DNA of 64,000 nt from assembly GCF_000720455.1 (NCBI RefSeq), contig NZ_JOAK01000004.1, positions 124,001 through 188,000 of the forward strand, read 5' to 3'. This stretch comes from Streptomyces virginiae. GTDB taxonomy: Bacteria; Actinomycetota; Actinomycetes; Streptomycetales; Streptomycetaceae. The translations under genes were made by a program, and so were the position numbers. This document shows positions 1 through 64,000 of the stretch, one piece after another; the stretch's first letter is position 1, and each line of letters begins with the position of its first letter. The notes below the pieces were generated by a model. It searched no databases. It saw only the letters and a list, made by a program, of their open reading frames with translations, and was not told the origin of the DNA.

Positions 1-785
1 AGGTACTCGTCCAGGCCGAGCGGGGCCGAGACGGTGGACAGGATCAGGTCGAAGGTTCCGGCGAGCTCCTCGAAGGTGGCCCCGTCGCCGGTGGCGTGGA
101 AGTGGGTGGCGCCCAGTCGCCGGCCGTCGGCCTCCTTGCGGAGGGTCTGCGACAGTACGGTGACCTCCGCGCCCATCGCGTGCGCCAGCTTCACGCCCAT
201 GTGGCCGAGGCCCCCGAGGCCGACGACCGCGACCTTCCTGCCCGGGCCCGCCTGCCAGTGCCTCAGCGGCGAGTAGAGGGTGATGCCGGCGCACAGCAGC
301 GGGGCGGCCACGTCCAGGGCGAGGCCGTCGGGGATGCGGACGGTGTAGTTCTCGTCGACGACGAGGTGGGTCGAGTAGCCGCCGTACGTGGGCTCGCCGG
401 ACCGGTCGAGGGCGTTGTAGGTGCCGGTCATGCCCTGCACGCAGTGCTGCTCCCGGCCGCTGCGGCAGTGCTCGCACTCACGGCAGGAGTCGACCATGCA
501 GCCGACGCCCACCCGGTCCCCGACGGTGAAGCGGGTGACGTCCGTGCCGACCTCGGTGACGATCCCGGCGATCTCGTGGCCGGGGACCATGGGGTAGATG
601 CCCTCGCCCCATCCGTCGCGCGCCTGGTGGATGTCGGAGTGGCAGATGCCCGCGTACTTGATGTCGACGAGGACGTCGTGGGGGCCCACGGGGCGGCGAG
701 GGACGGTGGTGCGCTCCAGCGGGGCGCCGGGGGCGGGGGCGGCGTAGGCGGCGACCCGGGTGGACGCGGTGGTGGTGACGGACAT
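1..785 (-). CDS. Zinc-dependent alcohol dehydrogenase (partial, 3' end missing)
   Basis: NAD(P)-dependent medium-chain alcohol dehydrogenase that would interconvert alcohols and aldehydes in the cytoplasm. The reading frame starts at an ATG at 785 and runs off the window edge, leaving about 261 residues. The catalytic-zinc region is visible as GICHSDIHQ followed by GHEIAG. The structural-zinc cysteine cluster is seen as [15 protein letters not shown], and the Rossmann glycine motif as GLGGLGHMG. The sequence resembles the YahK/AdhC branch of cinnamyl-alcohol-type dehydrogenases. It diverges from the XRE regulator at 955 across a 169-bp gap, an arrangement often seen when the regulator controls the neighbouring dehydrogenase. 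The substrate cannot be told from sequence. Confidence 0.9.
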
Positions 786-954
786 GGGGGTGCTCCTCGA
801 AGCGGTGGTGTCTGTGGTGCTGCGGTGCGCACCACGCTGCCCCGCGGCCCGGCCGGTACCCAGCCCCCTGCGTGTCCCAGGACCGGCGAACCTACTACTG
901 GTGGGGTCAGGCTGACGCCCTCCGGGCGGCACTGCGCCCGGCGATACTGGCGGC

Positions 955-1941
955 ATGGACCAGCTTGATCAGCGAGCGTGCCTGGGCGAGTTCCTGCGCT
1001 CCCGCCGCGCACGGCTGCGCCCGGAGGACGTGGGCATGACGGACTACGGGCGCCGGCGGCGCGTGCCGGGCCTGCGCCGGGAGGAACTGGCCCAGCTGGC
1101 AGGGGTGTCGGTCGCGTACTACACGCGCCTGGAGCAGCGCGACGGGCACAACGTGTCGGCGGAGGTGCTGGACGCCATCGCGCGGGCCCTGCGGCTCGAC
1201 GGGACCGAACGGGCGCACCTGATGGACCTGGCGCGGCCGAAGGCGCGCAGGCGCCGCCTGAGCCGGCGGCCCCAGCAGGTGCGTCCGGCGCTGCGCACGC
1301 TGATGGACGCGATGGACGGCGTACCGGCCTACCTCGTGGGGCACCGTCAGGACGTCATCGGCTGGAACCGGCTGGCGGCGGCGGTCTTCGGGGACTTCGG
1401 GGCGCTTCCCGCGGCGGAGCGGAACCTGGTCCGGCTGATGTTCCTGGATCCGGCGACCGCGGAGCTGTACGGGGAGTGGGAGTGCCAGGCGTGCTGGGTC
1501 GTCAGCAACCTGCGGCTGTACGCCGGCCAGCACCCGGACGACGAGCAGCTGTCGGCCCTGGTCGGGGAGTTGTCGGTGAAGAACGAGGAGTTCCGGCGGC
1601 TGTGGGCGGCGCACACGGTGGCGGACAAGACGCACGGGGTGAAGCTGCTGCGGCACCCGCTCGTGGGCGAGATGCGGCTGTCGTTCGAGACGCTGACGCT
1701 CCCCGACGATCCGGCGCAGTCCCTGATCACGTTCCACGCGGAGCCGGGCTCGGCGTCCGAGGACGCCCTGCGCCTGCTGGCCTCCTGGGACGCGCAGAGT
1801 ACGGCAGGGCAGACGACGGCAGGGCAGACGACGGCGGGGCAGACGACGGCGGGGCAGGGGACGGACACTCGGAGCACGGCCCCTTCGGCGGCCGGGCGGC
1901 CCTCCGGGGCCGCCCGCTTCCCGGATGCGGCTACAGCTTGA
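955..1941 (+). CDS. XRE-family regulator with MmyB-like ligand-binding domain
   Basis: DNA-binding transcription factor. An N-terminal helix-turn-helix (about residues 10-85, with [16 protein letters not shown] and YYTRLEQ) is followed by an MmyB-like domain (about 105-270) of the type thought to bind a small hydrophobic ligand. The motif order [31 protein letters not shown] is classic for this family. The C-terminus carries an unusual tandem TAGQT repeat and a low-complexity tail that looks unstructured. It diverges from the alcohol dehydrogenase gene, which is its most likely target. Its last 11 bp overlap the convergent GNAT gene. The first Met ([13 protein letters not shown]) is kept because it gives the usual family N-terminus. 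Confidence 0.9.
1801..1857 (+). repeat. 15-bp tandem repeat inside the XRE regulator gene
   Basis: Three copies of ACGGCAGGGCAGACG (the third with one A-to-G change) and a fourth partial copy lie head to tail in frame. They encode repeated Thr-Ala-Gly-Gln-Thr in the C-terminal tail of the regulator. Because the unit is a multiple of three, copy-number change would not break the frame. Confidence 0.85.
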
Positions 1942-2890
1942 TCTGGAAGATGCCGAGCCCGCGCTCCCGCCGGTAGCCGAGCGCCTCGTTCACCGCCCGC
2001 ATCGGGCCGTTCTCGTCCGCCACCGTGGTGGCGATGCGGCGCAGCCGCGGGTGACGGGCGGCGGCCTGCGCGACCATGTGCCGTTTCACGGCGCGTCCGA
2101 GGCCGTGCCCGCGGTGGCCGGGTACGACCACCGTGTCGTACTGGACGGCGCTCGTGCCCGCGGGATCCGGCAGGACGATCTCCGTGTACGCCGCCACCTC
2201 GCCGTCGGGGGTCACCGCCGCGACGGTGCTCAGGTCCCCGCCCCGGTCGAGGATCAGCTGCTGGAGGGTGTGCAGCCGCTGGGCCGTCCACGTCTGGATC
2301 CGCTCGTCCATGTCTCCGGTCGGGGCGTCCTCCATGGCCGCGTGGGCCGCGGCCGCGGCGGGCGCCCAGGCGTCGGGTACGAGGCCGTGCCAGGTCAGGA
2401 GTTCGTAGCCGGGTGTCTCCGGGACCCGCACCGGGCCGGGGGCCGGGATCTCCTGCGCGTACCAGGCCATCGGCAGGACGTTCTCGAAGCCCATCGCCTC
2501 CGCGAAGGCCTGGCCGGGGCCGCCGAGGTCCACCATGGCCGCGACCGAGGTCCGGCCCTGTGCCAGCAGTTCCTCGCGGACCCGCTCCCACAGGGCGGTG
2601 CCGACGCCCCGGCGCCGTTCCTCGGGGTGCACCGTCAGCACGTCCAGGAACGCGGTGTGGGTGTTGCCCTCCTCGGTGAACAGGAGCAGGGCCGCCACGC
2701 CCGCGCCCTCGCCGGCCGCCCACAGTACGGGCCGGCCGCGCGCCGGCGTCACGCACAGCCGCCCGGCGACCTCCACCCGGGAGGGCGGGGGCAGCTGCGG
2801 CAGGTCGGCGGCCGCGGCGGCCGTCAGGACCGCCAGCCAGGCGTCCACCTGGGCGTCGGACGGGGGCAGGGCGAGGGAGTGGATCATCAT
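1931..2890 (-). CDS. Tandem-domain GNAT N-acetyltransferase
   Basis: Predicted acetyl-CoA-dependent acyltransferase with two GNAT folds in one chain of about 319 residues. The first fold (about residues 25-150) has the acetyl-CoA loop in VHPEERRRGVGTALW. The second (about 170-319) has VPGHRGHGLGRAVKRHM and ends with a NEALGYRR-type segment. Two adjacent ATG codons at 2890 and 2887 are possible starts, preceded by a GGTCGGGG stretch. The longer frame extending to 2950 lacks a good ribosome site. The acceptor substrate is unknown; two-domain GNATs in Streptomyces are often near mycothiol-synthase-like proteins, but no specific link is visible here. It converges on the XRE gene with an 11-bp overlap. 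Confidence 0.85.
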   Translation of the reverse strand: MMIHSLALPPSDAQVDAWLAVLTAAAAADLPQLPPPSRVEVAGRLCVTPARGRPVLWAAGEGAGVAALLLFTEEGNTHTAFLDVLTVHPEERRRGVGTALWERVREELLAQGRTSVAAMVDLGGPGQAFAEAMGFENVLPMAWYAQEIPAPGPVRVPETPGYELLTWHGLVPDAWAPAAAAAHAAMEDAPTGDMDERIQTWTAQRLHTLQQLILDRGGDLSTVAAVTPDGEVAAYTEIVLPDPAGTSAVQYDTVVVPGHRGHGLGRAVKRHMVAQAAARHPRLRRIATTVADENGPMRAVNEALGYRRERGLGIFQIKL

Positions 2891-2995
2891 GGCCCCGACC
2901 CTAGAACGCGTCTGGACGCGTCGCCCCGGGGTTTTCGGCCACCGTCGCACGAAGCCGCCCCGTTGCGTTCGTACGGGTGCGAGCCGTGGCCGGTG

Positions 2996-4255
2996 TCAGG
3001 AGGCCGCGCCGGCCTTCCAGTCGGCCCAGCTCATGTTCCAGCCGTTGAGGCCGTTGTCCGGCTTGATGGTCTTGTCCGGGGAGTTGACCACCGTGACGAC
3101 GTCGCCGATGAGCGAGTTGTCGTAGAACCAGGCGGCCGGCTGGTTCGGGTCGCCCGCGCCCTTGACGTCGTTCAGGCCGACGCAGCCGTGGCTGGTGTTC
3201 ACGCTGCCGAAGATCGAGTCGGCGCCCCAGTAGTTGCCGTGGAGGAACGTGCCGGAGTTCGACAGCCGCATCGCGTGCGGGACGTCCTTGATGTCGTACT
3301 CGCCCTTGCCGTCGGCGTCGGTGAAGCCGACCGTGGCGCCGTTCATCCGGGTCTCCTTGAACTTCTCGGAGATCACCATCTGACCGTTGTAGGTCGGGTT
3401 GGCCGGGGCGCCCGCGGAGATCGGGATGGTCTTGATGACCGCGCCGTCCCGGGTGACCGTCATCTTCTTCGTCTTCGCGTCGACCGTGGAGACCTGGCTG
3501 CGGCCGATCTTGAAGGTGACGGTCTTGCTCTGGACGCCCTGGACGCCGGGGGCGCCCTGGACGCCTTCCAGCGCCATCTTCAGCGTGACGGTGGAGCCCG
3601 CCTGCCAGTACTGCTCGGGGCGGAAGTCCAGGCGCTGGGCGCTGAACCAGTGGCCGACGACCTCCTGGCCGCTGCTGGAGGAGACCGAGATGCCCGCCTG
3701 GACGGCCTTCTTGTCCTTGATCGCCTTGTTGAAGGTGATCGAGACCGGCATGCCGACGCCGACGGTCTGGCCCTCCTCCGGCACGAAGGAGGCCACGAAG
3801 CTGTTCTCGGGGGAGACGGTCGTGAAGGAGGCGTTCTCGTGCGCCTCCTTGCCGTCGGCGTCCTTGGCCGTCGCCGACAGGGCGTACTTCGTGGAGCGCT
3901 TCAGGGCGCCCTTGGGCTTCCAGCTCTTGCCGTCGGCGGCTATGTCGCCGGCGACGGCCGTGCCCTCGCTCGTCTTCAGCTCGACCTGGGTGAGCGTGCC
4001 GTCACTGACGGCGACGTTCGCCGAGTCGTTGAGGCCGACGTTGGTCGCGCCGTCCTTCGGCGTGATGGTGATCTTGGCCTTCGAGGCGTCCTTGGCCGCT
4101 GCCGCGTCCACGTCCGCCTGGGACTTGCTGGCCTCCCCGTTGCCCTTCGGGTCACCGCCGCCCTCGTCGTTGCACGCCGAGAGCACCAGTACGCCGCCGA
4201 GCACGACGGATATGGCCGCCAGGGACCTTCTCCGCCGCTTGCTGTCCGTCCTCAC
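2996..4255 (-). CDS. Lipoprotein L,D-transpeptidase (Ig-like plus YkuD domains)
   Basis: Cell-envelope enzyme that forms 3-3 cross-links in peptidoglycan. A positively charged N-terminus (KRRRR), a hydrophobic stretch and a lipobox (VLSAC) predict lipid anchoring outside the membrane. Two bacterial Ig-like domains follow (about residues 60-270), then the YkuD catalytic domain. The active-site signature is HGNYWG about 15 residues before SHGCVGL, where the Cys is the nucleophile. The layout matches actinobacterial enzymes such as LdtMt2. I chose a GTG at 4255 because GGAG lies 5-6 bases upstream; an in-frame ATG at 4267 is the alternative and adds four residues. It stands alone on the minus strand. 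Confidence 0.92.
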   Translation of the reverse strand: MRTDSKRRRRSLAAISVVLGGVLVLSACNDEGGGDPKGNGEASKSQADVDAAAAKDASKAKITITPKDGATNVGLNDSANVAVSDGTLTQVELKTSEGTAVAGDIAADGKSWKPKGALKRSTKYALSATAKDADGKEAHENASFTTVSPENSFVASFVPEEGQTVGVGMPVSITFNKAIKDKKAVQAGISVSSSSGQEVVGHWFSAQRLDFRPEQYWQAGSTVTLKMALEGVQGAPGVQGVQSKTVTFKIGRSQVSTVDAKTKKMTVTRDGAVIKTIPISAGAPANPTYNGQMVISEKFKETRMNGATVGFTDADGKGEYDIKDVPHAMRLSNSGTFLHGNYWGADSIFGSVNTSHGCVGLNDVKGAGDPNQPAAWFYDNSLIGDVVTVVNSPDKTIKPDNGLNGWNMSWADWKAGAAS

Positions 4256-4399
4256 ACGCCACTCCATCGTTGCCGGAAACCCCGAGACCGCCGTCCCGGG
4301 GTTGGCCCGGCAGGGGGCCCGGCCCCCTGCCTGGTCCTGACAACGCGTTAACGGCGCCGGCCGGTTCCACATTCCGTTGGGATGTGGGCAACCACACGG

Positions 4400-4741
4400 T
4401 CAGGCGTTGTCGGGTTCTTCGTCGAAGTCCCCATCTTCCTCGTCGAGGTCCCACTCCATCGACTCGGGGTCGTATTCGACGGGCTCGCTGCTCCAGGAGG
4501 CCTGCGCGAGCTCCACGCCGGGGATGTCGACGACCAGGTCAGTGGGGTCGACGAGGTAGGCGAGGGCTTCCGATTCGTCTTCCCGGACGGCGGCCTCCGC
4601 ATGGCTGCGCTCCTCGTCCGGCATGAACTCGTCGGCCTTGATGTGCTCGAGCGCGGCTCCGGTGAGCGCCTGGGCGTCCGGCACTTCAAGCACCAGATCC
4701 ACCCGAAGTCGTACATATCGTGATGTCTCAGAAGGGTTCAT
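4400..4741 (-). CDS. Small acidic protein of unknown function
   Basis: A 113-residue protein I do not recognise. It starts at an ATG at 4741 (MNPSETSRYVRL) and is strongly acidic towards the C-terminus, ending in runs such as LDEEDGDFDEEPDN. There is no signal peptide or membrane segment. A hydrophobic, regularly spaced N-terminal half (YVRLRVDLVLEVPDAQAL) suggests a small folded domain. The frame stays open upstream to 4858, but that extension lacks a plausible ribosome site and would overlap the promoter of the divergent gene at 4849. The coding bias fits a real gene. Confidence 0.7.
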   Translation of the reverse strand: MNPSETSRYVRLRVDLVLEVPDAQALTGAALEHIKADEFMPDEERSHAEAAVREDESEALAYLVDPTDLVVDIPGVELAQASWSSEPVEYDPESMEWDLDEEDGDFDEEPDNA

Positions 4742-4848
4742 ACGACGGAGAGTAAGCCCGCGGAAGCCCTGACTTTCCCACGACCCGCCCCTTTCCGTAG
4801 CATCACCGCACACGGCCAATTCGCTGCTGCCACAAGGGGGATCGCACC

Positions 4849-5187
4849 GTGTCCGCACGCCGACCGCTGCTCACCGCTCTCGGAGCGACCACCCTCCTCG
4901 CCGCCCTGTGGTTCGTGCCCTCCGCGGGCGCGACCGCTCCGGACGCGGCGGAGAGCTCCTCCGGCGTACCCGTGGGCGCGAACTCCGCGGAGGCGGCCGA
5001 CGCGGCGGAGCGCACCGGGACGATCACTGGCTCGGCCCCTTCCGCTTCCGGCGCGCGGGCGCAGTCCCTCTCGCTCGCGGACACCGGATCCGTCGACACC
5101 ACCCCCTACCTCCTGGGCGGTACCTTCTGCCTCGGCGTGGGGGCCGCGTTCGTCACCTACTCGGTACGCCGCCGCCCCGGGACGTGA
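4849..5187 (+). CDS. Small LAXTG cell-wall-anchored protein
   Basis: A 112-residue exported protein. It begins at a GTG with a signal peptide (MSARRPLLTALGATTLLAAL, probable cleavage after the SAGA region). A short Ala/Ser-rich stretch follows, then a sorting signal: LADTG at about residue 78, a hydrophobic segment, and a basic tail (RRRPGT). LAXTG is the motif preferred by class E sortases in Streptomyces, so the protein is probably attached covalently to peptidoglycan. The mature part is only about 50 residues, so it may act as a spacer, adhesin or surface marker; no function can be named. A strong terminator follows directly. Confidence 0.8.
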   Translation: MSARRPLLTALGATTLLAALWFVPSAGATAPDAAESSSGVPVGANSAEAADAAERTGTITGSAPSASGARAQSLSLADTGSVDTTPYLLGGTFCLGVGAAFVTYSVRRRPGT

Positions 5188-5198
5188 TCCACGACGGC

Positions 5199-5234
5199 AA
5201 GGGCCGCCCCGGGAGAGATCCCGGGGCGGCCCTT
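5199..5234. terminator. Bidirectional terminator hairpin between the LAXTG gene and hutH
   Basis: A near-perfect inverted repeat, AAGGGCCGCCCCGGGA paired with TCCCGGGGCGGCCCTT around a 4-base loop, lies between two convergent genes. It could serve both strands. Confidence 0.85.
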
Positions 5235-5283
5235 GACCGTGCGGCGGTGCGCCGGCGCGGCAGTGCGGCGCGGGCGCCCGTCG

Positions 5284-6831
5284 TCAGGCGAGCGGACCCG
5301 TCACCGGCTCCACCGCGGCGAGCAGCCCGCCGGTACGGACGAACTCGTCGGCGGCGGCCAGGTCGGGGGCGAGGAAACGGTCCGGCCCGGGACCCTGCAC
5401 GCCCGCCGCGCGGGCGGCGGCGATCGCGGCGAGGCTGGCCGGGGCGGCCGTGAGCCCGTGGCGCAGCTCGATGGCGCGGGTGGCGGCGTACAGCTCGATG
5501 GCGATGATCCGCGTCAGGTTGTCGACGGCGGTGCGCAGCTTGCGCGCGGCCGACCAGCCCATCGAGACGTGGTCCTCCTGCATGGCGGAGGAGGGGATCG
5601 AGTCGGCCGAGGCCGGCACCGCGAGCCGCTTCATCTCGCTGACCAGGGCGGCCTGCGTGTACTGGGCGATCATCAGGCCGGAGTCCACGCCGGCGTCGTC
5701 CGCGAGGAACGGCGGCAGGCCGTGGCTGCGGTTCTTGTCGAGCAGCCGGTCGGTGCGCCGCTCGGCGATGGAGCCGAGGTCGGCGGCCGCGATGGCGAGG
5801 AAGTCCAGTACGTAGGCGACCGGGGCGCCGTGGAAGTTGCCGTTGGACTCCACGCGGCCGTCGGGCAGCACCACCGGGTTGTCCACGGCGGAGGCCAGCT
5901 CGCGCGAGGCCACCAGGGCGGCGTGCGCCATGGTGTCGCGGCCCGCGCCGGCGACCTGCGGGGCGCAGCGCACGGAGTAGGCGTCCTGCACGCGCGGCGC
6001 GGACTCCTCCTGGAAGTGCCCGGTCAGGCCGGAGCCCTTCAGCACGGCGGCCATGTTGGCGGCGGAGGCGCCCTGGCCGGGGTGCGGGCGGATGGCGTGC
6101 AGCTCGGGCTGGAGGACCTTCTCCGTGCCGAGCAGCGCCTCCAGGGTGAGGGCGGCGGTGATGTCGGCGGACTTGTAGAGCCTGTCGAGGTCGGCGAGGG
6201 CCATGACCAGCATGCCGAGCATGCCGTCGGTGCCGTTGAGGAGGGCCAGGCCCTCCTTCTCGCGGAGTTCCACCGGCTCGATGCCGTGCTCGGCGAGCAG
6301 TTCGCCGGCGGGGCGGACCGTGCCGTCGGGGCCCTCGGCGTCGCCCTCGCCCATGAGCGCGAGCGCGCAGTGGGACAGGGGTGCGAGGTCGCCGGAGCAG
6401 CCGAGGGAGCCGTACTCGTGGACGACCGGGGTGATGCCGGCGTTGAGCACGGCGGCCATGGTCTGCGCCACGGAGGGGCGCACGCCGGTGTGGCCGGAGG
6501 CGACGGTCTTGAGCCGGAGGAACATCAGCGCGCGGACCACCTCGCGCTCGACGCGCGGGCCCATGCCGGCGGCGTGCGAGCGGACGATGTTGCGCTGGAG
6601 CTGGGCGCGCAGCTCGGGACTGATGTGCCGGGAGGCGAGGGCGCCGAACCCGGTGGACACCCCGTAGACGGGCTCGGGCTTGGCGGCCAGCGCGTCGACG
6701 ATCTCGCGGGCGCGGGCGAGGGCGTCGAGCGCCTCGCCGGACAGCTCGACCCGTGCGTTGCCGCGGGCAACGGCGATGACGTCCTCGGCGGTGGTACCGG
6801 ACGTCCCCACCACGACAGTGTGCATATCCAT
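5284..6831 (-). CDS. hutH: Histidine ammonia-lyase
   Basis: Converts L-histidine to urocanate and ammonia, the first step of histidine use; cytoplasmic homotetramer. The 515-residue length fits the family. The MIO prosthetic group should form from the tripeptide within GSLGCSGDLAPLSH, which here is Cys-Ser-Gly instead of the commoner Ala-Ser-Gly; the family pattern allows Cys. Other conserved segments include YGVSTGFGALA, QRNIVRSHAAGMG and SADSIPSSAMQEDHVSMGW. The start is MDMHTVVVG at 6831 or the second ATG at 6825; the frame extends to 6867 without support. No other hut genes are adjacent. In S. coelicolor, from memory, hutH also sits next to a diguanylate cyclase gene, as here. Confidence 0.96.
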   Translation of the reverse strand: MDMHTVVVGTSGTTAEDVIAVARGNARVELSGEALDALARAREIVDALAAKPEPVYGVSTGFGALASRHISPELRAQLQRNIVRSHAAGMGPRVEREVVRALMFLRLKTVASGHTGVRPSVAQTMAAVLNAGITPVVHEYGSLGCSGDLAPLSHCALALMGEGDAEGPDGTVRPAGELLAEHGIEPVELREKEGLALLNGTDGMLGMLVMALADLDRLYKSADITAALTLEALLGTEKVLQPELHAIRPHPGQGASAANMAAVLKGSGLTGHFQEESAPRVQDAYSVRCAPQVAGAGRDTMAHAALVASRELASAVDNPVVLPDGRVESNGNFHGAPVAYVLDFLAIAAADLGSIAERRTDRLLDKNRSHGLPPFLADDAGVDSGLMIAQYTQAALVSEMKRLAVPASADSIPSSAMQEDHVSMGWSAARKLRTAVDNLTRIIAIELYAATRAIELRHGLTAAPASLAAIAAARAAGVQGPGPDRFLAPDLAAADEFVRTGGLLAAVEPVTGPLA

Positions 6832-6941
6832 ATTCAGCACCCTACGGATTGAATCGCTGTATGTCACTAGCTGGAACTGTCACGATCGCGCAGCCTGTGG
6901 ACCCCTTACGGATTGACGCGCCGGGCATCCGGGGGCGCGGG
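6832..6941 (-). promoter_or_regulatory. hutH upstream region with repeats
   Basis: The 110-bp gap upstream of hutH holds a direct repeat of TACGGATTGA at 6843-6852 and 6907-6916. It also has an ATTCA/TGAAT inverted repeat around 6833-6854. Either could be an operator, but I cannot tie it to a regulator. Confidence 0.3.
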
Positions 6942-8060
6942 TCACTGGCGGCCGCGGAAACGCCGCCGCTCCCCCGGGGCCTCCTCGGCGGCCGCGTCCG
7001 CCAGGCGGACCACCGCGGTGTCCCGGCCCGCCACCACCGGCGCCGTCGAACGCGCCGCCTTCGCCTTGTACTGGGCGGCGTCCGCGAGGCGGAACAGCCG
7101 CCGGGAGGACTTCAGCGGCCCGATGGGATCCCCGGTGGAGGCCACGCCGCAGGCCACGCCCTCGCCCAGCTCCAGCTCGGCGGCGCGCGTGCACAGCTCC
7201 TCGCTGACCCGGACGACGTCGTCCGCCGGCGGGCCGACCCCGACCAGGCAGAACTCGTCGCCGCCCAGGCGCGCCACCAGAGCGCCCGGCAGCATGGCCC
7301 CGCACAGGCTCAGCACCGACCCGAACCGTTCCAGCAGCCGGTCGCCCATGGCGTGCCCGAGGGTGTCGTTGACCTTCTTCAGCCCGTTCAGGTCGCAGAC
7401 GACGAGACTGACGACGACACCGGTGCGCCGGTGCTCCTCCAGGGCCTCGTCGAGGCGCATGTCGACGGCCCGGCGGTTGGCGAGCCCGGTCAGCGGATCG
7501 GTGAAGGCGAGCCGCCGGGCCTCCTCCAGCCGCTCGTTCTGCGCGAGGCCGGCCGCGACCACGGCGGCGAGCACGGTGGCGAACTCCGCGTCACCCTCGT
7601 CGAAGTCGGGCAGCCCCTCGTCCCGGGCCACGTACAGCTCGCCCCAGGCCCGCCCGCTGAGCACGACGGGCGCGACCACGCACGTACCGCGGCCCCGGCG
7701 GCGCAGGGCCTCGCCGCGCCGCCCCGGCCGGTCGCCGACGGCGCTCTCGACCCAGGCGTGCGGGCCGCCGCCGCCCACCCACCGCTCGTGCAGGAACTCG
7801 GTGACCTCGGGGAAGTCGTGCACCGGGTAGGACTCGTCCTCGGGGAACTCCTCCTCGCCCGCCCGCCGCTCGCCCTCGTTGACGAGCACGCGCAGGCACC
7901 CGCGCTCCCGCTCCCACGCGGAGATCGCGGCGAACGAGCCGTCCATCGCCAGGCGCGCGCCCCGCGCCGCCGCACGCACACTGTCGCGCGGCGTGCACGC
8001 CGCGGCCATCGCCTGGGCGAGGCCCACCACGGCTCGCAGCCGCCCGTCAGATCCCATCAC
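6942..8060 (-). CDS. cdgE: GAF-GGDEF diguanylate cyclase
   Basis: Predicted to make cyclic di-GMP, the second messenger that controls BldD and sporulation in Streptomyces. A GAF sensor domain occupies about residues 30-190. The GGDEF domain follows, with FTDPLTGLANRRAV, DLNGLKKVNDTLGHAMGD and RLGGDEF, so the active-site loop is intact. The RxxD inhibitory site usually five residues before GGDEF is absent (LPGA there), so product feedback may be weak. The total of 372 residues and the position next to hutH match my recollection of S. coelicolor cdgE; the symbol rests on that. Start codons at 8060 or 8057 are equally possible. Confidence 0.88.
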   Translation of the reverse strand: MMGSDGRLRAVVGLAQAMAAACTPRDSVRAAARGARLAMDGSFAAISAWERERGCLRVLVNEGERRAGEEEFPEDESYPVHDFPEVTEFLHERWVGGGGPHAWVESAVGDRPGRRGEALRRRGRGTCVVAPVVLSGRAWGELYVARDEGLPDFDEGDAEFATVLAAVVAAGLAQNERLEEARRLAFTDPLTGLANRRAVDMRLDEALEEHRRTGVVVSLVVCDLNGLKKVNDTLGHAMGDRLLERFGSVLSLCGAMLPGALVARLGGDEFCLVGVGPPADDVVRVSEELCTRAAELELGEGVACGVASTGDPIGPLKSSRRLFRLADAAQYKAKAARSTAPVVAGRDTAVVRLADAAAEEAPGERRRFRGRQ

Positions 8061-8138
8061 CCCAGGTTAGGGAGTTTTGTCGGATTTTGAGATAATTGGC
8101 GCGATTTTCGGCGCAACCAAGATCACCTGCGGGGGTAC

Positions 8139-8163
8139 GGCCGGGCGCCCGCGGCGCCCGGCC
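8139..8163 (-). terminator. Terminator downstream of the enoyl-CoA hydratase gene
   Basis: A perfect 11-bp stem (GGCCGGGCGCC with GGCGCCCGGCC, 3-base loop) lies 16 bp past the stop codon of the hydratase gene and before the diguanylate cyclase promoter region. It has no U tract, which is usual in Streptomyces. Confidence 0.75.
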
Positions 8164-8178
8164 GGGCACCGGCCTCGG

Positions 8179-8976
8179 CTACTCCCCCGGCCAGTTCGGC
8201 TTGCGCTTGTCGTTGAAGGCCGCCACGCCCTCCGCGCGGTCACCGGAGAAGGCGACCGTCCGCCAGGCGGCGTCCTCGATCTCCAGACCGGCCGCCAGGT
8301 CCATCCCGTGCCCCAGCCGCAGCGCGCGCTTGGCGGCCCGCAGGCCCACCGGCGAGTTCGCGGCCATCCGCGACGCCAGCTCCAGCGCCTCGGCCGTGTC
8401 CCGGCCGGCCGGGACCACGGAGTCCACCAGCCCCAGGGAGAGCGCCTCGGCGGCCTCCACCCGGCGCGCGGTGAAGATCAGCTCGGCGGCCCGCGCCGCG
8501 CCCACGCGGCGCGGCAGCAGCTGCGTGCCGCCACCGCCCGGGATCACGCCCACGGAGACCTCGGGCAGGCCGACCACCGCGGTCTCGTCGGCGACGATCA
8601 CGTCGCAGGCCAGGGCCAGCTCGAAGCCGCCGCCCAGCGCGAAGCCGTGCACGGCCGCGACGGTGGGCATCGGCAGCTCCAGCACGCCCCCGTACGCCCC
8701 GCGCGTGGTCGGCCGCTGCCGCACCAGCTCGGCGTCCGACAGCGAGTTGCGCTCCTTGAGGTCGGCCCCGACGCAGAAGGCCCGCTCCGCCGTGGAGGAG
8801 AGCACGACCACCCGTACGGTGCGGTCCGCGGCCAGCGCGGCGCAGGCGGCGCCGATGGCGCGGGCCATGTCGGTCGACACCGCGTTCATGGCCTTGGGGC
8901 GGTCCAGGACCAGCTCCGCGACCCCGCCCTCGTGGCGGCGTACCGCCACGAACTCCGACTCGAACTCGGACGCCAT
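8179..8976 (-). CDS. Enoyl-CoA hydratase/isomerase family protein
   Basis: Crotonase-fold enzyme, probably hydrating trans-2-enoyl-CoA in fatty acid or amino acid breakdown. It has 265 residues. The oxyanion-hole segments are visible: ERAFCVGADLKE and VAAVHGFALGGGFELALACD. The second Glu region is PEVSVGVIPGGGGTQLLPR, which contains the catalytic glutamates expected of a true hydratase (GGFELALACD and the P-E-V segment). The start is the ATG at 8976, placed by a good GGGAGG ribosome site six bases upstream; the frame stays open to 9051 without such a site. The gene is followed by its own terminator and preceded by a small palindrome that may be an operator. Confidence 0.9.
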   Translation of the reverse strand: MASEFESEFVAVRRHEGGVAELVLDRPKAMNAVSTDMARAIGAACAALAADRTVRVVVLSSTAERAFCVGADLKERNSLSDAELVRQRPTTRGAYGGVLELPMPTVAAVHGFALGGGFELALACDVIVADETAVVGLPEVSVGVIPGGGGTQLLPRRVGAARAAELIFTARRVEAAEALSLGLVDSVVPAGRDTAEALELASRMAANSPVGLRAAKRALRLGHGMDLAAGLEIEDAAWRTVAFSGDRAEGVAAFNDKRKPNWPGE

Positions 8977-8990
8977 AGGACCCTCCCGGT

Positions 8991-9002
8991 TAACGAACGT
9001 TA
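8991..9002. promoter_or_regulatory. Small palindrome TAACGAACGTTA before the enoyl-CoA hydratase gene
   Basis: An inverted repeat with five-base arms (TAACG/CGTTA) and a two-base centre lies 15-26 bp upstream of the start codon. Short palindromes of this kind are typical TetR-family operators for fatty acid genes in actinomycetes. The regulator is not in this window. Confidence 0.4.
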
Positions 9003-9215
9003 CGTCGGGATAGTAGGCGGGCCGCCCCACCGTCCGCGACGCCCGGCGCACATTGCGGTGCGGTCGTGACGTCCGTACGTGGCCTGCCGGTCCGGAACGG
9101 GGGCGTGAGCCCGGCTTCGGTGGGGCCGGGCGCGCGCCGGGAGGGAGTCAGAGCCGTGGGGCCCGCTGCGGTCCGGCTCCGGCGCGCTAGCGGACGCGCG
9201 GGCGGGCGGGCGGTG

Positions 9216-10364
9216 TCAGCGGCGCTTGCGGCGCGTCAGCGACCAGGGCTCCACGACACCCAGGCCGCGCACCGGCCGCTGCCACATCGGCTGGAGGGCG
9301 AACCGGTAGGCCGCGCCCTCGTCGGGCTCCGTCTCCGCCTCCTTCTCCGACACCGGCGCGGCGCCGGTCCGGGAGAGTTCCTCCGCCATCGCCCCGTCCA
9401 CCAGTACGGCGTCCTTGGGGGCTATGGACGTCAGCCGGCTCGCGAGGTTCACGGTGGTCCCGAAGACGTCGCCCATCCGGGTCGTCACCGTGCCGAAGGC
9501 GATCCCGACCCGCAGCTCGGGCATCTGCGGGTCCGCCTCCATCGTCTCGATGAGCCGCAGCGCGATCTCCGCCGCCGTCGCGGCGTCGTCGGCGCAGTAC
9601 AGCACCTCGTCACCGAGCGTCTTGATCAGCCGGCCGCCGTACGCGGCCACCAGGTCCGCCGCGGTCGTCTCGAAGGACTCGACCAGCTCGCCGAGCTCCT
9701 CCTCCTCCAGCCGGCGCGTCAGACGGGTGAAGCCCACCAGGTCGGCGAAGCCCACCGCGAGCCGCCGGTCGACCATCTCCTCGTCGTCCGCGACCTGCAC
9801 CACGCGTCCGGTGGCCGCCGCCAGCTGGCGGCGCCACACGTACACGAGGAATTCCTCCAGCTCCGGCAGGAGCAGCTCGACCAGGGGGTACGTGACCTCC
9901 GTGCGGGTCATCCCCGGCTCCGGCGGCTCCGTGAGCCCCTCCAGGAACGAGTCGATCTGCCATTCCGCGAGCCGCGCCGTGGTCTGCCCGGTGGACCGCG
10001 CCACCTGTACCGCCATCGGCTCGGACAGCAGCCCGGCCTCCACCAGACCGGCGAGCCGGCGCAGGGCCAGTACGTCGGCCTCCGTCAGTGCCCGGGCCTG
10101 GCCGATGTCGGCGAAGCCCATGGCCCGCCAGAAGCGGGAGGCGAGCTCCATCGACACCCCGGCACTGCGGGCGGCCTGGAACGGCGTGTACCGGCGCTCG
10201 GCACCGAGGATCAGCTGCTCCAGGCGGATCGCGAGCGGGTCCGCCGTCGGCTGCACGGTGTGGTCGACCTCGTGGTGGGGAGTGTGCTGGTCGCGCCCGA
10301 TCGGGGTGCCCGGACCACTGGGCCCCGGGGCGGACGCGCCGGAAGCAGAGTCGTCGACGGTCAA
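9216..10364 (-). CDS. cya: Class III adenylate cyclase
   Basis: Makes cAMP from ATP; in Streptomyces this signal is linked to spore germination and antibiotic onset. The N-terminal half (about residues 45-190) resembles the autoinhibitory, pH-sensing regulatory domain of mycobacterial Rv1264. The catalytic domain follows, with metal-binding Asp residues in VGFADLVGFT and KTLGDEVLY. The ATP-type substrate Lys lies in KTLGDE, and the GDVFGTTVNLASRL segment carries the transition-state residues. I place the start at the TTG at 10364: an AGGAGG lies six bases upstream of it and just inside a possible ATG start at 10382, which itself has no good ribosome site. The order cya-birA-pccB matches S. 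coelicolor from memory. Confidence 0.9.
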   Translation of the reverse strand: MTVDDSASGASAPGPSGPGTPIGRDQHTPHHEVDHTVQPTADPLAIRLEQLILGAERRYTPFQAARSAGVSMELASRFWRAMGFADIGQARALTEADVLALRRLAGLVEAGLLSEPMAVQVARSTGQTTARLAEWQIDSFLEGLTEPPEPGMTRTEVTYPLVELLLPELEEFLVYVWRRQLAAATGRVVQVADDEEMVDRRLAVGFADLVGFTRLTRRLEEEELGELVESFETTAADLVAAYGGRLIKTLGDEVLYCADDAATAAEIALRLIETMEADPQMPELRVGIAFGTVTTRMGDVFGTTVNLASRLTSIAPKDAVLVDGAMAEELSRTGAAPVSEKEAETEPDEGAAYRFALQPMWQRPVRGLGVVEPWSLTRRKRR

Positions 10365-10585
10365 GGGCCGCCTCCTGTCCATTCCGTGCGCACTGCCCTG
10401 CCGAACCGGTTGATCACCACGAGCAGCGGGATCGCCTAAACCATACGGCAGGTGTGCCGTAGCTCACTCCCCTCCCCGGCCTCGATCCGGGCACGGCCCG
10501 GGGCTCCGCGCGGCGGCGCATGAGGCCGTACGCACCCGAAACGCGGCATTCCGCGCATTCCGCCGCACGCCCGGCCCCACGCCCG

Positions 10586-11452
10586 TCAGTGCACGGATCG
10601 CAGGTGGACGACGTCGCCCGCCCCCACCGCCTCGTGGGTCCCTTCGGCCGTACGGATCACCAGGCGGCCATCGGTGTCGACGGCTTCGGCCGTTCCGGTG
10701 AGGGTGCGCCCGCCCGGGAGCTCCGCGCGCACGTGCCGGCCGAGGGTGGCGCAGCCCGCCGCGTAGGTCTCCTGGAGGCCGCTGGCCGCCGGGTCGCCGC
10801 CGGCGGCGCGCCAGTTCCCGTACCACTCCTCCAGGGACCGCAGCACGGCCCTCAGCAGGGGGTCCCGGTCGGTCACGGTGGCCTTGGCCAGCGCCAGCGA
10901 TCCGGCGGCGGGCACCGGGAGCTCCTCCTCGGTGAGGGTGACGTTGAGGCCGATCCCGACGACGACGCCGTCCGCGACCCGCTCGGCGAGGATGCCGCCG
11001 GTCTTGCGCTCCTCGCCCTCGACGCTGACCAGCAGGTCGTTGGGCCACTTGAGGGCGGTGTCCACGCCGGCGGCCCGGGAGAGCCCGGTCGCGGTGGCCA
11101 CGCCGGCCAGCAGCGTCAGCCACCCCCACTGCTCCTGCGGGACCGCGTCGCCCGGCTTGAACAGCACGGAGAAGAACAGCCCGGACCGGGCGGGAGCGAC
11201 CCAGCTGCGGTCGAGCCGGCCGCGTCCGGCGCTCTGCTCCTCGGCGACGAGCACGGCCCCCTCGGGCAGCTCCGGCGCCCGCGTGGCAAGGTCGGTATTG
11301 GTGGACCCGGTGGAGGCGACCACCTCCAGGGAGGTCCACAACCCGTCCCCGGTGACGAGGGCCCGCTGCAGCGCGGCGGCGTTGAGCGGCGGCCGCTCCA
11401 GGCTCGACCAACGACCTGCGGAAGCTCCGGCTGATGCATCTGATGGCGTCAT
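10586..11452 (-). CDS. birA: Biotin--[acetyl-CoA-carboxylase] ligase
   Basis: Attaches biotin to the carrier domain of acyl-CoA carboxylases by way of biotinyl-AMP. The 288-residue chain has the ATP/biotin segment STNTDLATRAP, the GRGRLDRSW signature (equivalent to the GRGRRGRxW loop), KWPNDLLV and GGILAE. It lacks an N-terminal DNA-binding domain, so it should be an enzyme only. The start is the ATG at 11452. It diverges from pccB with only 131 bp between, and the products act together: BirA biotinylates the alpha subunit (accA2 at 40457) that partners the PccB subunit. Confidence 0.95.
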   Translation of the reverse strand: MTPSDASAGASAGRWSSLERPPLNAAALQRALVTGDGLWTSLEVVASTGSTNTDLATRAPELPEGAVLVAEEQSAGRGRLDRSWVAPARSGLFFSVLFKPGDAVPQEQWGWLTLLAGVATATGLSRAAGVDTALKWPNDLLVSVEGEERKTGGILAERVADGVVVGIGLNVTLTEEELPVPAAGSLALAKATVTDRDPLLRAVLRSLEEWYGNWRAAGGDPAASGLQETYAAGCATLGRHVRAELPGGRTLTGTAEAVDTDGRLVIRTAEGTHEAVGAGDVVHLRSVH

Positions 11453-11583
11453 GCAACCCAATGTAGGTGTGTCAAACGCCGCACTGCCGAGCGCCATGCC
11501 CGCCGATACGCTACGCACCAGTAGCCAGCAGTAGTCAATCAATTGACCAGGCAGTTGACACCACGCAGGGAGCCGCGACCCCG

Positions 11584-13176
<1,593 letters not shown>

Positions 13177-13194
13177 TCCCTCCAGGAGGTCACC

Positions 13195-13407
13195 GTGGTG
13201 ATCAAGGTCGTCAAGGGCAATCCGACCCCGGAGGAGCTGGCCGCCGCACTGGCGGTGGTCCAAGCGCGCGCGGCGCTGCTGGCCTCGTCGCAGCCGTCGG
13301 GCGCCCCGCAGGTCACGGACGAGTGGTCGACGCCGGCCCGGGTGGCACGGCGGCGGCTGCCGCAGCCGGGGCCGCGGGCCTGGGGCCGTACGTACTGGCC
13401 CGGCTAG
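13195..13407 (+). CDS. pccE: Acyl-CoA carboxylase epsilon subunit
   Basis: A 70-residue accessory subunit that strengthens the alpha-beta carboxylase complex in actinomycetes. The typical start VIKVVKGNPTPEELAALxAV and the C-terminal tail rich in Trp and Arg are present. It starts with GTG 18 bp after pccB behind a CAGGAGG ribosome site, so the two are co-transcribed. Confidence 0.92.
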   Translation: MVIKVVKGNPTPEELAAALAVVQARAALLASSQPSGAPQVTDEWSTPARVARRRLPQPGPRAWGRTYWPG

Positions 13408-13487
13408 CCGGGATGTGGTGAACGCGGGGCGGCGCTTGAGTACCCGTACTCAGGCGCCGGACCCGCCCCCGGGGCCAGGATCGGAGC

Positions 13488-13622
13488 ATGCTCTGGTCCG
13501 ACCCGAAGAACGAGCCGCCCAAGGACATGCGCGACGCGCAGGCGATGATCCGGCGGCTCACCGTGGTGCTCGCCCTCGCCATGCTCGTGGTGGTCTACGT
13601 CCTCGGCGTGAGCCACTTCTGA
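13488..13622 (+). CDS. 44-residue single-pass membrane protein (MmpB-like)
   Basis: A very short gene starting [18 protein letters not shown], followed by a charged stretch and one hydrophobic helix ([18 protein letters not shown]). The N-terminal motif L-W-S-D-P-x-N-E-P-P is one I associate with small conserved Streptomyces membrane proteins called MmpB (morphogenic membrane protein); that identification is from memory and tentative. The ribosome site is GGATCGGAG. It sits between pccE and maf on the same strand, as in other streptomycetes as far as I recall. Confidence 0.75.
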
Positions 13623-13653
13623 GCCGCGCCCGGCCGCGCCTACGATGGCGGGC

Positions 13654-14274
13654 ATGACTGCCACGCCCGAGCCCTCGAACACGCGGGGGCTCGTCCTCGC
13701 CTCCGCCTCCCCCGCCCGGCTGAACCTGCTGCGTCAGGCCGGTCTCGCCCCGCACGTGATCGTCAGCGGCTTCGACGAGGACACCCTGGACCACGACGAG
13801 CCGGCCGAGCTGGCGCTCGCGCTGGCCGAGGCGAAGGCGGCCGTCGTGGCCGGCCTGGACGAGGCCGCGGGCGCCCTGGTGATCGGCTGCGACTCGGTGC
13901 TGGAGCTGGACGGCGAGGCGCTGGGCAAGCCCGCGGACGCCGAGGAGGCCACCGCCCGCTGGAAGGCGATGCGGGGCCGGGCCGGCGTGCTGCGCACCGG
14001 GCACTGCGTGATCGACACGGTCACCGGGCGGCAGGTGTCGGCCACGGCGTCGACGACGGTCCGCTTCGGCGAGCCGACGGACGCGGAGGTCGCGGCGTAC
14101 GTGGCGAGCGGCGAGCCGCTGCACGTGGCGGGGGCGTTCACCCTGGACGGGCTGTCGGCGCCGTTCATCGACGGCATCGACGGGGATCACGGCAACGTGA
14201 TCGGGCTGTCCATGCCGCTGCTGCGCTCCCTGCTGGGCGAACTGGGCGTGTCCATCACGGACTTGTGGGCTTGA
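13654..14274 (+). CDS. maf: Maf-family nucleotide pyrophosphatase
   Basis: Hydrolyses non-canonical nucleoside triphosphates (for example dTTP/UTP or modified pyrimidines) to the monophosphate, a house-cleaning role. The family signature [18 protein letters not shown] is at the N-terminus. [10 protein letters not shown] and the C-terminal segment [19 protein letters not shown] are also present. At about 206 residues it has the usual length. The ATG at 13654 gives the standard N-terminus, and an ATG nine bases upstream (13645) is also possible. It overlaps the convergent membrane-protein gene by 20 bp. Confidence 0.93.
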
Positions 14275-14755
14275 GCTCCCCGAACGGCGGCGGTGGCGGG
14301 GCGTCCTCGACCGGGCCGCCGCCGTCGCCCTCGCCGCCCTGCCGGGCCGCTGCGGGGTAGAGCGTCAGGATCAGTACGAGGAGACACAGGATCAGCATCA
14401 GCGTCGTGAAGGCGGCCCAGCCGACCAGGCCGACGGCGAGGATGCCGAGCACCGCGTGGGTGACGGCGGCGCTGATGAGGGCGACGCGGGCGAAGCGGCC
14501 CGGCGCCCGGTCGCGCAGCGCGGTGACGGCGGCGAGCACGGCGCACAGCACCAGGAAGGCGCCCATGCCCGCGCCCATGGCGTAGGTGGCCTTGGACATG
14601 ACGTCCGGGTCGCTGCCCGCGATGGACATCGACTGGTTGGCCGTGGTCCGGCCCAGCACGATGTGCACGAGCACGAGCACCGCCGCCTCCGCGACGAGCA
14701 CGATCGCGGCCAGTCCGGCCACGAGTCTTCGCAGCACGCTGCGCCCACCCCCCAC
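14255..14755 (-). CDS. Four-helix membrane protein of unknown function
   Basis: A 166-residue integral membrane protein with four predicted helices (about residues 10-35, 60-82, 90-112, 113-135) and a Gly/Pro-rich, probably cytoplasmic tail (GGEGDGGG and DAPPPPPFG). I do not recognise a family beyond being a conserved Streptomyces neighbour of maf. It starts at the ATG at 14755 ([11 protein letters not shown]). It is the last core gene before the biosynthetic cluster. Confidence 0.78.
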
Positions 14756-14857
14756 GTGTCACAAGCCTGTTCGACGCCCTGGAGGCTACTAACGGGTAGC
14801 GCGGCGGGCAAGACGTCCGCACACCCCGGTTGCCGCCCGCCGGCCGGAGCGTCACCC

Positions 14858-15463
14858 CTACGGTTCGCGCCGGAGCAGGTCCAGCCGGTAGGTCTCGCCG
14901 TAGCGGCTCGCGTCCCGGCCGGCGACCTGGACCGTCCCGGGGACGGCGCGGAAGGCCTCGTGGACCCCCCGTCCGGTCATGACCCCCTCGGGGCCCTCGT
15001 GGACCCAGTGCGCGAGCAGCAGGTGCCCGCCGGGCCGCAGCCGTGCGCTGATCCGCCGGGCCGCGAGGTGCAGGTCGGCGTCCGACAGGTAGTAGCCCAC
15101 CTCGGACATGACGACGAGGTCGAGGTCCGCCGCCCCGTCGGCCAGGTCCTCGGGCACCCTCAGCGTCGCGAACGAGACGCCGTCCAGGTCCGCGCAGTTG
15201 CCGCGGGCCTGTTCGATCGCCGCGGCGGAGCAGTCGGTGGCGAGCAGCGCGTCGCAGTGCGGCGCGAGGAGCCGGGTCAGGGCGCCCACGCCGCAGCCGA
15301 TCTCCAGTGCGGAGCCGAAGCGCCCGGCGGGCAGCAGGGAGGCGGTGTCGGCGAACTTCTCCCGCTCGTAGGCCTTGTGGAGGGTTCCCCAGGGGTCTGT
15401 CCTGGCGCGGTAGGCCTTGTCGAAGTGCGCGGTGGACACCGAGGCGCGGCGGGTGGCGGGCAT
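14858..15463 (-). CDS. NodS-like SAM-dependent methyltransferase
   Basis: Predicted class I methyltransferase of 201 residues. The SAM-binding motif I is ALEIGCGVGALTRLLA, motif II-like acidic ATDCSAAAI follows, and LRPGGHLLLAHWV lies after it. The N-terminus (HFDKAYRARTDPWGTLHKAYEREKF) is typical of NodS-type enzymes, which N-methylate the de-N-acetylated sugar of Nod factors. The start ATG overlaps the stop of the PIG-L gene by one base (TGATG), so translation is coupled. Being next to a deacetylase, a GNAT and a glycosyltransferase, it most likely methylates an amino sugar or another amine on the cluster product. It is the outermost gene of the cluster on this side. Confidence 0.88.
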   Translation of the reverse strand: MPATRRASVSTAHFDKAYRARTDPWGTLHKAYEREKFADTASLLPAGRFGSALEIGCGVGALTRLLAPHCDALLATDCSAAAIEQARGNCADLDGVSFATLRVPEDLADGAADLDLVVMSEVGYYLSDADLHLAARRISARLRPGGHLLLAHWVHEGPEGVMTGRGVHEAFRAVPGTVQVAGRDASRYGETYRLDLLRREP

Positions 15464-16224
15464 CAGGGCTCCCGGGTGTGTGCGGTGGGGTCGCCGAGCG
15501 GCTCCAGCTCCCAGACGAGTTCGGCCTGCAGGGGGCCGGGCTTGCGCAGGAAGGGGCCGTGGCCGACGGCGACCGGGGCGAGTTGCGAGCTGTGGCAGAC
15601 GATGGCCGCGCGCTTGGCGGCCCATTCGGTGTCGTCGAGGCGGACGTCGTACGCCACCCGCATCCGGTAGCGGGCCGCGGTCTCGCGCAGCGCGCCCCCG
15701 TACGCGGGGTCGCTCGTCAGGCGTTCGACCGCCGCGTCCGTGCCCCACCGGCGCACGGCTCCCGTGTAGGGCAGGTCCGCGTACACGTACGGCCGGGGGC
15801 CCGCCGGGTCGGTCAGGGCGGCGAGGGCCTGGTCGCGGACGGCCGCGTGGTCCGGCTGGTTGGTGCCGAGCGGCACCAGCACCCTGGTGTCCGGGTGCAG
15901 CTCCCGCAGGAGTTCGCTCAGCCCGGTGAGGGTGCCGCCGTCGCGGTAGGGGCTGTCGGCGTTGGGCAGGGTCAGCTGTTCCACCCCCATCAGGGCGCAG
16001 GCGCGCGCGTCCTCCTCCAGGCGCGCGCGGTGGGCCTCCCGTGCCGTGGCGAATCCGCAGCCCGCGTCCCACCAGGAGACGGGCGCCTGCGCGGGCGGGG
16101 CGCCGCCGTGGACGGTGACCACGGCGGCGGGGCCGTCCAGCCGGCCGAGCAGTCCGGCGACGGAGAGGGCCGCGTCGTCGAAGTGCGGTGAGAGGACCAG
16201 GGTGCTCCAGCGCTGCGACGTCAC
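15463..16224 (-). CDS. PIG-L family N-deacetylase
   Basis: Zinc-dependent de-N-acetylase (family of GlcNAc-PI deacetylase and MshB) of 253 residues. The metal-binding motif SPHFDDAALSVAG supplies His14, Asp16 and Asp17. A second His-containing element is TNQPDHAAVRD. Such enzymes remove acetyl from GlcNAc carried by a small molecule. The GTG start at 16224 overlaps the stop of the upstream GNAT gene by 4 bp, and its own stop overlaps the methyltransferase start. Together with the glycosyltransferase at 17015 it suggests that a GlcNAc unit is added to the product and then deacetylated. Confidence 0.9.
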   Translation of the reverse strand: MTSQRWSTLVLSPHFDDAALSVAGLLGRLDGPAAVVTVHGGAPPAQAPVSWWDAGCGFATAREAHRARLEEDARACALMGVEQLTLPNADSPYRDGGTLTGLSELLRELHPDTRVLVPLGTNQPDHAAVRDQALAALTDPAGPRPYVYADLPYTGAVRRWGTDAAVERLTSDPAYGGALRETAARYRMRVAYDVRLDDTEWAAKRAAIVCHSSQLAPVAVGHGPFLRKPGPLQAELVWELEPLGDPTAHTREP

Positions 16225-16952
16225 CGCTCGCCGGCCCCGGGCAGCCGGTCGGCCTCGTGGTCGCGGTCCCGGTCGCGGCCCTGGGGGGTGACGCCGGCGG
16301 CGACGAGCAGGAGTCCCGTCGAGGTCTTGCCGAACGGGCCTGCGACGTACTCGGCGAGGAGCCGGCGGGCCTGCTCCTTGTCCGCCTCGGGTATGGCGTC
16401 CGGCAGCGTGAACGTGGCGTCGGTGCGCTTGAGTTCCTCGACCGCCGCGTAGTACTCGTGGCGCAGCAGGCCCCACACCGCGCCGTCGTGGTGGCGGCCG
16501 TCGAGGTAGAAGTACTCGCGCAGGATGCCTTCGAGGGTGAAGCCGACACCGGTCACCAGGCGGAGCACGTTCTTGTTGTAGAGCGCGGTGGTGAACTGCA
16601 CGCGGTGGGCGTTGCGGGCGTGGAAGAGGTGGTCGATCAGGAGGTCGAAGGCCTCGGCGCCCAGGCCCCGGCGCCACAGCTCGCGATCTCCGATCGCGCC
16701 GCCGAGGACGTATCCGCCGACCGGACCCTGGGCCTTGAAGTGGACGGCGCCCACGGTGCGGTCCTCGGCGTCGCGGACGGCGAACTGGCGCAGGCCGCCG
16801 CTCTGGTCGAGCCGGCGGAACTCCTCGGCGGTGACGACGTCTCCGTCGGTGGCGGCCATGACGGCGGCGGGGGCGTCCGGCCCGAACCACCGTGCCATCA
16901 GCTCGTAGTCCTCGTCCCTGGGCCGTTCGAGCCTGACGAGTTTGCCCTGCAT
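16221..16952 (-). CDS. GNAT acyltransferase with C-terminal extension
   Basis: A GCN5-type N-acyltransferase of 243 residues. The GNAT fold covers about residues 1-165, with the acyl-CoA loop in ELWRRGLGAEAFDLL and the end motif NKNVLRLVTGVGFTLEGILREYFYLDGR typical of RimJ/RimL-like members. About 70 further residues follow, ending in a charged tail. In goadvionin biosynthesis a GNAT joins the acyl chain to the peptide N-terminus, so this is a candidate for the same step; acylation of an amino sugar made by the neighbouring deacetylase is the alternative. The start ATG at 16952 follows CAGGGAG. It overlaps the PIG-L gene by 4 bp. Confidence 0.85.
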   Translation of the reverse strand: MQGKLVRLERPRDEDYELMARWFGPDAPAAVMAATDGDVVTAEEFRRLDQSGGLRQFAVRDAEDRTVGAVHFKAQGPVGGYVLGGAIGDRELWRRGLGAEAFDLLIDHLFHARNAHRVQFTTALYNKNVLRLVTGVGFTLEGILREYFYLDGRHHDGAVWGLLRHEYYAAVEELKRTDATFTLPDAIPEADKEQARRLLAEYVAGPFGKTSTGLLLVAAGVTPQGRDRDRDHEADRLPGAGER

Positions 16953-17014
16953 GGCGACTCCCTGAGTGAAGGTGCTGGATGAGTGGAGGGGGTGGGGGGT
17001 GGAGGGGATGGTGG

Positions 17015-18196
17015 TCAGGTGGCGGCCGCGGCGGACGCGACGAGCAGTTCCAGGCGGTCGGCGGCCTCGGGGGCGGCGCCCGCGGAGCGCAGGTCGTCGC
17101 GCATCCGTGCGGCGTTGGCGCGGATGCGGGTGTCGTCCATGACGCGCACGAGGGCTTCGCGCAGGGTGTGCGCGGTCAGCCGCTCGCGGTCGAGGCGGAC
17201 TCCGAGTCCCAGCCGGCCGATGCGCTCGGCGACGGCGGCCTGTTCCTGGGTCTGCGGGACGGCCACCATCGGGGTTGCGTGGAGGAGGGCCTCCATGGTG
17301 CTGCCCATGCCCGCGTGGGTGACGAACGCGTCGGCGTGGCGCAGGACGGCGAGCTGGGGGACGTACGGGCGGGCGTCGACGTGGTCGGGCAGCGGGCCGA
17401 GGGCGTCGGGGTCGATCCCTGGGCCGTAGGCCATGACGACCTGCCAGGGCAGGTCCGCGACGGCCTCGCCGCACATCCGGAAGAACTCGGGCCATCCGTA
17501 GCAGGCGGTGCCCAGGGCGATCAGCAGCACCGGCCGGTGGTCGGCGGCGGGGGACCAGTCGCCCTGGAACCCGCGGTCGCCGGTGCAGGGTCCGACGAAG
17601 GCGAATCGGTCGTCGAAGGTTTCCCCGCGGTACTGGAAGGAGCGCGGCAGGAAGACCAGGCGCAGCGGCTCGGTGTGGCCGAGGAAGTCGCCGGCGGACG
17701 TCGCGGGCAGGCCGTGGGCGGCGAGGAAGCGGGTCAGTTCGCGGACGAACCGCAGGACTCCGGGGTGCAGCGGCTGGTCCGCCAGGAACTCCGCCTCCAG
17801 GGAGAAGTGCTCGTTGGACACGAAGGAGGGCCACATCTCGGCGGCCGGGAGATGCCACTTGGCGGCGAGGACCCGGCCTGCCCAGGCGATCCCGTCGTAG
17901 GCGATGACGTCGGGCCGGTCGGTGGCCCAGGCCTCGGTCAGCACGGGCAGGGTGGCCTCGGCCTCCCGGAGGAAGTCGGTGGGCGAGATGTCCAGGCCGT
18001 CGTCGGTCAGGGCGTCGTCGACCGGGTTGCGGTAGACGACGGGCTCCGCGCCGACGGCCCGTACGGTCTCGGCGAACGCCTCGGTGACCGCGTACGAGAC
18101 CCGGTGGCCACGGCGCACCAGTTCTTCGACCAGGCCGAGGGTGGGGTTCACATGACCGTGCCACGCGATCCCCACGAATCCGACGTGGAGCGGCAT
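17015..18196 (-). CDS. Macrolide-type (GT1) glycosyltransferase
   Basis: Nucleotide-sugar-dependent glycosyltransferase of 393 residues, GT-B fold, related to the macrolide MGT/OleD group. The N-terminal acceptor domain starts HVGFVGIAWHGHVNPTLG. The donor-binding signature FVTHAGMGSTMEALLHATPMVAVPQTQEQAAVAERI is in the C-terminal domain, where TQEQ holds the sugar. It is first in an operon with the GNAT, PIG-L and methyltransferase genes. The likely role is to glycosylate the lipopeptide or to act in self-resistance; a GlcNAc donor is inferred only from the deacetylase neighbour. It starts at ATG 18196 behind AAGGGGAG. Confidence 0.92.
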   Translation of the reverse strand: MPLHVGFVGIAWHGHVNPTLGLVEELVRRGHRVSYAVTEAFAETVRAVGAEPVVYRNPVDDALTDDGLDISPTDFLREAEATLPVLTEAWATDRPDVIAYDGIAWAGRVLAAKWHLPAAEMWPSFVSNEHFSLEAEFLADQPLHPGVLRFVRELTRFLAAHGLPATSAGDFLGHTEPLRLVFLPRSFQYRGETFDDRFAFVGPCTGDRGFQGDWSPAADHRPVLLIALGTACYGWPEFFRMCGEAVADLPWQVVMAYGPGIDPDALGPLPDHVDARPYVPQLAVLRHADAFVTHAGMGSTMEALLHATPMVAVPQTQEQAAVAERIGRLGLGVRLDRERLTAHTLREALVRVMDDTRIRANAARMRDDLRSAGAAPEAADRLELLVASAAAAT

Positions 18197-18279
18197 GACT
18201 CCCCTTTCCTTTCGTTGACAAAACTTGACTACCGGCTGAGCATATTCGACAGATCATGACTTGCGGTAGAGGGGTTGGG
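18197..18279. promoter_or_regulatory. Divergent promoter region with TTGAC repeats
   Basis: The 83-bp gap between the glycosyltransferase and the unknown gene at 18280 contains a direct repeat TTGAC-N5-TTGAC (18215-18229). ATGACT-like half-sites are also present (ATCATGACTT at 18253-18262 and the start-codon region CATGACTCC). Similar half-sites appear in the other cluster promoters, so it is a candidate target of the cluster regulator. Confidence 0.5.
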
Positions 18280-18801
18280 ATGACGACAGGAACCAGAAGG
18301 CCCGTCGCGGTGCCGTGGCACCGGGCTCTCGCCGGGACCGACGAGGCCCGGGTGGCCGCCGTCCCGGTGCCGACGGCGGCGCCCTCCGTGCACCGCAAGC
18401 CGGTGGAGGCCGCCTCGGCGGCCCTCGGCGCCGCCTTCGGCGCGCTGTCCGAGGACGTGCGGGCGACGGCTCCGCTGTACGTCCTGTGCCACGACTACGG
18501 CACCTGGGCGGCCCGGCGCTTCGTCGCCCGCTGCCACGACCCCGCACGCCGGCTGCGCCCCTCGGACTCGGTCGGAATGGAGACCTCCGAACTGGTGCGC
18601 CCCTACCTGACCGCCTCGGGACATCGCGGCGACTGCTACCTGCTGGCGCGGCTGCCGGCGTCCGACGAGGAGTTCACCCCTGCCGTCACCGCCGCCCGCC
18701 CGGCCGCCGTCGTACTGGACCTGATCGTGTTCCCCGGCGAGGACCCGCGTGACGCGGACTGCCTCGCCCTCGCCACCACCTGGAAGGCGTCCGGCCTGTG
18801 A
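18280..18801 (+). CDS. Unknown protein coupled to a ketosynthase
   Basis: A 173-residue protein I cannot assign with certainty. It has no signal peptide or membrane segment. Its stop overlaps the start of the ketosynthase gene at 18798 by 4 bp (GTGA), so the two are made together. Segments such as LYVLCHDYGTWAARRFVARCHD and PAAVVLDLIVFPGEDPRDADCLALATT have a spacing weakly reminiscent of half a thiolase-fold ketosynthase, with no catalytic Cys-His-His set. It could be a degenerate ketosynthase partner (chain-length-factor-like) or a substrate-handling protein. I chose the ATG at 18280 because GGGGTTGGG precedes it; an ATG at 18256 is also in frame. Confidence 0.65.
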   Translation: MTTGTRRPVAVPWHRALAGTDEARVAAVPVPTAAPSVHRKPVEAASAALGAAFGALSEDVRATAPLYVLCHDYGTWAARRFVARCHDPARRLRPSDSVGMETSELVRPYLTASGHRGDCYLLARLPASDEEFTPAVTAARPAAVVLDLIVFPGEDPRDADCLALATTWKASGL

Positions 18802-19934
18802 GCGACATCGTCATCAGCGGACTCGGCCTGGTCACCCCCTTCGGCCGCGGCGTGGAGCCGTACTGGCAGGGCCTCCTCGGCGGACGCTCCGCCCTGGGGC
18901 CGGCCCGGCGCTTCACGGCGCCGCCCTACCGGGGCGAGCCGGTCGGCGAGGTACCGCAGGCGGGACCGGAGCCGGACGGGGGTCCCCGCAAGAGCGCCTA
19001 CGCACGGGCCGCCCTGGAGGAGGCGCTGCACGCGGCGGGCCTCGCCCGGCTCCCGGACGGCGCCGTCGTCCTCCTCGTCGGCCAGGCCGTCCTCCCCCGG
19101 CCCGGCGACGGCCGTGCCCTGCCGACCGCCGACGAGCGGGAGTTCATGGGCCCGGACCCCGCCGAGGTCCTCGGGGTGCGCCCGGACCCGCGCCACGTGC
19201 ACCTCTCGCACGCCTGCGCCTCCGCCGTCTTCGCCGTCGGCTACGCCCGCGAGCTGCTGCGCGCGGGCTCCGCGCCCGTGGCCGCCGTGGTGGGCTCGTC
19301 GGTGCTCAACCGGTACGAGTACGCCAGCATGGACGTCGTCCGGGCCGTCGGCCGCACGGCCGCCCGGCCCTTCGACGTCGAACGGGCGGGCATCTCGCTC
19401 GGTGAGGGCGGTGGCGCCGTCGTCCTGGAGAGCGCCGGTCACGCCCGCGCCCGCGGGGCGGCCGCGGACCTCGTCGTCGCGGGTGCCGCCTGCCGGGTCG
19501 CCGGCGCCAAGTCCGCGGCCTCGGACACCGACCGGATCGCCGCCTGCATGCGCGACGCCCTCGACGACGCCTCGGTGCACGGACTGGACCACGTGCACGC
19601 GCACGCGACCGGGACCGGTCAGGGCGACGCGGCGGAACTGGCCGCCGTCGAGGCCGTCGCCGCGGACTGCGGCGCCCGCGCCCTGCCCGTCAGTTCGCAC
19701 AAGGGCGCCATCGGCCACCTGCTGCACATCTCCGGCGCACCGGCGATCGCCGCGGCCGCCGGGACGCTGCGCAGGGGGATCGTCGCGCCCACGGCGGGCC
19801 TCACCACCCCGGAGCCGACCGACCGGCTGGTGCTGCCCACGGCCCCGATGGAGGTCTCCGGCGCCCGGACGGCAGCCGTGAACAGCTTCGGCTTCGGGGG
19901 CAACAACGCCTCGCTGGTCCTGCTCCGGCGGTGA
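18798..19934 (+). CDS. Beta-ketoacyl synthase (type II, FabF-like)
   Basis: Condensing enzyme of 378 residues that would extend an acyl chain on an acyl carrier protein. The thiolase fold has the nucleophile Cys140 in SHACASA, His269 in HAHATGTGQGD and His307 in SSHKGAIGHLLH, so the Cys-His-His triad is complete. The chain is shorter than FabF (about 410), with a compact middle. It begins with GTG inside the stop of the preceding small gene. It is one of two ketosynthases in the cluster; the other (26189) is more FabF-like. A strong bidirectional terminator follows. Confidence 0.9.
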   Translation: MSDIVISGLGLVTPFGRGVEPYWQGLLGGRSALGPARRFTAPPYRGEPVGEVPQAGPEPDGGPRKSAYARAALEEALHAAGLARLPDGAVVLLVGQAVLPRPGDGRALPTADEREFMGPDPAEVLGVRPDPRHVHLSHACASAVFAVGYARELLRAGSAPVAAVVGSSVLNRYEYASMDVVRAVGRTAARPFDVERAGISLGEGGGAVVLESAGHARARGAAADLVVAGAACRVAGAKSAASDTDRIAACMRDALDDASVHGLDHVHAHATGTGQGDAAELAAVEAVAADCGARALPVSSHKGAIGHLLHISGAPAIAAAAGTLRRGIVAPTAGLTTPEPTDRLVLPTAPMEVSGARTAAVNSFGFGGNNASLVLLRR

Positions 19935-19941
19935 ACCCACA

Positions 19942-19976
19942 GGTCGCTCCGCCCGCGGGGGTCGGGCGGAGCGACC
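19942..19976. terminator. Bidirectional terminator between ketosynthase and acyl ligase genes
   Basis: A 14-bp perfect stem, GGTCGCTCCGCCCG with CGGGCGGAGCGACC around a 7-base loop, lies between two convergent genes 7 bp after the ketosynthase stop. Confidence 0.88.
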
Positions 19977-19997
19977 GGCACCGGGGGTGCGGGCGGA

Positions 19998-21485
19998 TCA
20001 GGCGGCCGCCACACCGACCATCTTGCGCAGGGCCGCCGTGTCGGTCTTGCCGTTGGCGCTCAGCGGAAAGCGGTCGACGACGTGGACGGCGTTGGGCTGT
20101 TCGTACTCCGCCAGATGCGGAGCCATCCGCCGGCGCCACTGGGCCGGTGAGCCGCCGTCGGGGTCGGCCACGACGAAGTGCAGGGCGCAGCCGCGCCGCC
20201 GGTCCTCCACCGCCAGCGCCTTGACCTGCCGCCCGCAGGCCTCGGCCTTGCGCTCCAGGCTCTCCGGGTAGAGCGTGAAGCCCGACCGGTGCACAGCCTG
20301 GTTGCGCCCCACCACGTACAGATGGCCCTCGGCGTCGAGGTGCCCGAGATCTGCGGTCGGGTACCAGGAGTCCTGCGGTACGGGGGCGAGCGTGCCGTCG
20401 TCGAGCAGGTGGCCCTCCATCAGCCCGGGCGAGAGCACCTCGATCTCGCCGAGCTCGCCGGGGGCGGCCGGTTCGCCGTCCGCGCGCACCACCCGTACCC
20501 GGATGCCCGGCAGCGGCCTGCCGCAGCCGGTGGGCACGTCGGGGGTGGCCAGCGCGACGTTCCCGAGTTCGGTGAGTCCGTACCCGTCGAGGAGGGGCCG
20601 GCCCAGGGCGGCGGGGAAGGCCGCCGCGAGCGGCGCGGGCAGCGGCGCGCCGCCGACGCCCCAGACGCGTACGCGGCTCAGCGCGGCGCGCAGCTCGGGG
20701 CGGCGGCGCACGACGCCGAGCAGGGAGTGGTAGGTGGACGGGGCCGCGTCCACGGCCGTGACCCCGTGCCCGGCGGCCTGGGCGAGGGCCACGTCGAGCC
20801 GCTGGTAGGGGGTGACGGCCAGCGTGCAGCGGGCCAGCCACCACAGCAGCACCACGGACAGCCCGTACTGGTGGGAGAAGGGCAGCAGCGGGGCGAGCAC
20901 GTCGTCCGCGCGGTAGCCCATGGCCGCGATGGTGCGCCGGGTGTTGTCGTGGAGCGCGCGGCCGGACTTCACGATTCCCTTGGGCGGGCCGGTCGTTCCC
21001 GAGGACCACAGCACCACGGCGTCGGCGCGGGCGAACCACGCGGTGAGGTCGACGTCCGCGTCGAGCGGGGGGTGGCCCGCCCCGAGGCCGGGATACGCCA
21101 GCACGCTCTCGGCGGGGAAATCGGCGGCGGCCTCTTCACGGGTCAGCAGCCATCGCGCCCGCGCCCGGCGGGCCGCGAAGCGTCCGTCCGCTGCCGACTG
21201 GCGGTGGTCCACCGGCACCAGTGAGGCGTCCAGGTGCATCAGGGCGAGCAGGGCCACGACGTAGTCGACGGAGTTGTCGCCCTTGACCAGGACCCGGTCG
21301 CCCGGTCCGACGCCGCGCCCGCGCAGCTCCCCCGCGGCGGCGAGCACCCGGCCGGTGAGCGCGGCCCCGGTGAGCGTGCCGGCCGCGTCGGCGAGGCCGG
21401 GGGCTGCGGGTGCGCCGGCCGCCCGGCCCGGGGGTGGCGTCCGTACCGTCCCTGCTGTCGGTTCCTCGGTCCTCGTCACGGTCAC
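19998..21485 (-). CDS. AMP-dependent acyl ligase
   Basis: Adenylate-forming enzyme of about 495 residues that activates a carboxylic acid as acyl-AMP and passes it to CoA or a carrier protein. The P-loop is LWSSGTTGPPKG, DGYGLTELGNVAL is motif A5, and YPTADLGHLDAEGHLYVVGR is the hinge. The catalytic Lys lies in LSANGKTDT near the C-terminus. The GTG at 21485 overlaps the agmatinase stop by 4 bp (GTGA), which decides the start; the frame extends to 21539 without support. As the last gene of the ketosynthase-LanKC-precursor-FabI-agmatinase operon, it probably loads the starter acid for the lipid part. Substrate unknown. Confidence 0.9.
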   Translation of the reverse strand: MTVTRTEEPTAGTVRTPPPGRAAGAPAAPGLADAAGTLTGAALTGRVLAAAGELRGRGVGPGDRVLVKGDNSVDYVVALLALMHLDASLVPVDHRQSAADGRFAARRARARWLLTREEAAADFPAESVLAYPGLGAGHPPLDADVDLTAWFARADAVVLWSSGTTGPPKGIVKSGRALHDNTRRTIAAMGYRADDVLAPLLPFSHQYGLSVVLLWWLARCTLAVTPYQRLDVALAQAAGHGVTAVDAAPSTYHSLLGVVRRRPELRAALSRVRVWGVGGAPLPAPLAAAFPAALGRPLLDGYGLTELGNVALATPDVPTGCGRPLPGIRVRVVRADGEPAAPGELGEIEVLSPGLMEGHLLDDGTLAPVPQDSWYPTADLGHLDAEGHLYVVGRNQAVHRSGFTLYPESLERKAEACGRQVKALAVEDRRRGCALHFVVADPDGGSPAQWRRRMAPHLAEYEQPNAVHVVDRFPLSANGKTDTAALRKMVGVAAA

Positions 21486-22510
21486 CGGTGTGCTCCTTCT
21501 CGCGTTTCCCGTTCCAGCAGCGGGGTGCGCGGATCCCACCGCGTGCCCAGGGCCCGGTCGCGGCGCCGCCGGGCGATGCCGGACAGCGCCTCCAGGACGA
21601 CGCGGTTGCCCAGGTAGGCGGTGATGTCGGCGTGGTCGTAGGGGGGCGCCACCTCGACGACCTCGACGCCGACCACGGGAAGCTCGTAGGCGATCCGGCG
21701 CACCGCGTCCAGCAGCTCGCGGGAGGTCAGACCGCCCGGCTCCGGAGTGCCGGTGCCCGGCGCCTGGCCCGGGTCCACCACGTCCACGTCGACCGACAGG
21801 AACACCCCGTCGCAGTCGTCCATGGCGACGGCGAAGGCCTCGGTGAGACAGGCCGGCAGGCCGCGCGAGGTGATCTCGGACATCTCGTACGAGCGCATGC
21901 CCTCACCCGCCATCCAGCGCAGGGTGTCCGGGCCGGGCCAGTAGCCGCGCAGCCCGATCTGGAGGAAGCGGTCGCCGCGCACCGCGCCCGACTCGATGAG
22001 CTGGCGCATCGGCTTGCCGTGGCCGTACAGCGGGCCGTCCTCCACCTCGCCGGTGTCGGCGTGGGCGTCGAAATGGAGCATCGCTATGCGTCCGAAGCCG
22101 TGGTGGCGGGCCAGCCCGCGCATGTCGGGGAGCGCGATCGTGTGGTCGCCGCCGAGCACGACGGGGATCGCCCCGAGCGCGGCCGTCATCCGTACCGCCT
22201 GCTCGATGCTCTTGATGCTCTGCTCGATGTCGCCCGAGTAGCAGGGGACGTCGCCGGCGTCGTACACCTTCAGCTCGGTGAGCGGGTCCACGCCCAGGGC
22301 CAGGCTGCGGCGTGCGCCGTTCTGCGGCAGGTAGCAGGCCTGGCGCATCGCGGACGGGCCGAAGCGGGCGCCGGGCCGGTGCGAGGTGCCGCCGTCGAAG
22401 GGGGCGCCGAGGATGACCACGTCGGCGTCCTCGGGCGGGTCGGACAGGTCGAGCCGCGGGACGCCGAGGAAGGTGATGTCGGGCCCGTGGGCCGATCCCA
22501 GGTGGTGCAC
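21482..22510 (-). CDS. Agmatinase-family ureohydrolase
   Basis: Binuclear manganese enzyme of 342 residues that splits urea from a guanidino compound. All metal ligands are visible: His123 in GGDHTI, Asp148, His150 and Asp152 in HFDAHAD, and Asp241/Asp243 in SVDVDVVDPGQAPGTG. The sequence is closer to agmatinase/guanidinobutyrase than to arginase. In clusters that use arginine-derived starters, such an enzyme turns a guanidino end into a free amine. That is the natural reading here next to an acyl ligase, but the true substrate is not known. The start is a GTG at 22510, one base after the stop of the FabI-like gene. Confidence 0.92.
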   Translation of the reverse strand: MHHLGSAHGPDITFLGVPRLDLSDPPEDADVVILGAPFDGGTSHRPGARFGPSAMRQACYLPQNGARRSLALGVDPLTELKVYDAGDVPCYSGDIEQSIKSIEQAVRMTAALGAIPVVLGGDHTIALPDMRGLARHHGFGRIAMLHFDAHADTGEVEDGPLYGHGKPMRQLIESGAVRGDRFLQIGLRGYWPGPDTLRWMAGEGMRSYEMSEITSRGLPACLTEAFAVAMDDCDGVFLSVDVDVVDPGQAPGTGTPEPGGLTSRELLDAVRRIAYELPVVGVEVVEVAPPYDHADITAYLGNRVVLEALSGIARRRRDRALGTRWDPRTPLLERETREGAHR

Positions 22511-22511
22511 G

Positions 22512-23282
22512 TCAGCTCCCGATCATGTGGTGGCCGCCGTCCGCGTGGACGATCTCCCCCGTGGTGGCGGGCAGCCAGTCCGACAGCAGTGCCAGGCAGG
22601 TACGGGCGACGGGGGTCGCGTCCGCGGAGTCCCAGCCGAGGGGCGCGCGGGCCGCCCACCCGGTCTCGAAGGCCGGTCCGTCGCCGCCGATGCCACGGGC
22701 GGCCAGGGTGCGCAGGGGGCCGGCCGCGACCAGGTTGACCCTGATGTCGTCGGGACCGAGCTCGCGCGCGAGGTAGCGGCTGCACGCCTCCAGCCCCGCC
22801 TTGGCCACGCCCATCCAGTCGTAGCCGGGCCAGGCCCGGGAGGCGTCGAAGTCCACGCCCACGACGGACGCGCCGGGGCGGAGCAGGGGCCGGCAGGCCA
22901 CCGTGAGGGCCTGGAGCGAGTACGTGGAGGTGTGCAGGGCGGCGGAGACCTCGGGCCACCCGGCGCTCATGAAGCCGCCGTCGAGGCATTCGGCCGGGGC
23001 GTGCGCGATCGAGTGGAGCACGCCGTCGACGCCGTCGAGGTGCTCGCCGACGCGGTCCGCGAGCGTGGCCAGCTGGTCGGGTGCGGTGACGTCGAGTTCC
23101 ACGACCGGGGGTTCGTGGGGCAGCCGGCGGGCGAGCCGCCGCACCAGCGAGGTGCGTCCGTACGCGGTGAGGACGATGCGCGCGCCCTCCTGCTGGGCGA
23201 GGCGTGCCACCGCGTAGGCGATCGAACTCTCGGTGATCACGCCGGTGATGACGAGTCTCTTGCCGTCGAGCAGGCCGCTCAT
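22512..23282 (-). CDS. FabI-like enoyl-[acyl-carrier-protein] reductase
   Basis: NADH-dependent reductase of 256 residues that saturates the enoyl-ACP double bond in fatty acid chain growth. It has the atypical short-chain dehydrogenase pattern of FabI/InhA: a nucleotide loop VITGVITESSIAYAVA in place of GxxxGIG, and catalytic Tyr154 and Lys161 with the FabI-type Y-x6-K spacing in YDWMGVAK. The start at ATG 23282 follows GGGAGAG. It lies downstream of the precursor gene beyond a hairpin. Its presence suggests that the acyl chain attached to the peptide is at least partly saturated and made by a dedicated pathway. Confidence 0.92.
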   Translation of the reverse strand: MSGLLDGKRLVITGVITESSIAYAVARLAQQEGARIVLTAYGRTSLVRRLARRLPHEPPVVELDVTAPDQLATLADRVGEHLDGVDGVLHSIAHAPAECLDGGFMSAGWPEVSAALHTSTYSLQALTVACRPLLRPGASVVGVDFDASRAWPGYDWMGVAKAGLEACSRYLARELGPDDIRVNLVAAGPLRTLAARGIGGDGPAFETGWAARAPLGWDSADATPVARTCLALLSDWLPATTGEIVHADGGHHMIGS

Positions 23283-23363
23283 ACGGGTCTCTCCCTCAAG
23301 GTCCTTCGGGGCGCCGGGGTCGGTCCGGCGCACAGAACGCGCGGAGCGCGCGGAAAACGGACG

Positions 23364-23401
23364 AGCTCCGGGGCCCGCCCGGAAGGGCGGGCACCGGAGC
23401 T
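23364..23401 (-). terminator. Attenuator-type hairpin after the precursor gene
   Basis: A long stem, AGCTCCGG paired with CCGGAGCT plus an inner CCCGCCC/GGGCGGG around a GGAA loop, begins 12 bp after the precursor stop codon and precedes the FabI-like gene. It is likely to end most transcripts after the precursor, or protect its 3' end, so that precursor is made in excess over the downstream enzymes. Confidence 0.75.
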
Positions 23402-23412
23402 GCTCAGCTCGT

Positions 23413-23499
23413 TCAGCAGTGGTTGCTGGCGGTGCTGGCGACGCGCGTGGTCTCCTCGGCGGGGACCTCAAGGCCCTGCAGGTCGAGAACGATCGACAT
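23413..23499 (-). CDS. Class III lanthipeptide precursor (28 residues)
   Basis: A very small gene encoding the substrate of the adjacent LanKC enzyme. Residues 1-20 form the leader, starting MSIVLDLQGLEVPAEE. LDLQGLE matches the conserved hydrophobic-LQ-LE motif by which class III synthetases recognise their leaders. The last eight residues are ASTASNHC. Ser22, Ser25 and Cys28 form an S-x-x-S-x-x-C pattern ending exactly at the C-terminus, as needed for a labionin or avionin ring. Thr23 could also be dehydrated. An excellent AGGAGG ribosome site lies eight bases before the ATG at 23499. The position, 65 bp after LanKC and before a hairpin, is typical of precursors. Confidence 0.9.
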   Translation of the reverse strand: MSIVLDLQGLEVPAEETTRVASTASNHC

Positions 23500-23564
23500 G
23501 ATGTTTCCTCCTCTCCGACGTATCGGGGTCAGTGGACGACCGGTCGGCTGATGCCGTCCGGAAC

Positions 23565-26192
23565 TCAGGGGGCGTGGTGGTCCACGCCGGTGGGGTGCCG
23601 GTCCGTGCGCGGCGCCAGGAAGGGCAGGAAGTCCCGCCGTCCGTCGAGCGCCGCGGTGAGGGCCAGCAGGATGCCGGGGCTGCCGGTGGCCAGGTCCATC
23701 GAGAGCCTGCGCAACTGCTCGCCGGGGAAGGCGAGGTGGCCGCGGTAGGACAGCGCGTGCCAGTGCAGTCGCGACAGGTGCCGCGCCACGGCCGTCCCGG
23801 GTGCCGTTCCCGCTGCGCGGCCGCGCAGCGAGGCGAGCGTCGCCAGCAGGCCGGCCCGGCCGCCGAACAGGTGCGGCTCGATGGTGAACTCCGGCTCGGC
23901 GGCCCGCACCAGGAGGGGCAGTGCCTGCTCCAGCCGGGCGTCCCGGTGGTGGGCGAGGACCTGGTCCGCGACCAGTGCGATCCCCGCGCTGCCCACCTCC
24001 AGGTACGGCAGCAGCCGGAACCCGCCGTCCACCTGGAGCGAGCCGTCCTCGGCGACGCCGCACAGGTCGAGGTCGTGGTGGAGCGCCCGGACCGCCAGGT
24101 CGAGGTGGGCCGTGTCCGCCGTGTCCTCGTACAGCCTCAGGAAGAACAGGGCGGGCCCGGACCAGCCGCGCAGCAGCCCGGCCCGGCTGCCACGGCCGGG
24201 GCCGGCCGTGATGCCCGGGGCGGTGCCCTGGGCGATCGCGTCGGCCATCCGGTCGGCCAGGCCCAGGGCGCGGCGGAGGTGGTCGCCTCCGCCCGTGCGG
24301 GCGGCGGCCTCCAGCAGGTCGAGGCCGATGCCCGCGGTGCCCCGCTGCAGGCTCAGGTCGCGCAGCACACCGACGGCCTGCGCGCTGCGGGCCAGCAGCG
24401 CCGCGGCCGCGTCCAGGTGGCCGAACTCCCGCAGGACGTGGGCGACTCCGTGCGCCCCGTCGTAGAGGCCCGGCCGCGACGGCGCTCGCCGTTCGGCGGC
24501 CTTGAGCAGCCACTCCTCGTGCTCGGGGAAGCGCCCCGCGCCCGAGGTGTGCAGCGCCCACAGGACGCCCGCCGCACCGTGGGCGAGGCCCGTCCCGTCG
24601 GTGAGGAACTGCCGTACGTCGCCGGGGAAGAGCCGGTCGTCGCGCTCGGGGGTCGCCGAGAGCAGGACGGCCTCCGCCAGGGACTTGCGTACGGCCGCCC
24701 AGTCGGGCCGCGCCGCGTCGAGGTCCACGCTCAGCGCCTCGCGGAGCACGGGCGGCACCCGGTCGCGCGCCTGCTCACCGGGGGCCAGTTCACGGCGTAC
24801 GGCGTCCAGAGCGCCGGCGGGCAGGGCGAACCGCTTCTCGGCGATGTCCGCCTGGCGCACGCCGCGGCCCGGGTCGAGCTCGTTCAGCCCGGTGAGCGGG
24901 AACAGCAGCCACAGGCGCAGGGCGGCCAGGGCGTGCCGGTCGATGGCGAAGCCGGTGCGTCCGGCTCCGGCGAAACCGGGGTGGCCGAGGCCGAGCCGGT
25001 CCGCCTCCTCGACGGGGACGGCGAGTTCGAAGTCGACCAGCGAGACGCGGTCCTCGTCGTCGATGAGGATGTTCGCCGGGTGCAGGTCGCCGAAGACCAT
25101 GCCGCGGGCGTGCACCTCGGCCACGAGCCGCTCGATGCGGTCGGCCACGGCCTGCGCCCGGTGGGCGTAGGCGGTGAGATCGCCGTCGGTCGGTCCGGCC
25201 TTGGTCAGCGGGTAGTGCCGGGCCAGCCAGCCCTGCAGGGTGTCGCCCTCCAGGTGCTGCACGGCCAGGAAGTGGTGCTCCCACACGACGCGGTGCTCGT
25301 ACAGGGCCGGGATGCCGGGGATGCCGGCGAGGTGCTCCATGGCCCGCCGCTCCCGCGCCAGGCGGGTCACGGCGTCCCTGCCGCGGCCGTCGAGGCCCGC
25401 GTGGGGGCGGCCCTCCTTGAGGACGACCTGGCGTCCTTCGGCGTCCTTCGCCAGGTAGACGCCGCCGCCGTTGGAGAAGTGCAGGGCGCGCTCGACCCGG
25501 TAGGGGAAGTCCGCGGCGGAGCCGCTCGCCTCGCGGGCCGCGAGCTGCTCGGCCAGGAAGGGGGGCAGCTGGATCCACTCGGGCACCTCGAACACGGGCC
25601 GCCGCCGGTCGGGGACCAGGGTGCCGTCGGGGCGTTCGATCGCCGCCACGGCAGAGCCGTCCTCGTCGGTGCACCACCGGGCGACGAAGCCCCCGTAGCG
25701 CACGTGCAGCGGCCCGGCGTTCCAGCGCAGGTCGGTGAGGATGTAGGGGCCCGCCTCGCCGTCGAGGAGGCCGCCCAGGTCTTCCAGGGCGCGGCGCAGC
25801 TGGTGCTCGTCGCTCGGGTAGATCGTCACCAGCTTGCCGCTGGAGGAGCGCGGGGCGTACTTGAGGCTGTGGGTGGTCAGCACGTCGACGCTGCGCAGGA
25901 ACTTGAACGGCAGTCCCTCGCGGGTGCAGTAGTCCCATGCGGCGTCCACGATGCGCCGGGCGTTGTCCGGCAGACCGGAGATGTGGATCTTCCAGCCCTG
26001 CTGCGGCATGACGTGGCCGACCGGCGTGTGCACGATCCACACGTCCATCTCGCGGCGCTCGAAGCCCTCGTGGGCCGGGGCGCCGGTCTGGGCGAACCAG
26101 GAGCTGTCGTCCTCGTTGTGGCGGCCGGCGATGTCGTAGAAGACGCGGCTGGCCTGGCAGTACTCCTCGGGCTGCGGCCTCGTGCTGGTCAT
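23565..26192 (-). CDS. Class III lanthipeptide synthetase (LanKC)
   Basis: A three-domain enzyme of 875 residues that phosphorylates Ser/Thr of the precursor, eliminates phosphate and cyclises onto Cys. The N-terminal lyase domain covers about residues 1-200. The kinase domain (about 220-500) has VVLKEGRP with the ATP Lys, the catalytic loop HARGMVFGDLHPANIL and the metal motif DFELA. The LanC-like cyclase (about 540-875) shows seven G-x-x-G repeats, such as GAAGVLWAL, DGAHGVAHV and GTAGIGLDLL, but no Cys-Cys-His zinc ligands, as expected for class III. The ATG at 26192 overlaps the ketosynthase stop by 4 bp (ATGA), tying peptide maturation to lipid synthesis. Confidence 0.96.
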   Translation of the reverse strand: MTSTRPQPEEYCQASRVFYDIAGRHNEDDSSWFAQTGAPAHEGFERREMDVWIVHTPVGHVMPQQGWKIHISGLPDNARRIVDAAWDYCTREGLPFKFLRSVDVLTTHSLKYAPRSSSGKLVTIYPSDEHQLRRALEDLGGLLDGEAGPYILTDLRWNAGPLHVRYGGFVARWCTDEDGSAVAAIERPDGTLVPDRRRPVFEVPEWIQLPPFLAEQLAAREASGSAADFPYRVERALHFSNGGGVYLAKDAEGRQVVLKEGRPHAGLDGRGRDAVTRLARERRAMEHLAGIPGIPALYEHRVVWEHHFLAVQHLEGDTLQGWLARHYPLTKAGPTDGDLTAYAHRAQAVADRIERLVAEVHARGMVFGDLHPANILIDDEDRVSLVDFELAVPVEEADRLGLGHPGFAGAGRTGFAIDRHALAALRLWLLFPLTGLNELDPGRGVRQADIAEKRFALPAGALDAVRRELAPGEQARDRVPPVLREALSVDLDAARPDWAAVRKSLAEAVLLSATPERDDRLFPGDVRQFLTDGTGLAHGAAGVLWALHTSGAGRFPEHEEWLLKAAERRAPSRPGLYDGAHGVAHVLREFGHLDAAAALLARSAQAVGVLRDLSLQRGTAGIGLDLLEAAARTGGGDHLRRALGLADRMADAIAQGTAPGITAGPGRGSRAGLLRGWSGPALFFLRLYEDTADTAHLDLAVRALHHDLDLCGVAEDGSLQVDGGFRLLPYLEVGSAGIALVADQVLAHHRDARLEQALPLLVRAAEPEFTIEPHLFGGRAGLLATLASLRGRAAGTAPGTAVARHLSRLHWHALSYRGHLAFPGEQLRRLSMDLATGSPGILLALTAALDGRRDFLPFLAPRTDRHPTGVDHHAP

Positions 26193-27508
26193 CGCTCTCC
26201 TCCCTGGTACTCCGGCATCGACGGGGACTGCGAAGGCGGCCCGGAAGGCCCGGACGGGGCCCGGAGCACGAGCACGGCGTTGTGCCCGCCGAATCCGAAC
26301 GAATTGCTGAGCACCGTGCGCACGGCGTGGGGACGCGCGGTGTGCGGCACGTAGTCCAGCTCCGTGTCCTCGGGGTCGTCGCAGTTCACCGTCGGCGGCA
26401 CGATCCCGTCGCGGATCGTGTGGACCGCGGCGATCAGCTCGACCGCACCCGCGGCGCCGATCATGTGACCGGTCATCGACTTGAGCGAGCTGATGGGGAC
26501 GCGCAGGGCGTGGCGCCCGAACACGGCGCGGATCGAGGCGCTCTCGATGCGGTCGTTGAGCTGGGTGCCGGTGCCGTGGGCGGAGATGTGGTCGATCTCC
26601 TCGGGCCGCACCCCCGCGTCGTCCAGGGCATCGGTCATGGCCTGCCGGGCGGCGAGGCCCTCGGGGTGCGGATGGGTCGAGTGGTAGGCGTCGGTGGTCG
26701 CGCCGTAGCCCGCCAGTTCGGCCAGTACGGTGGCGCCGCGGCGGTCGGCGTGCTCGGCGGATTCCAGGACGACGACGCCCGCGCCGGCGCCCATGACGAA
26801 CCCGTCCCGGGCCCGGTCGAAGGGCCGGCTGGCACGGCCGGGTTCGTCGTCACGGCGGGAGAGCGCGCCGGCGTTGGCGGCGGCGGCGAGGTCGAGCGGA
26901 TTGACCGCGTCGTCGGCCCCGCCGGCGATGACGACGTCCGCATAACCGTGGCGGATCATGCGCATCGCGTCACCGATGCAGGTGGCGCCGGTCGCGCAGG
27001 CGGTGGCGGTGGCGCCGGAGGGACCCCGTGCGCCGAGCCGGAAGGCGATCTCGCCCGCCGCGCTGTCCAGCGAACCGCTGGAGGCGAGGTACGGGGTCAT
27101 CCTGCGCCGTCCGTGGTCGCGCAGGTCGTGGATGGCCGACTGCATGAGCTGGCCCGGGCCGTAGCCGGAACCCACCAGGACGGCGGTCCGCACGGCGCGT
27201 TCCCCGTCGATCTCCAGCCCGGCCTGCCGCACCGCCTGGAGGGCGGCGGCGAGGGCGAACTGGGCGTACCGGTCGAGTCGGCGGCCCTGCTTGTTGGGCA
27301 TGTACGGCTTCGGATCGAAGTCCACGACCTCGCCGGCGAACCGGGTCGGAAGGGTGTCGCCGTCGTAGCGGGTGATGGTGCGGATCCCGCTGCGCCCGGC
27401 GGTGGCCGAGGCCCAGAACTCCTCGGTGGTGCAACCGATGGGGGAGACGACGCCGCTGCCGGTGATGACCACGCGGCGTTCCAGGGCACGAGCCCGTGTC
27501 TGCGTCAT
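26189..27508 (-). CDS. Beta-ketoacyl-ACP synthase II (FabF-like)
   Basis: Condensing enzyme of 439 residues, full FabF length. The catalytic Cys171 is in TATACATGA, His311 in SAHGTGTQLND and His348 in SLKSMTGHMIGAAG. NSFGFGGHNAVL closes the domain. It would elongate the acyl chain on the cluster ACP (28795). Its start at ATG 27508 follows GGGAGG, and its stop overlaps the LanKC start, so it heads the operon that makes both the lipid enzymes and the peptide. Pairing with the second ketosynthase (18798) is possible but not shown. Confidence 0.95.
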   Translation of the reverse strand: MTQTRARALERRVVITGSGVVSPIGCTTEEFWASATAGRSGIRTITRYDGDTLPTRFAGEVVDFDPKPYMPNKQGRRLDRYAQFALAAALQAVRQAGLEIDGERAVRTAVLVGSGYGPGQLMQSAIHDLRDHGRRRMTPYLASSGSLDSAAGEIAFRLGARGPSGATATACATGATCIGDAMRMIRHGYADVVIAGGADDAVNPLDLAAAANAGALSRRDDEPGRASRPFDRARDGFVMGAGAGVVVLESAEHADRRGATVLAELAGYGATTDAYHSTHPHPEGLAARQAMTDALDDAGVRPEEIDHISAHGTGTQLNDRIESASIRAVFGRHALRVPISSLKSMTGHMIGAAGAVELIAAVHTIRDGIVPPTVNCDDPEDTELDYVPHTARPHAVRTVLSNSFGFGGHNAVLVLRAPSGPSGPPSQSPSMPEYQGGER

Positions 27509-27607
27509 GTCCGCCTCCCTTCCTGATTGCCGTGAGCGTCAACCACCCTGCGGAGGAGGCCTGTTGGCCGTCCCGTCGGGGCGATGACCAAACATTGACA
27601 CACTCTC

Positions 27608-27619
27608 GACTCAAGAGTC
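27608..27619. promoter_or_regulatory. Palindromic operator GACTCAAGAGTC (site 1)
   Basis: Perfect inverted repeat (GACTC-AA-GAGTC) about 100 bp upstream of the FabF-like gene start and 135 bp upstream of the diiron gene. It is the same core as site 2 at 27728. ATGACT half-sites flank it (27627-27632). Confidence 0.7.
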
Positions 27620-27727
27620 AAGAAACATGACTGAGCGATTCCCGAAGACGCCTCAGCGGCCACTCATTCACGTTGACGATGCGCCGTGAGTGCTGTTCAC
27701 TGTCGAATTCATGGATAGTCATGAACT

Positions 27728-27741
27728 TGACTCAAGAGTCA
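27728..27741. promoter_or_regulatory. Palindromic operator TGACTCAAGAGTCA (site 2)
   Basis: Perfect inverted repeat TGACTC-AA-GAGTCA just before the ribosome site of the diiron gene at 27754. AGTCATGAACT precedes it. The centres of sites 1 and 2 are 121 bp apart, so a looped complex could control both divergent operons. Confidence 0.75.
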
Positions 27742-27753
27742 TGGAGAGTTGAT

Positions 27754-28704
27754 ATGCCGCGCTGGAGCACACTGTTGCTCGACGACGCCTCGCTCGCCGA
27801 GATGCCGAAGCTCCCCCTCAAGGACGTCCTTCGGCACGCCGACCTCGTCACCGAACAGCAGCCACAGCCACAGGCTCTCTACGAGCGCTGGGAGAAGCAA
27901 CAGTGGTCGGCCCAGGCCATCGAACTCGGCCCGGACCGCGAGGACTTCGACAAGCGGCTCCCGAAGGCCGCACGCAAGATGATCGAGGAGTCCATCGCCA
28001 CCTTCATCATCGGCGAGTACACCGGTCTCGACCTCCTGGGCCCGATCCTGACCGGAGCCCCCGAGGAGCGCGACCACCTCTACCTCGGTACGCAGATCGC
28101 CGACGAGACCCGCCACACGCAGCTGATGCTGCGCCTCGGCGAGGAGATCCTCGGCCTGGACCCCGACCCCAAGCGGATGCTGGTGCAGGCGTGGAACATG
28201 GTCACGCCGGCCCACCAGGAACTCAGCCGCGTCGAGACCGAGATCATCCGGGAGCTGCAGCAGCACCCCTCGGACTACCGCCGCTGGCTGCGCGCCGTGG
28301 CCCTCTTCCACCTGATCACCGAGGGCGTCCTGGCCCTCGTCGGACAGCGGGCCATCGTCAACTCCCTGCACGGCATCCCGCTGCTCGCCGGACTGAAGGC
28401 CGGCTTCACGGCGATGTGCCGCGACGAGTCCCGGCACGTCAGCTTCGGTCTGCACGCGCTGCGCCAAGGCGTGCTGGAGGGCTACGGCGACGACATCCGC
28501 GAGATCGTCGAGCTCGCCGCGCCGATCGCCCTCAACATCGAGGAGGGCGGCGAGGTGGACGCGGCCCCGCAGGGCCTCACCATGAAGCAGCTCGGCATCG
28601 AGAGCCTGTACCGCCAACTGCGCCTCATCGGCATCGAGAAGGAGTTCGCCGACCACGTCGTCGACCTCTCCGCCCTGAAGCCGGCCGCCGAAGAGGACCG
28701 CTGA
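27754..28704 (+). CDS. R2-like diiron oxidase
   Basis: Ferritin-like protein of 316 residues related to the ribonucleotide reductase R2 / R2-like oxidase group. Two E-x-x-H elements, ETRH (Glu118, His121) and ESRH (Glu225, His228), with Glu88 and Glu190, complete a carboxylate diiron site. No R1 subunit gene is near, so it is not a normal reductase. In a gene set with an ACP and a P450 it probably oxidises an acyl-ACP or amino group (hydroxylation, desaturation or N-oxygenation). The ATG at 27754 is placed by GGAGAG upstream; the earlier ATG at 27721 would put the operator palindrome inside the gene. It heads an operon with ACP and P450. Confidence 0.85.
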   Translation: MPRWSTLLLDDASLAEMPKLPLKDVLRHADLVTEQQPQPQALYERWEKQQWSAQAIELGPDREDFDKRLPKAARKMIEESIATFIIGEYTGLDLLGPILTGAPEERDHLYLGTQIADETRHTQLMLRLGEEILGLDPDPKRMLVQAWNMVTPAHQELSRVETEIIRELQQHPSDYRRWLRAVALFHLITEGVLALVGQRAIVNSLHGIPLLAGLKAGFTAMCRDESRHVSFGLHALRQGVLEGYGDDIREIVELAAPIALNIEEGGEVDAAPQGLTMKQLGIESLYRQLRLIGIEKEFADHVVDLSALKPAAEEDR

Positions 28705-28750
28705 GCCGCCACCGCGCGCCCGCCCACCGCCGCACCGCGCTCCCCCGCCC

Positions 28751-28774
28751 CACAGCCACAGCCACAGCCACACA
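28751..28774 (+). repeat. Hexanucleotide repeat before the ACP gene
   Basis: Three perfect CACAGC units and a degenerate fourth (CACACA) lie in the 90-bp gap between the diiron and ACP genes, ending 20 bp before the ACP start. No function is evident. The ribosome site GAGAGG follows it. Confidence 0.6.
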
Positions 28775-28794
28775 CCCCAAGAGAGGTAACCGCC

Positions 28795-29040
28795 ATGACG
28801 CGTGAAGACATCATCTCCGGCCTCGCCGAGATCCTGAACGAGGTCGCCGACGTGGAGCCGGCCGACGTGACCGAGGAGAAGTCCTTCATCGACGACCTCG
28901 ACGTCGACTCCCTGGCGATGGTCGAGGTCATCGTCGCCACCGAGGAGCGCTTCGGGGTGAGCCTGCCCGAGGAGGAGCTGAAGGAGCTCCGGCTGGTCTC
29001 CGACATCGTGATCCGGATCGAGAAGCAGCTGGCCGGCTGA
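28795..29040 (+). CDS. Acyl carrier protein
   Basis: An 81-residue carrier that holds growing acyl chains on a phosphopantetheine arm. The attachment Ser39 is in DVDSLAMVEV; the usual DSLDMVE/DSLxxVE motif is clear. Acidic helices II and III follow (TEERFGVSLPEEELKELR). Placed between the diiron and P450 genes, it could present the substrate for both oxidations. It is the only carrier protein in the cluster. Confidence 0.96.
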   Translation: MTREDIISGLAEILNEVADVEPADVTEEKSFIDDLDVDSLAMVEVIVATEERFGVSLPEEELKELRLVSDIVIRIEKQLAG

Positions 29041-29147
29041 CCGCCCGATCCTCCCGCTGCTGCTTCGGCCCGGCCCGCCCCGGGGCCGGAGCGGCGCATC
29101 CACCCACTCCCGGACTCGCCCGCACGAGCCCGGGGCCAGGAGGCACC

Positions 29148-30377
29148 ATGAGCGACGACCGGGTCCAGGTACGCCGCGCTCTTCGCGCCCTGTTCAGCCC
29201 GCTCGGCTGCCCCGACCCGTACCCCCTCTACGCGGTGCTCCGCGAACGGGCCCCCGTGGCCCGGCTGCCCGACGGGACCGTCGTCGTCACCCGCTACGCC
29301 GACTGCGACCGGGTGCTGCGCGATCCCCTCTTCCGCGTCGAGGACGACGAATGGATCGCCCGCACGTGGCCCGAGGGCCCCGAGCACCTGGCCGTCCACT
29401 CCCTCATGGGCGAGATGGTCAACCAGAACTCGCCCCATCACGAGCGGCTGCGGCGCCTGGTCAGCCGGGCCTTCACCCCGCGCCGCGTGGAGGGGCTGCG
29501 GCCGGCGGTGGAACGGCTGACCGACGCCCTGCTGGACGACCTCGCCGACCACGCCCCCACCGGACCGGTCGACCTGATGGAACGGCTCGCCCTGCCGCTC
29601 CCCATCACCGTCATCGGCGAACTGCTCGGCATTCCCGAGGAGGACCGGGCCTGGTTCGGCCCGCGGGTGCGGGACATCACCTCCGCCATCGAGAACAACC
29701 TCCTCGGCCCCGACCTGGAGCGCGCCGACGCGGCGACCGCCGAACTGTGGGACCGCCTGGGCGCGCTGGTGGCCGAGCGGCAGGCCGATCCGCGCGAGGA
29801 CATGGTCAGCACGCTCATCGCGGTCCGCGACGCGGACGGCGACCGGCTCACCCACCGCGAGCTGCTCGCCAACCTGGTCCTGCTGTACTCCGCGGGCTAC
29901 GAGACGACGAGCAACCTCATCGGCAACGGCACGGCGACCCTCCTCGACCAGCCCGGGCTCCTCGCCCGCCTGCGCGGTGAGCCCGACAACGTCGCCGCCT
30001 GGGTCGACGAGATGCTGCGCTTCACCCCGCCGATCCAGATCGCCTCGCGCTGGACCGGCGAGGACACCGAACTGCACGGGGTGAGCATCGAGAAGGGGAC
30101 CCAGGTCGTGGCCCTGCTCGCCGGGGCGAACCGCGACCCGGAACGCTACGAGTCCCCCGACACGTTCCTGCCGGGCAGGCCCCTGTCCGGCTCGCTCAGC
30201 TTCGGCGCCGGCGCGCACTACTGCCTGGGCGCCGCCCTCGCCAGGATGGAGGCCCAGGTCGTCTTCCCCCGGCTGCTCGCCCGCTTCCCGCACATCGCCC
30301 ACGCCGGCCCGGCGCTGGCCCGTACGCGCGTCACCTCGCTGCGCGGCTACGACCGGCTCCCGCTGGAGCTGAAGTGA
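29148..30377 (+). CDS. Cytochrome P450
   Basis: Soluble bacterial P450 of 409 residues. The I-helix has AGYETTSNL with the proton-relay Glu/Thr pair, EMLRF gives the E-x-x-R motif, and SFGAGAHYCLGAALAR holds the heme-ligand Cys. The family is that of CYP107-like tailoring enzymes. It should hydroxylate, desaturate or couple some part of the lipopeptide or its ACP-bound precursor. The start follows CCAGGAGG at a good distance, 107 bp after the ACP gene. No ferredoxin gene is nearby, so host redox partners are needed. Confidence 0.95.
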   Translation: MSDDRVQVRRALRALFSPLGCPDPYPLYAVLRERAPVARLPDGTVVVTRYADCDRVLRDPLFRVEDDEWIARTWPEGPEHLAVHSLMGEMVNQNSPHHERLRRLVSRAFTPRRVEGLRPAVERLTDALLDDLADHAPTGPVDLMERLALPLPITVIGELLGIPEEDRAWFGPRVRDITSAIENNLLGPDLERADAATAELWDRLGALVAERQADPREDMVSTLIAVRDADGDRLTHRELLANLVLLYSAGYETTSNLIGNGTATLLDQPGLLARLRGEPDNVAAWVDEMLRFTPPIQIASRWTGEDTELHGVSIEKGTQVVALLAGANRDPERYESPDTFLPGRPLSGSLSFGAGAHYCLGAALARMEAQVVFPRLLARFPHIAHAGPALARTRVTSLRGYDRLPLELK

Positions 30378-30390
30378 TCCCGGACGGCCG

Positions 30391-30419
30391 CCGGCCCGGG
30401 GCACAGAGCCCCGGGCCGG
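30391..30419. terminator. Bidirectional terminator between P450 and exporter genes
   Basis: A 12-bp perfect stem (CCGGCCCGGGGC with GCCCCGGGCCGG, five-base loop) lies between convergent genes, 13 bp past the P450 stop. Confidence 0.87.
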
Positions 30420-30444
30420 CCACGCGCCACGTCGTACGGCGGGG

Positions 30445-32034
30445 CTACGACTTCGCCTTCTTCTCCCGCGGCCAGATGGTGTAGGACCACGACCAGAGGG
30501 TGTCGATCACCCAGATGGTCAGCCAGATCCGGCCCAGCCAGACCAGCGGCCCGCGCTGGTCGTCGGGCACGCTGCCGTCCGTGATCTGCCATACGAGCCA
30601 ACTGGAGTCCAGGGCCCACAGGACCAGCTGCCCCAGCGCGAACGCGACCGTGTGGATGTACCAGTCACGGCGCTCCTTGCGGGCGTGCTCCTTCGGCCCC
30701 AGGGCGGGCTCCGCCGAAGGCTGCGCCGGTTCCGGCTTGCTCGTGTCCATGTCTTCTCCGTCCTGTGTCATGTGTACTGTTTCCGGCCCGGCATCGGCAT
30801 CGGCACCGGCCCCTGCTCCGGCCGGAGCCGCCGTCCCGGCCTCGTTCTCCTCCCGCGGCAGGCGCAGGACGCGGACCGCGAACGGCACCACGGCCGCCCC
30901 CACAGCGGAGGTGGCGGCGGCCGCCGCGCAGGCGGCGACCCAGCCGAGTTCCTCGTAGAGCACCCCCATCACCAGCGGCCCGGCCACCACACCGGCCAGG
31001 CGCGCGGTCTCGTAGAGGCCCATGCCCCGGCCGATCCGGCCGCCGGACGCGGCGGCCACGGTCGCCTGCTCGACGGGGATCTGCGCCGCGAAACAGGCGG
31101 CGGCCACGGTCCAGAACACGGCGATCGCGAGGGGCGTGGAGACGACCGCCAGCCCCGCGGCGAACAGCGCGCCCGCCACGAACGAGGCGATCATCGTCGG
31201 GGTCCGGCCCAGCCGGTCGGTGAGGTGGTGGGTGTGCTCCGGCAGCAGCACGAACACCACGAAGCCGGGGGCGAAGACCATGGCGATCTCGTTGGGCGAC
31301 AGGCCCAGATCCCCCTGCAGCCGCAGAAGCAACAGCATCCACAGCCCTGCTTCGGCGGCGGCCGTCACCGCGGACACCACCATCAGCGGCAGCAGCCGGC
31401 GCTCGGCCGCACCGCGTCGGAGCAGCCCTCCCGCCCCCGGAGCGTCCGCGCCCGGGCGGGCCGGCCGGCTGCTCGGCCCGCGCAGCAGCAGGGCCGCGGC
31501 CAGCACGCAGGCGGCGGCGCCCAGCCAGAACAGCGCCGGATAGCCGGTCCGTTCCAGCAGGGAGAACGCCACCAGGTATCCCACGAAGGCGCCTTGGCCT
31601 TCGGCGGAGAGCAACTTCCCGTAGGCGGCGGTGCCGTCGCCGTCCCGTGCCTCCTGCCCGGTCCAGGCCCGCAGAGCGACCCAGAACAGCGCGCCGCCCG
31701 CGCCGCCCAGGCCCGCCGCGGCGAAGGCCACCGGCAGGGAGCCGGCGAGCGCGTACCCCGCGAAGGACAGGGCGTACAGGCCCGCGCCGGCCGCGGCCAC
31801 CCGCCGCTGGTCGAAGCGGTCGGCCAGTTCCCCGGCCAGGGGGCGCACGATCAGCGAGAGCACCGCCTCGAAGGCGATGAGGGCGCCCACCACGGACGCG
31901 CCGGCCTCCAGCGTCGAGCCGGCCCACAGCGGCAGCAGGAAGTCCAGCACCTCGGCCGGGGCGCTCGCGAACAGCGCAGCCGACAGGACCCGGCGGCCTG
32001 CCGGGTCCGTCGGCGTCCTGGTCCCGGCGCTCAC
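30445..32034 (-). CDS. MFS transporter fused to a C-terminal 2TM domain
   Basis: A 529-residue membrane protein. Residues 1-400 form a 12-helix major facilitator (RPLAGELADRFDQRR loop between helices 2 and 3, DRLGRTPTM in the second half), probably exporting the product. A long Ala/Gly/Asp/Pro-rich linker follows. A roughly 75-residue domain with two membrane helices and several Trp (YIHTVAFALGQLVLWALDS, IWLTIWVIDTLWSWSYTIW) then closes the chain, like the 2TM family. The frame is continuous, but an internal Met at the 2TM start could yield a separate product. The GTG at 32034 overlaps the acyltransferase stop by 4 bp, fixing the start. Confidence 0.85.
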   Translation of the reverse strand: MSAGTRTPTDPAGRRVLSAALFASAPAEVLDFLLPLWAGSTLEAGASVVGALIAFEAVLSLIVRPLAGELADRFDQRRVAAAGAGLYALSFAGYALAGSLPVAFAAAGLGGAGGALFWVALRAWTGQEARDGDGTAAYGKLLSAEGQGAFVGYLVAFSLLERTGYPALFWLGAAACVLAAALLLRGPSSRPARPGADAPGAGGLLRRGAAERRLLPLMVVSAVTAAAEAGLWMLLLLRLQGDLGLSPNEIAMVFAPGFVVFVLLPEHTHHLTDRLGRTPTMIASFVAGALFAAGLAVVSTPLAIAVFWTVAAACFAAQIPVEQATVAAASGGRIGRGMGLYETARLAGVVAGPLVMGVLYEELGWVAACAAAAATSAVGAAVVPFAVRVLRLPREENEAGTAAPAGAGAGADADAGPETVHMTQDGEDMDTSKPEPAQPSAEPALGPKEHARKERRDWYIHTVAFALGQLVLWALDSSWLVWQITDGSVPDDQRGPLVWLGRIWLTIWVIDTLWSWSYTIWPREKKAKS

Positions 32035-32933
32035 GTTTCGAGCGCCGTCTTGGGGGTGATCACCCGGGTGGGGATGGACTTGTTGGTGATCCGCGCGAAC
32101 ATGTTGCGCGGGCCCGGGATCCACACCTCGTCGACCGCCGCCGTGTGCAGGCCCCGCAGGATGGTCTGCCAGTGGACGGGGGTGGTCCAGCCGTCCAGCA
32201 GGTCCTGCTTGATCTCCTCGGGATCGGTCAGGAGCCGCCCGTCGACGTCGGACAGGACCGGTATCCCCGGGGTGTGCCACGGCACGGTGCCGTAGACCTC
32301 GTCGTGCAGGCGCGCGCGCAGCCCGGAGACGGCGGAGCAGTGCTCGGCGCGGTTCATCGTGTAGAAGGGGAAACCCCCCTCCTCGCGGACCCGCTGTTCG
32401 AAACGCTCCAGGGAGCGCAGCGACGCGGACACCGCGTGGACCTCCTCGTCGAGGACCACCGACAGCTCGATCCATTCACCGCGTGCGCGTGTCTCATCGA
32501 CCAGCCGCTGCACCGTGTCGTGCGGGAGCCGGTAGAAGAAGTGGCAGCCCAGCGGTTCGTCGAGCGAGTCGAAGTAGTCCGTCTCGACGGCCACGCTGCG
32601 CCGGATCAGCTCCAGGGCGTCGGGGTAGGTCAGGGCGCCGGCCCAGACGGCGGCCATGAAGGCGCCGAAGCTCTGCCCGCCGCAGACGGCGGGCCGGCCG
32701 CCGTGGCGGTCCTGCGCGCAGTCGGCGAGGGCGAGGGTGAGTGCCATGAACCCGGTCTCGAACACCTCCCACTCGTAGATCGACGCCTCGCGGTAGGCGT
32801 CGGCCAGGCAGTAGCCCAACACCTCGTCCGCCTGGGCGAATCTGCGTCTGGCGTGGTCGTTCGTGGTGACGAACTCGCTGATCGCGTCGAATCGGGTGGG
32901 AATGAGCCCGGGGAAGAAGAGCGCTACGGCCAT
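32031..32933 (-). CDS. Malonyl-CoA:ACP transacylase-like acyltransferase
   Basis: A stand-alone acyltransferase of 300 residues with the FabD/AT fold. The nucleophile Ser88 lies in GGQSFGAF, where the normal motif is GHSxG; Gln precedes Ser in place of His. A His in NRAEHCSAV is the expected catalytic partner. It begins MAVALFFPGL, as usual for these domains. It should load extender or starter acyl groups onto the cluster ACP. The Gln variant and the absence of the usual Arg region mean malonyl specificity is not certain. It lies 25 bp after the ThDP enzyme gene and is coupled to the exporter gene. Confidence 0.85.
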   Translation of the reverse strand: MAVALFFPGLIPTRFDAISEFVTTNDHARRRFAQADEVLGYCLADAYREASIYEWEVFETGFMALTLALADCAQDRHGGRPAVCGGQSFGAFMAAVWAGALTYPDALELIRRSVAVETDYFDSLDEPLGCHFFYRLPHDTVQRLVDETRARGEWIELSVVLDEEVHAVSASLRSLERFEQRVREEGGFPFYTMNRAEHCSAVSGLRARLHDEVYGTVPWHTPGIPVLSDVDGRLLTDPEEIKQDLLDGWTTPVHWQTILRGLHTAAVDEVWIPGPRNMFARITNKSIPTRVITPKTALET

Positions 32934-32958
32934 TGCCTCATCCTTGTCTCGCAGTCGT

Positions 32959-34683
32959 TCATTCGTCCTCGCGCAGCGGGAAGTCGCCGCCCGCCCCGGA
33001 GGTTCCCGGGGGGCTGTCGGCGAGGGACACCCTCACCTCGACCACTCCTGCCGTGTTGTTGTCCGCGCAGTGCTGCCACGCCGTATGGAGGACGCCGTGG
33101 AGATCGCCGGGGTTGTCGACCCGCCAGAATCCGAGACCGTACGCACCGGCCAGGCCCTCGGATCCGGTCGGGCGGTCGGCGGTGAAGGCGAACCGTGAGC
33201 CGGTGCCCGACACCCGGTCCAGGTTGGTCTGGAGCCACCCGTAGCCGCCGTTGTCGAGGACCACGTACAGCACGGCCACGCCCGCGTCGGCGACGGTGGG
33301 CAGTTCGGAGCGGAAGAGGTTGAAGGCACCGTCGCCGACCACGGCCACCACGGGCCGGCCCGGCTCGGCCAGGGCGACGCCCACGGCGGCCGCGGCGCCG
33401 AAGCCGAGCGGGGTCTGCTCGCTGGGCACGACGGACCCGCCGAGGGCCCCGCAGCTCCAGTGGGGGTAGAAGTACGACCACATGTCCTGCAGGCCGTTCT
33501 CCTGGACGAGGACGCGGGTCTCGGGAACGGCGCCGGCGAGGGCGGACAGCACGCGCGCCACCGGTACGCCCGCGGCCGGCCCGGCGGCGTCGGCCGCCGC
33601 GTCCGCGGCCGCCGCCCGCTCGGCCGCGCGTGCGGCGTGGGCCTCCCGTACGGCGTGGACCCGTTCGGTCCAGGCGGTGTCGCCCGCGTGCCCGTCCAGC
33701 AGCCGGGACCAGGCCGCGACGGTCCGTCCGACGTCGCCCAGCACGCCGGTGCCCGGCCTCCCGGTGACGAGGCTCTCCTCCCCCGTCACCACCTGGATCA
33801 CCGGGAGCCCGGCGGCGTCCGGCCAGCCGAAGGTCGCCGTCTCCTCCAGCCGGCTGCCGAGCGCGATCACCAGGTCGCTCTCGCGCCACAGCCGGTCGGC
33901 GGGGGCCACCGTGTAGAGGCCCGACACTCCGCAGAAGAGCGGGTGGTCCTCGGCGATCGTGCCCCGGCCGGACGCGGTGGTGAAGATCGCGGCGCCGAGC
34001 CGCTCGGCGAAGGCCTCCAGGAGGCGGTCGGCGTTGCGGTGGCGGGCGCCGCCGCCCACCAGCAGCAGGGGCCGCCGGGCCGCGGCGATGGCGTCGGCGG
34101 TGGTCCGCAGGACTTCGAGGTCCGGGGTCTGCCGCTGCGGGGCGGCCGACCGCCAGGGGCCGACGCGGGTGACCGGTTCCCCGGCCGTCTGTTCCGCGAT
34201 CTCTACGTACACGGGGCCGGGCGTGCCGTTGACGGCGACGGCGACGGCCTTCTCCAGTACGCCCGCCAGCCGGTCGGGGTGGTCGACCCGCGCCGCCCAC
34301 TTGACGTAAGGACGCACCGCTGCGAGCTGGTCGAGCTCCTGGAACGCCCCCGTGCCCAGCCGGTCCAGGGCGGTGCCGCCGGCGATGAGCACGACGGGCG
34401 CGGCGGCGGAGGCGGCCTCCAGCACCCCCGTGAGGGTGTTGGTCAGGGCCGGGCCCTTGCCCACCGCGCAGATGCCGGGCCGCCCGGAGGCGAGGGCGTA
34501 ACCGGTCGCCATGAACAAGGCGTTGCGCTGGTCCCGGCACAGGACGAACCGGGTGTCGGTGCCCTCCAGGGCGCCCAGCAGGTCCATGTCGTCGCCGGGC
34601 AGGCCGAAGACGACGCCGGCGCCGAGGTGGTGCAGGTGGTCGGCGACGGCGTGCCAGGCGCCGGGATACGTACGGTCGTTCAT
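32959..34683 (-). CDS. Thiamine-diphosphate-dependent enzyme (acetolactate synthase/decarboxylase fold)
   Basis: A 574-residue ThDP enzyme with pyrimidine-binding, central and diphosphate-binding domains. The cofactor motif GDGAFNLFRSELPTVADAG (GDG...N) is intact. At the position of the universal catalytic Glu the sequence reads CRDQRNALFMATGYA, so the residue is Gln52. A few family members, such as glyoxylate carboligase, also lack this Glu. It may decarboxylate or ligate a 2-oxo acid. The ATG at 34683 overlaps the stop of the aldehyde dehydrogenase gene (ATGA), suggesting the two act in sequence: the product aldehyde of one could be the substrate of the other. Confidence 0.9.
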   Translation of the reverse strand: MNDRTYPGAWHAVADHLHHLGAGVVFGLPGDDMDLLGALEGTDTRFVLCRDQRNALFMATGYALASGRPGICAVGKGPALTNTLTGVLEAASAAAPVVLIAGGTALDRLGTGAFQELDQLAAVRPYVKWAARVDHPDRLAGVLEKAVAVAVNGTPGPVYVEIAEQTAGEPVTRVGPWRSAAPQRQTPDLEVLRTTADAIAAARRPLLLVGGGARHRNADRLLEAFAERLGAAIFTTASGRGTIAEDHPLFCGVSGLYTVAPADRLWRESDLVIALGSRLEETATFGWPDAAGLPVIQVVTGEESLVTGRPGTGVLGDVGRTVAAWSRLLDGHAGDTAWTERVHAVREAHAARAAERAAAADAAADAAGPAAGVPVARVLSALAGAVPETRVLVQENGLQDMWSYFYPHWSCGALGGSVVPSEQTPLGFGAAAAVGVALAEPGRPVVAVVGDGAFNLFRSELPTVADAGVAVLYVVLDNGGYGWLQTNLDRVSGTGSRFAFTADRPTGSEGLAGAYGLGFWRVDNPGDLHGVLHTAWQHCADNNTAGVVEVRVSLADSPPGTSGAGGDFPLREDE

Positions 34684-35921
34684 CGGCCGGCCGCCGGGAG
34701 GTGCTCGGCGACGGCCTTGGAGACGAGGACCGGCTCGGTCCAGATCTCCGTGCCGTCGGTGATGTAGTTCGCCATCCGCCCGTATCCGCCGAAGGGGGCG
34801 TTGCCGTCGTCGATGGACAGCAGGGTGGTGTCGAGGGTGACGGTGGTGCGCCGGCGCAGGGCGTCGGCCAGGGCGGGGGCGTGGCCGTACACGCTGGATC
34901 CGAGGGCGCGTTCGGTGAACACCGCGGTGGTGAGGGTGGCCGCCAGGGTCTCCGGGTCGCGGTAGGCGACGACGTTGAAGACCGGTGCGAAGAACTCCGG
35001 CACCGGGGTGCGCGGGGTCACCTCCTCGCCCACGACGACGGTGGGCTCCATCCGCCGCTCGCGGAAGTCGACATGACCGCCGTGGACGATGTTGCGGCGG
35101 TTGCGGGCCAGGAACTGGGCGGCCTCCTCCAGCGCGCCGTCGTAGAAGACGGGCCCGTAGTCGGCGTCCGGATCGGTGTAGGGCCCGTAGCGCAGGGCCT
35201 TGATTTCGGTGACGAGGGTGTCGAGGAACTCGTCGAGCAGGTCCTCCTGGACGCAGAACAGGTCCGGGCCCAGGCAGTCCTGGCCTGCGTTGTGCATCCG
35301 GATCTCCACGGCGTCCCGCGCCGCCTTCGCGAGGTCGGCGCCCGGGGCGACGACGAAGGGGTTGACCCCGGAGCCGAGGAACAGGAACAGCTGGCCCGGG
35401 GACAGTTGGGGCCTGATCTGCTCGGCGTTGCGGTAGGCGCCGGTGAAGACGACGACGTCGGCCGGCCGGACGTGCTCGCGCAGGAATTCGCGCTGGCTGG
35501 CATTGGTCAGTTCGATCGGCAGCCCGTGGCGCGCGGCGAGCAGCCGGTGCAGCCTGCCCATCTGGTCCTTGACCTGACTGGAGGGGCGGAAGACCAGGCG
35601 GTCCGCGTAGAGGGCGGGCACCAGCAGGTACAGGGCGTACGAGTACAGGACGACGTTGGACGGCATGTAGACCGCCAGTCGCGGGACCCGGCCCGGGCGG
35701 TACGTCTCGAACTCGGCGAGCGCGCCGTCGAGCGTGGCGATGGTCGCCTCGATCTCGTATCCGGCGGCGCGGTGCGTGGAGATCTCGCAGAGCAGGTCGT
35801 GGACGGCGCCGGGGTCGCCGGCCAGGAAGTCCCGGACGGCGCGGAGTGCCTCCAGGCGTCCGGGGTCGGGGACCTGCACCGGCTCGTCGAGAGCGGTCGG
35901 CCAGGCGGGAGCGGAGCTCAT
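34680..35921 (-). CDS. Aldehyde dehydrogenase family protein lacking the general-base Glu
   Basis: A 413-residue member of the aldehyde dehydrogenase superfamily, shorter than the usual 480-500. The catalytic Cys216 lies in HNAGQDCLGPDLF. Where typical enzymes have L-E-L-G-G, this one reads LFLGSG, so the general-base Glu is Phe181. Acylating dehydrogenases and acyl-CoA reductases do not need that Glu, so it may form or reduce an acyl thioester and not release a free acid. The ATG at 35921 is chosen for AGGAGG seven bases upstream. It is the first gene of the operon with the ThDP enzyme, acyltransferase and exporter. Confidence 0.85.
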   Translation of the reverse strand: MSSAPAWPTALDEPVQVPDPGRLEALRAVRDFLAGDPGAVHDLLCEISTHRAAGYEIEATIATLDGALAEFETYRPGRVPRLAVYMPSNVVLYSYALYLLVPALYADRLVFRPSSQVKDQMGRLHRLLAARHGLPIELTNASQREFLREHVRPADVVVFTGAYRNAEQIRPQLSPGQLFLFLGSGVNPFVVAPGADLAKAARDAVEIRMHNAGQDCLGPDLFCVQEDLLDEFLDTLVTEIKALRYGPYTDPDADYGPVFYDGALEEAAQFLARNRRNIVHGGHVDFRERRMEPTVVVGEEVTPRTPVPEFFAPVFNVVAYRDPETLAATLTTAVFTERALGSSVYGHAPALADALRRRTTVTLDTTLLSIDDGNAPFGGYGRMANYITDGTEIWTEPVLVSKAVAEHLPAAGR

Positions 35922-35999
35922 GTATCCCTCCTCGGGGCGGAGTCCATGGAGAGTCAGCGTCAACCCCTTGTCATTGATTGTCAAGTTCAGTCATGCCTG
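35922..35999 (-). promoter_or_regulatory. Promoter region of the aldehyde dehydrogenase operon
   Basis: Read on the minus strand, this gap and the first bases beyond it hold CATGACTGAACTTGACAAT and further TGAC-type repeats. GAACTTGAC also occurs at 27723-27731 beside operator site 2. This supports a shared regulator and an independent promoter here despite the same-strand exporter gene upstream. Confidence 0.5.
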
Positions 36000-37241
36000 T
36001 CATGGCTGTTGATCGGTCCGCATGCCCCGCAGCGCGGGCGCCGCCCAGCAGCCGCAGACCACCAGCAGATAGGCGCAGGCGAGCGTGAGGATCGTCGGGC
36101 GCAGGCCGGCGGCGCCCACGAGCACCACCGTCAGGGAGGCCCCGAGCGGAACGGCCACCAGCCCGGCCGTGTCGACCGCGGCCGACACCCGCCCGTACTG
36201 CTCACGCGGAACGCTGCGCTGGAACACGCCGGTCCGGAGCGGACCCACCGGGGCGGCGAAGGCGCCGAGCAGCGCGAGCAGTACGGCGCCGACGGCGAGG
36301 GAGGGCAGGGCGGCGAGGGCGCCGATCGACAGGGCCACCGCCAAGCCCGAACCGAGGTACACCCGGCGGGCGCCGAGCCGGTGCCCGGCGACGGCGTAGC
36401 CCACCGTGCCGGCCACCGCCCCCAGCCCGAAGGCCGTGAGCAGGACGCCCAGGCCGGCCGCGCTCCCCAGGTGCTGGTAGGCGTACGTCACCAGGACCAC
36501 GCCGGCCAGTCCGCTGTCCAGGCCGTTGAAGGCGGTCCCGGACACCGCCATGGCCCGCAGCAGCCGGTGCTCGCGCAGCGTGCGCAGCCCCGAGCGCAAC
36601 TCGGCCAGGTAGGTCCCGGCGGCCCGTGCGCCCGGGGCCGCGGCCCGGCCGGCCGCGATCCAGCCGAGGATGAGGGCCGCCGCCAGCAGGCAGGCCGCCG
36701 CGTCGACGAGCAGGACGTCGGCGACCCCGAGCAGGGCGACGGCCGCTCCCCCCAGGGGCGGCCCGCACAACTGGGCGATCTGGTGGACTCCGCCGAGCAG
36801 CGCGTTGCCCCGCTCCAGCGGCATCTCCGCATCCGCGGACAGCTCGGGCACCAGACCGGTGACGGCGGCGGAGGCGGGAATGTCCAGCACATTGGCGGCC
36901 ACGACGAGTGCCGCGAGTACGGGGAAGTTCAGCATCTCCAGCGCGTGCATGACCGGAATGCACGCCGCCCCGATACCGCCGACCGCATACGAGAGCACCG
37001 CCGTCGCCCGGAATCCCCAACGGTCCACCAGGGGGCCGGAAACGAATCCGACGGCTCCCGAGGCGACGGCGCCCAGGGCGACGAGGATTCCGGTCTGCGC
37101 CACGCTGCCGGTCGTCTGCAGCACGAACCACGGGACGGCGACGACCATCATCGCCTCGCCGACCGAAGCGACCGCCACGGCCCCCAACAGGACATAGATG
37201 CCCCACCGGCGCCGCCGGCCCGGCCGTCCATCGATTGTCAT
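36000..37241 (-). CDS. MFS transporter
   Basis: A 413-residue, roughly 12-helix major facilitator of the enterobactin-exporter/DHA3-like group. GPLVDRWGFRATAVL is the loop 2-3 motif and GAVAGTVGYAVAGHRLGARR the matching second-half motif. It is a second candidate exporter or a self-resistance pump for the lipopeptide. The ATG at 37241 gives the basic N-terminus MTIDGRPGRRRRWG; an ATG at 37259 is also in frame. It diverges from the XRE-TPR regulator gene, which may control it. Confidence 0.9.
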   Translation of the reverse strand: MTIDGRPGRRRRWGIYVLLGAVAVASVGEAMMVVAVPWFVLQTTGSVAQTGILVALGAVASGAVGFVSGPLVDRWGFRATAVLSYAVGGIGAACIPVMHALEMLNFPVLAALVVAANVLDIPASAAVTGLVPELSADAEMPLERGNALLGGVHQIAQLCGPPLGGAAVALLGVADVLLVDAAACLLAAALILGWIAAGRAAAPGARAAGTYLAELRSGLRTLREHRLLRAMAVSGTAFNGLDSGLAGVVLVTYAYQHLGSAAGLGVLLTAFGLGAVAGTVGYAVAGHRLGARRVYLGSGLAVALSIGALAALPSLAVGAVLLALLGAFAAPVGPLRTGVFQRSVPREQYGRVSAAVDTAGLVAVPLGASLTVVLVGAAGLRPTILTLACAYLLVVCGCWAAPALRGMRTDQQP

Positions 37242-37410
37242 GAGTATTGACTTTAACATGACTCGAATGTGACTACATGAATACCCCAAGAATGCGCAAA
37301 AATCGGCACTGGTGTACGACTCAGCCCTGCGGGACGCGCCATGTCGGGTAGAATCTTTGTCACACTCCGTAAATATCCATCCGCCCTTCAACCACACAGC
37401 GAGCCGAACC
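37242..37410. promoter_or_regulatory. Divergent promoter region between exporter and cluster regulator
   Basis: A 169-bp, locally AT-rich gap. It contains an inverted GTCATG/CATGAC pair (37237-37242 and 37257-37262), TTGACT at 37246-37251 and ATGTGACTACATGA at 37267-37280. These half-sites match those in the other cluster promoters, so the regulator may control itself and the exporter. Since no ATG precedes the regulator in frame, the start of that gene within this region is uncertain. Confidence 0.5.
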
Positions 37411-38679
37411 TTGACGATCGAGCAGCCAGCATTCGGGAAACGCGTCCGGGAAAGCCGTCGCCTCCAGGGCCTGTCCCAGGGGGACCTGGCCGGCGAGGGC
37501 GTCTCGTCCAGCTACGTGTCGCTGGTGGAGAGCGGTCACCGGATCCCCAGCCTCAAGGCGGCCAAGGTCATCGCCGGGCGGCTCGGGGTGACGCTCGAGG
37601 AGCTGTGCGAGCCCGAGGCGCAGGACCGCCGGCGCACCCACCGGCTCCAGCTGGTCGGCCTGCTGGTGGCGGCCCGCTCCAGCCAGCTGGCCGGGGGCTG
37701 GGCCGCGGCCAGGAGCCAGCTGGACGCAGTCGTCCGGCAGGCCGGCGACGGCGGGTTCGACGAGGTGCGCTGGGAGGCCCGCTGGGAACTGGCCACCGTG
37801 CTCGACCGACTCGGTGCCGACGCCGAGCGCGAGGCGACCCTGCTGGAGCTGCTGGACGACCCGATCACCACCGCCGCGCAGCTCATGCGCACCCGGGCGG
37901 CGATCGAACTCGCCGACCTCTACCGGCGCACGGGGCGCCTCTCCGACGCCGTCACCTTCGCGGAGGAGGCCTCCGGCGCCGCCACCGGTCTCGACGCGGG
38001 CCGGCCCGAACGCGTCCAGGCCCAGGTCGTGCTGCTGACGGCGTACGTGGAGAGCGGCGAGTGGCACCGCGCGAAGAGCCTCGGCGACGCACTGCTCGAC
38101 GAGGTGCCCACGGTGGCGGCCGAACCGCTGCGCGCGTGCGCGCTCTGGGCGGCGGCCGGTGCCCGCCACCTCGGTGGTGGCAGCGAGGCCCTCGGCCTGC
38201 TGGCCGAGGCGGACGGGCTGCTCGGCGGGGCGGACGACGTCCGGCTGCGCATCCGTCTGGACCGGGCCCGCGCCCTGCTGGCACTCGCCACCGGCGACGC
38301 GAGCGCCGAAGCCCTGCTGGAGCGGGTCCGCCATGCGCCGGTACTCTCCTCCGCGCCCACGGCCGCGGCCTGGCTCGCGGCCCTGGAGGCGCTGGCCGTC
38401 GTACGGTCCGGGGAGGCTTCCGCGGACGCCGCGGCCGCGGCCGCCGACGCGCTGGACCCCTCGGCGCTGGACCCGATCGACCGGGCCCGCTGCACGGTGA
38501 TCCGGGCCCGCGCCCGGCGATCGGCGGATCAGGAGGAGGCGGCGGCCGCGGACTTCAGGGCGGCGGCCGCGGACTACGAGAAGGCCGGCGCCGTCCGGCT
38601 CGCGATGGAGACGTGGCGGGAGCTGAGCGCCCCCGGCCACGTCACCGGCGTCGACCCGCACGCCGTGCTCATGCCGTAG
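37411..38679 (+). CDS. XRE-family regulator with TPR-like C-terminus
   Basis: Probable pathway-specific regulator of about 422 residues. The N-terminal helix-turn-helix (about residues 7-70) reads FGKRVRESRRLQGLSQGDLA, then VSSSYVSLVESGHRIPS. The remaining 340 residues are Ala/Leu-rich helical repeats of TPR type, which often bind a peptide or small signal. It is the only regulator inside the cluster and lies next to promoters carrying TGACT half-sites, so it is the best candidate to bind them. The start is uncertain: I use the TTG at 37411 (giving L/M-TIEQPAFGKRV), and a GTG at 37312 is the alternative. It overlaps the convergent gene by 11 bp. Confidence 0.85.
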   Translation: MTIEQPAFGKRVRESRRLQGLSQGDLAGEGVSSSYVSLVESGHRIPSLKAAKVIAGRLGVTLEELCEPEAQDRRRTHRLQLVGLLVAARSSQLAGGWAAARSQLDAVVRQAGDGGFDEVRWEARWELATVLDRLGADAEREATLLELLDDPITTAAQLMRTRAAIELADLYRRTGRLSDAVTFAEEASGAATGLDAGRPERVQAQVVLLTAYVESGEWHRAKSLGDALLDEVPTVAAEPLRACALWAAAGARHLGGGSEALGLLAEADGLLGGADDVRLRIRLDRARALLALATGDASAEALLERVRHAPVLSSAPTAAAWLAALEALAVVRSGEASADAAAAAADALDPSALDPIDRARCTVIRARARRSADQEEAAAADFRAAAADYEKAGAVRLAMETWRELSAPGHVTGVDPHAVLMP

Positions 38680-39415
38680 CGGGCTCCGGACATCGCAGTC
38701 TCCGGAACACCGCCCTGCGGACGGGAGCGGAGGCCGCCACGGCCGCCACCGTTCCCGCTCCGTCGGGCAGGTCCCGTACGTACGCCACGCCGCCCGCACC
38801 CCACGGCCCGGAGGCGGGCAGCGCCACCCTGCCGTCCGGCCCGGCGGCCAGCACGTCCACCTCGGCGGCGAGCGCGAAGGCTCCCCGCCCGGCCAGTCGC
38901 AGCGCCGCCTCCTTGCGGGCCCACATCCGGGCCAGGACCAAGGGCCGCCGTCCGGCCGCCGCCTCCCCCGCGAAGGCGCGCTCCGTTCGGCTGAAGGGCA
39001 ACAAGGCCTCCGCCTCGACCGAGCCCGGGACCGTGACCGTACTGAGCGCCACCGACAGCCCCCGGGCGAGGGCGACGAGCAGCCCTCCGTCGTCCCGGCA
39101 GACCGCGAGCCCGAACGGCCCCGCGTCCCATCTCTGACGCCCCAGGTCGTCCCGTGTGAGCCGGACCTCGTCCGGCGGCCGCATCAGCAGGCGGCCGAGC
39201 AGGGCCCGGACCGTCCGGTCGGCCCCCGCGGAAGCCTTGTGCCGCATCTCTTCGGCGGGAGGGAATTCGCTCCCGTTCAGCACGGAGAAGACGTGGACCT
39301 CGCCCTCACCCACGTCGTACGGGCGGTCCGGCCGCGGCCATTCCTCTGGTAAATCCGATCCCCGTGCATCCTTTTCAGGTTGATGTATGTCATAGAGAAG
39401 ATCATCCCCCGGCAA
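38669..39415 (-). CDS. 4'-phosphopantetheinyl-transferase-like protein, divergent
   Basis: A 248-residue protein resembling the Sfp group that turns apo carrier proteins into the active form. The C-terminal helix signature MWARKEAALRLAGRG (W-x-x-K-E-A) is clear. The usual metal-binding G-(I/V)-D-(I/L)-E segment is replaced by LSVALSTV, and the FNLSHS motif is not recognisable (FGLAVCRDD there). It could be a very divergent active enzyme or one that has lost activity. Modification of the cluster ACP is the expected role. The start is unclear: TTG at 39415 is the longest frame and internal GTG or ATG codons are possible. Confidence 0.65.
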   Translation of the reverse strand: MPGDDLLYDIHQPEKDARGSDLPEEWPRPDRPYDVGEGEVHVFSVLNGSEFPPAEEMRHKASAGADRTVRALLGRLLMRPPDEVRLTRDDLGRQRWDAGPFGLAVCRDDGGLLVALARGLSVALSTVTVPGSVEAEALLPFSRTERAFAGEAAAGRRPLVLARMWARKEAALRLAGRGAFALAAEVDVLAAGPDGRVALPASGPWGAGGVAYVRDLPDGAGTVAAVAASAPVRRAVFRRLRCPEPATA

Positions 39416-40456
39416 TTTTCCCTCACATCTTCATTTACAGTCACCCGACACCGGTGCGCACCGGTACGGGGAATGAAATGGGTATTCATAGAAGCGCTCG
39501 GTCAAAGCGCTCTTTTGTCAACCGCTCGGCACCGGAGCTCGAAGCACCGGGGCGGGAAACGGCCTGCGGGACGCTCGGTCGGCTCGGCGCTGCGACCCCG
39601 CAGCCACTTGCCTCAGCACGTTCAGCAGGGCACACGGAACAGCAAACCTAACCTGGCGCGTTCGCCTCAGTCAACATCGACAGTGCCGATCTGACTCCAG
39701 CTGACCAGCGGTCATATTTCCTTGAAGGATTAACCGCTGACGCCCCGTCCGCAGGCGCGCTCCGGGGGCGCCGGGAGCCACCCAAAAGTCCGCTCCGGGT
39801 ACGGGGAATGACGGCCGAATGACCTTCGCCGAACCTTCACACCCATCCGCCCTTCAGGTGCGCGACGCGCCGAGTGGCTTAAAACGCTCGTAGGTTTAGC
39901 ACTCACCCGCGCCTTCGGCCGATCGGGCCCCCGCCTTTGCGGCCGTGACGGGACGCGACCCCTCGGTGACCGCACGGTCACACACCAAGCGGACTCACTT
40001 GCTCCGGGATTGCGTGCGGCCCTCGCACTCGACTTCGCCTCCAGTGCCGGCGTCGACCATCTGGAGTACACGCCCGGCGCGCTGCGCCCCGCCCGGCACC
40101 CGCGTGGGCTACATCGCTGTGGGTACGGTGTTGTCCCGGTAGGGCCGGGACGACGGGGCTGCTACCAATCAGTAAACAAGGGGACAACTCCGCTCACGAC
40201 CGCAAAGAAAATGTGGGCCGTTCGTAGGGACTCGACAAAGAATCACCCGGGGCCGCTGACCGGGGAGACAGAGACCTTGGATACATGACGGGGCTACTGT
40301 GCAGTCGGGGATCCCCCTGACCTGGGGCGCCACAAGGGTTCTCCGGCGGTTCGACCCTCGCATCACACTCTGTGTGGGCAAGGTCACCACCGGGGAAGGG
40401 TCGAAAGGCCGTGTGGGCTGTCCCTAAACTCAGCTTGTTTCAAGGAGGGAGCCATC
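39416..40456. other. About 1 kb without a recognisable gene
   Basis: The stretch between the cluster's right edge and accA2 shows short open frames in several phases but none with convincing codon bias or family resemblance. G+C is lower near 39.4-39.7 kb (AT-rich runs such as ATTTTCCCTCACATCTTCATTTAC), as at cluster borders. The last 200 bases should hold the accA2 promoter. I saw no tRNA, terminator of note, att repeat or transposase remnant. Confidence 0.55.
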
Positions 40457-42220
40457 GTGCGCAAGGTGCTCATCGCCAACCGTGGCGAAATCGCTGTCCG
40501 CGTTGCTCGGGCCTGCCGGGACGCCGGGATCGCGAGCGTAGCCGTCTACGCCGATCCGGACCGGGACGCTCTGCACGTCCGCGCGGCAGACGAAGCTTTC
40601 GCGTTGGGCGGTGACACCCCGGCCGCGAGCTACCTGGACATCTCCAAGGTCCTCCAGGCCGCCGCCGACTCGGGTGCGGACGCCATCCACCCCGGATACG
40701 GCTTCCTGTCCGAGAACGCCGACTTCGCCCAGGCCGTGCTCGACGCCGGCCTGACCTGGATCGGCCCGCCGCCGCAGGCCATCCGTGACCTCGGCGACAA
40801 GGTGGCCGCCCGTCACATCGCCCAGCGCGCCGGCGCGCCGCTGGTCGCCGGTACGCCGGACCCGGTCTCCGGGGCCGACGAGGTCGTCGCCTTCGCCAAG
40901 GAGCACGGCCTGCCGATCGCCATCAAGGCCGCCTTCGGCGGCGGCGGCCGCGGCCTGAAGGTCGCCCGCAACCTCGAAGAGGTGCCGGAGCTCTACGAGT
41001 CCGCCGTCCGCGAGGCCGTCGCCGCCTTCGGCCGCGGCGAGTGCTTCGTCGAGCGCTACCTCGACAAGCCGCGCCACGTGGAGACCCAGTGCCTGGCCGA
41101 CTCGCACGGGAACGTCGTCGTCGTCTCGACCCGTGACTGCTCCCTCCAGCGCCGCCACCAGAAGCTGGTGGAGGAGGCCCCCGCGCCGTTCCTGACCGAG
41201 GCTCAGAACGCGGAGCTGTACGCCGCGTCCAAGGCCATCCTGAAGGAGGCCGGCTACGTCGGCGCCGGCACGGTGGAGTTCCTCGTCTCCGCCGACGGCC
41301 TGATCTCCTTCCTGGAGGTCAACACCCGCCTGCAGGTCGAGCACCCGGTCACCGAAGAGGTCGCCGGCATCGACCTGGTCCGCGAGATGTTCCGCATCGC
41401 CGACGGCGAGGAGCTCGGCTACGGGGACCCGGTCCTGCGCGGCCACTCCATCGAGTTCCGCATCAACGGCGAGGACCCGGGCCGCGGCTTCCTGCCGGCG
41501 CCCGGCACGGTGACGAAGTTCGTCGCGCCGACCGGCCCGGGCGTCCGCCTGGACGCGGGCGTCGAGTCCGGCTCCGTCATCGGCCCGGCCTGGGACTCCC
41601 TGCTGGCCAAGCTCATCGTCACCGGCGCCACCCGCGAGCAGGCGCTCCAGCGCGCCGCCCGCGCGCTCGCCGAGTTCGAGGTCGAGGGCATGGCCACCGC
41701 CATCCCGTTCCACCGGGCGGTCGTCGCCGACCCCGCCTTCGCCCCGACCGACGGCAGCCCGTTCACCGTCTACACCCGCTGGATCGAGACCGAGTTCGTC
41801 AACGAGATCCCGGCGTTCACGGCTCCGGCCGCGGAGGAGACCGAGGACGAGCCGGGCCGCGAGACGGTCGTCGTCGAGGTCGGCGGCAAGCGCCTGGAGG
41901 TCTCGCTGCCGTCCTCCCTCGGCATGACCCTGGCCCGTACGGCCGCCGCGGGCGGCGCGAAGCCGAAGCGCCGCGCGGCCAAGAAGTCCGGTCCGGCAGC
42001 CTCCGGCGACACGCTCGCCTCCCCGATGCAGGGCACGATCGTCAAGGTCGCCGTCGAGGAGGGCCAGCAGGTCACCGAGGGCGAACTGATCGTCGTACTG
42101 GAAGCGATGAAGATGGAGCAGCCGCTCAACGCGCACCGCTCCGGCACCATCGTGGGCCTCACCGCCGAGGTCGGCGCCTCGGTCACTTCCGGCGCCACGA
42201 TCTGCGAGATCAAGGACTGA
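40457..42220 (+). CDS. accA2: Acyl-CoA carboxylase alpha subunit (biotin carboxylase plus biotin carrier)
   Basis: A 587-residue subunit shared by acetyl- and propionyl-CoA carboxylases in Streptomyces. The biotin carboxylase domain (about residues 1-450) has [17 protein letters not shown], the ATP-grasp loop [16 protein letters not shown] and [17 protein letters not shown]. The carrier domain at the C-terminus has the biotinylated Lys in [10 protein letters not shown]. The GTG start is placed by AAGGAGG nine bases upstream. It works with PccB and the epsilon subunit at 11.6-13.4 kb and needs BirA at 10.6 kb. A terminator follows. Confidence 0.95.
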
Positions 42221-42244
42221 CGTCCCGATCGCGTCCGCGGACAC

Positions 42245-42283
42245 GCGAAGGCCCCGCCCGGTCGGACCGGGTGGGGCCTTCGC
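42245..42283. terminator. Bidirectional terminator after accA2
   Basis: A long stem, GCGAAGGCCCCGCCCGGTC with GGACCGGGTGGGGCCTTCGC, begins 25 bp after the accA2 stop and faces the convergent DeoR gene. Confidence 0.88.
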
Positions 42284-42308
42284 GATGTCCGGGGTCTCCG
42301 GAGCGTCC

Positions 42309-43259
42309 CTATCGGCGCCGCATGTCGGCCACCCGCGCCCGCTCCGCCTGCTGCTCCAGCATCCCGCCGGGCGCGCTGCGCAGCTGGGCCGTGGGGCCGC
42401 CCCGCCGCTGCACGGGGAGGGGAGAGTCCCGGCGCGGTCGGCGTCCCTGCATGCCGTCCACACCGCCGGAGGCCACCGGACCGCCGGCCACGGTGATCTG
42501 GACGCCCTGGTCCGCCAGGGCCTGCAGCTCCGTGGCCGCCCGGTCGTCGTGCGGCGGGGGCTCGTCCGTGACCAGACGGGTCATCACGTCCGTCGGCACC
42601 GTCTGGAACATGGTGTCGGTGCCGAGCTTCGTGTGGTCCGCCAGCACCACCACCTCCGCGGCAGCCTGCACCAGCGCCCGGTCCACGCTCGCGCTGAGCA
42701 TGTTGGACGTGGACAGCCCGCGCTCGGCGGTCAGGCCGCTCCCGGACAGGAAGGCCCGGGACACCCGCAACCCCTGCAGGGACTGCTCGGCACCGCTGCC
42801 CACGAGGGCGTAGTTGGACCCGCGCAGGGTGCCGCCCGTCATGACGACTTCGACCCGGTTGGCGTGGGCCAGCGCCTGGGCGACCAGGAGGGAGTTGGTC
42901 ACGACGGTCAGGCCGGGCACCCGGGCGAGCCGGCGGGCCAGCTCCTGCGTCGTGGTGCCCGCGCCGACGACGACGGCCTCGCCCTCTTCCACGAGGCCGG
43001 CCGCGACATCGGCAATGGCGGTCTTCTCCGCCGTCGCGAGATGGGACTTTTGCGGAAAGCCGGACTCCCGCGTGAAACCGCCCGGCAAGACCGCACCGCC
43101 GTGTCGGCGGTCGAGGAGTCCTTCGGCCTCCAGTGCCCGCACGTCCCGCCGTACGGTCACTTCGGAGGTCTGGACGACGCGGGCGAGCTCCCGGAGCGAC
43201 ACCGCTCCGTTGGCCCGCACCATTTCGAGGATCAATTGGCGACGTTCTGCAGCGAACAC
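42309..43259 (-). CDS. DeoR/GlpR-family transcriptional regulator
   Basis: A 316-residue regulator. The N-terminal winged helix (about residues 3-58) has ERRQLILEMVRANGAVSLRELA and TSEVTVRRDVRALEAEGLLDRRHGGAV, the classic DeoR pattern. A sugar-phosphate-isomerase-like effector domain follows (VVVGAGTTTQELARRL, VVTNSLLVAQAL, VLADHTKLG). The C-terminal 50 residues are low complexity and look disordered. It lies near purine nucleoside phosphorylase and deoC, which in many bacteria are under DeoR-type control by deoxyribose phosphates. It is therefore a candidate for binding CTACGCGCGTAG, though other regulators cannot be excluded. Confidence 0.92.
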   Translation of the reverse strand: MFAAERRQLILEMVRANGAVSLRELARVVQTSEVTVRRDVRALEAEGLLDRRHGGAVLPGGFTRESGFPQKSHLATAEKTAIADVAAGLVEEGEAVVVGAGTTTQELARRLARVPGLTVVTNSLLVAQALAHANRVEVVMTGGTLRGSNYALVGSGAEQSLQGLRVSRAFLSGSGLTAERGLSTSNMLSASVDRALVQAAAEVVVLADHTKLGTDTMFQTVPTDVMTRLVTDEPPPHDDRAATELQALADQGVQITVAGGPVASGGVDGMQGRRPRRDSPLPVQRRGGPTAQLRSAPGGMLEQQAERARVADMRRR

Positions 43260-43434
43260 GAAACTGACAGTAACCCCAACGACCGTCTGCTTTCAGCTCT
43301 TTGCGCCGGAATACCGAAGTTGTCCATAGAGCGGGGCGACTAGTGGTATACGCGGCCTGAGACTTGGGTGAACGTCTCGCCACGCGACCGCGCCCCGCCC
43401 CAAACCCCTTGCGGGGTGCGGCGGTTAGCGGAGC

Positions 43435-44874
43435 CTACGCCTCCCCGCCGGCCTTCCGGGTGTGCAGCTGGCGGGCCACCTCGGCGATCGACCCCGACAG
43501 CGAGGGGTACACGGTGAACGCGTTTGCGATCTGCTCGACCGTCAGATTGTTGTCGACGGCGATCGAGATCGGGTGGATGAGTTCGCTCGCACGCGGGGAG
43601 ACGACCACGCCGCCCACCACGATGCCGGTGCCCGGGCGGCAGAACATCTTCACGAAGCCGTCCCTGATGCCCTGCATCTTGGCGCGCGGGTTGCGCAGCA
43701 GGGGGAGCTTCACGACACGGGCGTCGATCTTGCCGGCGTCCACGTCCGCCTGGGTGTAGCCGACGGTGGCGATCTCGGGGTCGGTGAAGACGTTCGAGGA
43801 CACCGTCTTCAGGTTCAGCGGGGCCACCGCGTCGCCGAGGAAGTGGTACATCGCGATGCGCCCCTGCATGGCCGCGACGGACGCGAGCGCGAAGACGCCC
43901 GTGACGTCACCGGCCGCGTAGACGCCCGGCGCGGAGGTGCGCGAGACCTTGTCGGTCCAGATGTGCCCGGAGTCCTTGAGCCGGACTCCGGACTCCTCCA
44001 GGTTCATGTTCTGCGTGTTCGGGATCGCGCCGACCGCCATCAGGCAGTGGCTGCCGGTCAGCACCCGGCCGTCGGAGAGGGTGACCTCGACCCGGTCGCC
44101 GACCCGCTTGGCGGACTCGGCGCGCGAGCGCCCGACGACGTTCATGCCGCGGCGCCGGAAGACGTCCTCCAGGACGGCGGCCGCGTCGGGGTCCTCGCCC
44201 GGCAGCACGCGGTCGCGGGAGGACACCAGGGTCACCCGGGAGCCGAGCGCCTGGTACGCGCCGGCGAACTCGGCGCCGGTCACACCGGAGCCGACCACGA
44301 TGAGCTCCTCGGGGAGCTCCTCCAGGTCGTAGACCTGGGTCCAGTTCAGGATGCGCTCGCCGTCGGGCTGGGCGTCGGGGATCTCGCGCGGGGTGCCGCC
44401 GGTGGCGATGAGGACGGCGTCGGCCGTCAGGATCGTCTCGGTGCCGTCGGCGGCGGTGACGATGACGTCCCGGGTGCCGTCGATGCCCTGCGGGCCGCCC
44501 AGCTTGCCGCGGCCGCGCATGACCTTGGCGCCGGCCCGCGTGACGGAGGCGGTGATGTCGTGCGACTGGGCGAGCGCGAGCCGCTTGACACGCCGGTTCA
44601 CCTTGCCGAGGTCCACGCCGACCACGCGCGCCGCCTGCTCGATGTGCGGGGTGTCGTCGGCGACGATGATCCCCAGCTCCTCGTAGGAGGAGTCGAAGGT
44701 GGTCATCACCTCGGCGGTCGCGATCAGGGTCTTGGAAGGTACGCAGTCGGTGAGGACCGAGGCCCCGCCCAGGCCGTCGCAGTCCACGACGGTCACCTCC
44801 GCGCCGAGCTGGGCGCCGACCAGCGCTGCCTCATACCCGCCGGGTCCGCCGCCGATGATCACGATCCGGGTCAC
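43435..44874 (-). CDS. NAD(P)H-quinone dehydrogenase (LpdA type)
   Basis: A 479-residue FAD flavoprotein of the pyridine-nucleotide disulfide reductase family. It has the FAD motif IVIIGGGPGGYEAA, the NAD(P) motif VVGSGVTGAEFAGA, AAGDVTGVFALASVAAMQGR, and the C-terminal dimer domain. The redox-active Cys pair of lipoamide dehydrogenase is missing: the segment reads GGASVLTDCVPSK with only one Cys. This is the state of Mycobacterium tuberculosis LpdA, a quinone reductase without lipoamide activity. So it is best named a quinone dehydrogenase although often annotated as lipoamide dehydrogenase. Confidence 0.9.
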   Translation of the reverse strand: MTRIVIIGGGPGGYEAALVGAQLGAEVTVVDCDGLGGASVLTDCVPSKTLIATAEVMTTFDSSYEELGIIVADDTPHIEQAARVVGVDLGKVNRRVKRLALAQSHDITASVTRAGAKVMRGRGKLGGPQGIDGTRDVIVTAADGTETILTADAVLIATGGTPREIPDAQPDGERILNWTQVYDLEELPEELIVVGSGVTGAEFAGAYQALGSRVTLVSSRDRVLPGEDPDAAAVLEDVFRRRGMNVVGRSRAESAKRVGDRVEVTLSDGRVLTGSHCLMAVGAIPNTQNMNLEESGVRLKDSGHIWTDKVSRTSAPGVYAAGDVTGVFALASVAAMQGRIAMYHFLGDAVAPLNLKTVSSNVFTDPEIATVGYTQADVDAGKIDARVVKLPLLRNPRAKMQGIRDGFVKMFCRPGTGIVVGGVVVSPRASELIHPISIAVDNNLTVEQIANAFTVYPSLSGSIAEVARQLHTRKAGGEA

Positions 44875-45072
44875 GAAAAGTCCGCCTCACGTCTACCCGG
44901 CCGGCTGCCGCCCCGGCCGGCGTCCGGGGGGTCCTCCCCGGGGGATGCATTCCGTGCTCCATTGTCCCGCACGCTTCAAGGTGCTTCGCGCCCGGTCCCC
45001 GCCGGGGACTCCGTCCGGGTGTACCCCCGCCTGGCACACCTCCACGGCCACCCCTCCCGTACCCTCGACCTC

Positions 45073-45510
45073 ATGTCGCTCTACGCCGCGTACGCCGGCA
45101 ACCTCGACCCGCGGCTGATGACGCGCCGCGCTCCCCATTCGCCGCTGCGCGGCACGGGCTGGATCAACGACTGGCGGCTGACCTTCGGCGGCGAGCAGAT
45201 GGGCTGGGAGGGCTCCCTCGCCACGATCGTCGAGGCGCCGCGCCACCAGGTCTTCGTCGCCCTGTACGACATCGCCCCGCTGGACGAGGACTCGATGGAC
45301 CGCTGGGAGGGCGTCGGGCTCGACATCTACCGGCGCATGCGGATCCGGGTGCACACGCTGGACGGCGAGGAGGCCGCCTGGTGCTACGTGCTCAACGGCT
45401 ACGAGGGCGGCCTGCCCTCGGCGCGCTACCTGGGCGAGATCGCCGACGCGGCCGAGTCCGCGGGCGCCCCGCACGACTACGTGATGGAGCTGCGCAAGCG
45501 CCCCTGCTGA
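45073..45510 (+). CDS. Gamma-glutamylcyclotransferase-like protein
   Basis: A 145-residue AIG2/GGCT-fold protein. It begins MSLYAAYAGNLDP, matching the YGS-type substrate loop (Y-A-G-N-L). Other conserved parts are WRLTFGGE, an acidic LDEDSMDRWEG holding the probable catalytic Glu, and AWCYVLNGYEGGLPSARYL. Family members cleave gamma-glutamyl peptides to 5-oxoproline or act on gamma-glutamylamines; the substrate is unknown. The start at ATG 45073 gives the family N-terminus. It diverges from the quinone dehydrogenase gene. Confidence 0.88.
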   Translation: MSLYAAYAGNLDPRLMTRRAPHSPLRGTGWINDWRLTFGGEQMGWEGSLATIVEAPRHQVFVALYDIAPLDEDSMDRWEGVGLDIYRRMRIRVHTLDGEEAAWCYVLNGYEGGLPSARYLGEIADAAESAGAPHDYVMELRKRPC

Positions 45511-45628
45511 CCCCGGCGCGGGGCTCCCGCGGCCGACGCCCGCCGGTCACCGCAGGTCACGGTGGGTCACGGCGGACATTTGGTCGGAAACGACAAGACA
45601 ACGATCCGAGCATGGTGAGCTGTGCCAT

Positions 45629-45640
45629 CTACGCGCGTAG
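45629..45640. promoter_or_regulatory. Palindrome CTACGCGCGTAG before purine nucleoside phosphorylase
   Basis: A perfect 12-bp palindrome 25 bp upstream of the start codon. The same 12 bases lie 19 bp upstream of deoC (56918) and 15 bp upstream of adenosine deaminase (62883), all genes of nucleoside salvage. Confidence 0.8.
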
Positions 45641-45665
45641 GCAATGAGCGGCTACGCTCGTCTGC

Positions 45666-46472
45666 GTGAACGCATCTGTTACCGATCCCACCGCCGCCGC
45701 CGACGCCGCAGCCGCCCGCCTGCGGGAGCTCACCGGTGCCGAGACCCACGATGTCGCCCTCGTCATGGGCTCCGGCTGGGCCCCGGCCGCCGAGGCCCTG
45801 GGCGCCCCCGAGGCCGAGTTCCTCGTCACCGAGCTGCCCGGGTTCCCCCCGGCCGCCGTCGAAGGACACGGCGGCAAGGTCCGCTCGTACAAGATCGGCG
45901 ACAAGCGCGCGCTGGTCTTCCTCGGCCGCACCCACTACTACGAGGGCCGTGGCGTCGCCGCCGTCGCCCACGGTGTCCGCACCGCCGTCGCCGCGGGCTG
46001 CAAGACCGTCGTGCTGACCAACGGCTGCGGTGGTCTGCGCGAGGGCATGCAGCCCGGCCAGCCGGTCCTGATCAGCGACCACATCAACATGACGGCCACC
46101 TCGCCGATCATCGGCGCGAACTTCGTGGACCTGACGAACCTGTACTCGCCCGAGCTGCGCGCGCTGTGCAAGGAGATCGACCCCTCCCTGGAGGAGGGCG
46201 TCTACGTCCAGTTCCCCGGCCCGCACTACGAGACCCCGGCCGAGATCAACATGATCCGCGTGATGGGCGCCGACCTCGTCGGCATGTCCACCGTGCTGGA
46301 GGCCATCGCCGCCCGTGAGGCCGGCGCCGAGGTGCTCGGCATCTCCCTGGTCACGAACCTGGCGGCGGGCATCTCCGGCGAGCCGCTGAACCACGAAGAG
46401 GTCCTCCAGGCCGGCCGTGACTCGGCCGCGCGCATGGGCAAGCTGCTGACCCAGGTCCTCGCCCGCATCTGA
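45666..46472 (+). CDS. Purine-nucleoside phosphorylase
   Basis: Splits inosine and guanosine, and the deoxy forms, with phosphate into base and (deoxy)ribose 1-phosphate. The 268-residue length and motifs fit the trimeric PNP group: [25 protein letters not shown] (phosphate-site His), [15 protein letters not shown] and [40 protein letters not shown] start at 45666 follows directly on the palindromic operator. It is followed 35 bp later by the phosphomutase gene, which can isomerise the sugar phosphate; deoC and adenosine deaminase elsewhere in the window complete the pathway. Confidence 0.94.
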
Positions 46473-46507
46473 GGCCCCGGGACCGTACGAGAGGTAAGGC
46501 GGAAGTA

Positions 46508-48154
46508 GTGCAGGAACAGGACGACCTGATCACCCGGGCGCAGGCCTGGCTGGCGGAGGACCCCGACCCGGAGACGGCGGCCGAGCTCGCCGGGCTGATC
46601 GGGGCCGGCGACACGGCGGAACTGACCGACCGTTTCTCCGGCACCCTCCAGTTCGGCACCGCCGGTCTGCGCGGTGAGATCGGCGCGGGCCCGATGCGGA
46701 TGAACCGCAGCGTGGTCATCCGGGCCGCGGCGGGCCTCGCGGCCTACCTGAAGGCCCAGGGCCACGCCGGCGGCCTGGTCGTCGTCGGCTACGACGCCCG
46801 CTACAAGTCGGCGGACTTCGCCCGCGACACCGCGGCCGTCATGACCGGCGCCGGCCTGCGCGCGGCCGTCCTGCCCCGCCCGCTGCCCACGCCCGTCCTC
46901 GCGTACGCCATAAGGCACCTGGGCGCCGTCGCCGGCGTCGAGGTGACCGCGAGCCACAACCCGCCCCGGGACAACGGCTACAAGGTCTACCTCGGCGACG
47001 GCTCGCAGATCGTCTCCCCGGCGGACACGGAGATCGCGGCGGAGATCGCCCGCGTCGACACGCTCGCCTCGGTGCCCCGCCCGGAGTCCGGCTGGGAGGA
47101 CCTCGGCGACGAGGTCCTGGAGGCCTACCTGGCCCGTACCGACGCCGTCCTGACCCCCGGCTCCCCCCGGGGCGTGCGGACCGTCTACACGGCCATGCAC
47201 GGTGTCGGCAAGGACGTCGTCATGGCGGCCTTCGCCCGGCACGGCTTCCCGGAGCCGGTCCTGGTCGCCGAGCAGGCCGAACCGGACCCGGCCTTCCCGA
47301 CGGTGGCGTTCCCCAACCCGGAGGAGCCGGGCGCGATGGACCTGGCCTTCGCCAGGGCCGCCGAGGTCCAGCCCGACATCGTGATCGCGAACGACCCCGA
47401 CGCGGACCGTTGCGCGGTGGCCGTCCCCACCGCGGACGGCTGGCGGATGCTGCGCGGCGACGAGGTCGGCGCGCTGCTCGCGGCGCACCTGGTCCACAAG
47501 GGCGCGACCGGCGTCTTCGCCGAGTCCATCGTCTCCTCCAGCCTCCTGGGCCGGATCGCGGAGGCGGCGGGCGTCGGCCACGAGGAGACCCTCACGGGCT
47601 TCAAGTGGATCGCCCGCGTCGAGGGCCTGCGCTACGGCTACGAGGAGGCGCTCGGCTACTGCGTGGACCCCGAGGGCGTCCGCGACAAGGACGGCGTGAC
47701 CGCCGCCCTGCTGGTCGCCGAACTGGCCTCCGAGCTCAAGGAGCAGGGCCGCACGCTGAGCGACCTGCTGGACGACCTGGCGATGGCCCACGGCCTGCAC
47801 GCCACCGACCAGCTGTCGGTCCGCGTCTCGGACCTGTCGGTGATCGCCTCGGCGATGGCCGCGCTGCGGGCGGAGCCGCCGGTCTCGCTGGCGGGCCTGC
47901 GGGTGGTCTCGGCGGAGGACCTGGCGAAGGGCACGGAGTCGCTGCCGCCGACGGACGGCCTGCGGTACTACCTGGACGGCGCGTACAAGGCCCGTGTCAT
48001 CGCGCGGCCGTCCGGCACGGAGCCGAAGCTGAAGTGCTACCTGGAGGTCGTGGTCCCGGTGGCCGAGGCCTCCGACCTCGCGGCCGCCCGCGTGACCGGC
48101 CAGGAAGTCCTGGACGCGGTCAAGAAGGACCTCGCGGCGGCGATGGGCCTCTGA
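46508..48154 (+). CDS. Phosphomannomutase/phosphoglucomutase family phosphosugar mutase
   Basis: Alpha-D-phosphohexomutase of 548 residues. The phospho-Ser lies in VTASHNPPRDNGYKVY, the Mg loop is NDPDADRCAVAVP, the sugar-recognition loop follows GFKWIARVEG with YEEALGYC, and the phosphate-binding loop is RPSGTEPKLKCYLE. The length matches the PgmB2/phosphopentomutase-like branch seen next to PNP genes. In this operon it may act on (deoxy)ribose 1-phosphate released by PNP as well as hexose phosphates. It starts with GTG at 46508 behind GAGAGGTAAGG. A terminator hairpin follows. Confidence 0.92.
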   Translation: MQEQDDLITRAQAWLAEDPDPETAAELAGLIGAGDTAELTDRFSGTLQFGTAGLRGEIGAGPMRMNRSVVIRAAAGLAAYLKAQGHAGGLVVVGYDARYKSADFARDTAAVMTGAGLRAAVLPRPLPTPVLAYAIRHLGAVAGVEVTASHNPPRDNGYKVYLGDGSQIVSPADTEIAAEIARVDTLASVPRPESGWEDLGDEVLEAYLARTDAVLTPGSPRGVRTVYTAMHGVGKDVVMAAFARHGFPEPVLVAEQAEPDPAFPTVAFPNPEEPGAMDLAFARAAEVQPDIVIANDPDADRCAVAVPTADGWRMLRGDEVGALLAAHLVHKGATGVFAESIVSSSLLGRIAEAAGVGHEETLTGFKWIARVEGLRYGYEEALGYCVDPEGVRDKDGVTAALLVAELASELKEQGRTLSDLLDDLAMAHGLHATDQLSVRVSDLSVIASAMAALRAEPPVSLAGLRVVSAEDLAKGTESLPPTDGLRYYLDGAYKARVIARPSGTEPKLKCYLEVVVPVAEASDLAAARVTGQEVLDAVKKDLAAAMGL

Positions 48155-48195
48155 CCCGTCGGCACCGGACCGGGTCCGGGGCTCCGGCCCCGCCC

Positions 48196-48230
48196 GGCCA
48201 GGCTCCCGCCCCGTCCGGCGGGGCCTGGCC
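48196..48230 (+). terminator. Terminator after the phosphosugar mutase gene
   Basis: Stem GGCCAGGC with GCCTGGCC plus an inner GC-rich segment, 42 bp after the stop codon. Another GC-rich inverted repeat lies just upstream. Confidence 0.65.
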
Positions 48231-48361
48231 ACCCGCTTCCCCCGGCCCCCTGAGCACCGGCTCGGGGGGCCGTCGGCGTATCCGGGCCGCTGCGCGGAGC
48301 TTCTCCCCCGCCCCGCCCTTTCGCCGTTTCCCGGGCTCCGCCCGGACCCGCGGCGCCGGGC

Positions 48362-49009
48362 TCAGCGTCCGGCGGACGGGGACGCCGTCGGCCGGACGAT
48401 CTCGCCCAGCGTCGGGACCGACTCCGGACGGGAGCGGACCGCGTCCGTGCACTCCCACGCCCGCGGCGGATCGGCGTCCGGCCCGCCCAGGACCACCGGG
48501 CCCGGCCCGGCCGACACCGTCTCGCTGCCCGCCAGGGTGCACACGATCTGTGACAGCGCCACCGGCGGCAGGTCCTCCGGCTTGCGGCTGAGCCGTACCG
48601 TGCCCGCCGGGTCGCCCGCCTTCGGGGCGCCCGCCGTCAGCCCGGCCGGGACCCCGGTCGTGAAGCCGGCGTCCCGCTCCTCCGCGCTCGGCGTCCGCTC
48701 CAGCGTCTCCAGCAGCGCCTGCGCGGCCTGCGTGACGGGATCCCGTACGGTGCCCTTCTCCGGCATCGCGACCAGTCGCTCCACACCCACCAGCTGCGAA
48801 CCGCAGACCAGCTCCACCGTGGCCGGGAAGCCCGGCGCGCCGCTCTGCCCGCCCGGCTGCGCCGGGGTGTCGCACGAGACGCGCGACGGCGCCGCGCCCA
48901 CGTCCACGGGCACGGTCGTCGCCCGGATCCCGCAGCCCGCCGTCGCGAGCAGCGCCATCCCGACGAGCGGGACCAGTACGGCCGGTACCACCGGCAGGGC
49001 CCTACGCAT
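48362..49009 (-). CDS. Lipoprotein of the afsQ operon
   Basis: A roughly 215-residue exported lipoprotein. The N-terminus MRRALPVVPAVLVPLVGMALLATAGC is a signal peptide ending in a lipobox (ATAGC). The mature part has several Cys (SCDTPAQ, LVCGSQL, QIVCTLAG, WECTDAV), probably in disulfides, but no known domain. The ATG at 49009 overlaps the end of afsQ2 by 8 bp; a GTG at 49018 is also possible. Its place as third gene of the afsQ operon, as in S. coelicolor from memory, suggests it modulates or senses for the AfsQ2 kinase at the cell surface. Confidence 0.82.
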   Translation of the reverse strand: MRRALPVVPAVLVPLVGMALLATAGCGIRATTVPVDVGAAPSRVSCDTPAQPGGQSGAPGFPATVELVCGSQLVGVERLVAMPEKGTVRDPVTQAAQALLETLERTPSAEERDAGFTTGVPAGLTAGAPKAGDPAGTVRLSRKPEDLPPVALSQIVCTLAGSETVSAGPGPVVLGGPDADPPRAWECTDAVRSRPESVPTLGEIVRPTASPSAGR

Positions 49010-50489
49010 CCAGGTCACCACTGATCGCCTTTCCCACGTCCACCGGCAGCCGCAGGGTGAACAGCGCCCCGCCACCCGGCACGTTGGCCGCGGTGATGTC
49101 ACCGCCGTGGATGTGCGCGTTCTCCACGGCGATCGACAGGCCGAGCCCGCTCCCGTCCGACTTCGGCCGCGACGCGCTCGCCTTGTAGAAGCGGTCGAAG
49201 ACGTGCGGCAGGACCTCCTCGGGGATGCCCGGCCCGTTGTCCTGGACCGCGATCACCAGCCAGTCACCTTCCACGGTCACCGAGACCCGCACCGGCGATC
49301 CGCCGTGCTTGAGCGCGTTGCCGATCAGGTTGGCCAGGATGACGTCGAGGCGGCGCGGGTCGAGCCGCACCGTGATGTCCCGCTCGGCGTCGAGTTCGAC
49401 CGCGTCGAGCCAGGCCCGGGCGTCGATGCAGGCCGTGACCTGGTCGGCGACGTTGACGTCGTCCAGGACCAGCTTGGCCGTACCCGCGTCGAAACGGGTG
49501 ACCTCCATCAGGTTCTCGACCAGGATGTTCAGCCGGCGGGTCTCGCTGACCACCAGGCCGACCGCCGGTGCGATCATCGGATCGAGGTCCTCGACCTCTT
49601 CCTCCAGCACTTCGGCGACCGCCGTCAGCGCCGTCAGCGGGGTGCGCAGCTCGTGCGACATGTCCGCGACGAAGCGCCGGCTGGCCTCCTCCCGCGCGCT
49701 CATGTCGGCGACCTTCTTCTCCAGCGCCTCGGCCGTCTTGTTGAAAGTGTGGGACAGGTCGGCGAGTTCGTCCGTGCCCGACACGTCGAGCCGGTGGTCC
49801 AGTTCGCCCTCGCCGAGCCGCCGCGCCGCGTCCCCGAGCCGCTGTACGGGCTTGAGCACGGTACGGGCCGCGGCCTGCGCGAGCAGCGCGGAGCCGAGCA
49901 ACGCGAGGCCGGTGGCGATGGTCAACGACCAGGCGAGCGCGTTCAGGTCGTCCCGTTCCTGGGCGAGGGACTTGTACATGTAACCGGTCGGCCCGCCGCC
50001 CACGATCCGCGTTCCGCCGACCAGGTAGGGGTTGCCGCGCGGCTTCGTCCGCTGCCAGTACACGTGGTATTCGGCATCGTTGGCCGCGGTCGTCTTCTGC
50101 CGGTCGTTCACGGCGTTCTGCAGGGACTTCGGCACGTCCGCGAGCCGGAAGTTGTCGGGCCCGGCCGCGCCGTACATCTGACGGTTGTCCTTGCCCTCCT
50201 GCACGAGCAGCACGCTGTAGCCGGGGCTGCTGCCCGCCATCAGCTCGGCGGTGCGCTGCAGCTCCTCGGGCGTGGGGTCGGCGGGCAGCGCGGCGGCACG
50301 GTTCTGCATCTCCTGCCGGAAGTCGCCGAGGGCGGCCTCCTGGACACGGGTCAGCACGGCCTCGCGGTTGAGCCAGTAGGCGATCCCGGACGCGGACACG
50401 GCGGCCGTCAGGGCGACCAGCGCGAAGACCACGAGGAGCCGCAGCCGCAGGCTGGTCCAGCGCCGGCCCGCGAGCAACGACCGGATCAC
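49002..50489 (-). CDS. afsQ2: Sensor histidine kinase AfsQ2
   Basis: Membrane kinase of the AfsQ1/Q2 system, which in S. coelicolor responds to nitrogen (glutamate) conditions and switches on antibiotic genes. The 495 residues contain a first helix (LRLLVVFALVALTAAVSASGIAYWL), a periplasmic sensor part (about 35-165), a second helix, and a HAMP domain (RTVLKPVQRLGDAARRLGEGELDHRLD). The H box is FVADMSHELRTPLTALTAV, followed by the N box NLIGNALKHGG and G boxes DNGPGIPEEVL and GSGLGLSIAVENAHIHGG. The GTG at 50489 overlaps the afsQ1 stop by 4 bp. Confidence 0.95.
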   Translation of the reverse strand: MIRSLLAGRRWTSLRLRLLVVFALVALTAAVSASGIAYWLNREAVLTRVQEAALGDFRQEMQNRAAALPADPTPEELQRTAELMAGSSPGYSVLLVQEGKDNRQMYGAAGPDNFRLADVPKSLQNAVNDRQKTTAANDAEYHVYWQRTKPRGNPYLVGGTRIVGGGPTGYMYKSLAQERDDLNALAWSLTIATGLALLGSALLAQAAARTVLKPVQRLGDAARRLGEGELDHRLDVSGTDELADLSHTFNKTAEALEKKVADMSAREEASRRFVADMSHELRTPLTALTAVAEVLEEEVEDLDPMIAPAVGLVVSETRRLNILVENLMEVTRFDAGTAKLVLDDVNVADQVTACIDARAWLDAVELDAERDITVRLDPRRLDVILANLIGNALKHGGSPVRVSVTVEGDWLVIAVQDNGPGIPEEVLPHVFDRFYKASASRPKSDGSGLGLSIAVENAHIHGGDITAANVPGGGALFTLRLPVDVGKAISGDLDA

Positions 50490-51163
50490 TGCGGGGAGTC
50501 CAGGCGGTATCCGACGCCCCGGACCGTACGGATGAGGGTGGGTGAGGAGGGCACGTCCTCGACCTTGGCGCGCAGCCGCTGGACGCAGGCGTCCACGAGC
50601 CGCGAGTCGCCGAGGTAGTCGTGCTCCCAGACCAGGCGCAGCAGCTGCTGGCGGGAGAGGGCCTGTCCGGGCCGGCGGCTCAGTTCGAGGAGCAGCCGCA
50701 GCTCGGTCGGCGTGAGCTGGAGGTCCTCGCCGTTCTTCGTCACCGTCATGGCGGCCCGGTCGATGACGAGGGAGCCGAAGCTCGCCGAGTCGCTCGACTC
50801 GCGTTCGCCGCGGCGCAGCACGGCCCGGATGCGGGCGTCGAGGACCCGCCCCTGGACGGGCTTGACCACGTAGTCGTCGGCTCCGGACTCCAGGCCGACG
50901 ACCACGTCGATGTCGTCGCTGCGCGCGGTGAGCAGGATGATCGGCAGTTGGTCGGTACGGCGGATCCGCCGGCACACCTCGAAACCGTCGATCCCGGGCA
51001 GCATCACGTCCAGCACGATCAGATCCGGCCGCTGCTCGCGGAGCAGTTTGAGGCCGTCCTCGCCCGTCGCCGCGGTGGCCACACGGTGGCCCTGGCGAGA
51101 CAGGGAGAGTTCGAGGGCCGTGCGGATGGCGTCGTCGTCCTCGATCAGCAACAGGAAAGGCAC
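50486..51163 (-). CDS. afsQ1: Response regulator AfsQ1
   Basis: OmpR-type regulator of 225 residues. The receiver domain has LLLIEDDDAIRTALELS with the acidic pocket, the phospho-acceptor Asp in LIVLDVMLPGIDGFEV, the Thr in ILLTARSDD and Lys in DDYVVKPVQGRVLDARI. The winged-helix output domain (about 125-225) has LTPTELRLLLELSRRPGQALSRQQLL and VDACVQRLRAKVED. The near identity to S. coelicolor AfsQ1, as I remember it, supports the symbol. I use the GTG at 51163, which gives the known length; an ATG at 51181 would add six residues. It diverges from sigQ. Confidence 0.95.
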   Translation of the reverse strand: MPFLLLIEDDDAIRTALELSLSRQGHRVATAATGEDGLKLLREQRPDLIVLDVMLPGIDGFEVCRRIRRTDQLPIILLTARSDDIDVVVGLESGADDYVVKPVQGRVLDARIRAVLRRGERESSDSASFGSLVIDRAAMTVTKNGEDLQLTPTELRLLLELSRRPGQALSRQQLLRLVWEHDYLGDSRLVDACVQRLRAKVEDVPSSPTLIRTVRGVGYRLDSPQ

Positions 51164-51254
51164 GGGCTCATTCTGTCCCATAGCCCGTCGGGAGTTCGAC
51201 CGTCAGGTGGACGAGATCCTGCGGGAGTCCGCCGACGTCCTTCCGATGGTCGCT

Positions 51255-51270
51255 GTGACAGTGCTGTGAC
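51255..51270. promoter_or_regulatory. AfsQ1 box (GTGAC-N6-GTGAC) upstream of sigQ
   Basis: The direct repeat GTGACAGTGCTGTGAC matches exactly the reported AfsQ1 recognition pattern GTnAC-n6-GTnAC. It lies 94-109 bp upstream of sigQ and 92 bp from the afsQ1 start, so AfsQ1 could control both divergent genes. Confidence 0.88.
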
Positions 51271-51363
51271 AGTCGACGGACACCCCGGTTAAGTCGGCCG
51301 GGCAGTCTTCTTGTCAACGCACAGCGATCCGAAGCAGAGACACTCCACGACGGGGGGCGCGAG

Positions 51364-52062
51364 ATGAACACGCTGCACAGCACCAGCACCAGCGCGGTTG
51401 TCACGCGGCTGCACGATGTGAACCGCCGGACGGGTGTCCGTACGGTGGCGGTCGCCCGGCCCCGGCCGGCCCACGTCGTAGCCATTGACGCAAACCAGTA
51501 CCAGGCGGTTCCCGCCCAGCAGCAGACCCCGTCCTCCACGTCGGAGGCGGAGTTCACGGCGTACGTCCAGGAGCGGCGGGCCGCCCTGTACGCCACGGCC
51601 TTCCACCTGACCGGTGACCGTTACGAGGCCGAGGACCTGCTGCAGAGCGCACTGTTCTCCACATACCGCGCCTGGGACCGGATCAGCGACAAGGCGGCGG
51701 TCGGCGGGTACCTGCGCCGCACGATGACGAACCTCCACATCAGCGCGTGGCGTCGGCGGAAGCTGAACGAGTACCCGACGGAGGAGCTGCCGGAGACGGC
51801 GTCGGACACGGACGCGATGCGCGGTACGGAGCTGCGCGCGGTGCTGTGGCAGGCGCTGACCCGGATCCCGGAGCCGCAGCGCACGATGCTGGTGCTGCGC
51901 TACTACGAGGGCCGTACGGACCCGGAGATCGCGGAGATCCTCGGGATCAGCGTCGGCACGGTGAAGTCGAGCATCTGGCGCTCGCTGCGGCGCCTGCGGG
52001 AGGACGAGTCGCTGAGCTTCGGCCGCGACGAGGCGGAGTCCTTCGAGGAGCTGGTCGCGTAA
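51364..52062 (+). CDS. sigQ: SigE-family RNA polymerase sigma factor SigQ
   Basis: A small ECF-type sigma factor of 232 residues divergent from afsQ1; in S. coelicolor SigQ is a target of AfsQ1 and opposes its effect on antibiotics. A disordered N-terminus of about 55 residues precedes region 2 (ATAFHLTGDRYEAEDLLQSALFSTYRAWDRI, then YLRRTMTNLHISAWRRRK). Region 4 has LVLRYYEGRTDPEIAEILGISVGTVKSSIWRSLRRL, with the helix-turn-helix. No anti-sigma factor gene is adjacent. The ATG at 51364 follows GGGGGGCG. It ends before an intrinsic terminator. Confidence 0.93.
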   Translation: MNTLHSTSTSAVVTRLHDVNRRTGVRTVAVARPRPAHVVAIDANQYQAVPAQQQTPSSTSEAEFTAYVQERRAALYATAFHLTGDRYEAEDLLQSALFSTYRAWDRISDKAAVGGYLRRTMTNLHISAWRRRKLNEYPTEELPETASDTDAMRGTELRAVLWQALTRIPEPQRTMLVLRYYEGRTDPEIAEILGISVGTVKSSIWRSLRRLREDESLSFGRDEAESFEELVA

Positions 52063-52135
52063 CGCGACCCACATGGACCATCGGGCCGGGGGGCCCGTCC
52101 TGCGGGGGTGGGACGGGGGCCGTTGGGGGGAGAAG

Positions 52136-52178
52136 AGGCGGGATCAAGGGGCCGGGGGTCCGCCTGATCCCGCCTTTT
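52136..52178. terminator. Intrinsic terminator between sigQ and the kinase gene
   Basis: An 11-bp perfect stem, AGGCGGGATCA with TGATCCCGCCT, ends in a TTTT run on the plus strand, which is rare in this genome and makes a good rho-independent terminator for sigQ. It lies before a convergent gene. Confidence 0.9.
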
Positions 52179-52219
52179 CACGTCCGCGGGTCAGCAGTTC
52201 ACGGGGCCGCTCTCGGCGA

Positions 52220-52852
52220 TCAGGCCGGGGTCGTCGTGCGGTGGCGGCCCGCGGCGGCCGCGGCCAGGCGGCCCAGGGCCTCGTCGCGGCCGCAGGCGTG
52301 TGCGCCGAGGGCGACGTGGCGGGCGACGATGCCGCGTTCGGCGCGCATCAGCCGCAGACCCCTGCGCAGCAGGAACGGCACGGACTTGCGGCCCTCGCGC
52401 AGATCGCGGGCCAGCCGGCGGCGGAAGGTCGTCGAGGGGCGGCCGCGCAGGCAGATGGCGTCGGCGAGGAGGCCGAGTTCCTGACAGCGGGCGGCGACGT
52501 CCGCGGCGAAGATGCCCTCCGCGATGAACAGCGGGGTGCGCGCGATGTCGAGGGTGTCCCAGCCGGTGCGGGAGCTGGTGGAGATGTCGTACACCGGCAC
52601 GTCCGTGCGTCCCGACGCGCACAGTTCGGCGATCGCGGCGACGGCGGTGTCGGCGTCCCACGAGAGCGGGGAGTCCCAGTCGATGTCGGAGCTGCCCTCC
52701 ACCAGCGGGAGGGTGGGGTCCTCGCACTCCTTGTAGAAGTCGTCGAGGCGCAGCACGGGGAGCCCGGAGCGGGCGGCCAGGGAGGATTTGCCGGAGCCCG
52801 ACGGACCGGTCAGCAGGACGACCCGGGTCGGCGAAGGAGAGGAAGAGCTCAC
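52220..52852 (-). CDS. Uridine kinase-like P-loop protein
   Basis: A 210-residue nucleotide-binding protein resembling uridine kinase/phosphoribulokinase-type enzymes. The Walker A loop is LLTGPSGSGKSSLA. LRLDDFYKE matches the uridine-kinase acceptor motif, followed by DWDSPLSWD and a second region FIAEGIFAADV. It likely phosphorylates uridine/cytidine or a related small alcohol, which fits the nucleoside-salvage genes nearby. The GTG at 52852 gives a compact N-terminus just before the P-loop. The C-terminal Ala-rich tail is short. It diverges from the small secreted protein gene. Confidence 0.85.
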   Translation of the reverse strand: MSSSSPSPTRVVLLTGPSGSGKSSLAARSGLPVLRLDDFYKECEDPTLPLVEGSSDIDWDSPLSWDADTAVAAIAELCASGRTDVPVYDISTSSRTGWDTLDIARTPLFIAEGIFAADVAARCQELGLLADAICLRGRPSTTFRRRLARDLREGRKSVPFLLRRGLRLMRAERGIVARHVALGAHACGRDEALGRLAAAAAGRHRTTTPA

Positions 52853-52972
52853 GGGACACCAGTCTGAACCATTCCCCCGGGTAGGGGATCCTCCCGGTGA
52901 CCGGTTGGTGTCCAGGAACACACCTCCACTACGCTGCGTGCGCACGCGACTACGACCACAGGCGGGATCCTC

Positions 52973-53320
52973 ATGGCACGTCACGCAGCCCCTTCGGCAC
53001 CGAACCGGCTCCGCAGCGCGGGTCTGACCCTCTCCATGGCCGGCGCCGCGCTGGCGATGGCGGCGGGGGGTGCGCAGGCCGGTGAGCTGGACGTTCCGGC
53101 GGCCCTGGCGGGGGTCACGGACCCGATCGCGAACCTCAAGGTGAACCCGCTGGCCCACACCGGTGTGGACCCGCTGGACAACGGGGTCGCCACCAAGGTC
53201 GCGGACTTCCCGGCGGTGGGCACGACAGCGGTCACGGGGATCCTCACCCAGGGCCCGTCGGTCGGCGAACTCCCCACGGCGGCGGTCTCGTCCCTCCTGG
53301 GCCCCCTGGCCCCCCGCTGA
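52973..53320 (+). CDS. Small secreted protein of unknown function
   Basis: A 115-residue exported protein. A basic N-terminus and a hydrophobic stretch ending AMAAGGAQAG give a signal peptide cleaved near residue 36. The mature part (about 80 residues) begins ELDVPAALAGVTDPIANLKVNPLAHTGVDPLDNGVAT, has no Cys and no membrane anchor. It resembles the many small Ala/Val/Leu/Gly-rich secreted proteins of streptomycetes; the final SSLLGPLAPR recalls the TGLLGPVTGALNG end of the protein at 61331. Function unknown. Confidence 0.75.
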   Translation: MARHAAPSAPNRLRSAGLTLSMAGAALAMAAGGAQAGELDVPAALAGVTDPIANLKVNPLAHTGVDPLDNGVATKVADFPAVGTTAVTGILTQGPSVGELPTAAVSSLLGPLAPR

Positions 53321-53388
53321 GCCCCGGCGAGTGAGCCGAAGGCGGCGCGCCGGCGAAGGCGGGCGAGCGCCCGGAGGAACCGTGAGGA

Positions 53389-53538
53389 ACGAGCGGTTTC
53401 GAGGACGTACGCCCGCCTGGAGCCGGCAGCAGCGCCGCCGGAGGCGAACCGAGCCCGGGAAAAGGGGAGGACGAGCGGTTTCGAGGACGCACGCCCGCCT
53501 GGAGCCGGCAGCAGCGCCGCCGGAGGCGAACCGAGCCC
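53389..53538 (+). repeat. 68-bp direct repeat, two copies with 82-bp period
   Basis: Copies at 53389-53456 and 53471-53538 differ at one base (GTAC/GCAC). They start ACGAGCGGTTTCGAGGACG and end GGCGAACCGAGCCC, separated by 14 bp. Shorter related GC-rich pieces precede them from 53335. They fill the gap between convergent genes and do not code for anything recognisable. Confidence 0.9.
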
Positions 53539-53552
53539 CAAAAAACGCGAGA

Positions 53553-53585
53553 GGCCCCGGCAGCGCGGGGGACGCTGCCGGGGCC
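53553..53585. terminator. Terminator between the repeat and the aldehyde dehydrogenase gene
   Basis: A 13-bp perfect stem, GGCCCCGGCAGCG with CGCTGCCGGGGCC around a 7-base loop, preceded by an A-run (AAAAAA at 53540-53545) that becomes a U-run on the minus strand, so it suits the aldehyde dehydrogenase operon. Confidence 0.88.
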
Positions 53586-53604
53586 GGTCTCGTAGGGGGC
53601 GCGT

Positions 53605-54501
53605 CTAGTAGGACGAGCCGCCCGCGCCCAGCGACCCGGTGGGGTGCCAGACGGTCTTGGTCTCCAGGAACGCCGTCATGCGCGACGTGCCCGGGTCGGC
53701 GTTCCAGTCGTCCACAGGCTGTGGACGCAGGACGCGCTTGAGGTTGTCGGCCGCGGCGATCTCCAGCTCCTTGGCCAGGACGGGGCCGGCGCCGGCCAGG
53801 TCGATCGCGTTGACGTCCTGGTGGGAGGCCAGGTGCGGGCCCATCTCGTCGGCCTTGCCGGACAGGATGTTGACCACGCCGCCGGGCAGGTCGGAGGTGG
53901 CGAGCACCTCGCCCAGGGAGAGGGCGGGCAGCGGGGACTTCTCGCTGGCGATGACGACGGCGGTGTTGCCCGTCGCGATCACCGGGGCGATCACGCAGAC
54001 CAGGCCCAGGAACGAGGAGTCCTGCGGGGCGACGACCGTGACGACACCGGTCGGCTCCGGGGTGGAGAGGTTGAAGAACGGGCCCGCGACCGGGTTGGCC
54101 CCGCCCACGAGCTGGCCGATCTTGTCGGTCCAGCCCGCGTACCAGACCCATCGGTCGATGGCGGCGTCGACGACGGCGGCCGCCTTCGACTTGGACAGGC
54201 CCTCGGCCTCGCCGACCTCGCGGACGAACTGCTCGCGGCGGCCCTCCAGCATCTCGGCGATGCGGTAGAGGATCTGGCCGCGGTTGTAGGCGGTGGCGCC
54301 GGACCAGCCGCCGAAGGCCTTGCGGGCCGCGACGACCGCGTCACGGGCGTCCTTGCGGGAGGACAGCGGGGCGTTGGCCAGCCACTTGCCCTTGGAGTCG
54401 CTCACCTCGTACACCCGGCCGCTCTCGGAACGGGGGAACTTGCCCCCGACGTACAGCTTGTAGGTCTTGAAGACGTTCAGACGCACAGAGGACTCAGACA
54501 T
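53605..54501 (-). CDS. Short aldehyde dehydrogenase-like protein without catalytic Cys
   Basis: A 298-residue protein of the aldehyde dehydrogenase superfamily, about 180 residues shorter than normal. It keeps much of the NAD-binding half (WSGATAYNRGQILYRIAEMLEGRR, VAPQDSSFLGLVCVIAPVIATGNTAVVIAS, LPGGVVNILSGKADE). It lacks both the L-E-L-G-G Glu and the N-x-G-Q-x-C cysteine, so it cannot be a normal dehydrogenase by itself. The frame is clean with strong coding bias, not a visible frameshift wreck. It overlaps the full-length dehydrogenase gene by 8 bp, so it may be a partner subunit or regulator of that enzyme. Confidence 0.85.
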   Translation of the reverse strand: MSESSVRLNVFKTYKLYVGGKFPRSESGRVYEVSDSKGKWLANAPLSSRKDARDAVVAARKAFGGWSGATAYNRGQILYRIAEMLEGRREQFVREVGEAEGLSKSKAAAVVDAAIDRWVWYAGWTDKIGQLVGGANPVAGPFFNLSTPEPTGVVTVVAPQDSSFLGLVCVIAPVIATGNTAVVIASEKSPLPALSLGEVLATSDLPGGVVNILSGKADEMGPHLASHQDVNAIDLAGAGPVLAKELEIAAADNLKRVLRPQPVDDWNADPGTSRMTAFLETKTVWHPTGSLGAGGSSY

Positions 54502-55930
54502 CGAGGTAGGCCTCCAGACCGTGGCGGCCGCCTTCGCGGCCGAAGCCCGATTCCTTGTAGCCGCCGAAGGGCGAGGTCGGGTCGAACTTGTTGAACGTGT
54601 TGGCCCACACCACACCGGCGCGGAGCTGGTTCGCGACCGCGAGGATGCGCGAGCCCTTCTCCGTCCAGATGCCGGCGGAGAGCCCGTACTGGCTGTTGTT
54701 GGCCTTGGCGACGGCCTCGTCGGGCGTGCGGAAGGTCAGTACGGACAGCACCGGGCCGAAGATCTCGTCGCGGGCGACGGTGTGCGCCTGGGTGACGTTG
54801 CTGAAGAGCGTCGGGGCGAACCAGTAGCCGGCGGACGGCAGCTCGCACGCCGGGGACCAGCGCTCGGCGCCCTCGGCCTCGCCGGTGTCCGCGAGGGCGG
54901 TGATCCGGGCGAGCTGCTCGGCGGAGTTGATCGCGCCGATGTCGGTGTTCTTGTCGAGCGGGTCGCCCAGGCGCAGCGTGGAGAGGCGGCGCTTGAGGGA
55001 GTCCAGCAGCTCGTCGTGGATCGACTCCTGGACGAGGAGGCGGGAGCCCGCGCAGCAGACCTGGCCCTGGTTGAAGAAGATGCCGTTGACGATGCCTTCG
55101 ACGGCCTGGTCGATGGGGGCGTCGTCGAAGACGATGTTGGCGCCCTTGCCGCCCAGCTCCAGGGTGACCTTCTTGTCGGTGCCGGCGATCGAGCGGGCGA
55201 TGGCCTTGCCGACCGCGGTGGAGCCGGTGAAGGCGACCTTGTTGACGTCCGGGTGCTCGACGAGGGCCGCGCCCGCGTCGCCGTATCCGGTGAGGATGTT
55301 GACGACGCCCTTGGGCAGGCCCGCCTGGCGGCAGATGTCCGCGAAGAAGAGCGCGGAGAGCGGGGTGGTCTCGGCGGGCTTCAGGACGACCGTGTTGCCG
55401 GTGGCGAGCGCCGGGGCGATCTTCCAGGCGAGCATCAGCAGCGGGAAGTTCCACGGGATGACCTGGCCGGCGACGCCGAGCGGGCGCGGGTTCGCGCCGT
55501 AGCCCGCGTGGTCGAGCTTGTCGGCCCAGCCCGCGTAGTAGAAGAAGTGCGCGGCGACCAGCGGGAGGTCCGCGTCGCGGGTCTCCTTGATCGGCTTGCC
55601 GTTGTCCAGGGTCTCCAGGACGGCGAGCTCGCGGCTGCGCTCCTGGATGATCCGGGCGATGCGGAAGAGGTACTTGGCCCGCTCGGAGCCCGGCAGCGCG
55701 GACCACTTCTCGAAGGCCTTGCGGGCGGCCTTGACGGCGCGGTCCACGTCGGCGGCGCCGGCCTGGGCGACCTCGGACAGGACCTCCTCGCTGCTGGGCG
55801 AGACGGTCTTGAAGACCTTGCCGTCGGCGGCGTCGGTGAACTCGCCGTCGATGAAGAGCCCGTAGGAGGGGGCGATGTCGACGACCGAGCGGGACTCGGG
55901 AGCCGGTGCGTACTCGAAGAGGGATGCCAT
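54494..55930 (-). CDS. Aldehyde dehydrogenase
   Basis: A full-length, 478-residue NAD(P)-dependent aldehyde dehydrogenase. It has IPWNFPLLMLAWKIAPALATGNTVVLKPAE, the NAD loop FTGSTAVGKAIA, the general-base Glu in LELGGKGANIVFDDA and the catalytic Cys in FFNQGQVCCAGSRLLV. It closes with EIFGPVLSVLTF and FGGYKESGFGREGG. It is 5 bp downstream of deoC, so it probably oxidises the acetaldehyde released by deoxyribose-phosphate aldolase. The short homologue follows it. Confidence 0.94.
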   Translation of the reverse strand: MASLFEYAPAPESRSVVDIAPSYGLFIDGEFTDAADGKVFKTVSPSSEEVLSEVAQAGAADVDRAVKAARKAFEKWSALPGSERAKYLFRIARIIQERSRELAVLETLDNGKPIKETRDADLPLVAAHFFYYAGWADKLDHAGYGANPRPLGVAGQVIPWNFPLLMLAWKIAPALATGNTVVLKPAETTPLSALFFADICRQAGLPKGVVNILTGYGDAGAALVEHPDVNKVAFTGSTAVGKAIARSIAGTDKKVTLELGGKGANIVFDDAPIDQAVEGIVNGIFFNQGQVCCAGSRLLVQESIHDELLDSLKRRLSTLRLGDPLDKNTDIGAINSAEQLARITALADTGEAEGAERWSPACELPSAGYWFAPTLFSNVTQAHTVARDEIFGPVLSVLTFRTPDEAVAKANNSQYGLSAGIWTEKGSRILAVANQLRAGVVWANTFNKFDPTSPFGGYKESGFGREGGRHGLEAYLDV

Positions 55931-55935
55931 GGTGA

Positions 55936-56898
55936 TCAGTCCACCGTCACGTAGTCGGGACCGGAGTAACGGCCGGTGCTCAGCTTCTGGCGCTGCATCA
56001 GCAGGTCGTTGAGCAGGCTGGAGGCGCCGAAGCGGAACCAGGTGTTGCTCAGCCAGTCCTCGCCCACGGTCTCGTTGACCAGGACCAGGAACTTGATCGC
56101 GTCCTTGGTGGTGCGGATGCCGCCGGCCGGCTTCACGCCGATCTGGATTCCAGTCTGCGCCTTGAAGTCGCGGACGGCTTCGAGCATGAGCAGGGTGTTG
56201 GCGGGGGTGGCGTTCACGCCCACCTTGCCGGTCGACGTCTTGATGAAGTCGGCGCCCGCGAGCATGCCGATCCAGGAGGCGCGGCGGATGTTGTCGTAGG
56301 TCGACAGTTCGCCGGTCTCGAAGATGACCTTCAGGCGGGCGGCGCTGCCGTCGGGGCGGACGCAGGCCTCCTTGACGGCCTTGATCAGCTCGTACGTCTC
56401 CAGGTAGCGGCCGGCGAGGAAGGCGCCACGGTCGATGACCATGTCGATCTCGTCGGCGCCGGCGGCGACGGCGTCGCGGGTGTCCGCGAGCTTGACGGGC
56501 AGGGCGGCGCGGCCGGCCGGGAAGGCGGTGGCGACGGAGGCGACCTTGACGTCGGCGCCGTTCAGCGCGGCCTTGGCGGTGGCCACCATGTCGGGGTAGA
56601 CGCAGACGGCGGCCGTCATCGGGGTCGTGCGGTCGGTCGGATCGGGGTTGACGGCCTTGGCGGAGAGCGCCCGGACCTTGCCCGGGGTGTCCGCGCCTTC
56701 CAGCGTCGTCAGGTCGATCATCGAGATGGCCAGGTCGATGGCGTACGCCTTGGCCGTCGTCTTGATCGAACGGGTGCCGAGGGAGGCCGCGCGGGCCTCC
56801 AGGCCGACAGCGTCGACGCCGGGCAGCCCGTGCAGGAAGCGGCGCAGCGCACTGTCGGACGTCGTCACGTCAGCGAATGCGGTGAGGGTGGTGGGCAT
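55936..56898 (-). CDS. deoC: Deoxyribose-phosphate aldolase
   Basis: Splits 2-deoxyribose 5-phosphate into acetaldehyde and glyceraldehyde 3-phosphate at the end of deoxynucleoside breakdown. The 320-residue TIM-barrel has the Schiff-base Lys in GADFIKTSTGKVG, a catalytic Asp/Lys region EIDMVIDRGAF, VKPAGGIRTTKDAI and KVIFETGEL. The ATG at 56898 is the likely start (MPTTLTAFADV); the frame extends to 56940 across the operator. The palindrome CTACGCGCGTAG sits 19 bp upstream. It is first in an operon with two aldehyde dehydrogenase genes. Confidence 0.95.
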   Translation of the reverse strand: MPTTLTAFADVTTSDSALRRFLHGLPGVDAVGLEARAASLGTRSIKTTAKAYAIDLAISMIDLTTLEGADTPGKVRALSAKAVNPDPTDRTTPMTAAVCVYPDMVATAKAALNGADVKVASVATAFPAGRAALPVKLADTRDAVAAGADEIDMVIDRGAFLAGRYLETYELIKAVKEACVRPDGSAARLKVIFETGELSTYDNIRRASWIGMLAGADFIKTSTGKVGVNATPANTLLMLEAVRDFKAQTGIQIGVKPAGGIRTTKDAIKFLVLVNETVGEDWLSNTWFRFGASSLLNDLLMQRQKLSTGRYSGPDYVTVD

Positions 56899-56917
56899 GG
56901 TCACCAGATGAGCATAT

Positions 56918-56929
56918 CTACGCGCGTAG
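56918..56929. promoter_or_regulatory. Palindrome CTACGCGCGTAG before deoC
   Basis: The same perfect 12-bp palindrome as upstream of PNP and adenosine deaminase, 19 bp before the deoC start. Such proximity to the start codon suggests a repressor site. Confidence 0.8.
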
Positions 56930-57166
56930 CGACCTGTCACCCCCCTCGCCCGGTTCTGGCCGATCCGCTATGGAATCGACACCTCCACACCGACACCCGT
57001 TTGCCCGTTACGCGACCATGACAGGAGGCGGATCGTCCGCCCGCACAAGATCCATAGATTTGTCCCCAGCAGCCCGCCACACCTGACCCGGTGAACCAGA
57101 CCGAACAGAGACAACGCGGCATGCGGCTCTCCTCCGCTCTCCTCATCGACGCTTCAAGGAGTCGTT

Positions 57167-58135
57167 ATGCGTACCGCCCTCCGCACCTCCCTCGTCACCG
57201 TCGCCCTCGCCGGCGCGATGCTCGTCCCGGCCGCGGGCGCCGCGTTCGCTGCGCCCGCCACGGCCCCGCAGTCCGCCTCGGCCCCGGCCTCGGACAACAG
57301 CCGCTACGAGGGCGAGCCCGTCTACATCGGGGAGGGCCTGGTCGCGGTGCTGCGCAACAAGGCGGAGGGCCCCGAGGCGTGGATCCGCGAGGTCGGCCCC
57401 CACTGGAAGCCGGGCGACGACTACATGGTCCGCGTCGTGACGAAGCTGGACCGGACCCTGCCCCACGACAAGGCCAAGGGCCTCGACCTCGAACTCACCA
57501 AGGCCGCGAGCGCCCGTCCCGTCCTCGTCGTCACCGCCGCGGACGGCAGCGCCAAGTCCTACCCGCTGCCGGCGGGCGAGGCCAGCACGGACTGCCGGGT
57601 CGGTCCGGTGGGGCAGGAGATAGGCGCGGGCATGTCGGCCGAGCTGTACCTCTCCGAGCTGGGCCCGAAGGTGCTGCTCTTCGAGGCCGGCGACGGCGGC
57701 CGCGGCTTCGCCCAGCTGGACCGCACCCACCCCTCGCTGCCCGAGTCCGCCGGCTTCATCGCCCGGATCGTGAACCCGAGCGGCGCCAAGCCCGTCTTCG
57801 AGTGGAAGACGCAGGGCGGCAACGACACGGTCGGCCGGGTCGCGTTCCCCGCCTTCCCCGAGGGGTGCAAGCCGAGCTACGCGTTCAGCGACGACAAGCC
57901 GGTGACGAAGCCCACCACCCCCGCCTCCACCCCCGCTCCGGTGAAGCCGCAGACCGCGGGCCAGACGGCGGTGGTCCCGAAGGGCCCGGTCGCCGCGGGC
58001 GTCGAACTCCCGGTCGAGACCGCCGCGGACACCGTCGACACCGCCACCATGACGGCCGGCGCCGCCCTGGTCGCCGCCTTCGGCGCGCTGGCCGCCAGCG
58101 TGGTCCTGCGCCGCCGCCGCGCCACCCGCGACTGA
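57167..58135 (+). CDS. Secreted, C-terminally membrane-anchored protein next to a sortase
   Basis: A 322-residue surface protein. It has a signal peptide (MRTALRTSLVTVALAGAML, cleavage near AFAAP), an extracellular domain of about 200 residues with two Cys (TDCRVGP, PEGCKPS), a Pro/Thr-rich stem (TKPTTPASTPAPVKPQT), a hydrophobic helix and a basic end (LRRRRATRD). This is the layout of sortase substrates, but there is no exact LPXTG; the nearest match before the helix is LPVET. The next gene, 75 bp on, encodes a class F sortase. It may be anchored by that enzyme or simply by its helix. Confidence 0.85.
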   Translation: MRTALRTSLVTVALAGAMLVPAAGAAFAAPATAPQSASAPASDNSRYEGEPVYIGEGLVAVLRNKAEGPEAWIREVGPHWKPGDDYMVRVVTKLDRTLPHDKAKGLDLELTKAASARPVLVVTAADGSAKSYPLPAGEASTDCRVGPVGQEIGAGMSAELYLSELGPKVLLFEAGDGGRGFAQLDRTHPSLPESAGFIARIVNPSGAKPVFEWKTQGGNDTVGRVAFPAFPEGCKPSYAFSDDKPVTKPTTPASTPAPVKPQTAGQTAVVPKGPVAAGVELPVETAADTVDTATMTAGAALVAAFGALAASVVLRRRRATRD

Positions 58136-58209
58136 CGCCCCCGTCCCTGACCCCCTGCCCTCCTCCGGCGGGCCACCGATGCGGTGGCCCGCCGCTCCCG
58201 GAGCACTCC

Positions 58210-58833
58210 ATGGCCCACCGCGTCCGCCCGCTGCTCGCCGCCGTCCTCCTGGCCGCCGCCCTGACCGGCTGCGGCGCGGCCACCGCCGGCGCGCCCGCGC
58301 CCGGGGCGGCCTCCCCCTCCGCCGCCCCGCCCGCCGTCACGCCCACCACCGCCCCCGCGACCCACGCCCCGGCCGCCCCGCTGCCCGCGTCCGAGCCCGT
58401 TCGCGTGAGGATCCCCGCAGCCGGTGTGGACGCCTCACCGGTGCTGAAACTGGGGCTGGCCGCCGACGGCACCGTCGAGGTGCCCTCCGTGGCCGACGGG
58501 GACAAGATCGGCTGGTACACGAAGGGCGTCACGCCCGGTGAGACCGGACCCGCCGTGCTGATCGGCCACTTCGACACCGCCCGCGGCCCGGCCGTGCTCA
58601 AGGACGTCTCGCGGGTCCGCACCGGCGAGGAGATCACGGTCTCCCGCGCCGACGGCAGCACCGCCGTCTTCCGCGTCCGCGAGCTGGAGCAGGTCGCCAA
58701 GGACCGCTTCCCGACCGCCAAGGTGTACGGCGACACCCCCCGCCCGGAGCTGCGCGTCATCACCTGCGGCGGCGAGATCACGGACGGCCACCGCCCCGAC
58801 AACATCATCCTGTACGCCGATCTCGTGGGCTGA
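58210..58833 (+). CDS. Class F sortase with lipobox
   Basis: A 207-residue transpeptidase-like protein. The catalytic set is visible: His in IGHFDTARG, Cys in LRVITCGGE and Arg in GHRPDN. These features and the single-domain size match actinobacterial class F sortases. The N-terminus has a signal peptide ending in LTGCGA, a lipobox, so it should be lipid-anchored, followed by an Ala/Pro/Thr linker. Its neighbour at 57167 is the likely substrate. The start ATG at 58210 follows CCGGAG. Confidence 0.9.
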   Translation: MAHRVRPLLAAVLLAAALTGCGAATAGAPAPGAASPSAAPPAVTPTTAPATHAPAAPLPASEPVRVRIPAAGVDASPVLKLGLAADGTVEVPSVADGDKIGWYTKGVTPGETGPAVLIGHFDTARGPAVLKDVSRVRTGEEITVSRADGSTAVFRVRELEQVAKDRFPTAKVYGDTPRPELRVITCGGEITDGHRPDNIILYADLVG

Positions 58834-58869
58834 TACGCCCGGGCGGCGCAGTGGGGCAGAATCGACCCC

Positions 58870-59517
58870 ATGAGCAGCCAGCAGCCGACCGATGAACCGG
58901 TCTACGACGACCGGGTCTACCGCTCCTCCATGGGCGTCGTCTCGGGGGTGCTGCTGCTCGCGCTGACGGCGTGGCTCTGCGGGGACGCGGTGGTCCGCGG
59001 CTCGGGGAACACCCCCTGGATCGCGCTGGCGGTGGCGCTGTGCGTCGTACCGCTGATCGTGGCGTTCACGATCCGCCCGGCCGTCTTCGCCAACGACGAC
59101 CGGATGCGCGTGCGCAACCCCTTCCGGATCATCGAGCTGCCGTGGGCCGCCGTGGACGCCGTGCGCTCCGGTTACTCGGCGGAGGTGCTGGCCGAGGGTT
59201 CGAAGTACCAGCTGTGGTCCGTGCCCGTCTCGCTACGCGAGCGGAAGAAGGCCAACCGCCAGCGCCTTCGCCACGAGGGGCTCCGCGACCGGGAGGAGCG
59301 GTCCCCCGGGCGGTCCCCCGGCGAGAAGGCCCGGGTCCAGGCCGAGCCGATGCGGGCCAGCGCGGACCGCATCGTCGACGAGCTCCAGCGGATGGCCGAG
59401 CGCGGGGCCGAGCGGGCGGGTGCCCAGGGCAGCGTGCGCGTGCAGTGGTCGTACGAGATCATCGCGCCCGCGGTGGCCGGCGCACTGCTGCTGATCGTCC
59501 TGTTCGCCACCCGCTGA
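58870..59517 (+). CDS. PH-domain membrane protein
   Basis: A 215-residue protein with two N-terminal membrane helices (VVSGVLLLALTAWLCGDAV and WIALAVALCVVPLIVAF). A bacterial PH-like domain follows (RPAVFANDDRMRVRNPFRIIELPWAAVDAVRSGYSAEV). Next come a charged helical part and a last helix (IIAPAVAGALLLIVLFA). The role is unknown; members of this group are common conserved actinobacterial proteins. The ATG at 58870 is preceded by GGGGCAG. Confidence 0.82.
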   Translation: MSSQQPTDEPVYDDRVYRSSMGVVSGVLLLALTAWLCGDAVVRGSGNTPWIALAVALCVVPLIVAFTIRPAVFANDDRMRVRNPFRIIELPWAAVDAVRSGYSAEVLAEGSKYQLWSVPVSLRERKKANRQRLRHEGLRDREERSPGRSPGEKARVQAEPMRASADRIVDELQRMAERGAERAGAQGSVRVQWSYEIIAPAVAGALLLIVLFATR

Positions 59518-59604
59518 GCGGCCGGACGGCCCCTGGACGGTTCGTGCCCGCCGCCACACCAGCGAGGCGGAACCGGGGCTACCAGGTGATGCGTCCTCGC
59601 AGGT

Positions 59605-60183
59605 GTGCAGCGTATTGAGGCCGACGGCAGCACCGCCGGCGCCACCGCGATCCCCCTCCGTCTCCGACTCCTGGCCGGGGTCCTGCTCGCCGCCCATCTC
59701 CTGGTCGTCGGCTGGCTGACCCTGCGGCCCCTCGACGTCCCCTGGGCCGCCGCCGGCAATCTGACCCCGCTGGAGGGGATCCGGGCCGACCTCGCCCTGG
59801 GGCCGCTGGAGGCCACGCGGCGGATCGGGGAGGGGCTGGCGCTGCTGGCCCCGCTGGGGGTGCTGGTGCCGCTGGTCAGCGGGCGGCTCCGGCTGTCGCG
59901 GCTGGCCGCGTGGTCCTCCCTGGTACGGACCGCCGCGGCGGGCGCGCTGGTCTCGCTGAGCATCGAGATGCTCCAGAGCGGGGTCCCGGGCCAGGTCGTC
60001 GACGTGGACTCGGTGCTGCTGAACACCCTCGGCGTACTGATCGCGCACGCGGCCGTCGTACCGGCGCTGCGGGCCAGGCTGCGCCGCTCACATGCCGTTT
60101 ATCAGGGGGACACCCCGAGGATTTCCAGGGTCGGGCTCGGCCCCTGGACCGACGTTCTGTCCGCGGTCCAGCGGGAGTATTGA
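59605..60183 (+). CDS. VanZ-family membrane protein
   Basis: A 192-residue membrane protein of the VanZ-like family. It shows a first helix (LLAGVLLAAHLLVVGWLTLRP), the conserved NLTPLEGI loop, GEGLALLAPLGVLVPLV, and IEMLQSGVPGQVVDVDSVLLNTLGVLIAHA with the family signature E-x-x-Q and D-x-D-x-x-x-N-T-x-G. VanZ proteins lower sensitivity to teicoplanin-type glycopeptides in some hosts, but most Streptomyces copies have no known role. GTG start at 59605. Confidence 0.88.
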   Translation: MQRIEADGSTAGATAIPLRLRLLAGVLLAAHLLVVGWLTLRPLDVPWAAAGNLTPLEGIRADLALGPLEATRRIGEGLALLAPLGVLVPLVSGRLRLSRLAAWSSLVRTAAAGALVSLSIEMLQSGVPGQVVDVDSVLLNTLGVLIAHAAVVPALRARLRRSHAVYQGDTPRISRVGLGPWTDVLSAVQREY

Positions 60184-60221
60184 GTCATCGCAAGAAAGCG
60201 ATCCCGACGAAGGAGAACCTC

Positions 60222-60422
60222 ATGAGCGCCCTGGTCCGCCCCCGTGACGGCCGTTGGATCGGCGGAGTCTGCGCCGGACTCGCACGGCGTTTCGGAATTT
60301 CCGCGAACACGATGCGCGCCGTATTCGCCGTCTCGTGCCTGCTGCCCGGCCCGCAGTTCCTGATCTACATCGCGCTGTGGGTGCTGCTGCCGAACGAGAA
60401 GTCCACCTCGACCGCCTGGTAG
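60222..60422 (+). CDS. Small PspC-domain protein
   Basis: A 66-residue single-domain protein. RDGRWIGGVCAGLARRFGISANTMRAVFAVSCLLPGPQFLIYIALWVLLP is a complete PspC (phage-shock-protein C) domain with one membrane helix. It may bind the membrane or partner sensor proteins under envelope stress. The start ATG follows AAGGAGAA. It lies 38 bp after the VanZ gene. Confidence 0.9.
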   Translation: MSALVRPRDGRWIGGVCAGLARRFGISANTMRAVFAVSCLLPGPQFLIYIALWVLLPNEKSTSTAW

Positions 60423-60431
60423 TGGGGCCGT

Positions 60432-61199
60432 TCAGCCGGCCTTGCGGACCTTCTCCAGCTGCTTGTCGGTCACTTCCTGCGGCACCTGGGTCTTCTGCTG
60501 GGCCGCCGCCACGTTGAGGGCCATCAGCCGTACGACGGTGTCCCCCTGGCGTACGACGACCAGGTGGACCTGCGCCGAGACGCCCTGGCCGGCCGCGGTC
60601 GTGGTCCAGCTGACGCTCTCGTCGCCGCTCGTGCGGTAGTCGGCGGCGCGGACCTCGCGGTAGCTGCCGGTCTGCTTGTCGACCGTGGCGGAGAAGCCCG
60701 TACCGCAGGCGGCGACGGCGGCCTTGAGCCGGGAGATCAGTGCCTTGGCGTCGCTCTCGGAGTAGGAGCTGACGGACGCGGAGACCGCGAGCCCCATCTG
60801 CTTCTGGGATCCGATGCCCCGGTTGACGGTCTCGCGCGCGGCGGGGTCCGGCTTGTCGCCCATGATGTCGGCCAACGGCTGGCAGGCCTTCTTGTCGGCC
60901 TGCGGCTGACCGTCCGGGGCGTTGGGGTTCTTCCCCTGGGCGGAGATCTGGTAGCCGGGCAGGTCGCCCTGGGCGAGCGCGGACCGTTCCAGCTTGGTGC
61001 CGCCGGTCTTCGGGGAGGCGGATCCCGCCGGGTCCGGGGACGCCGCGGGGGCGCCGGGCGCGCCGGCGGCGCTGCCCTCGGAGCCCTTGGGGTCGGGGGA
61101 CCTGCCCGTCGCGGGGGCGTTCGTACTGCTGCAGCCCACCGCCGCGAGGAGCAGTGCGGGGACCAGCGCGACCAGCGTCGCTCGTGCATTGATGCGCAT
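60432..61199 (-). CDS. Lipoprotein of unknown function
   Basis: A roughly 255-residue exported lipoprotein: MRINARATLVALVPALLLAAVGC is a signal peptide with lipobox (AAVGC). A Pro/Ser/Gly-rich linker (about 25-75) leads to a domain of about 170 residues with conserved Cys (KACQPLAD, VAACGTGF) reminiscent of mycobacterial/actinobacterial sensor-type lipoproteins, but I cannot name the family. It faces the PspC gene, ending 10 bp from it. An ATG at 61214 is an alternative start. Confidence 0.82.
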   Translation of the reverse strand: MRINARATLVALVPALLLAAVGCSSTNAPATGRSPDPKGSEGSAAGAPGAPAASPDPAGSASPKTGGTKLERSALAQGDLPGYQISAQGKNPNAPDGQPQADKKACQPLADIMGDKPDPAARETVNRGIGSQKQMGLAVSASVSSYSESDAKALISRLKAAVAACGTGFSATVDKQTGSYREVRAADYRTSGDESVSWTTTAAGQGVSAQVHLVVVRQGDTVVRLMALNVAAAQQKTQVPQEVTDKQLEKVRKAG

Positions 61200-61330
61200 G
61201 ACCGAGAACCTCATACCCAGTGCGTCGGCGGGCAGTTGGTGGTGATCGTGGCACACCGCACGGCGGCACACACACCTCGTCGAAGAGGCGTGCGACCGCC
61301 GTGCGTGCGTTCGTCCGTGTCGCGTCGGCG

Positions 61331-61579
61331 TCAGCCGTTGAGGGCGCCGGTGACCGGGCCCAGCAGGCCGGTGACCGCGGCGGTGGGGTCGCTCGGCTGT
61401 CCTTCTTCGTGCTTCATCTGCTGCTGGCTGGTGACGCCCTCGAGCGCGCCGGTGGCGGTGCCCAGCGCATCGGTGATGCCGATGGCGGGGACGGCGGCGG
61501 AGGCGGTACCGGCGGCGACGGCGGCGAGGGCGGCACCGACGGCGGCGGCACCGAGGAACTTGGCAGCTGACTGCTTCAT
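61331..61579 (-). CDS. Small secreted protein
   Basis: An 82-residue exported protein with a clear signal peptide (MKQSAAKFLGAAAVGAALAA, cleavage after TASA). The mature part is about 53 residues, with amphipathic pieces ITDALGTATGALEGV and a C-terminal TGLLGPVTGALNG. It has no Cys and no anchor. The repeated TGALxG flavour recalls chaplin-neighbour and other small secreted proteins, but no family is certain. An AAGGAA ribosome site precedes the ATG (on the minus strand). Confidence 0.78.
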   Translation of the reverse strand: MKQSAAKFLGAAAVGAALAAVAAGTASAAVPAIGITDALGTATGALEGVTSQQQMKHEEGQPSDPTAAVTGLLGPVTGALNG

Positions 61580-61664
61580 GAAAGGTATTCCTTGCGACGG
61601 GGAATTGAGCGGCTCCGCAAACTAGTCACTTCAAACCCTCGCCCGCAAACATCCTTTAATACGA

Positions 61665-61700
61665 GAAAGCGCCCGGAAATTGCCTCTCCCGGGCGCTTTC
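61665..61700. terminator. Terminator after adenosine deaminase
   Basis: A 12-bp perfect stem, GAAAGCGCCCGG with CCGGGCGCTTTC around a 12-base loop, lies 19 bp beyond the stop of the adenosine deaminase gene. Confidence 0.85.
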
Positions 61701-61718
61701 AGTACGTCATGCCATGGC

Positions 61719-62867
61719 CTATGCCGAGACGGAACCGCTGGTGGAAGCGGTCTGACGGAACAGCCACTCCGACTTCAGCTCCGCATAGCCGGGCTTGATG
61801 ACCTCGTTGATCATGGCCAGTCGTTCATCGAAAGGAATGAACGCGGACTTCATCGCATTGACGGTGAACCACTGCATGTCGTCGAGGGTGTAGCCGAAGG
61901 TGTCCACCAGGTGCTCGAACTCGCGGCTCATGCTGGTGCCGCTCATCAGGCGGTTGTCGGTGTTGACCGTGAGCCTGAAGTGCAGCTTCCGCAGCAGACC
62001 GATCGGGTGCTCGGCGTACGAGGCGGCCGCGGCCGTCTGCAGGTTCGAGGTCGGGCACATCTCCAGGGGGATGCGCTTGTCCCGGACGTAGCTGGCCAGG
62101 CGGCCCAGCGTGACCGAGCCGTCCTCGGCGACCTCGATGTCGTCGATGATCTTCACGCCGTGGCCGAGGCGGTCGGCGCCGCACCACTGCAGGGCCTGCC
62201 AGATCGACGGCAGGCCGAAGGCCTCACCGGCGTGGATCGTGAAGTGGTTGTTCTCGCGCTTGAGGTACTCGAAGGCGTCGAGGTGGCGGGTGGGAGGGAA
62301 CCCGGCCTCGGCGCCGGCGATGTCGAAGCCGACCACGCCGTTGTCGCGGTAGCGGTTGGCCAGCTCGGCGATCTCCAGGGCGCGGGCCGCGTGACGCATC
62401 GCGGTCAGCAGGGCGCCGACGCGGATGCGGTGGCCGTTGGCCTTGGCGCGGCGCTCGCCCTCGCGGAAGCCGTCGTTCACGGCCTCGACGACCTCTTCGA
62501 GGGTCAGGCCGGCTTCGAGGTGCTGCTCGGGGGCGTAGCGGATCTCGGCGTACACGACGCCGTCCTCGGCCAGGTCCTCGGCGCACTCGGCGGCGACGCG
62601 GAAGAGGGCCGCCTTCGTCTGCATGACCGCGCAGGTGTGGGCGAACGTCTCCAGGTAGCGCGGGAGGGAGCCGGAGTCGGCGGCCTCGCGGAACCAGATG
62701 CCGAGCTTGTCGGCGTCGGTCTCGGGGAGGTTCTCGTAACCGACCTCGCGGGCCAGCTCGATGATGGTCCCGGGACGCAGTCCACCGTCGAGGTGATCGT
62801 GCAGGAGCACCTTCGGGGAACGACGGATCTGATCCGGGGTCGGCAGGTTGGGGGTCTCGCTCGTCAT
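61719..62867 (-). CDS. add: Adenosine deaminase
   Basis: Converts (deoxy)adenosine to (deoxy)inosine, feeding purine nucleoside phosphorylase. The 382-residue TIM-barrel has zinc ligands in [15 protein letters not shown] and a C-terminal TDN ([15 protein letters not shown]). The catalytic Glu is in HAGE and His in RLGHGVKI. The ATG at 62867 lies 15 bp from the CTACGCGCGTAG palindrome, linking it with PNP and deoC. A terminator follows. Confidence 0.95.
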
Positions 62868-62882
62868 CTGCGCACTCTACTC

Positions 62883-62894
62883 CTACGCGCGTAG
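62883..62894. promoter_or_regulatory. Palindrome CTACGCGCGTAG before adenosine deaminase
   Basis: Third exact copy of the 12-bp palindrome, 15 bp upstream of the start codon, a position suited to repression. Confidence 0.8.
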
Positions 62895-62980
62895 AGCGTC
62901 GTGTCCCCGCCGGGCGTCGATATGTAACAGAGACCGCGCGGACGGATGGCGTACACCCGAAGGTCTGAGACTGTTCCGCC

Positions 62981-63715
62981 ATGGCACAGCATGCGCCGCC
63001 GGCGCGCGGGGCCCGCCTGGGGCGGGCGGCCGGCGCGAGAACCGGCTCGGTTCCGACGGAAAGCCCGGTCAACGGGGTGGTGCTCCTGCTTCCCGGGGCG
63101 TCCAGACTCTCCCCCGGCCCCATGCGGCCGCTGGCGCGGGCGCTGGCCCGGGCGGGCGGAGCTGACGGGCTGGTCACGCACGCCGTCATCCACGGCGGGG
63201 AGTCCTCGCGGGCGGAACAGGCGCGGTGGGCGGCCGACGAGGCGGTGCGGCGGTACGGGGACGTGCCGGTGTGCCTGGCCGGCTACGACGCGGGAGGGCT
63301 GGCAGCGCTGCGGGCGGCGGGGCACGGGGCCGTCAACTCGGTTCTGGCACTGGCCCCTTGTTTAGAGGACGGGACGCCCGCCGGCTCCCCTGAACCGGTG
63401 AAACACCTGTCGGGACGGCAGGTGCTGATCGTGCACGGCACGAACGACGCGCGCAGCGACCCGGAGGTCTCCTTCCGGCTGGCGGAGCGGGCGAAGAAGG
63501 CGAACCGCTCGACCTGCCGTTTCGAGGTGCACTCGGACGGACACGGACTGCGCGAGCACCAGGCGGAAGTGGTGGCGCTGGGCGTGGACTTCGTCCTGGG
63601 CGCGGTCTTCTCGGGCAGGTACTCGCGCCCCGTCACGGACGCCCTGGCCGCACCGCCGCCGCTGGGCCTGAGGATGCCGCTGGCCTCGGGCTTCGGCAGG
63701 TCACTGCGGGGGTGA
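62981..63715 (+). CDS. Alpha/beta hydrolase of the dienelactone-hydrolase type
   Basis: A 244-residue cytoplasmic protein with an alpha/beta-hydrolase fold. After VNGVVLLLPGAS (first strand and oxyanion turn), the nucleophile elbow reads LAGYDAGGLAAL, with Asp where Ser or Cys is usual. The acid and His parts are VHGTNDARSDP and HSDGHGLREH. Asp at the elbow is found in haloalkane dehalogenase- and epoxide hydrolase-like enzymes but also in non-catalytic members. The substrate is unknown. The ATG at 62981 diverges from the adenosine deaminase gene. Confidence 0.82.
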   Translation: MAQHAPPARGARLGRAAGARTGSVPTESPVNGVVLLLPGASRLSPGPMRPLARALARAGGADGLVTHAVIHGGESSRAEQARWAADEAVRRYGDVPVCLAGYDAGGLAALRAAGHGAVNSVLALAPCLEDGTPAGSPEPVKHLSGRQVLIVHGTNDARSDPEVSFRLAERAKKANRSTCRFEVHSDGHGLREHQAEVVALGVDFVLGAVFSGRYSRPVTDALAAPPPLGLRMPLASGFGRSLRG

Positions 63716-63822
63716 GGGCGGGTCGGGGGCGCTGCCGCAACGAAGTCCGCGGGGCGGGCCGCGCGGCGTACCGTGAGAAGTGGACTCGGGGTGCCCGCCC
63801 CTCCCACCGGAGGCGATCGGCC

Positions 63823-64000
63823 ATGGCAGCGATGGACCGCAGGAACTTCGACGAGCCGGACGAGAGCAGGCCCTTCGTCGGCGGCATGGGCAGGCTGGAC
63901 CTGGTGGACACGGGGGACGGGGCCGTCGGCCGGGCCGTCTTCGAGCCGGGCTGGAAGTGGTCGGAGCACATCAAGCCGCTGGCCGGGACGGAGAGCTGCC
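63823..64000 (+). CDS. Cupin-domain protein (partial, 5' end only)
   Basis: The first 59 residues of a gene that runs off the window: it starts MAAMDRRNFDEPDESRPF and continues FEPGWKWSEHIKPLAGTESC, a pattern typical of small single-domain cupin proteins (the W-x-W-S-E-H-x-K-P segment leads into the metal-binding core). The ribosome site is GGAGG. Function is not predictable from this part. Confidence 0.75.
   Translation, partial: MAAMDRRNFDEPDESRPFVGGMGRLDLVDTGDGAVGRAVFEPGWKWSEHIKPLAGTESC

Follow-up and report, generated by a model that had tools for sequence, protein, structure and literature searches.

A Streptomyces virginiae gene island predicted to encode a lipo-lanthipeptide of the solabiomycin kind

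The lipolanthines, which include nocaviogua, microvionin, nocavionin and the goadvionins, contain avionin, and this residue is made with LanD. Lipoavitides reportedly carry a short branched hydroxyacyl group whose synthesis is started by KAS III. PMC13060382 cites lipoavitides as RiPPs whose N-terminal acyl chain is built by non-modular enzymes of fatty acid synthesis. The peptide of nocaviogua A/B, a class III octapeptide, is given as Ala-Avi-Val-Ser-Avi-Asn/Asp-Gly-Avi in the available text of PMC10435860, with an N-terminal C13 chain bearing a dimethylated guanidine. Solabiomycins A and B come from Streptomyces lydicus (PMC13192320, as available in part; primary reports Asamizu 2022 and Ijichi 2023). 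Their product has a guanidino fatty acyl chain and a labionin sulfoxide, the sulfoxidation gene being solS (sulfoxidase SolS).

The window, a stretch of 64,000 nucleotides from Streptomyces virginiae, contains an island of about 25.7 kb (about 14756-40456) with 22 genes (Table 1). We read this island as a gene cluster for a lipo-lanthipeptide of solabiomycin type, with a probability of about 0.8. The earlier note had proposed a class III lanthipeptide joined to an acyl chain made by discrete fatty-acid enzymes, and its gene calls were borne out by family matches: the 28-residue precursor, LanKC, a FabF-like ketosynthase overlapping lanKC by 4 bp (26189-26192), the FabI-like reductase, acyl ligase and agmatinase-family enzyme, and a second ketosynthase, ACP, acyltransferase, P450 and diiron gene nearby. 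The proposal itself is supported by these matches, by a GNAT gene lying between KS1 and LanKC in relatives, and by an 11-gene core that recurs in loci with solabiomycin-like precursors. Its statement that this gene set fits none of the clusters known to it did not survive, the nearest family being the solabiomycins and not the avionin lipolanthines. The GNAT, PIG-L, thiamine-diphosphate (TPP) enzyme, aldehyde-dehydrogenase-like (ALDH) enzyme, PPTase-like gene and CLF-like ORF (hyp181) are additions to its list. No earlier report of this exact cluster was found in open-licence literature, where searches on lanthipeptides with agmatinase and on BbmA/CsmA also returned nothing useful.

Table 1. 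Genes of the island, with positions in the window and the matches behind each assignment
Gene	Product	Position	Strand	Basis
MT	NodS-like methyltransferase	14858..15463	-	PF05401 (longer ORF); NF041650 64.7 bits, below cut-off 300
PIG-L	PIG-L family deacetylase	15463..16224	-	PF02585 over cut-off
GNAT	predicted N-acyltransferase	16221..16952	-	PF13302
GT	MGT-type glycosyltransferase	17015..18196	-	TIGR01426 415 bits vs 260
hyp181	putative small CLF/CYF-like KS2 partner	18256..18801	+	ORF overlaps KS2 by 4 bp
KS2	divergent ketosynthase	18798..19934	+	PF00109/PF02801
ligase	AMP-forming acyl ligase, start inferred (GTG 21485)	19998..21485	-	PF00501 E 1.7e-54
AGM	arginase/agmatinase-family amidinohydrolase	21482..22510	-	PF00491 E 1.5e-86
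fabI	FabI-like enoyl-ACP reductase, start inferred	22512..23282	-	NF005908 392 bits vs cut-off 299
lanA	class III precursor, 28 aa	23413..23499	-	NF038154 30.2 bits vs cut-off 22
lanKC	class III lanthionine/labionin synthetase, 875 aa	23565..26192	-	NF038151 1004 bits vs cut-off 575
KS1	FabF-like ketosynthase	26189..27508	-	FabF equivalog TIGR03150 527.1 vs cut-off 493.75
diiron	R2-like diiron protein	27673..28704	+	PF00268 over cut-off
ACP	acyl carrier protein	28795..29040	+	PF00550
P450	cytochrome P450	29148..30377	+	PF00067
MFS	MFS transporter, start placed by inference at a GTG that overlaps the AT stop	30445..32034	-	PF07690
AT	VinK-like acyltransferase	32031..32933	-	PF21124 (VinK small domain)
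TPP	thiamine-diphosphate enzyme	32959..34683	-	family and PDB matches
ALDH	aldehyde-dehydrogenase-like enzyme, start inferred	34680..35921	-	PF00171
MFS	MFS transporter, start inferred	36000..37259	-	PF07690
HTH	helix-turn-helix regulator	37312..38679	+	PF01381
PPTase-like	PPTase-like gene (weak)	38669..39415	-	PF01648 E 0.02, below cut-off

The lanA gene is preceded by a GGAGGA-type ribosome site and encodes MSIVLDLQGLEVPAEETTRVASTASNHC (28 aa). Residues 1-20 are predicted to be the leader and A-S-T-A-S-N-H-C the core, in a register taken from solabiomycin-type peptides. The C-terminal octapeptide has the form x-S-T-x-S-x-x-C of those peptides, and it also shows the S-x2-S-x2-C spacing with a terminal Cys found in lipolanthines such as nocaviogua (PMC10435860, available in part). 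The LanKC protein has RamC_N, kinase and LanC-like matches, and both genes sit within one same-strand run from KS1 to the ligase. The GNAT, the enzyme predicted to join the fatty acid to the peptide, was present in all 12 loci compared, the window included. In S. albus (L036) and six solabiomycin-type loci its gene is placed between those for KS1 and LanKC; in the window it shares the island with LanKC but belongs to another operon.

The comparison with solabiomycin-type loci rests on a core of 11 genes (lanA, lanKC, GNAT, KS1, TPP, ALDH, HTH, PPTase-like, ACP, fabI and ligase). All 11 occur in five Streptomyces genomes, and 5/11 occur in a sixth, whose contig was covered to base 60000. These loci have a triple lanA with cores GST(V/I)SGGC or GSTVSTGC; GST(I/V)SGGC cores were found in 5/6 genomes, two of which (G401 and G136) carry the I form as well as the V form, and G264 has GSTVSTGC cores only. 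When GST(I/V)SGGC was given a 13-guanidinotridecanoyl chain, three dehydrations and a sulfoxide, the calculation gave 3.49 and 3.54 uM per 3.125 ug/mL (3.125 assumed), compared with the molar figures of 3.49 and 3.55 for solabiomycins A and B in the review table (PMC13192320, as available in part). Decarboxylated sulfoxides would give 3.68 and 3.74, and forms without the sulfoxide 3.55 and 3.61, so the tabulated values were matched only with the Cys intact. In addition, a TPP protein of S. lydicus groups in one clade with those of G293 and G264 (support 100/100). The link to solabiomycins is based on the peptide, on the mass and on where a single S. lydicus protein falls in the tree.

Because the 11-gene core recurs and the solabiomycin peptide mass is reproduced, the solabiomycin cluster appears to have a sister type in the window. 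The two share a class III octapeptide x-S-T-x-S-x-x-C, the core genes and, as predicted for the window, a labionin and a Cys that is not decarboxylated, and the acyl genes of the window are 54% (KS1), 87% (FabI), 69% (ACP), 71% (ligase), 72% (TPP) and 77% (ALDH) identical to those of G293. Counting against the reading, the identities across the solabiomycin-type loci are 43-48% for LanKC, 46-48% for GNAT and 52-54% for KS1; the homologue of the PPTase-like gene, seen in five of them, is 36-45% identical. The types differ in the peptide, GST(I/V)SGGC there and ASTASNHC here, and in having three lanA genes there and one here. They also differ in the genes that the window adds: KS2 with its putative CLF-like partner hyp181, the VinK-like AT, the diiron protein, the amidinohydrolase, the P450 and the sugar-type genes. 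Within the solabiomycin-type stretches, KS2 with a CLF-like partner, VinK-like AT, diiron, amidinohydrolase, P450, GT and PIG-L were not seen.

For the gene comparison, 39 loci or locus groups were set against all 22 island genes with reading frames checked; in the VIA comparison, a family absent from the listing does not amount to a family shown to be absent. The window-type gene set is present in five other Streptomyces loci (L008, L009, L010, L036 of S. albus, and G036), all with cores that retain the C-terminal S-T-x-S-x-x-C, and the shared core is found in six further genomes, one covered partly; this recurrence argues against a chance grouping. The island boundaries come from its flanks: on the left side, orf_tm was found in 12/20 relatives searched, and maf, orf_tm and accA2 adjoin without the island in 11/12 of these loci, the 12th ending before accA2. 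In the stretches compared, and as a point against the reading, AGM, GT, PIG-L and MT are missing from both S. albus and S. composti, and S. albus is also without the P450 and the MFS gene at 30445. AGM co-varies with GT, PIG-L and MT: four loci have them and two do not, a pattern that may stem from few evolutionary events. The operon position held by the amidinohydrolase in some loci is taken in others by an SDR with or without a dehydratase: between FabI and the ligase, L008 and S. albus each have a ketoreductase-like SDR, joined in L008 by a FAS1-type dehydratase. The Lentzea locus L011 (48% LanKC, KS and ACP near) was rejected as a relative: the rest of the set is missing, and its KS and ACP have FabD-like and FabH-like ORFs as neighbours, together looking by eye like a housekeeping fatty-acid operon.

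The spacing shared with nocaviogua also raises the alternative of a true lipolanthine, in which an unlinked cysteine decarboxylase converts the C-terminal Cys to avionin. The genome does encode four PF02441 proteins, including one of 246 aa (L050 4874-5614), and G036, which has the cluster, encodes a strong third one (149 bits, 208-aa frame). All four, however, lie on contigs other than that of the cluster (C4), in agreement with the earlier note, and none was accepted as LanD, there being no linkage. In the draft genome of S. composti, which carries this cluster too, PF02441 matches just two proteins; both are of kinds that occur in 7/7 genome entries searched and are presumed to be housekeeping. 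Since peptides of the solabiomycin kind keep their C-terminal Cys, as the tabulated values indicate, the absence of LanD is expected; we consider avionin formation here unlikely.

Even less probable are two adjoining clusters, a SapB-like class III lanthipeptide beside an independent route to an acyl compound or glycolipid, to which the KS, ligase, TPP, ALDH and diiron genes would belong. G161 and G223 do carry homologues of ALDH, hyp181, TPP, ligase, KS2 and diiron side by side with no LanKC, so some of these genes could work towards another product, and 26/30 of the LanKC loci found are without the set. Against this, lanA and lanKC are enclosed in the run from KS1 to the ligase, and KS1, GNAT, LanKC, LanA, TPP, ALDH, ACP, FabI and ligase are linked in two divergent cluster types. 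ABC transporters, with no annotated acyl genes adjoining, flank the LanKC genes of two SapB-type plasmid loci (two of 77 records inspected), and none was found among the island genes scanned. That KS1 and FabI are self-resistance copies against a product that inhibits fatty acid synthesis, as in platensimycin and kalimantacin, is the most improbable reading: each scores above a housekeeping equivalog cut-off and is not the only copy of its kind in the genome (KS1 34-45% identical to nine other KS places at E 1e-40 or better; FabI 54% to one copy at E 1e-20 or better), but chain synthesis fits better, given that the cluster also encodes an ACP, a ligase, an AT and a PPTase-like protein and that relatives have an SDR and a dehydratase besides.

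Under the solabiomycin-like reading, the genes, their families, conservation and linkage and the lack of a linked LanD are direct observations, and we infer every chemical step that follows. LanKC would dehydrate three precursor residues, Ser22, Thr23 and Ser25, and form a labionin with the C-terminal Cys28, whose carboxyl group would be retained, and a host protease would cleave off the 20-residue leader. The ligase, whose start was set by comparison with L010 and gives a 4-bp overlap with AGM, would load a polar acid, probably arginine-derived and bearing a guanidino group, onto the ACP. Chain extension by KS1 would draw on KR and DH enzymes of housekeeping origin and on the FabI of the cluster. 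The GNAT would transfer the finished acyl chain to the new N-terminus, Ala21. In this the chain enzymes of the window are discrete, a difference from the lipolanthines; the lipoavitides also use non-modular enzymes but have KAS III, for which no match was found among the island genes scanned, both KS genes matching PF00109/PF02801.

KS2 with hyp181, the VinK-like AT, the diiron protein and the P450 may modify the chain or the starter. KS2 shows Cys-His-His motifs by eye, and the pair may resemble AmcF-AmcG of cispentacin (PMC10698177, as available in part) in combining a divergent KS, a small motif-less candidate partner, an ACP and an AMP-forming ligase. It differs in that KS2 scores well under the AmcF cut-off (140.6 bits, cut-off 325) and hyp181 has no family match even at E 0.1, for which the AmcG model was rejected, the fold alone agreeing; a cispentacin pathway is not implied. 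The AT matches 5czc, which we take to be VinK, and its kin at 174-176 bits, the next structures giving 55 bits or less. The diiron protein has R2-like oxidase matches below NCBIfam cut-offs. For the P450, the best NCBIfam row is a glycosyltransferase activator family, below cut-off; a pure activator role was rejected, the heme Cys motif being present by eye and S. composti having the P450 without GT.

Among PDB structures, the TPP enzyme scores best with oxalyl-CoA decarboxylase and 2-hydroxyacyl-CoA lyase and equally well with an entry called BbmA, so an alpha-oxidation-like shortening of the chain is possible. A role as 2-ketoarginine decarboxylase was rejected (216 bits, cut-off 500) and would yield an even-numbered chain. 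The C13 chain is odd-numbered, and a simple 4-guanidinobutyrate starter extended with C2 units does not give it. The N-terminal part of the ALDH-like enzyme is divergent.

The amidinohydrolase may convert the terminal guanidine to an amine. Its PDB neighbours are two agmatinase 2 entries, proclavaminate amidinohydrolase, 3-guanidinopropionase and guanidinobutyrase; it also passes the plain-agmatinase equivalog (TIGR01230 185.3, cut-off 174.3), so its substrate may be agmatine and not the tail. The GT, PIG-L and NodS-like genes may attach an N-methylated amino sugar or give self-protection. The full combination, a glycosylated lipo-lanthipeptide in which the amidinohydrolase hydrolyses the guanidino tail and leaves an omega-amine, a new pair of KS and small partner sets the chain start and the N-methylated amino sugar is part of the same molecule, is a doubtful one.

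Solabiomycin-like antibiotics would thus be one branch of a wider Streptomyces family, with the 11-gene core in common and different tailoring genes; the extra enzymes here should alter the tail and perhaps add a sugar. The gene swap at a single position makes head-group and chain diversification directly testable. For a product search, exact masses can be supplied: the predicted product, an ASTASNHC core with labionin and dehydrobutyrine, has a calculated [M+H]+ of 989.50 with a C13 guanidino tail and of 947.48 if deguanidinated.

All features named in the earlier note were located in the window of this S. virginiae genome (8.3 Mb) by gene-by-gene inspection and family matches, including the ACP, VinK-like acyltransferase (AT), P450 and diiron genes. 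The note had overlooked a TPP enzyme, an ALDH-like enzyme, a weak PPTase-like gene and hyp181, a 181-aa ORF beside KS2 that matches no known family. Several start codons in the island were inferred by comparison with relatives. The genes for the GT, the PIG-L deacetylase and a NodS-like methyltransferase (MT) are clustered closely at 14858-18196. In Nod factor synthesis, de-N-acetylation is followed by N-methylation, and this trio resembles such logic.

Coordinates of island genes in the window
Feature	Position	Strand	Remark
Class III precursor (lanA)	23413-23499	-	passes curated NCBIfam cut-off
LanKC	23565-26192	-	passes curated NCBIfam cut-off
KS1, FabF-like	26189-27508	-	4-bp overlap; passes curated NCBIfam cut-off
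FabI	22512-23282	-	passes curated NCBIfam cut-off
AGM, arginase-family	21482-22510	-	passes curated NCBIfam cut-off as agmatinase
Ligase	19998-21485	-	
KS2	18798-19934	+	
GNAT	16221-16952		unnamed in the earlier note
PIG-L deacetylase	15463-16224		unnamed in the earlier note

Judging from the loci compared, ~25.7 kb (14756-40456) is an insertion between accA2 and orf_tm, a small gene on the left flank of the cluster and membrane-type by eye, because the orf_tm-accA2 position is empty in 11 relatives. Orf_tm was present in 12 of the 20 relatives searched, all of the same genus as the host; in 11 of these loci maf, orf_tm and accA2 were confined to ~3.5 kb and no gene of the cluster separated them, and the twelfth ended before accA2. 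The left junction is common to the window and NRRL F-2664 (L010). Within the stretches compared, none of the three flanking genes was matched in S. albus (L036) or L043/L044.

LanKC as query retrieved 30 loci in the species collection, and the gene set was carried by four (S. composti L008, S. rimosus L009, L010 and L036) and absent from the other 26 (LanKC 44-48%); G036 is one more genome carrying it. The AT gene was found in 3/295 Streptomyces genomes, own genome counted (E 1e-60 or better). All six loci, window included, contain KS1, GNAT, LanKC, LanA, FabI, ligase, KS2, hyp181, diiron, ACP, AT, TPP and ALDH; within the stretches compared, P450 and the MFS gene at 30445..32034 (-) occur in five, and AGM, GT, PIG-L and MT in four. 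Where AGM is missing, the FabI-ligase gap is occupied in L036 by a ketoreductase-like SDR and in L008 by an SDR together with a FAS1-type dehydratase. Genomes G223 and G161 (L100-L103) carry homologues of the ALDH, hyp181, TPP, ligase, KS2 and diiron genes as a cassette that lacks LanKC.

Precursors of the window type have near-identical leaders and a C-terminal S-T-x-S-x-x-C, ending in ASTASNHC (window, L010), SSTVSSHC (L009, L043), SSTISNNC (L008), or GSTISNNC and GSTISAYC (L036); lanA is present as two tandem copies in S. composti and three copies in S. albus. The lanA ribosome site and leader (23413-23520) are almost invariant in nucleotide sequence when set against L009, L008 and L036. 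Among same-residue codons, Met excluded, those of the leader region were identical in 22/22 cases for L009, 20/20 for the first L036 copy and 19/20 for the second L008 copy, whereas the fraction for LanKC in the same genome pairs was 0.69-0.75. This pattern suggests RNA- or DNA-level selection, or gene conversion.

The leader pattern xDLQGLEVP matched 9/392 Streptomyces genomes, with no control-pattern match among those: own, G036, S. rimosus G047 (whose cluster contig is that of L009), G136, G193, G264, G293, G359 and G401. The last six each have three lanA genes, with cores GSTVSGGC, GSTISGGC or GSTVSTGC; five have at least one GST(V/I)SGGC core (both forms in G401 and G136), and G264 has GSTVSTGC only. 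Identities to the window were 43-48% for LanKC (aligned pieces), 46-48% for GNAT, 52-54% for KS1, 70-72% for TPP and 76-77% for ALDH. HTH, PPTase-like, ACP, FabI and ligase genes also adjoin the triple lanA genes, so that the 11-gene core is complete in five genomes; G193 has 5/11 (contig covered to base 60000). Hyp181, AT, diiron, AGM, GT, PIG-L and P450 were not found in these loci, and the KS2 query matched only the KS1 gene, in stretches that end ~0.5 to 4 kb beyond the ligase and would miss farther genes. For MT, two of the loci returned matches that were weak and distant. An S. lydicus TPP protein fell in a 100/100 clade with those of G293 and G264; the window protein grouped with S. avidinii, S. 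virginiae and NRRL F-2664 in a second, distinct 100/100 clade. From the peptide cores, the computed masses and the TPP tree, we conclude that the six loci are probably solabiomycin-type clusters and the window a sister type. The earlier claim that the gene set is unlike known clusters was not upheld: the variant form is new, and the overall kind is already known.

The proposal of a lipidated class III lanthipeptide was supported by the island GNAT and the core common to solabiomycin-type loci, and we infer every chemical step of its assembly. According to PMC13060382, lipidated lanthipeptides of this type, of which few are known, receive their acyl groups from GNATs. A 2026 review (PMC13192320) writes the S. 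lydicus products solabiomycins A and B as 13-guanidinotridecanoyl-G-G^-Dhb-(I/V)-A^^-G-G-A^. Taking the formula as GST(I/V)SGGC that is dehydrated three times and carries a labionin and a sulfoxide, we computed 3.49 and 3.54 uM per 3.125 ug/mL, a common dilution step assumed here, vs 3.49 and 3.55 in the review's table. Under the same assumption, forms without sulfoxide (3.55, 3.61 uM) or decarboxylated (3.68, 3.74 uM) mismatched the tabulated values, and an intact Cys was needed to reproduce them.

PF02441 (the LanD family) was searched in seven cluster-bearing genome entries, G047 and G296 being one strain. Every entry has a pair whose sizes and scores do not vary, presumed to be housekeeping; S. 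composti has no other, and G036 has a strong third. A linked LanD is absent, as the earlier note had it, the two additional proteins of the own genome lying off the cluster's contig. A 246-aa PF02441 flavoprotein of that genome (L050, 4874-5614) is encoded near other ORFs, one of them methyltransferase-like by eye, in what is perhaps a separate biosynthetic locus. Labionin rather than avionin is expected in the window product because no LanD is cluster-linked, S. composti has only the constant pair and the solabiomycin values need an intact Cys.

The core ASTASNHC should give a predicted [M+H]+ of 989.4985 with a C13 guanidino chain or 947.4768 with a C13 omega-amine chain, a length borrowed from solabiomycin (and nocaviogua) from which the window chain may differ. 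The C13 chain is odd-numbered, which argues against a plain 4-guanidinobutyrate starter.
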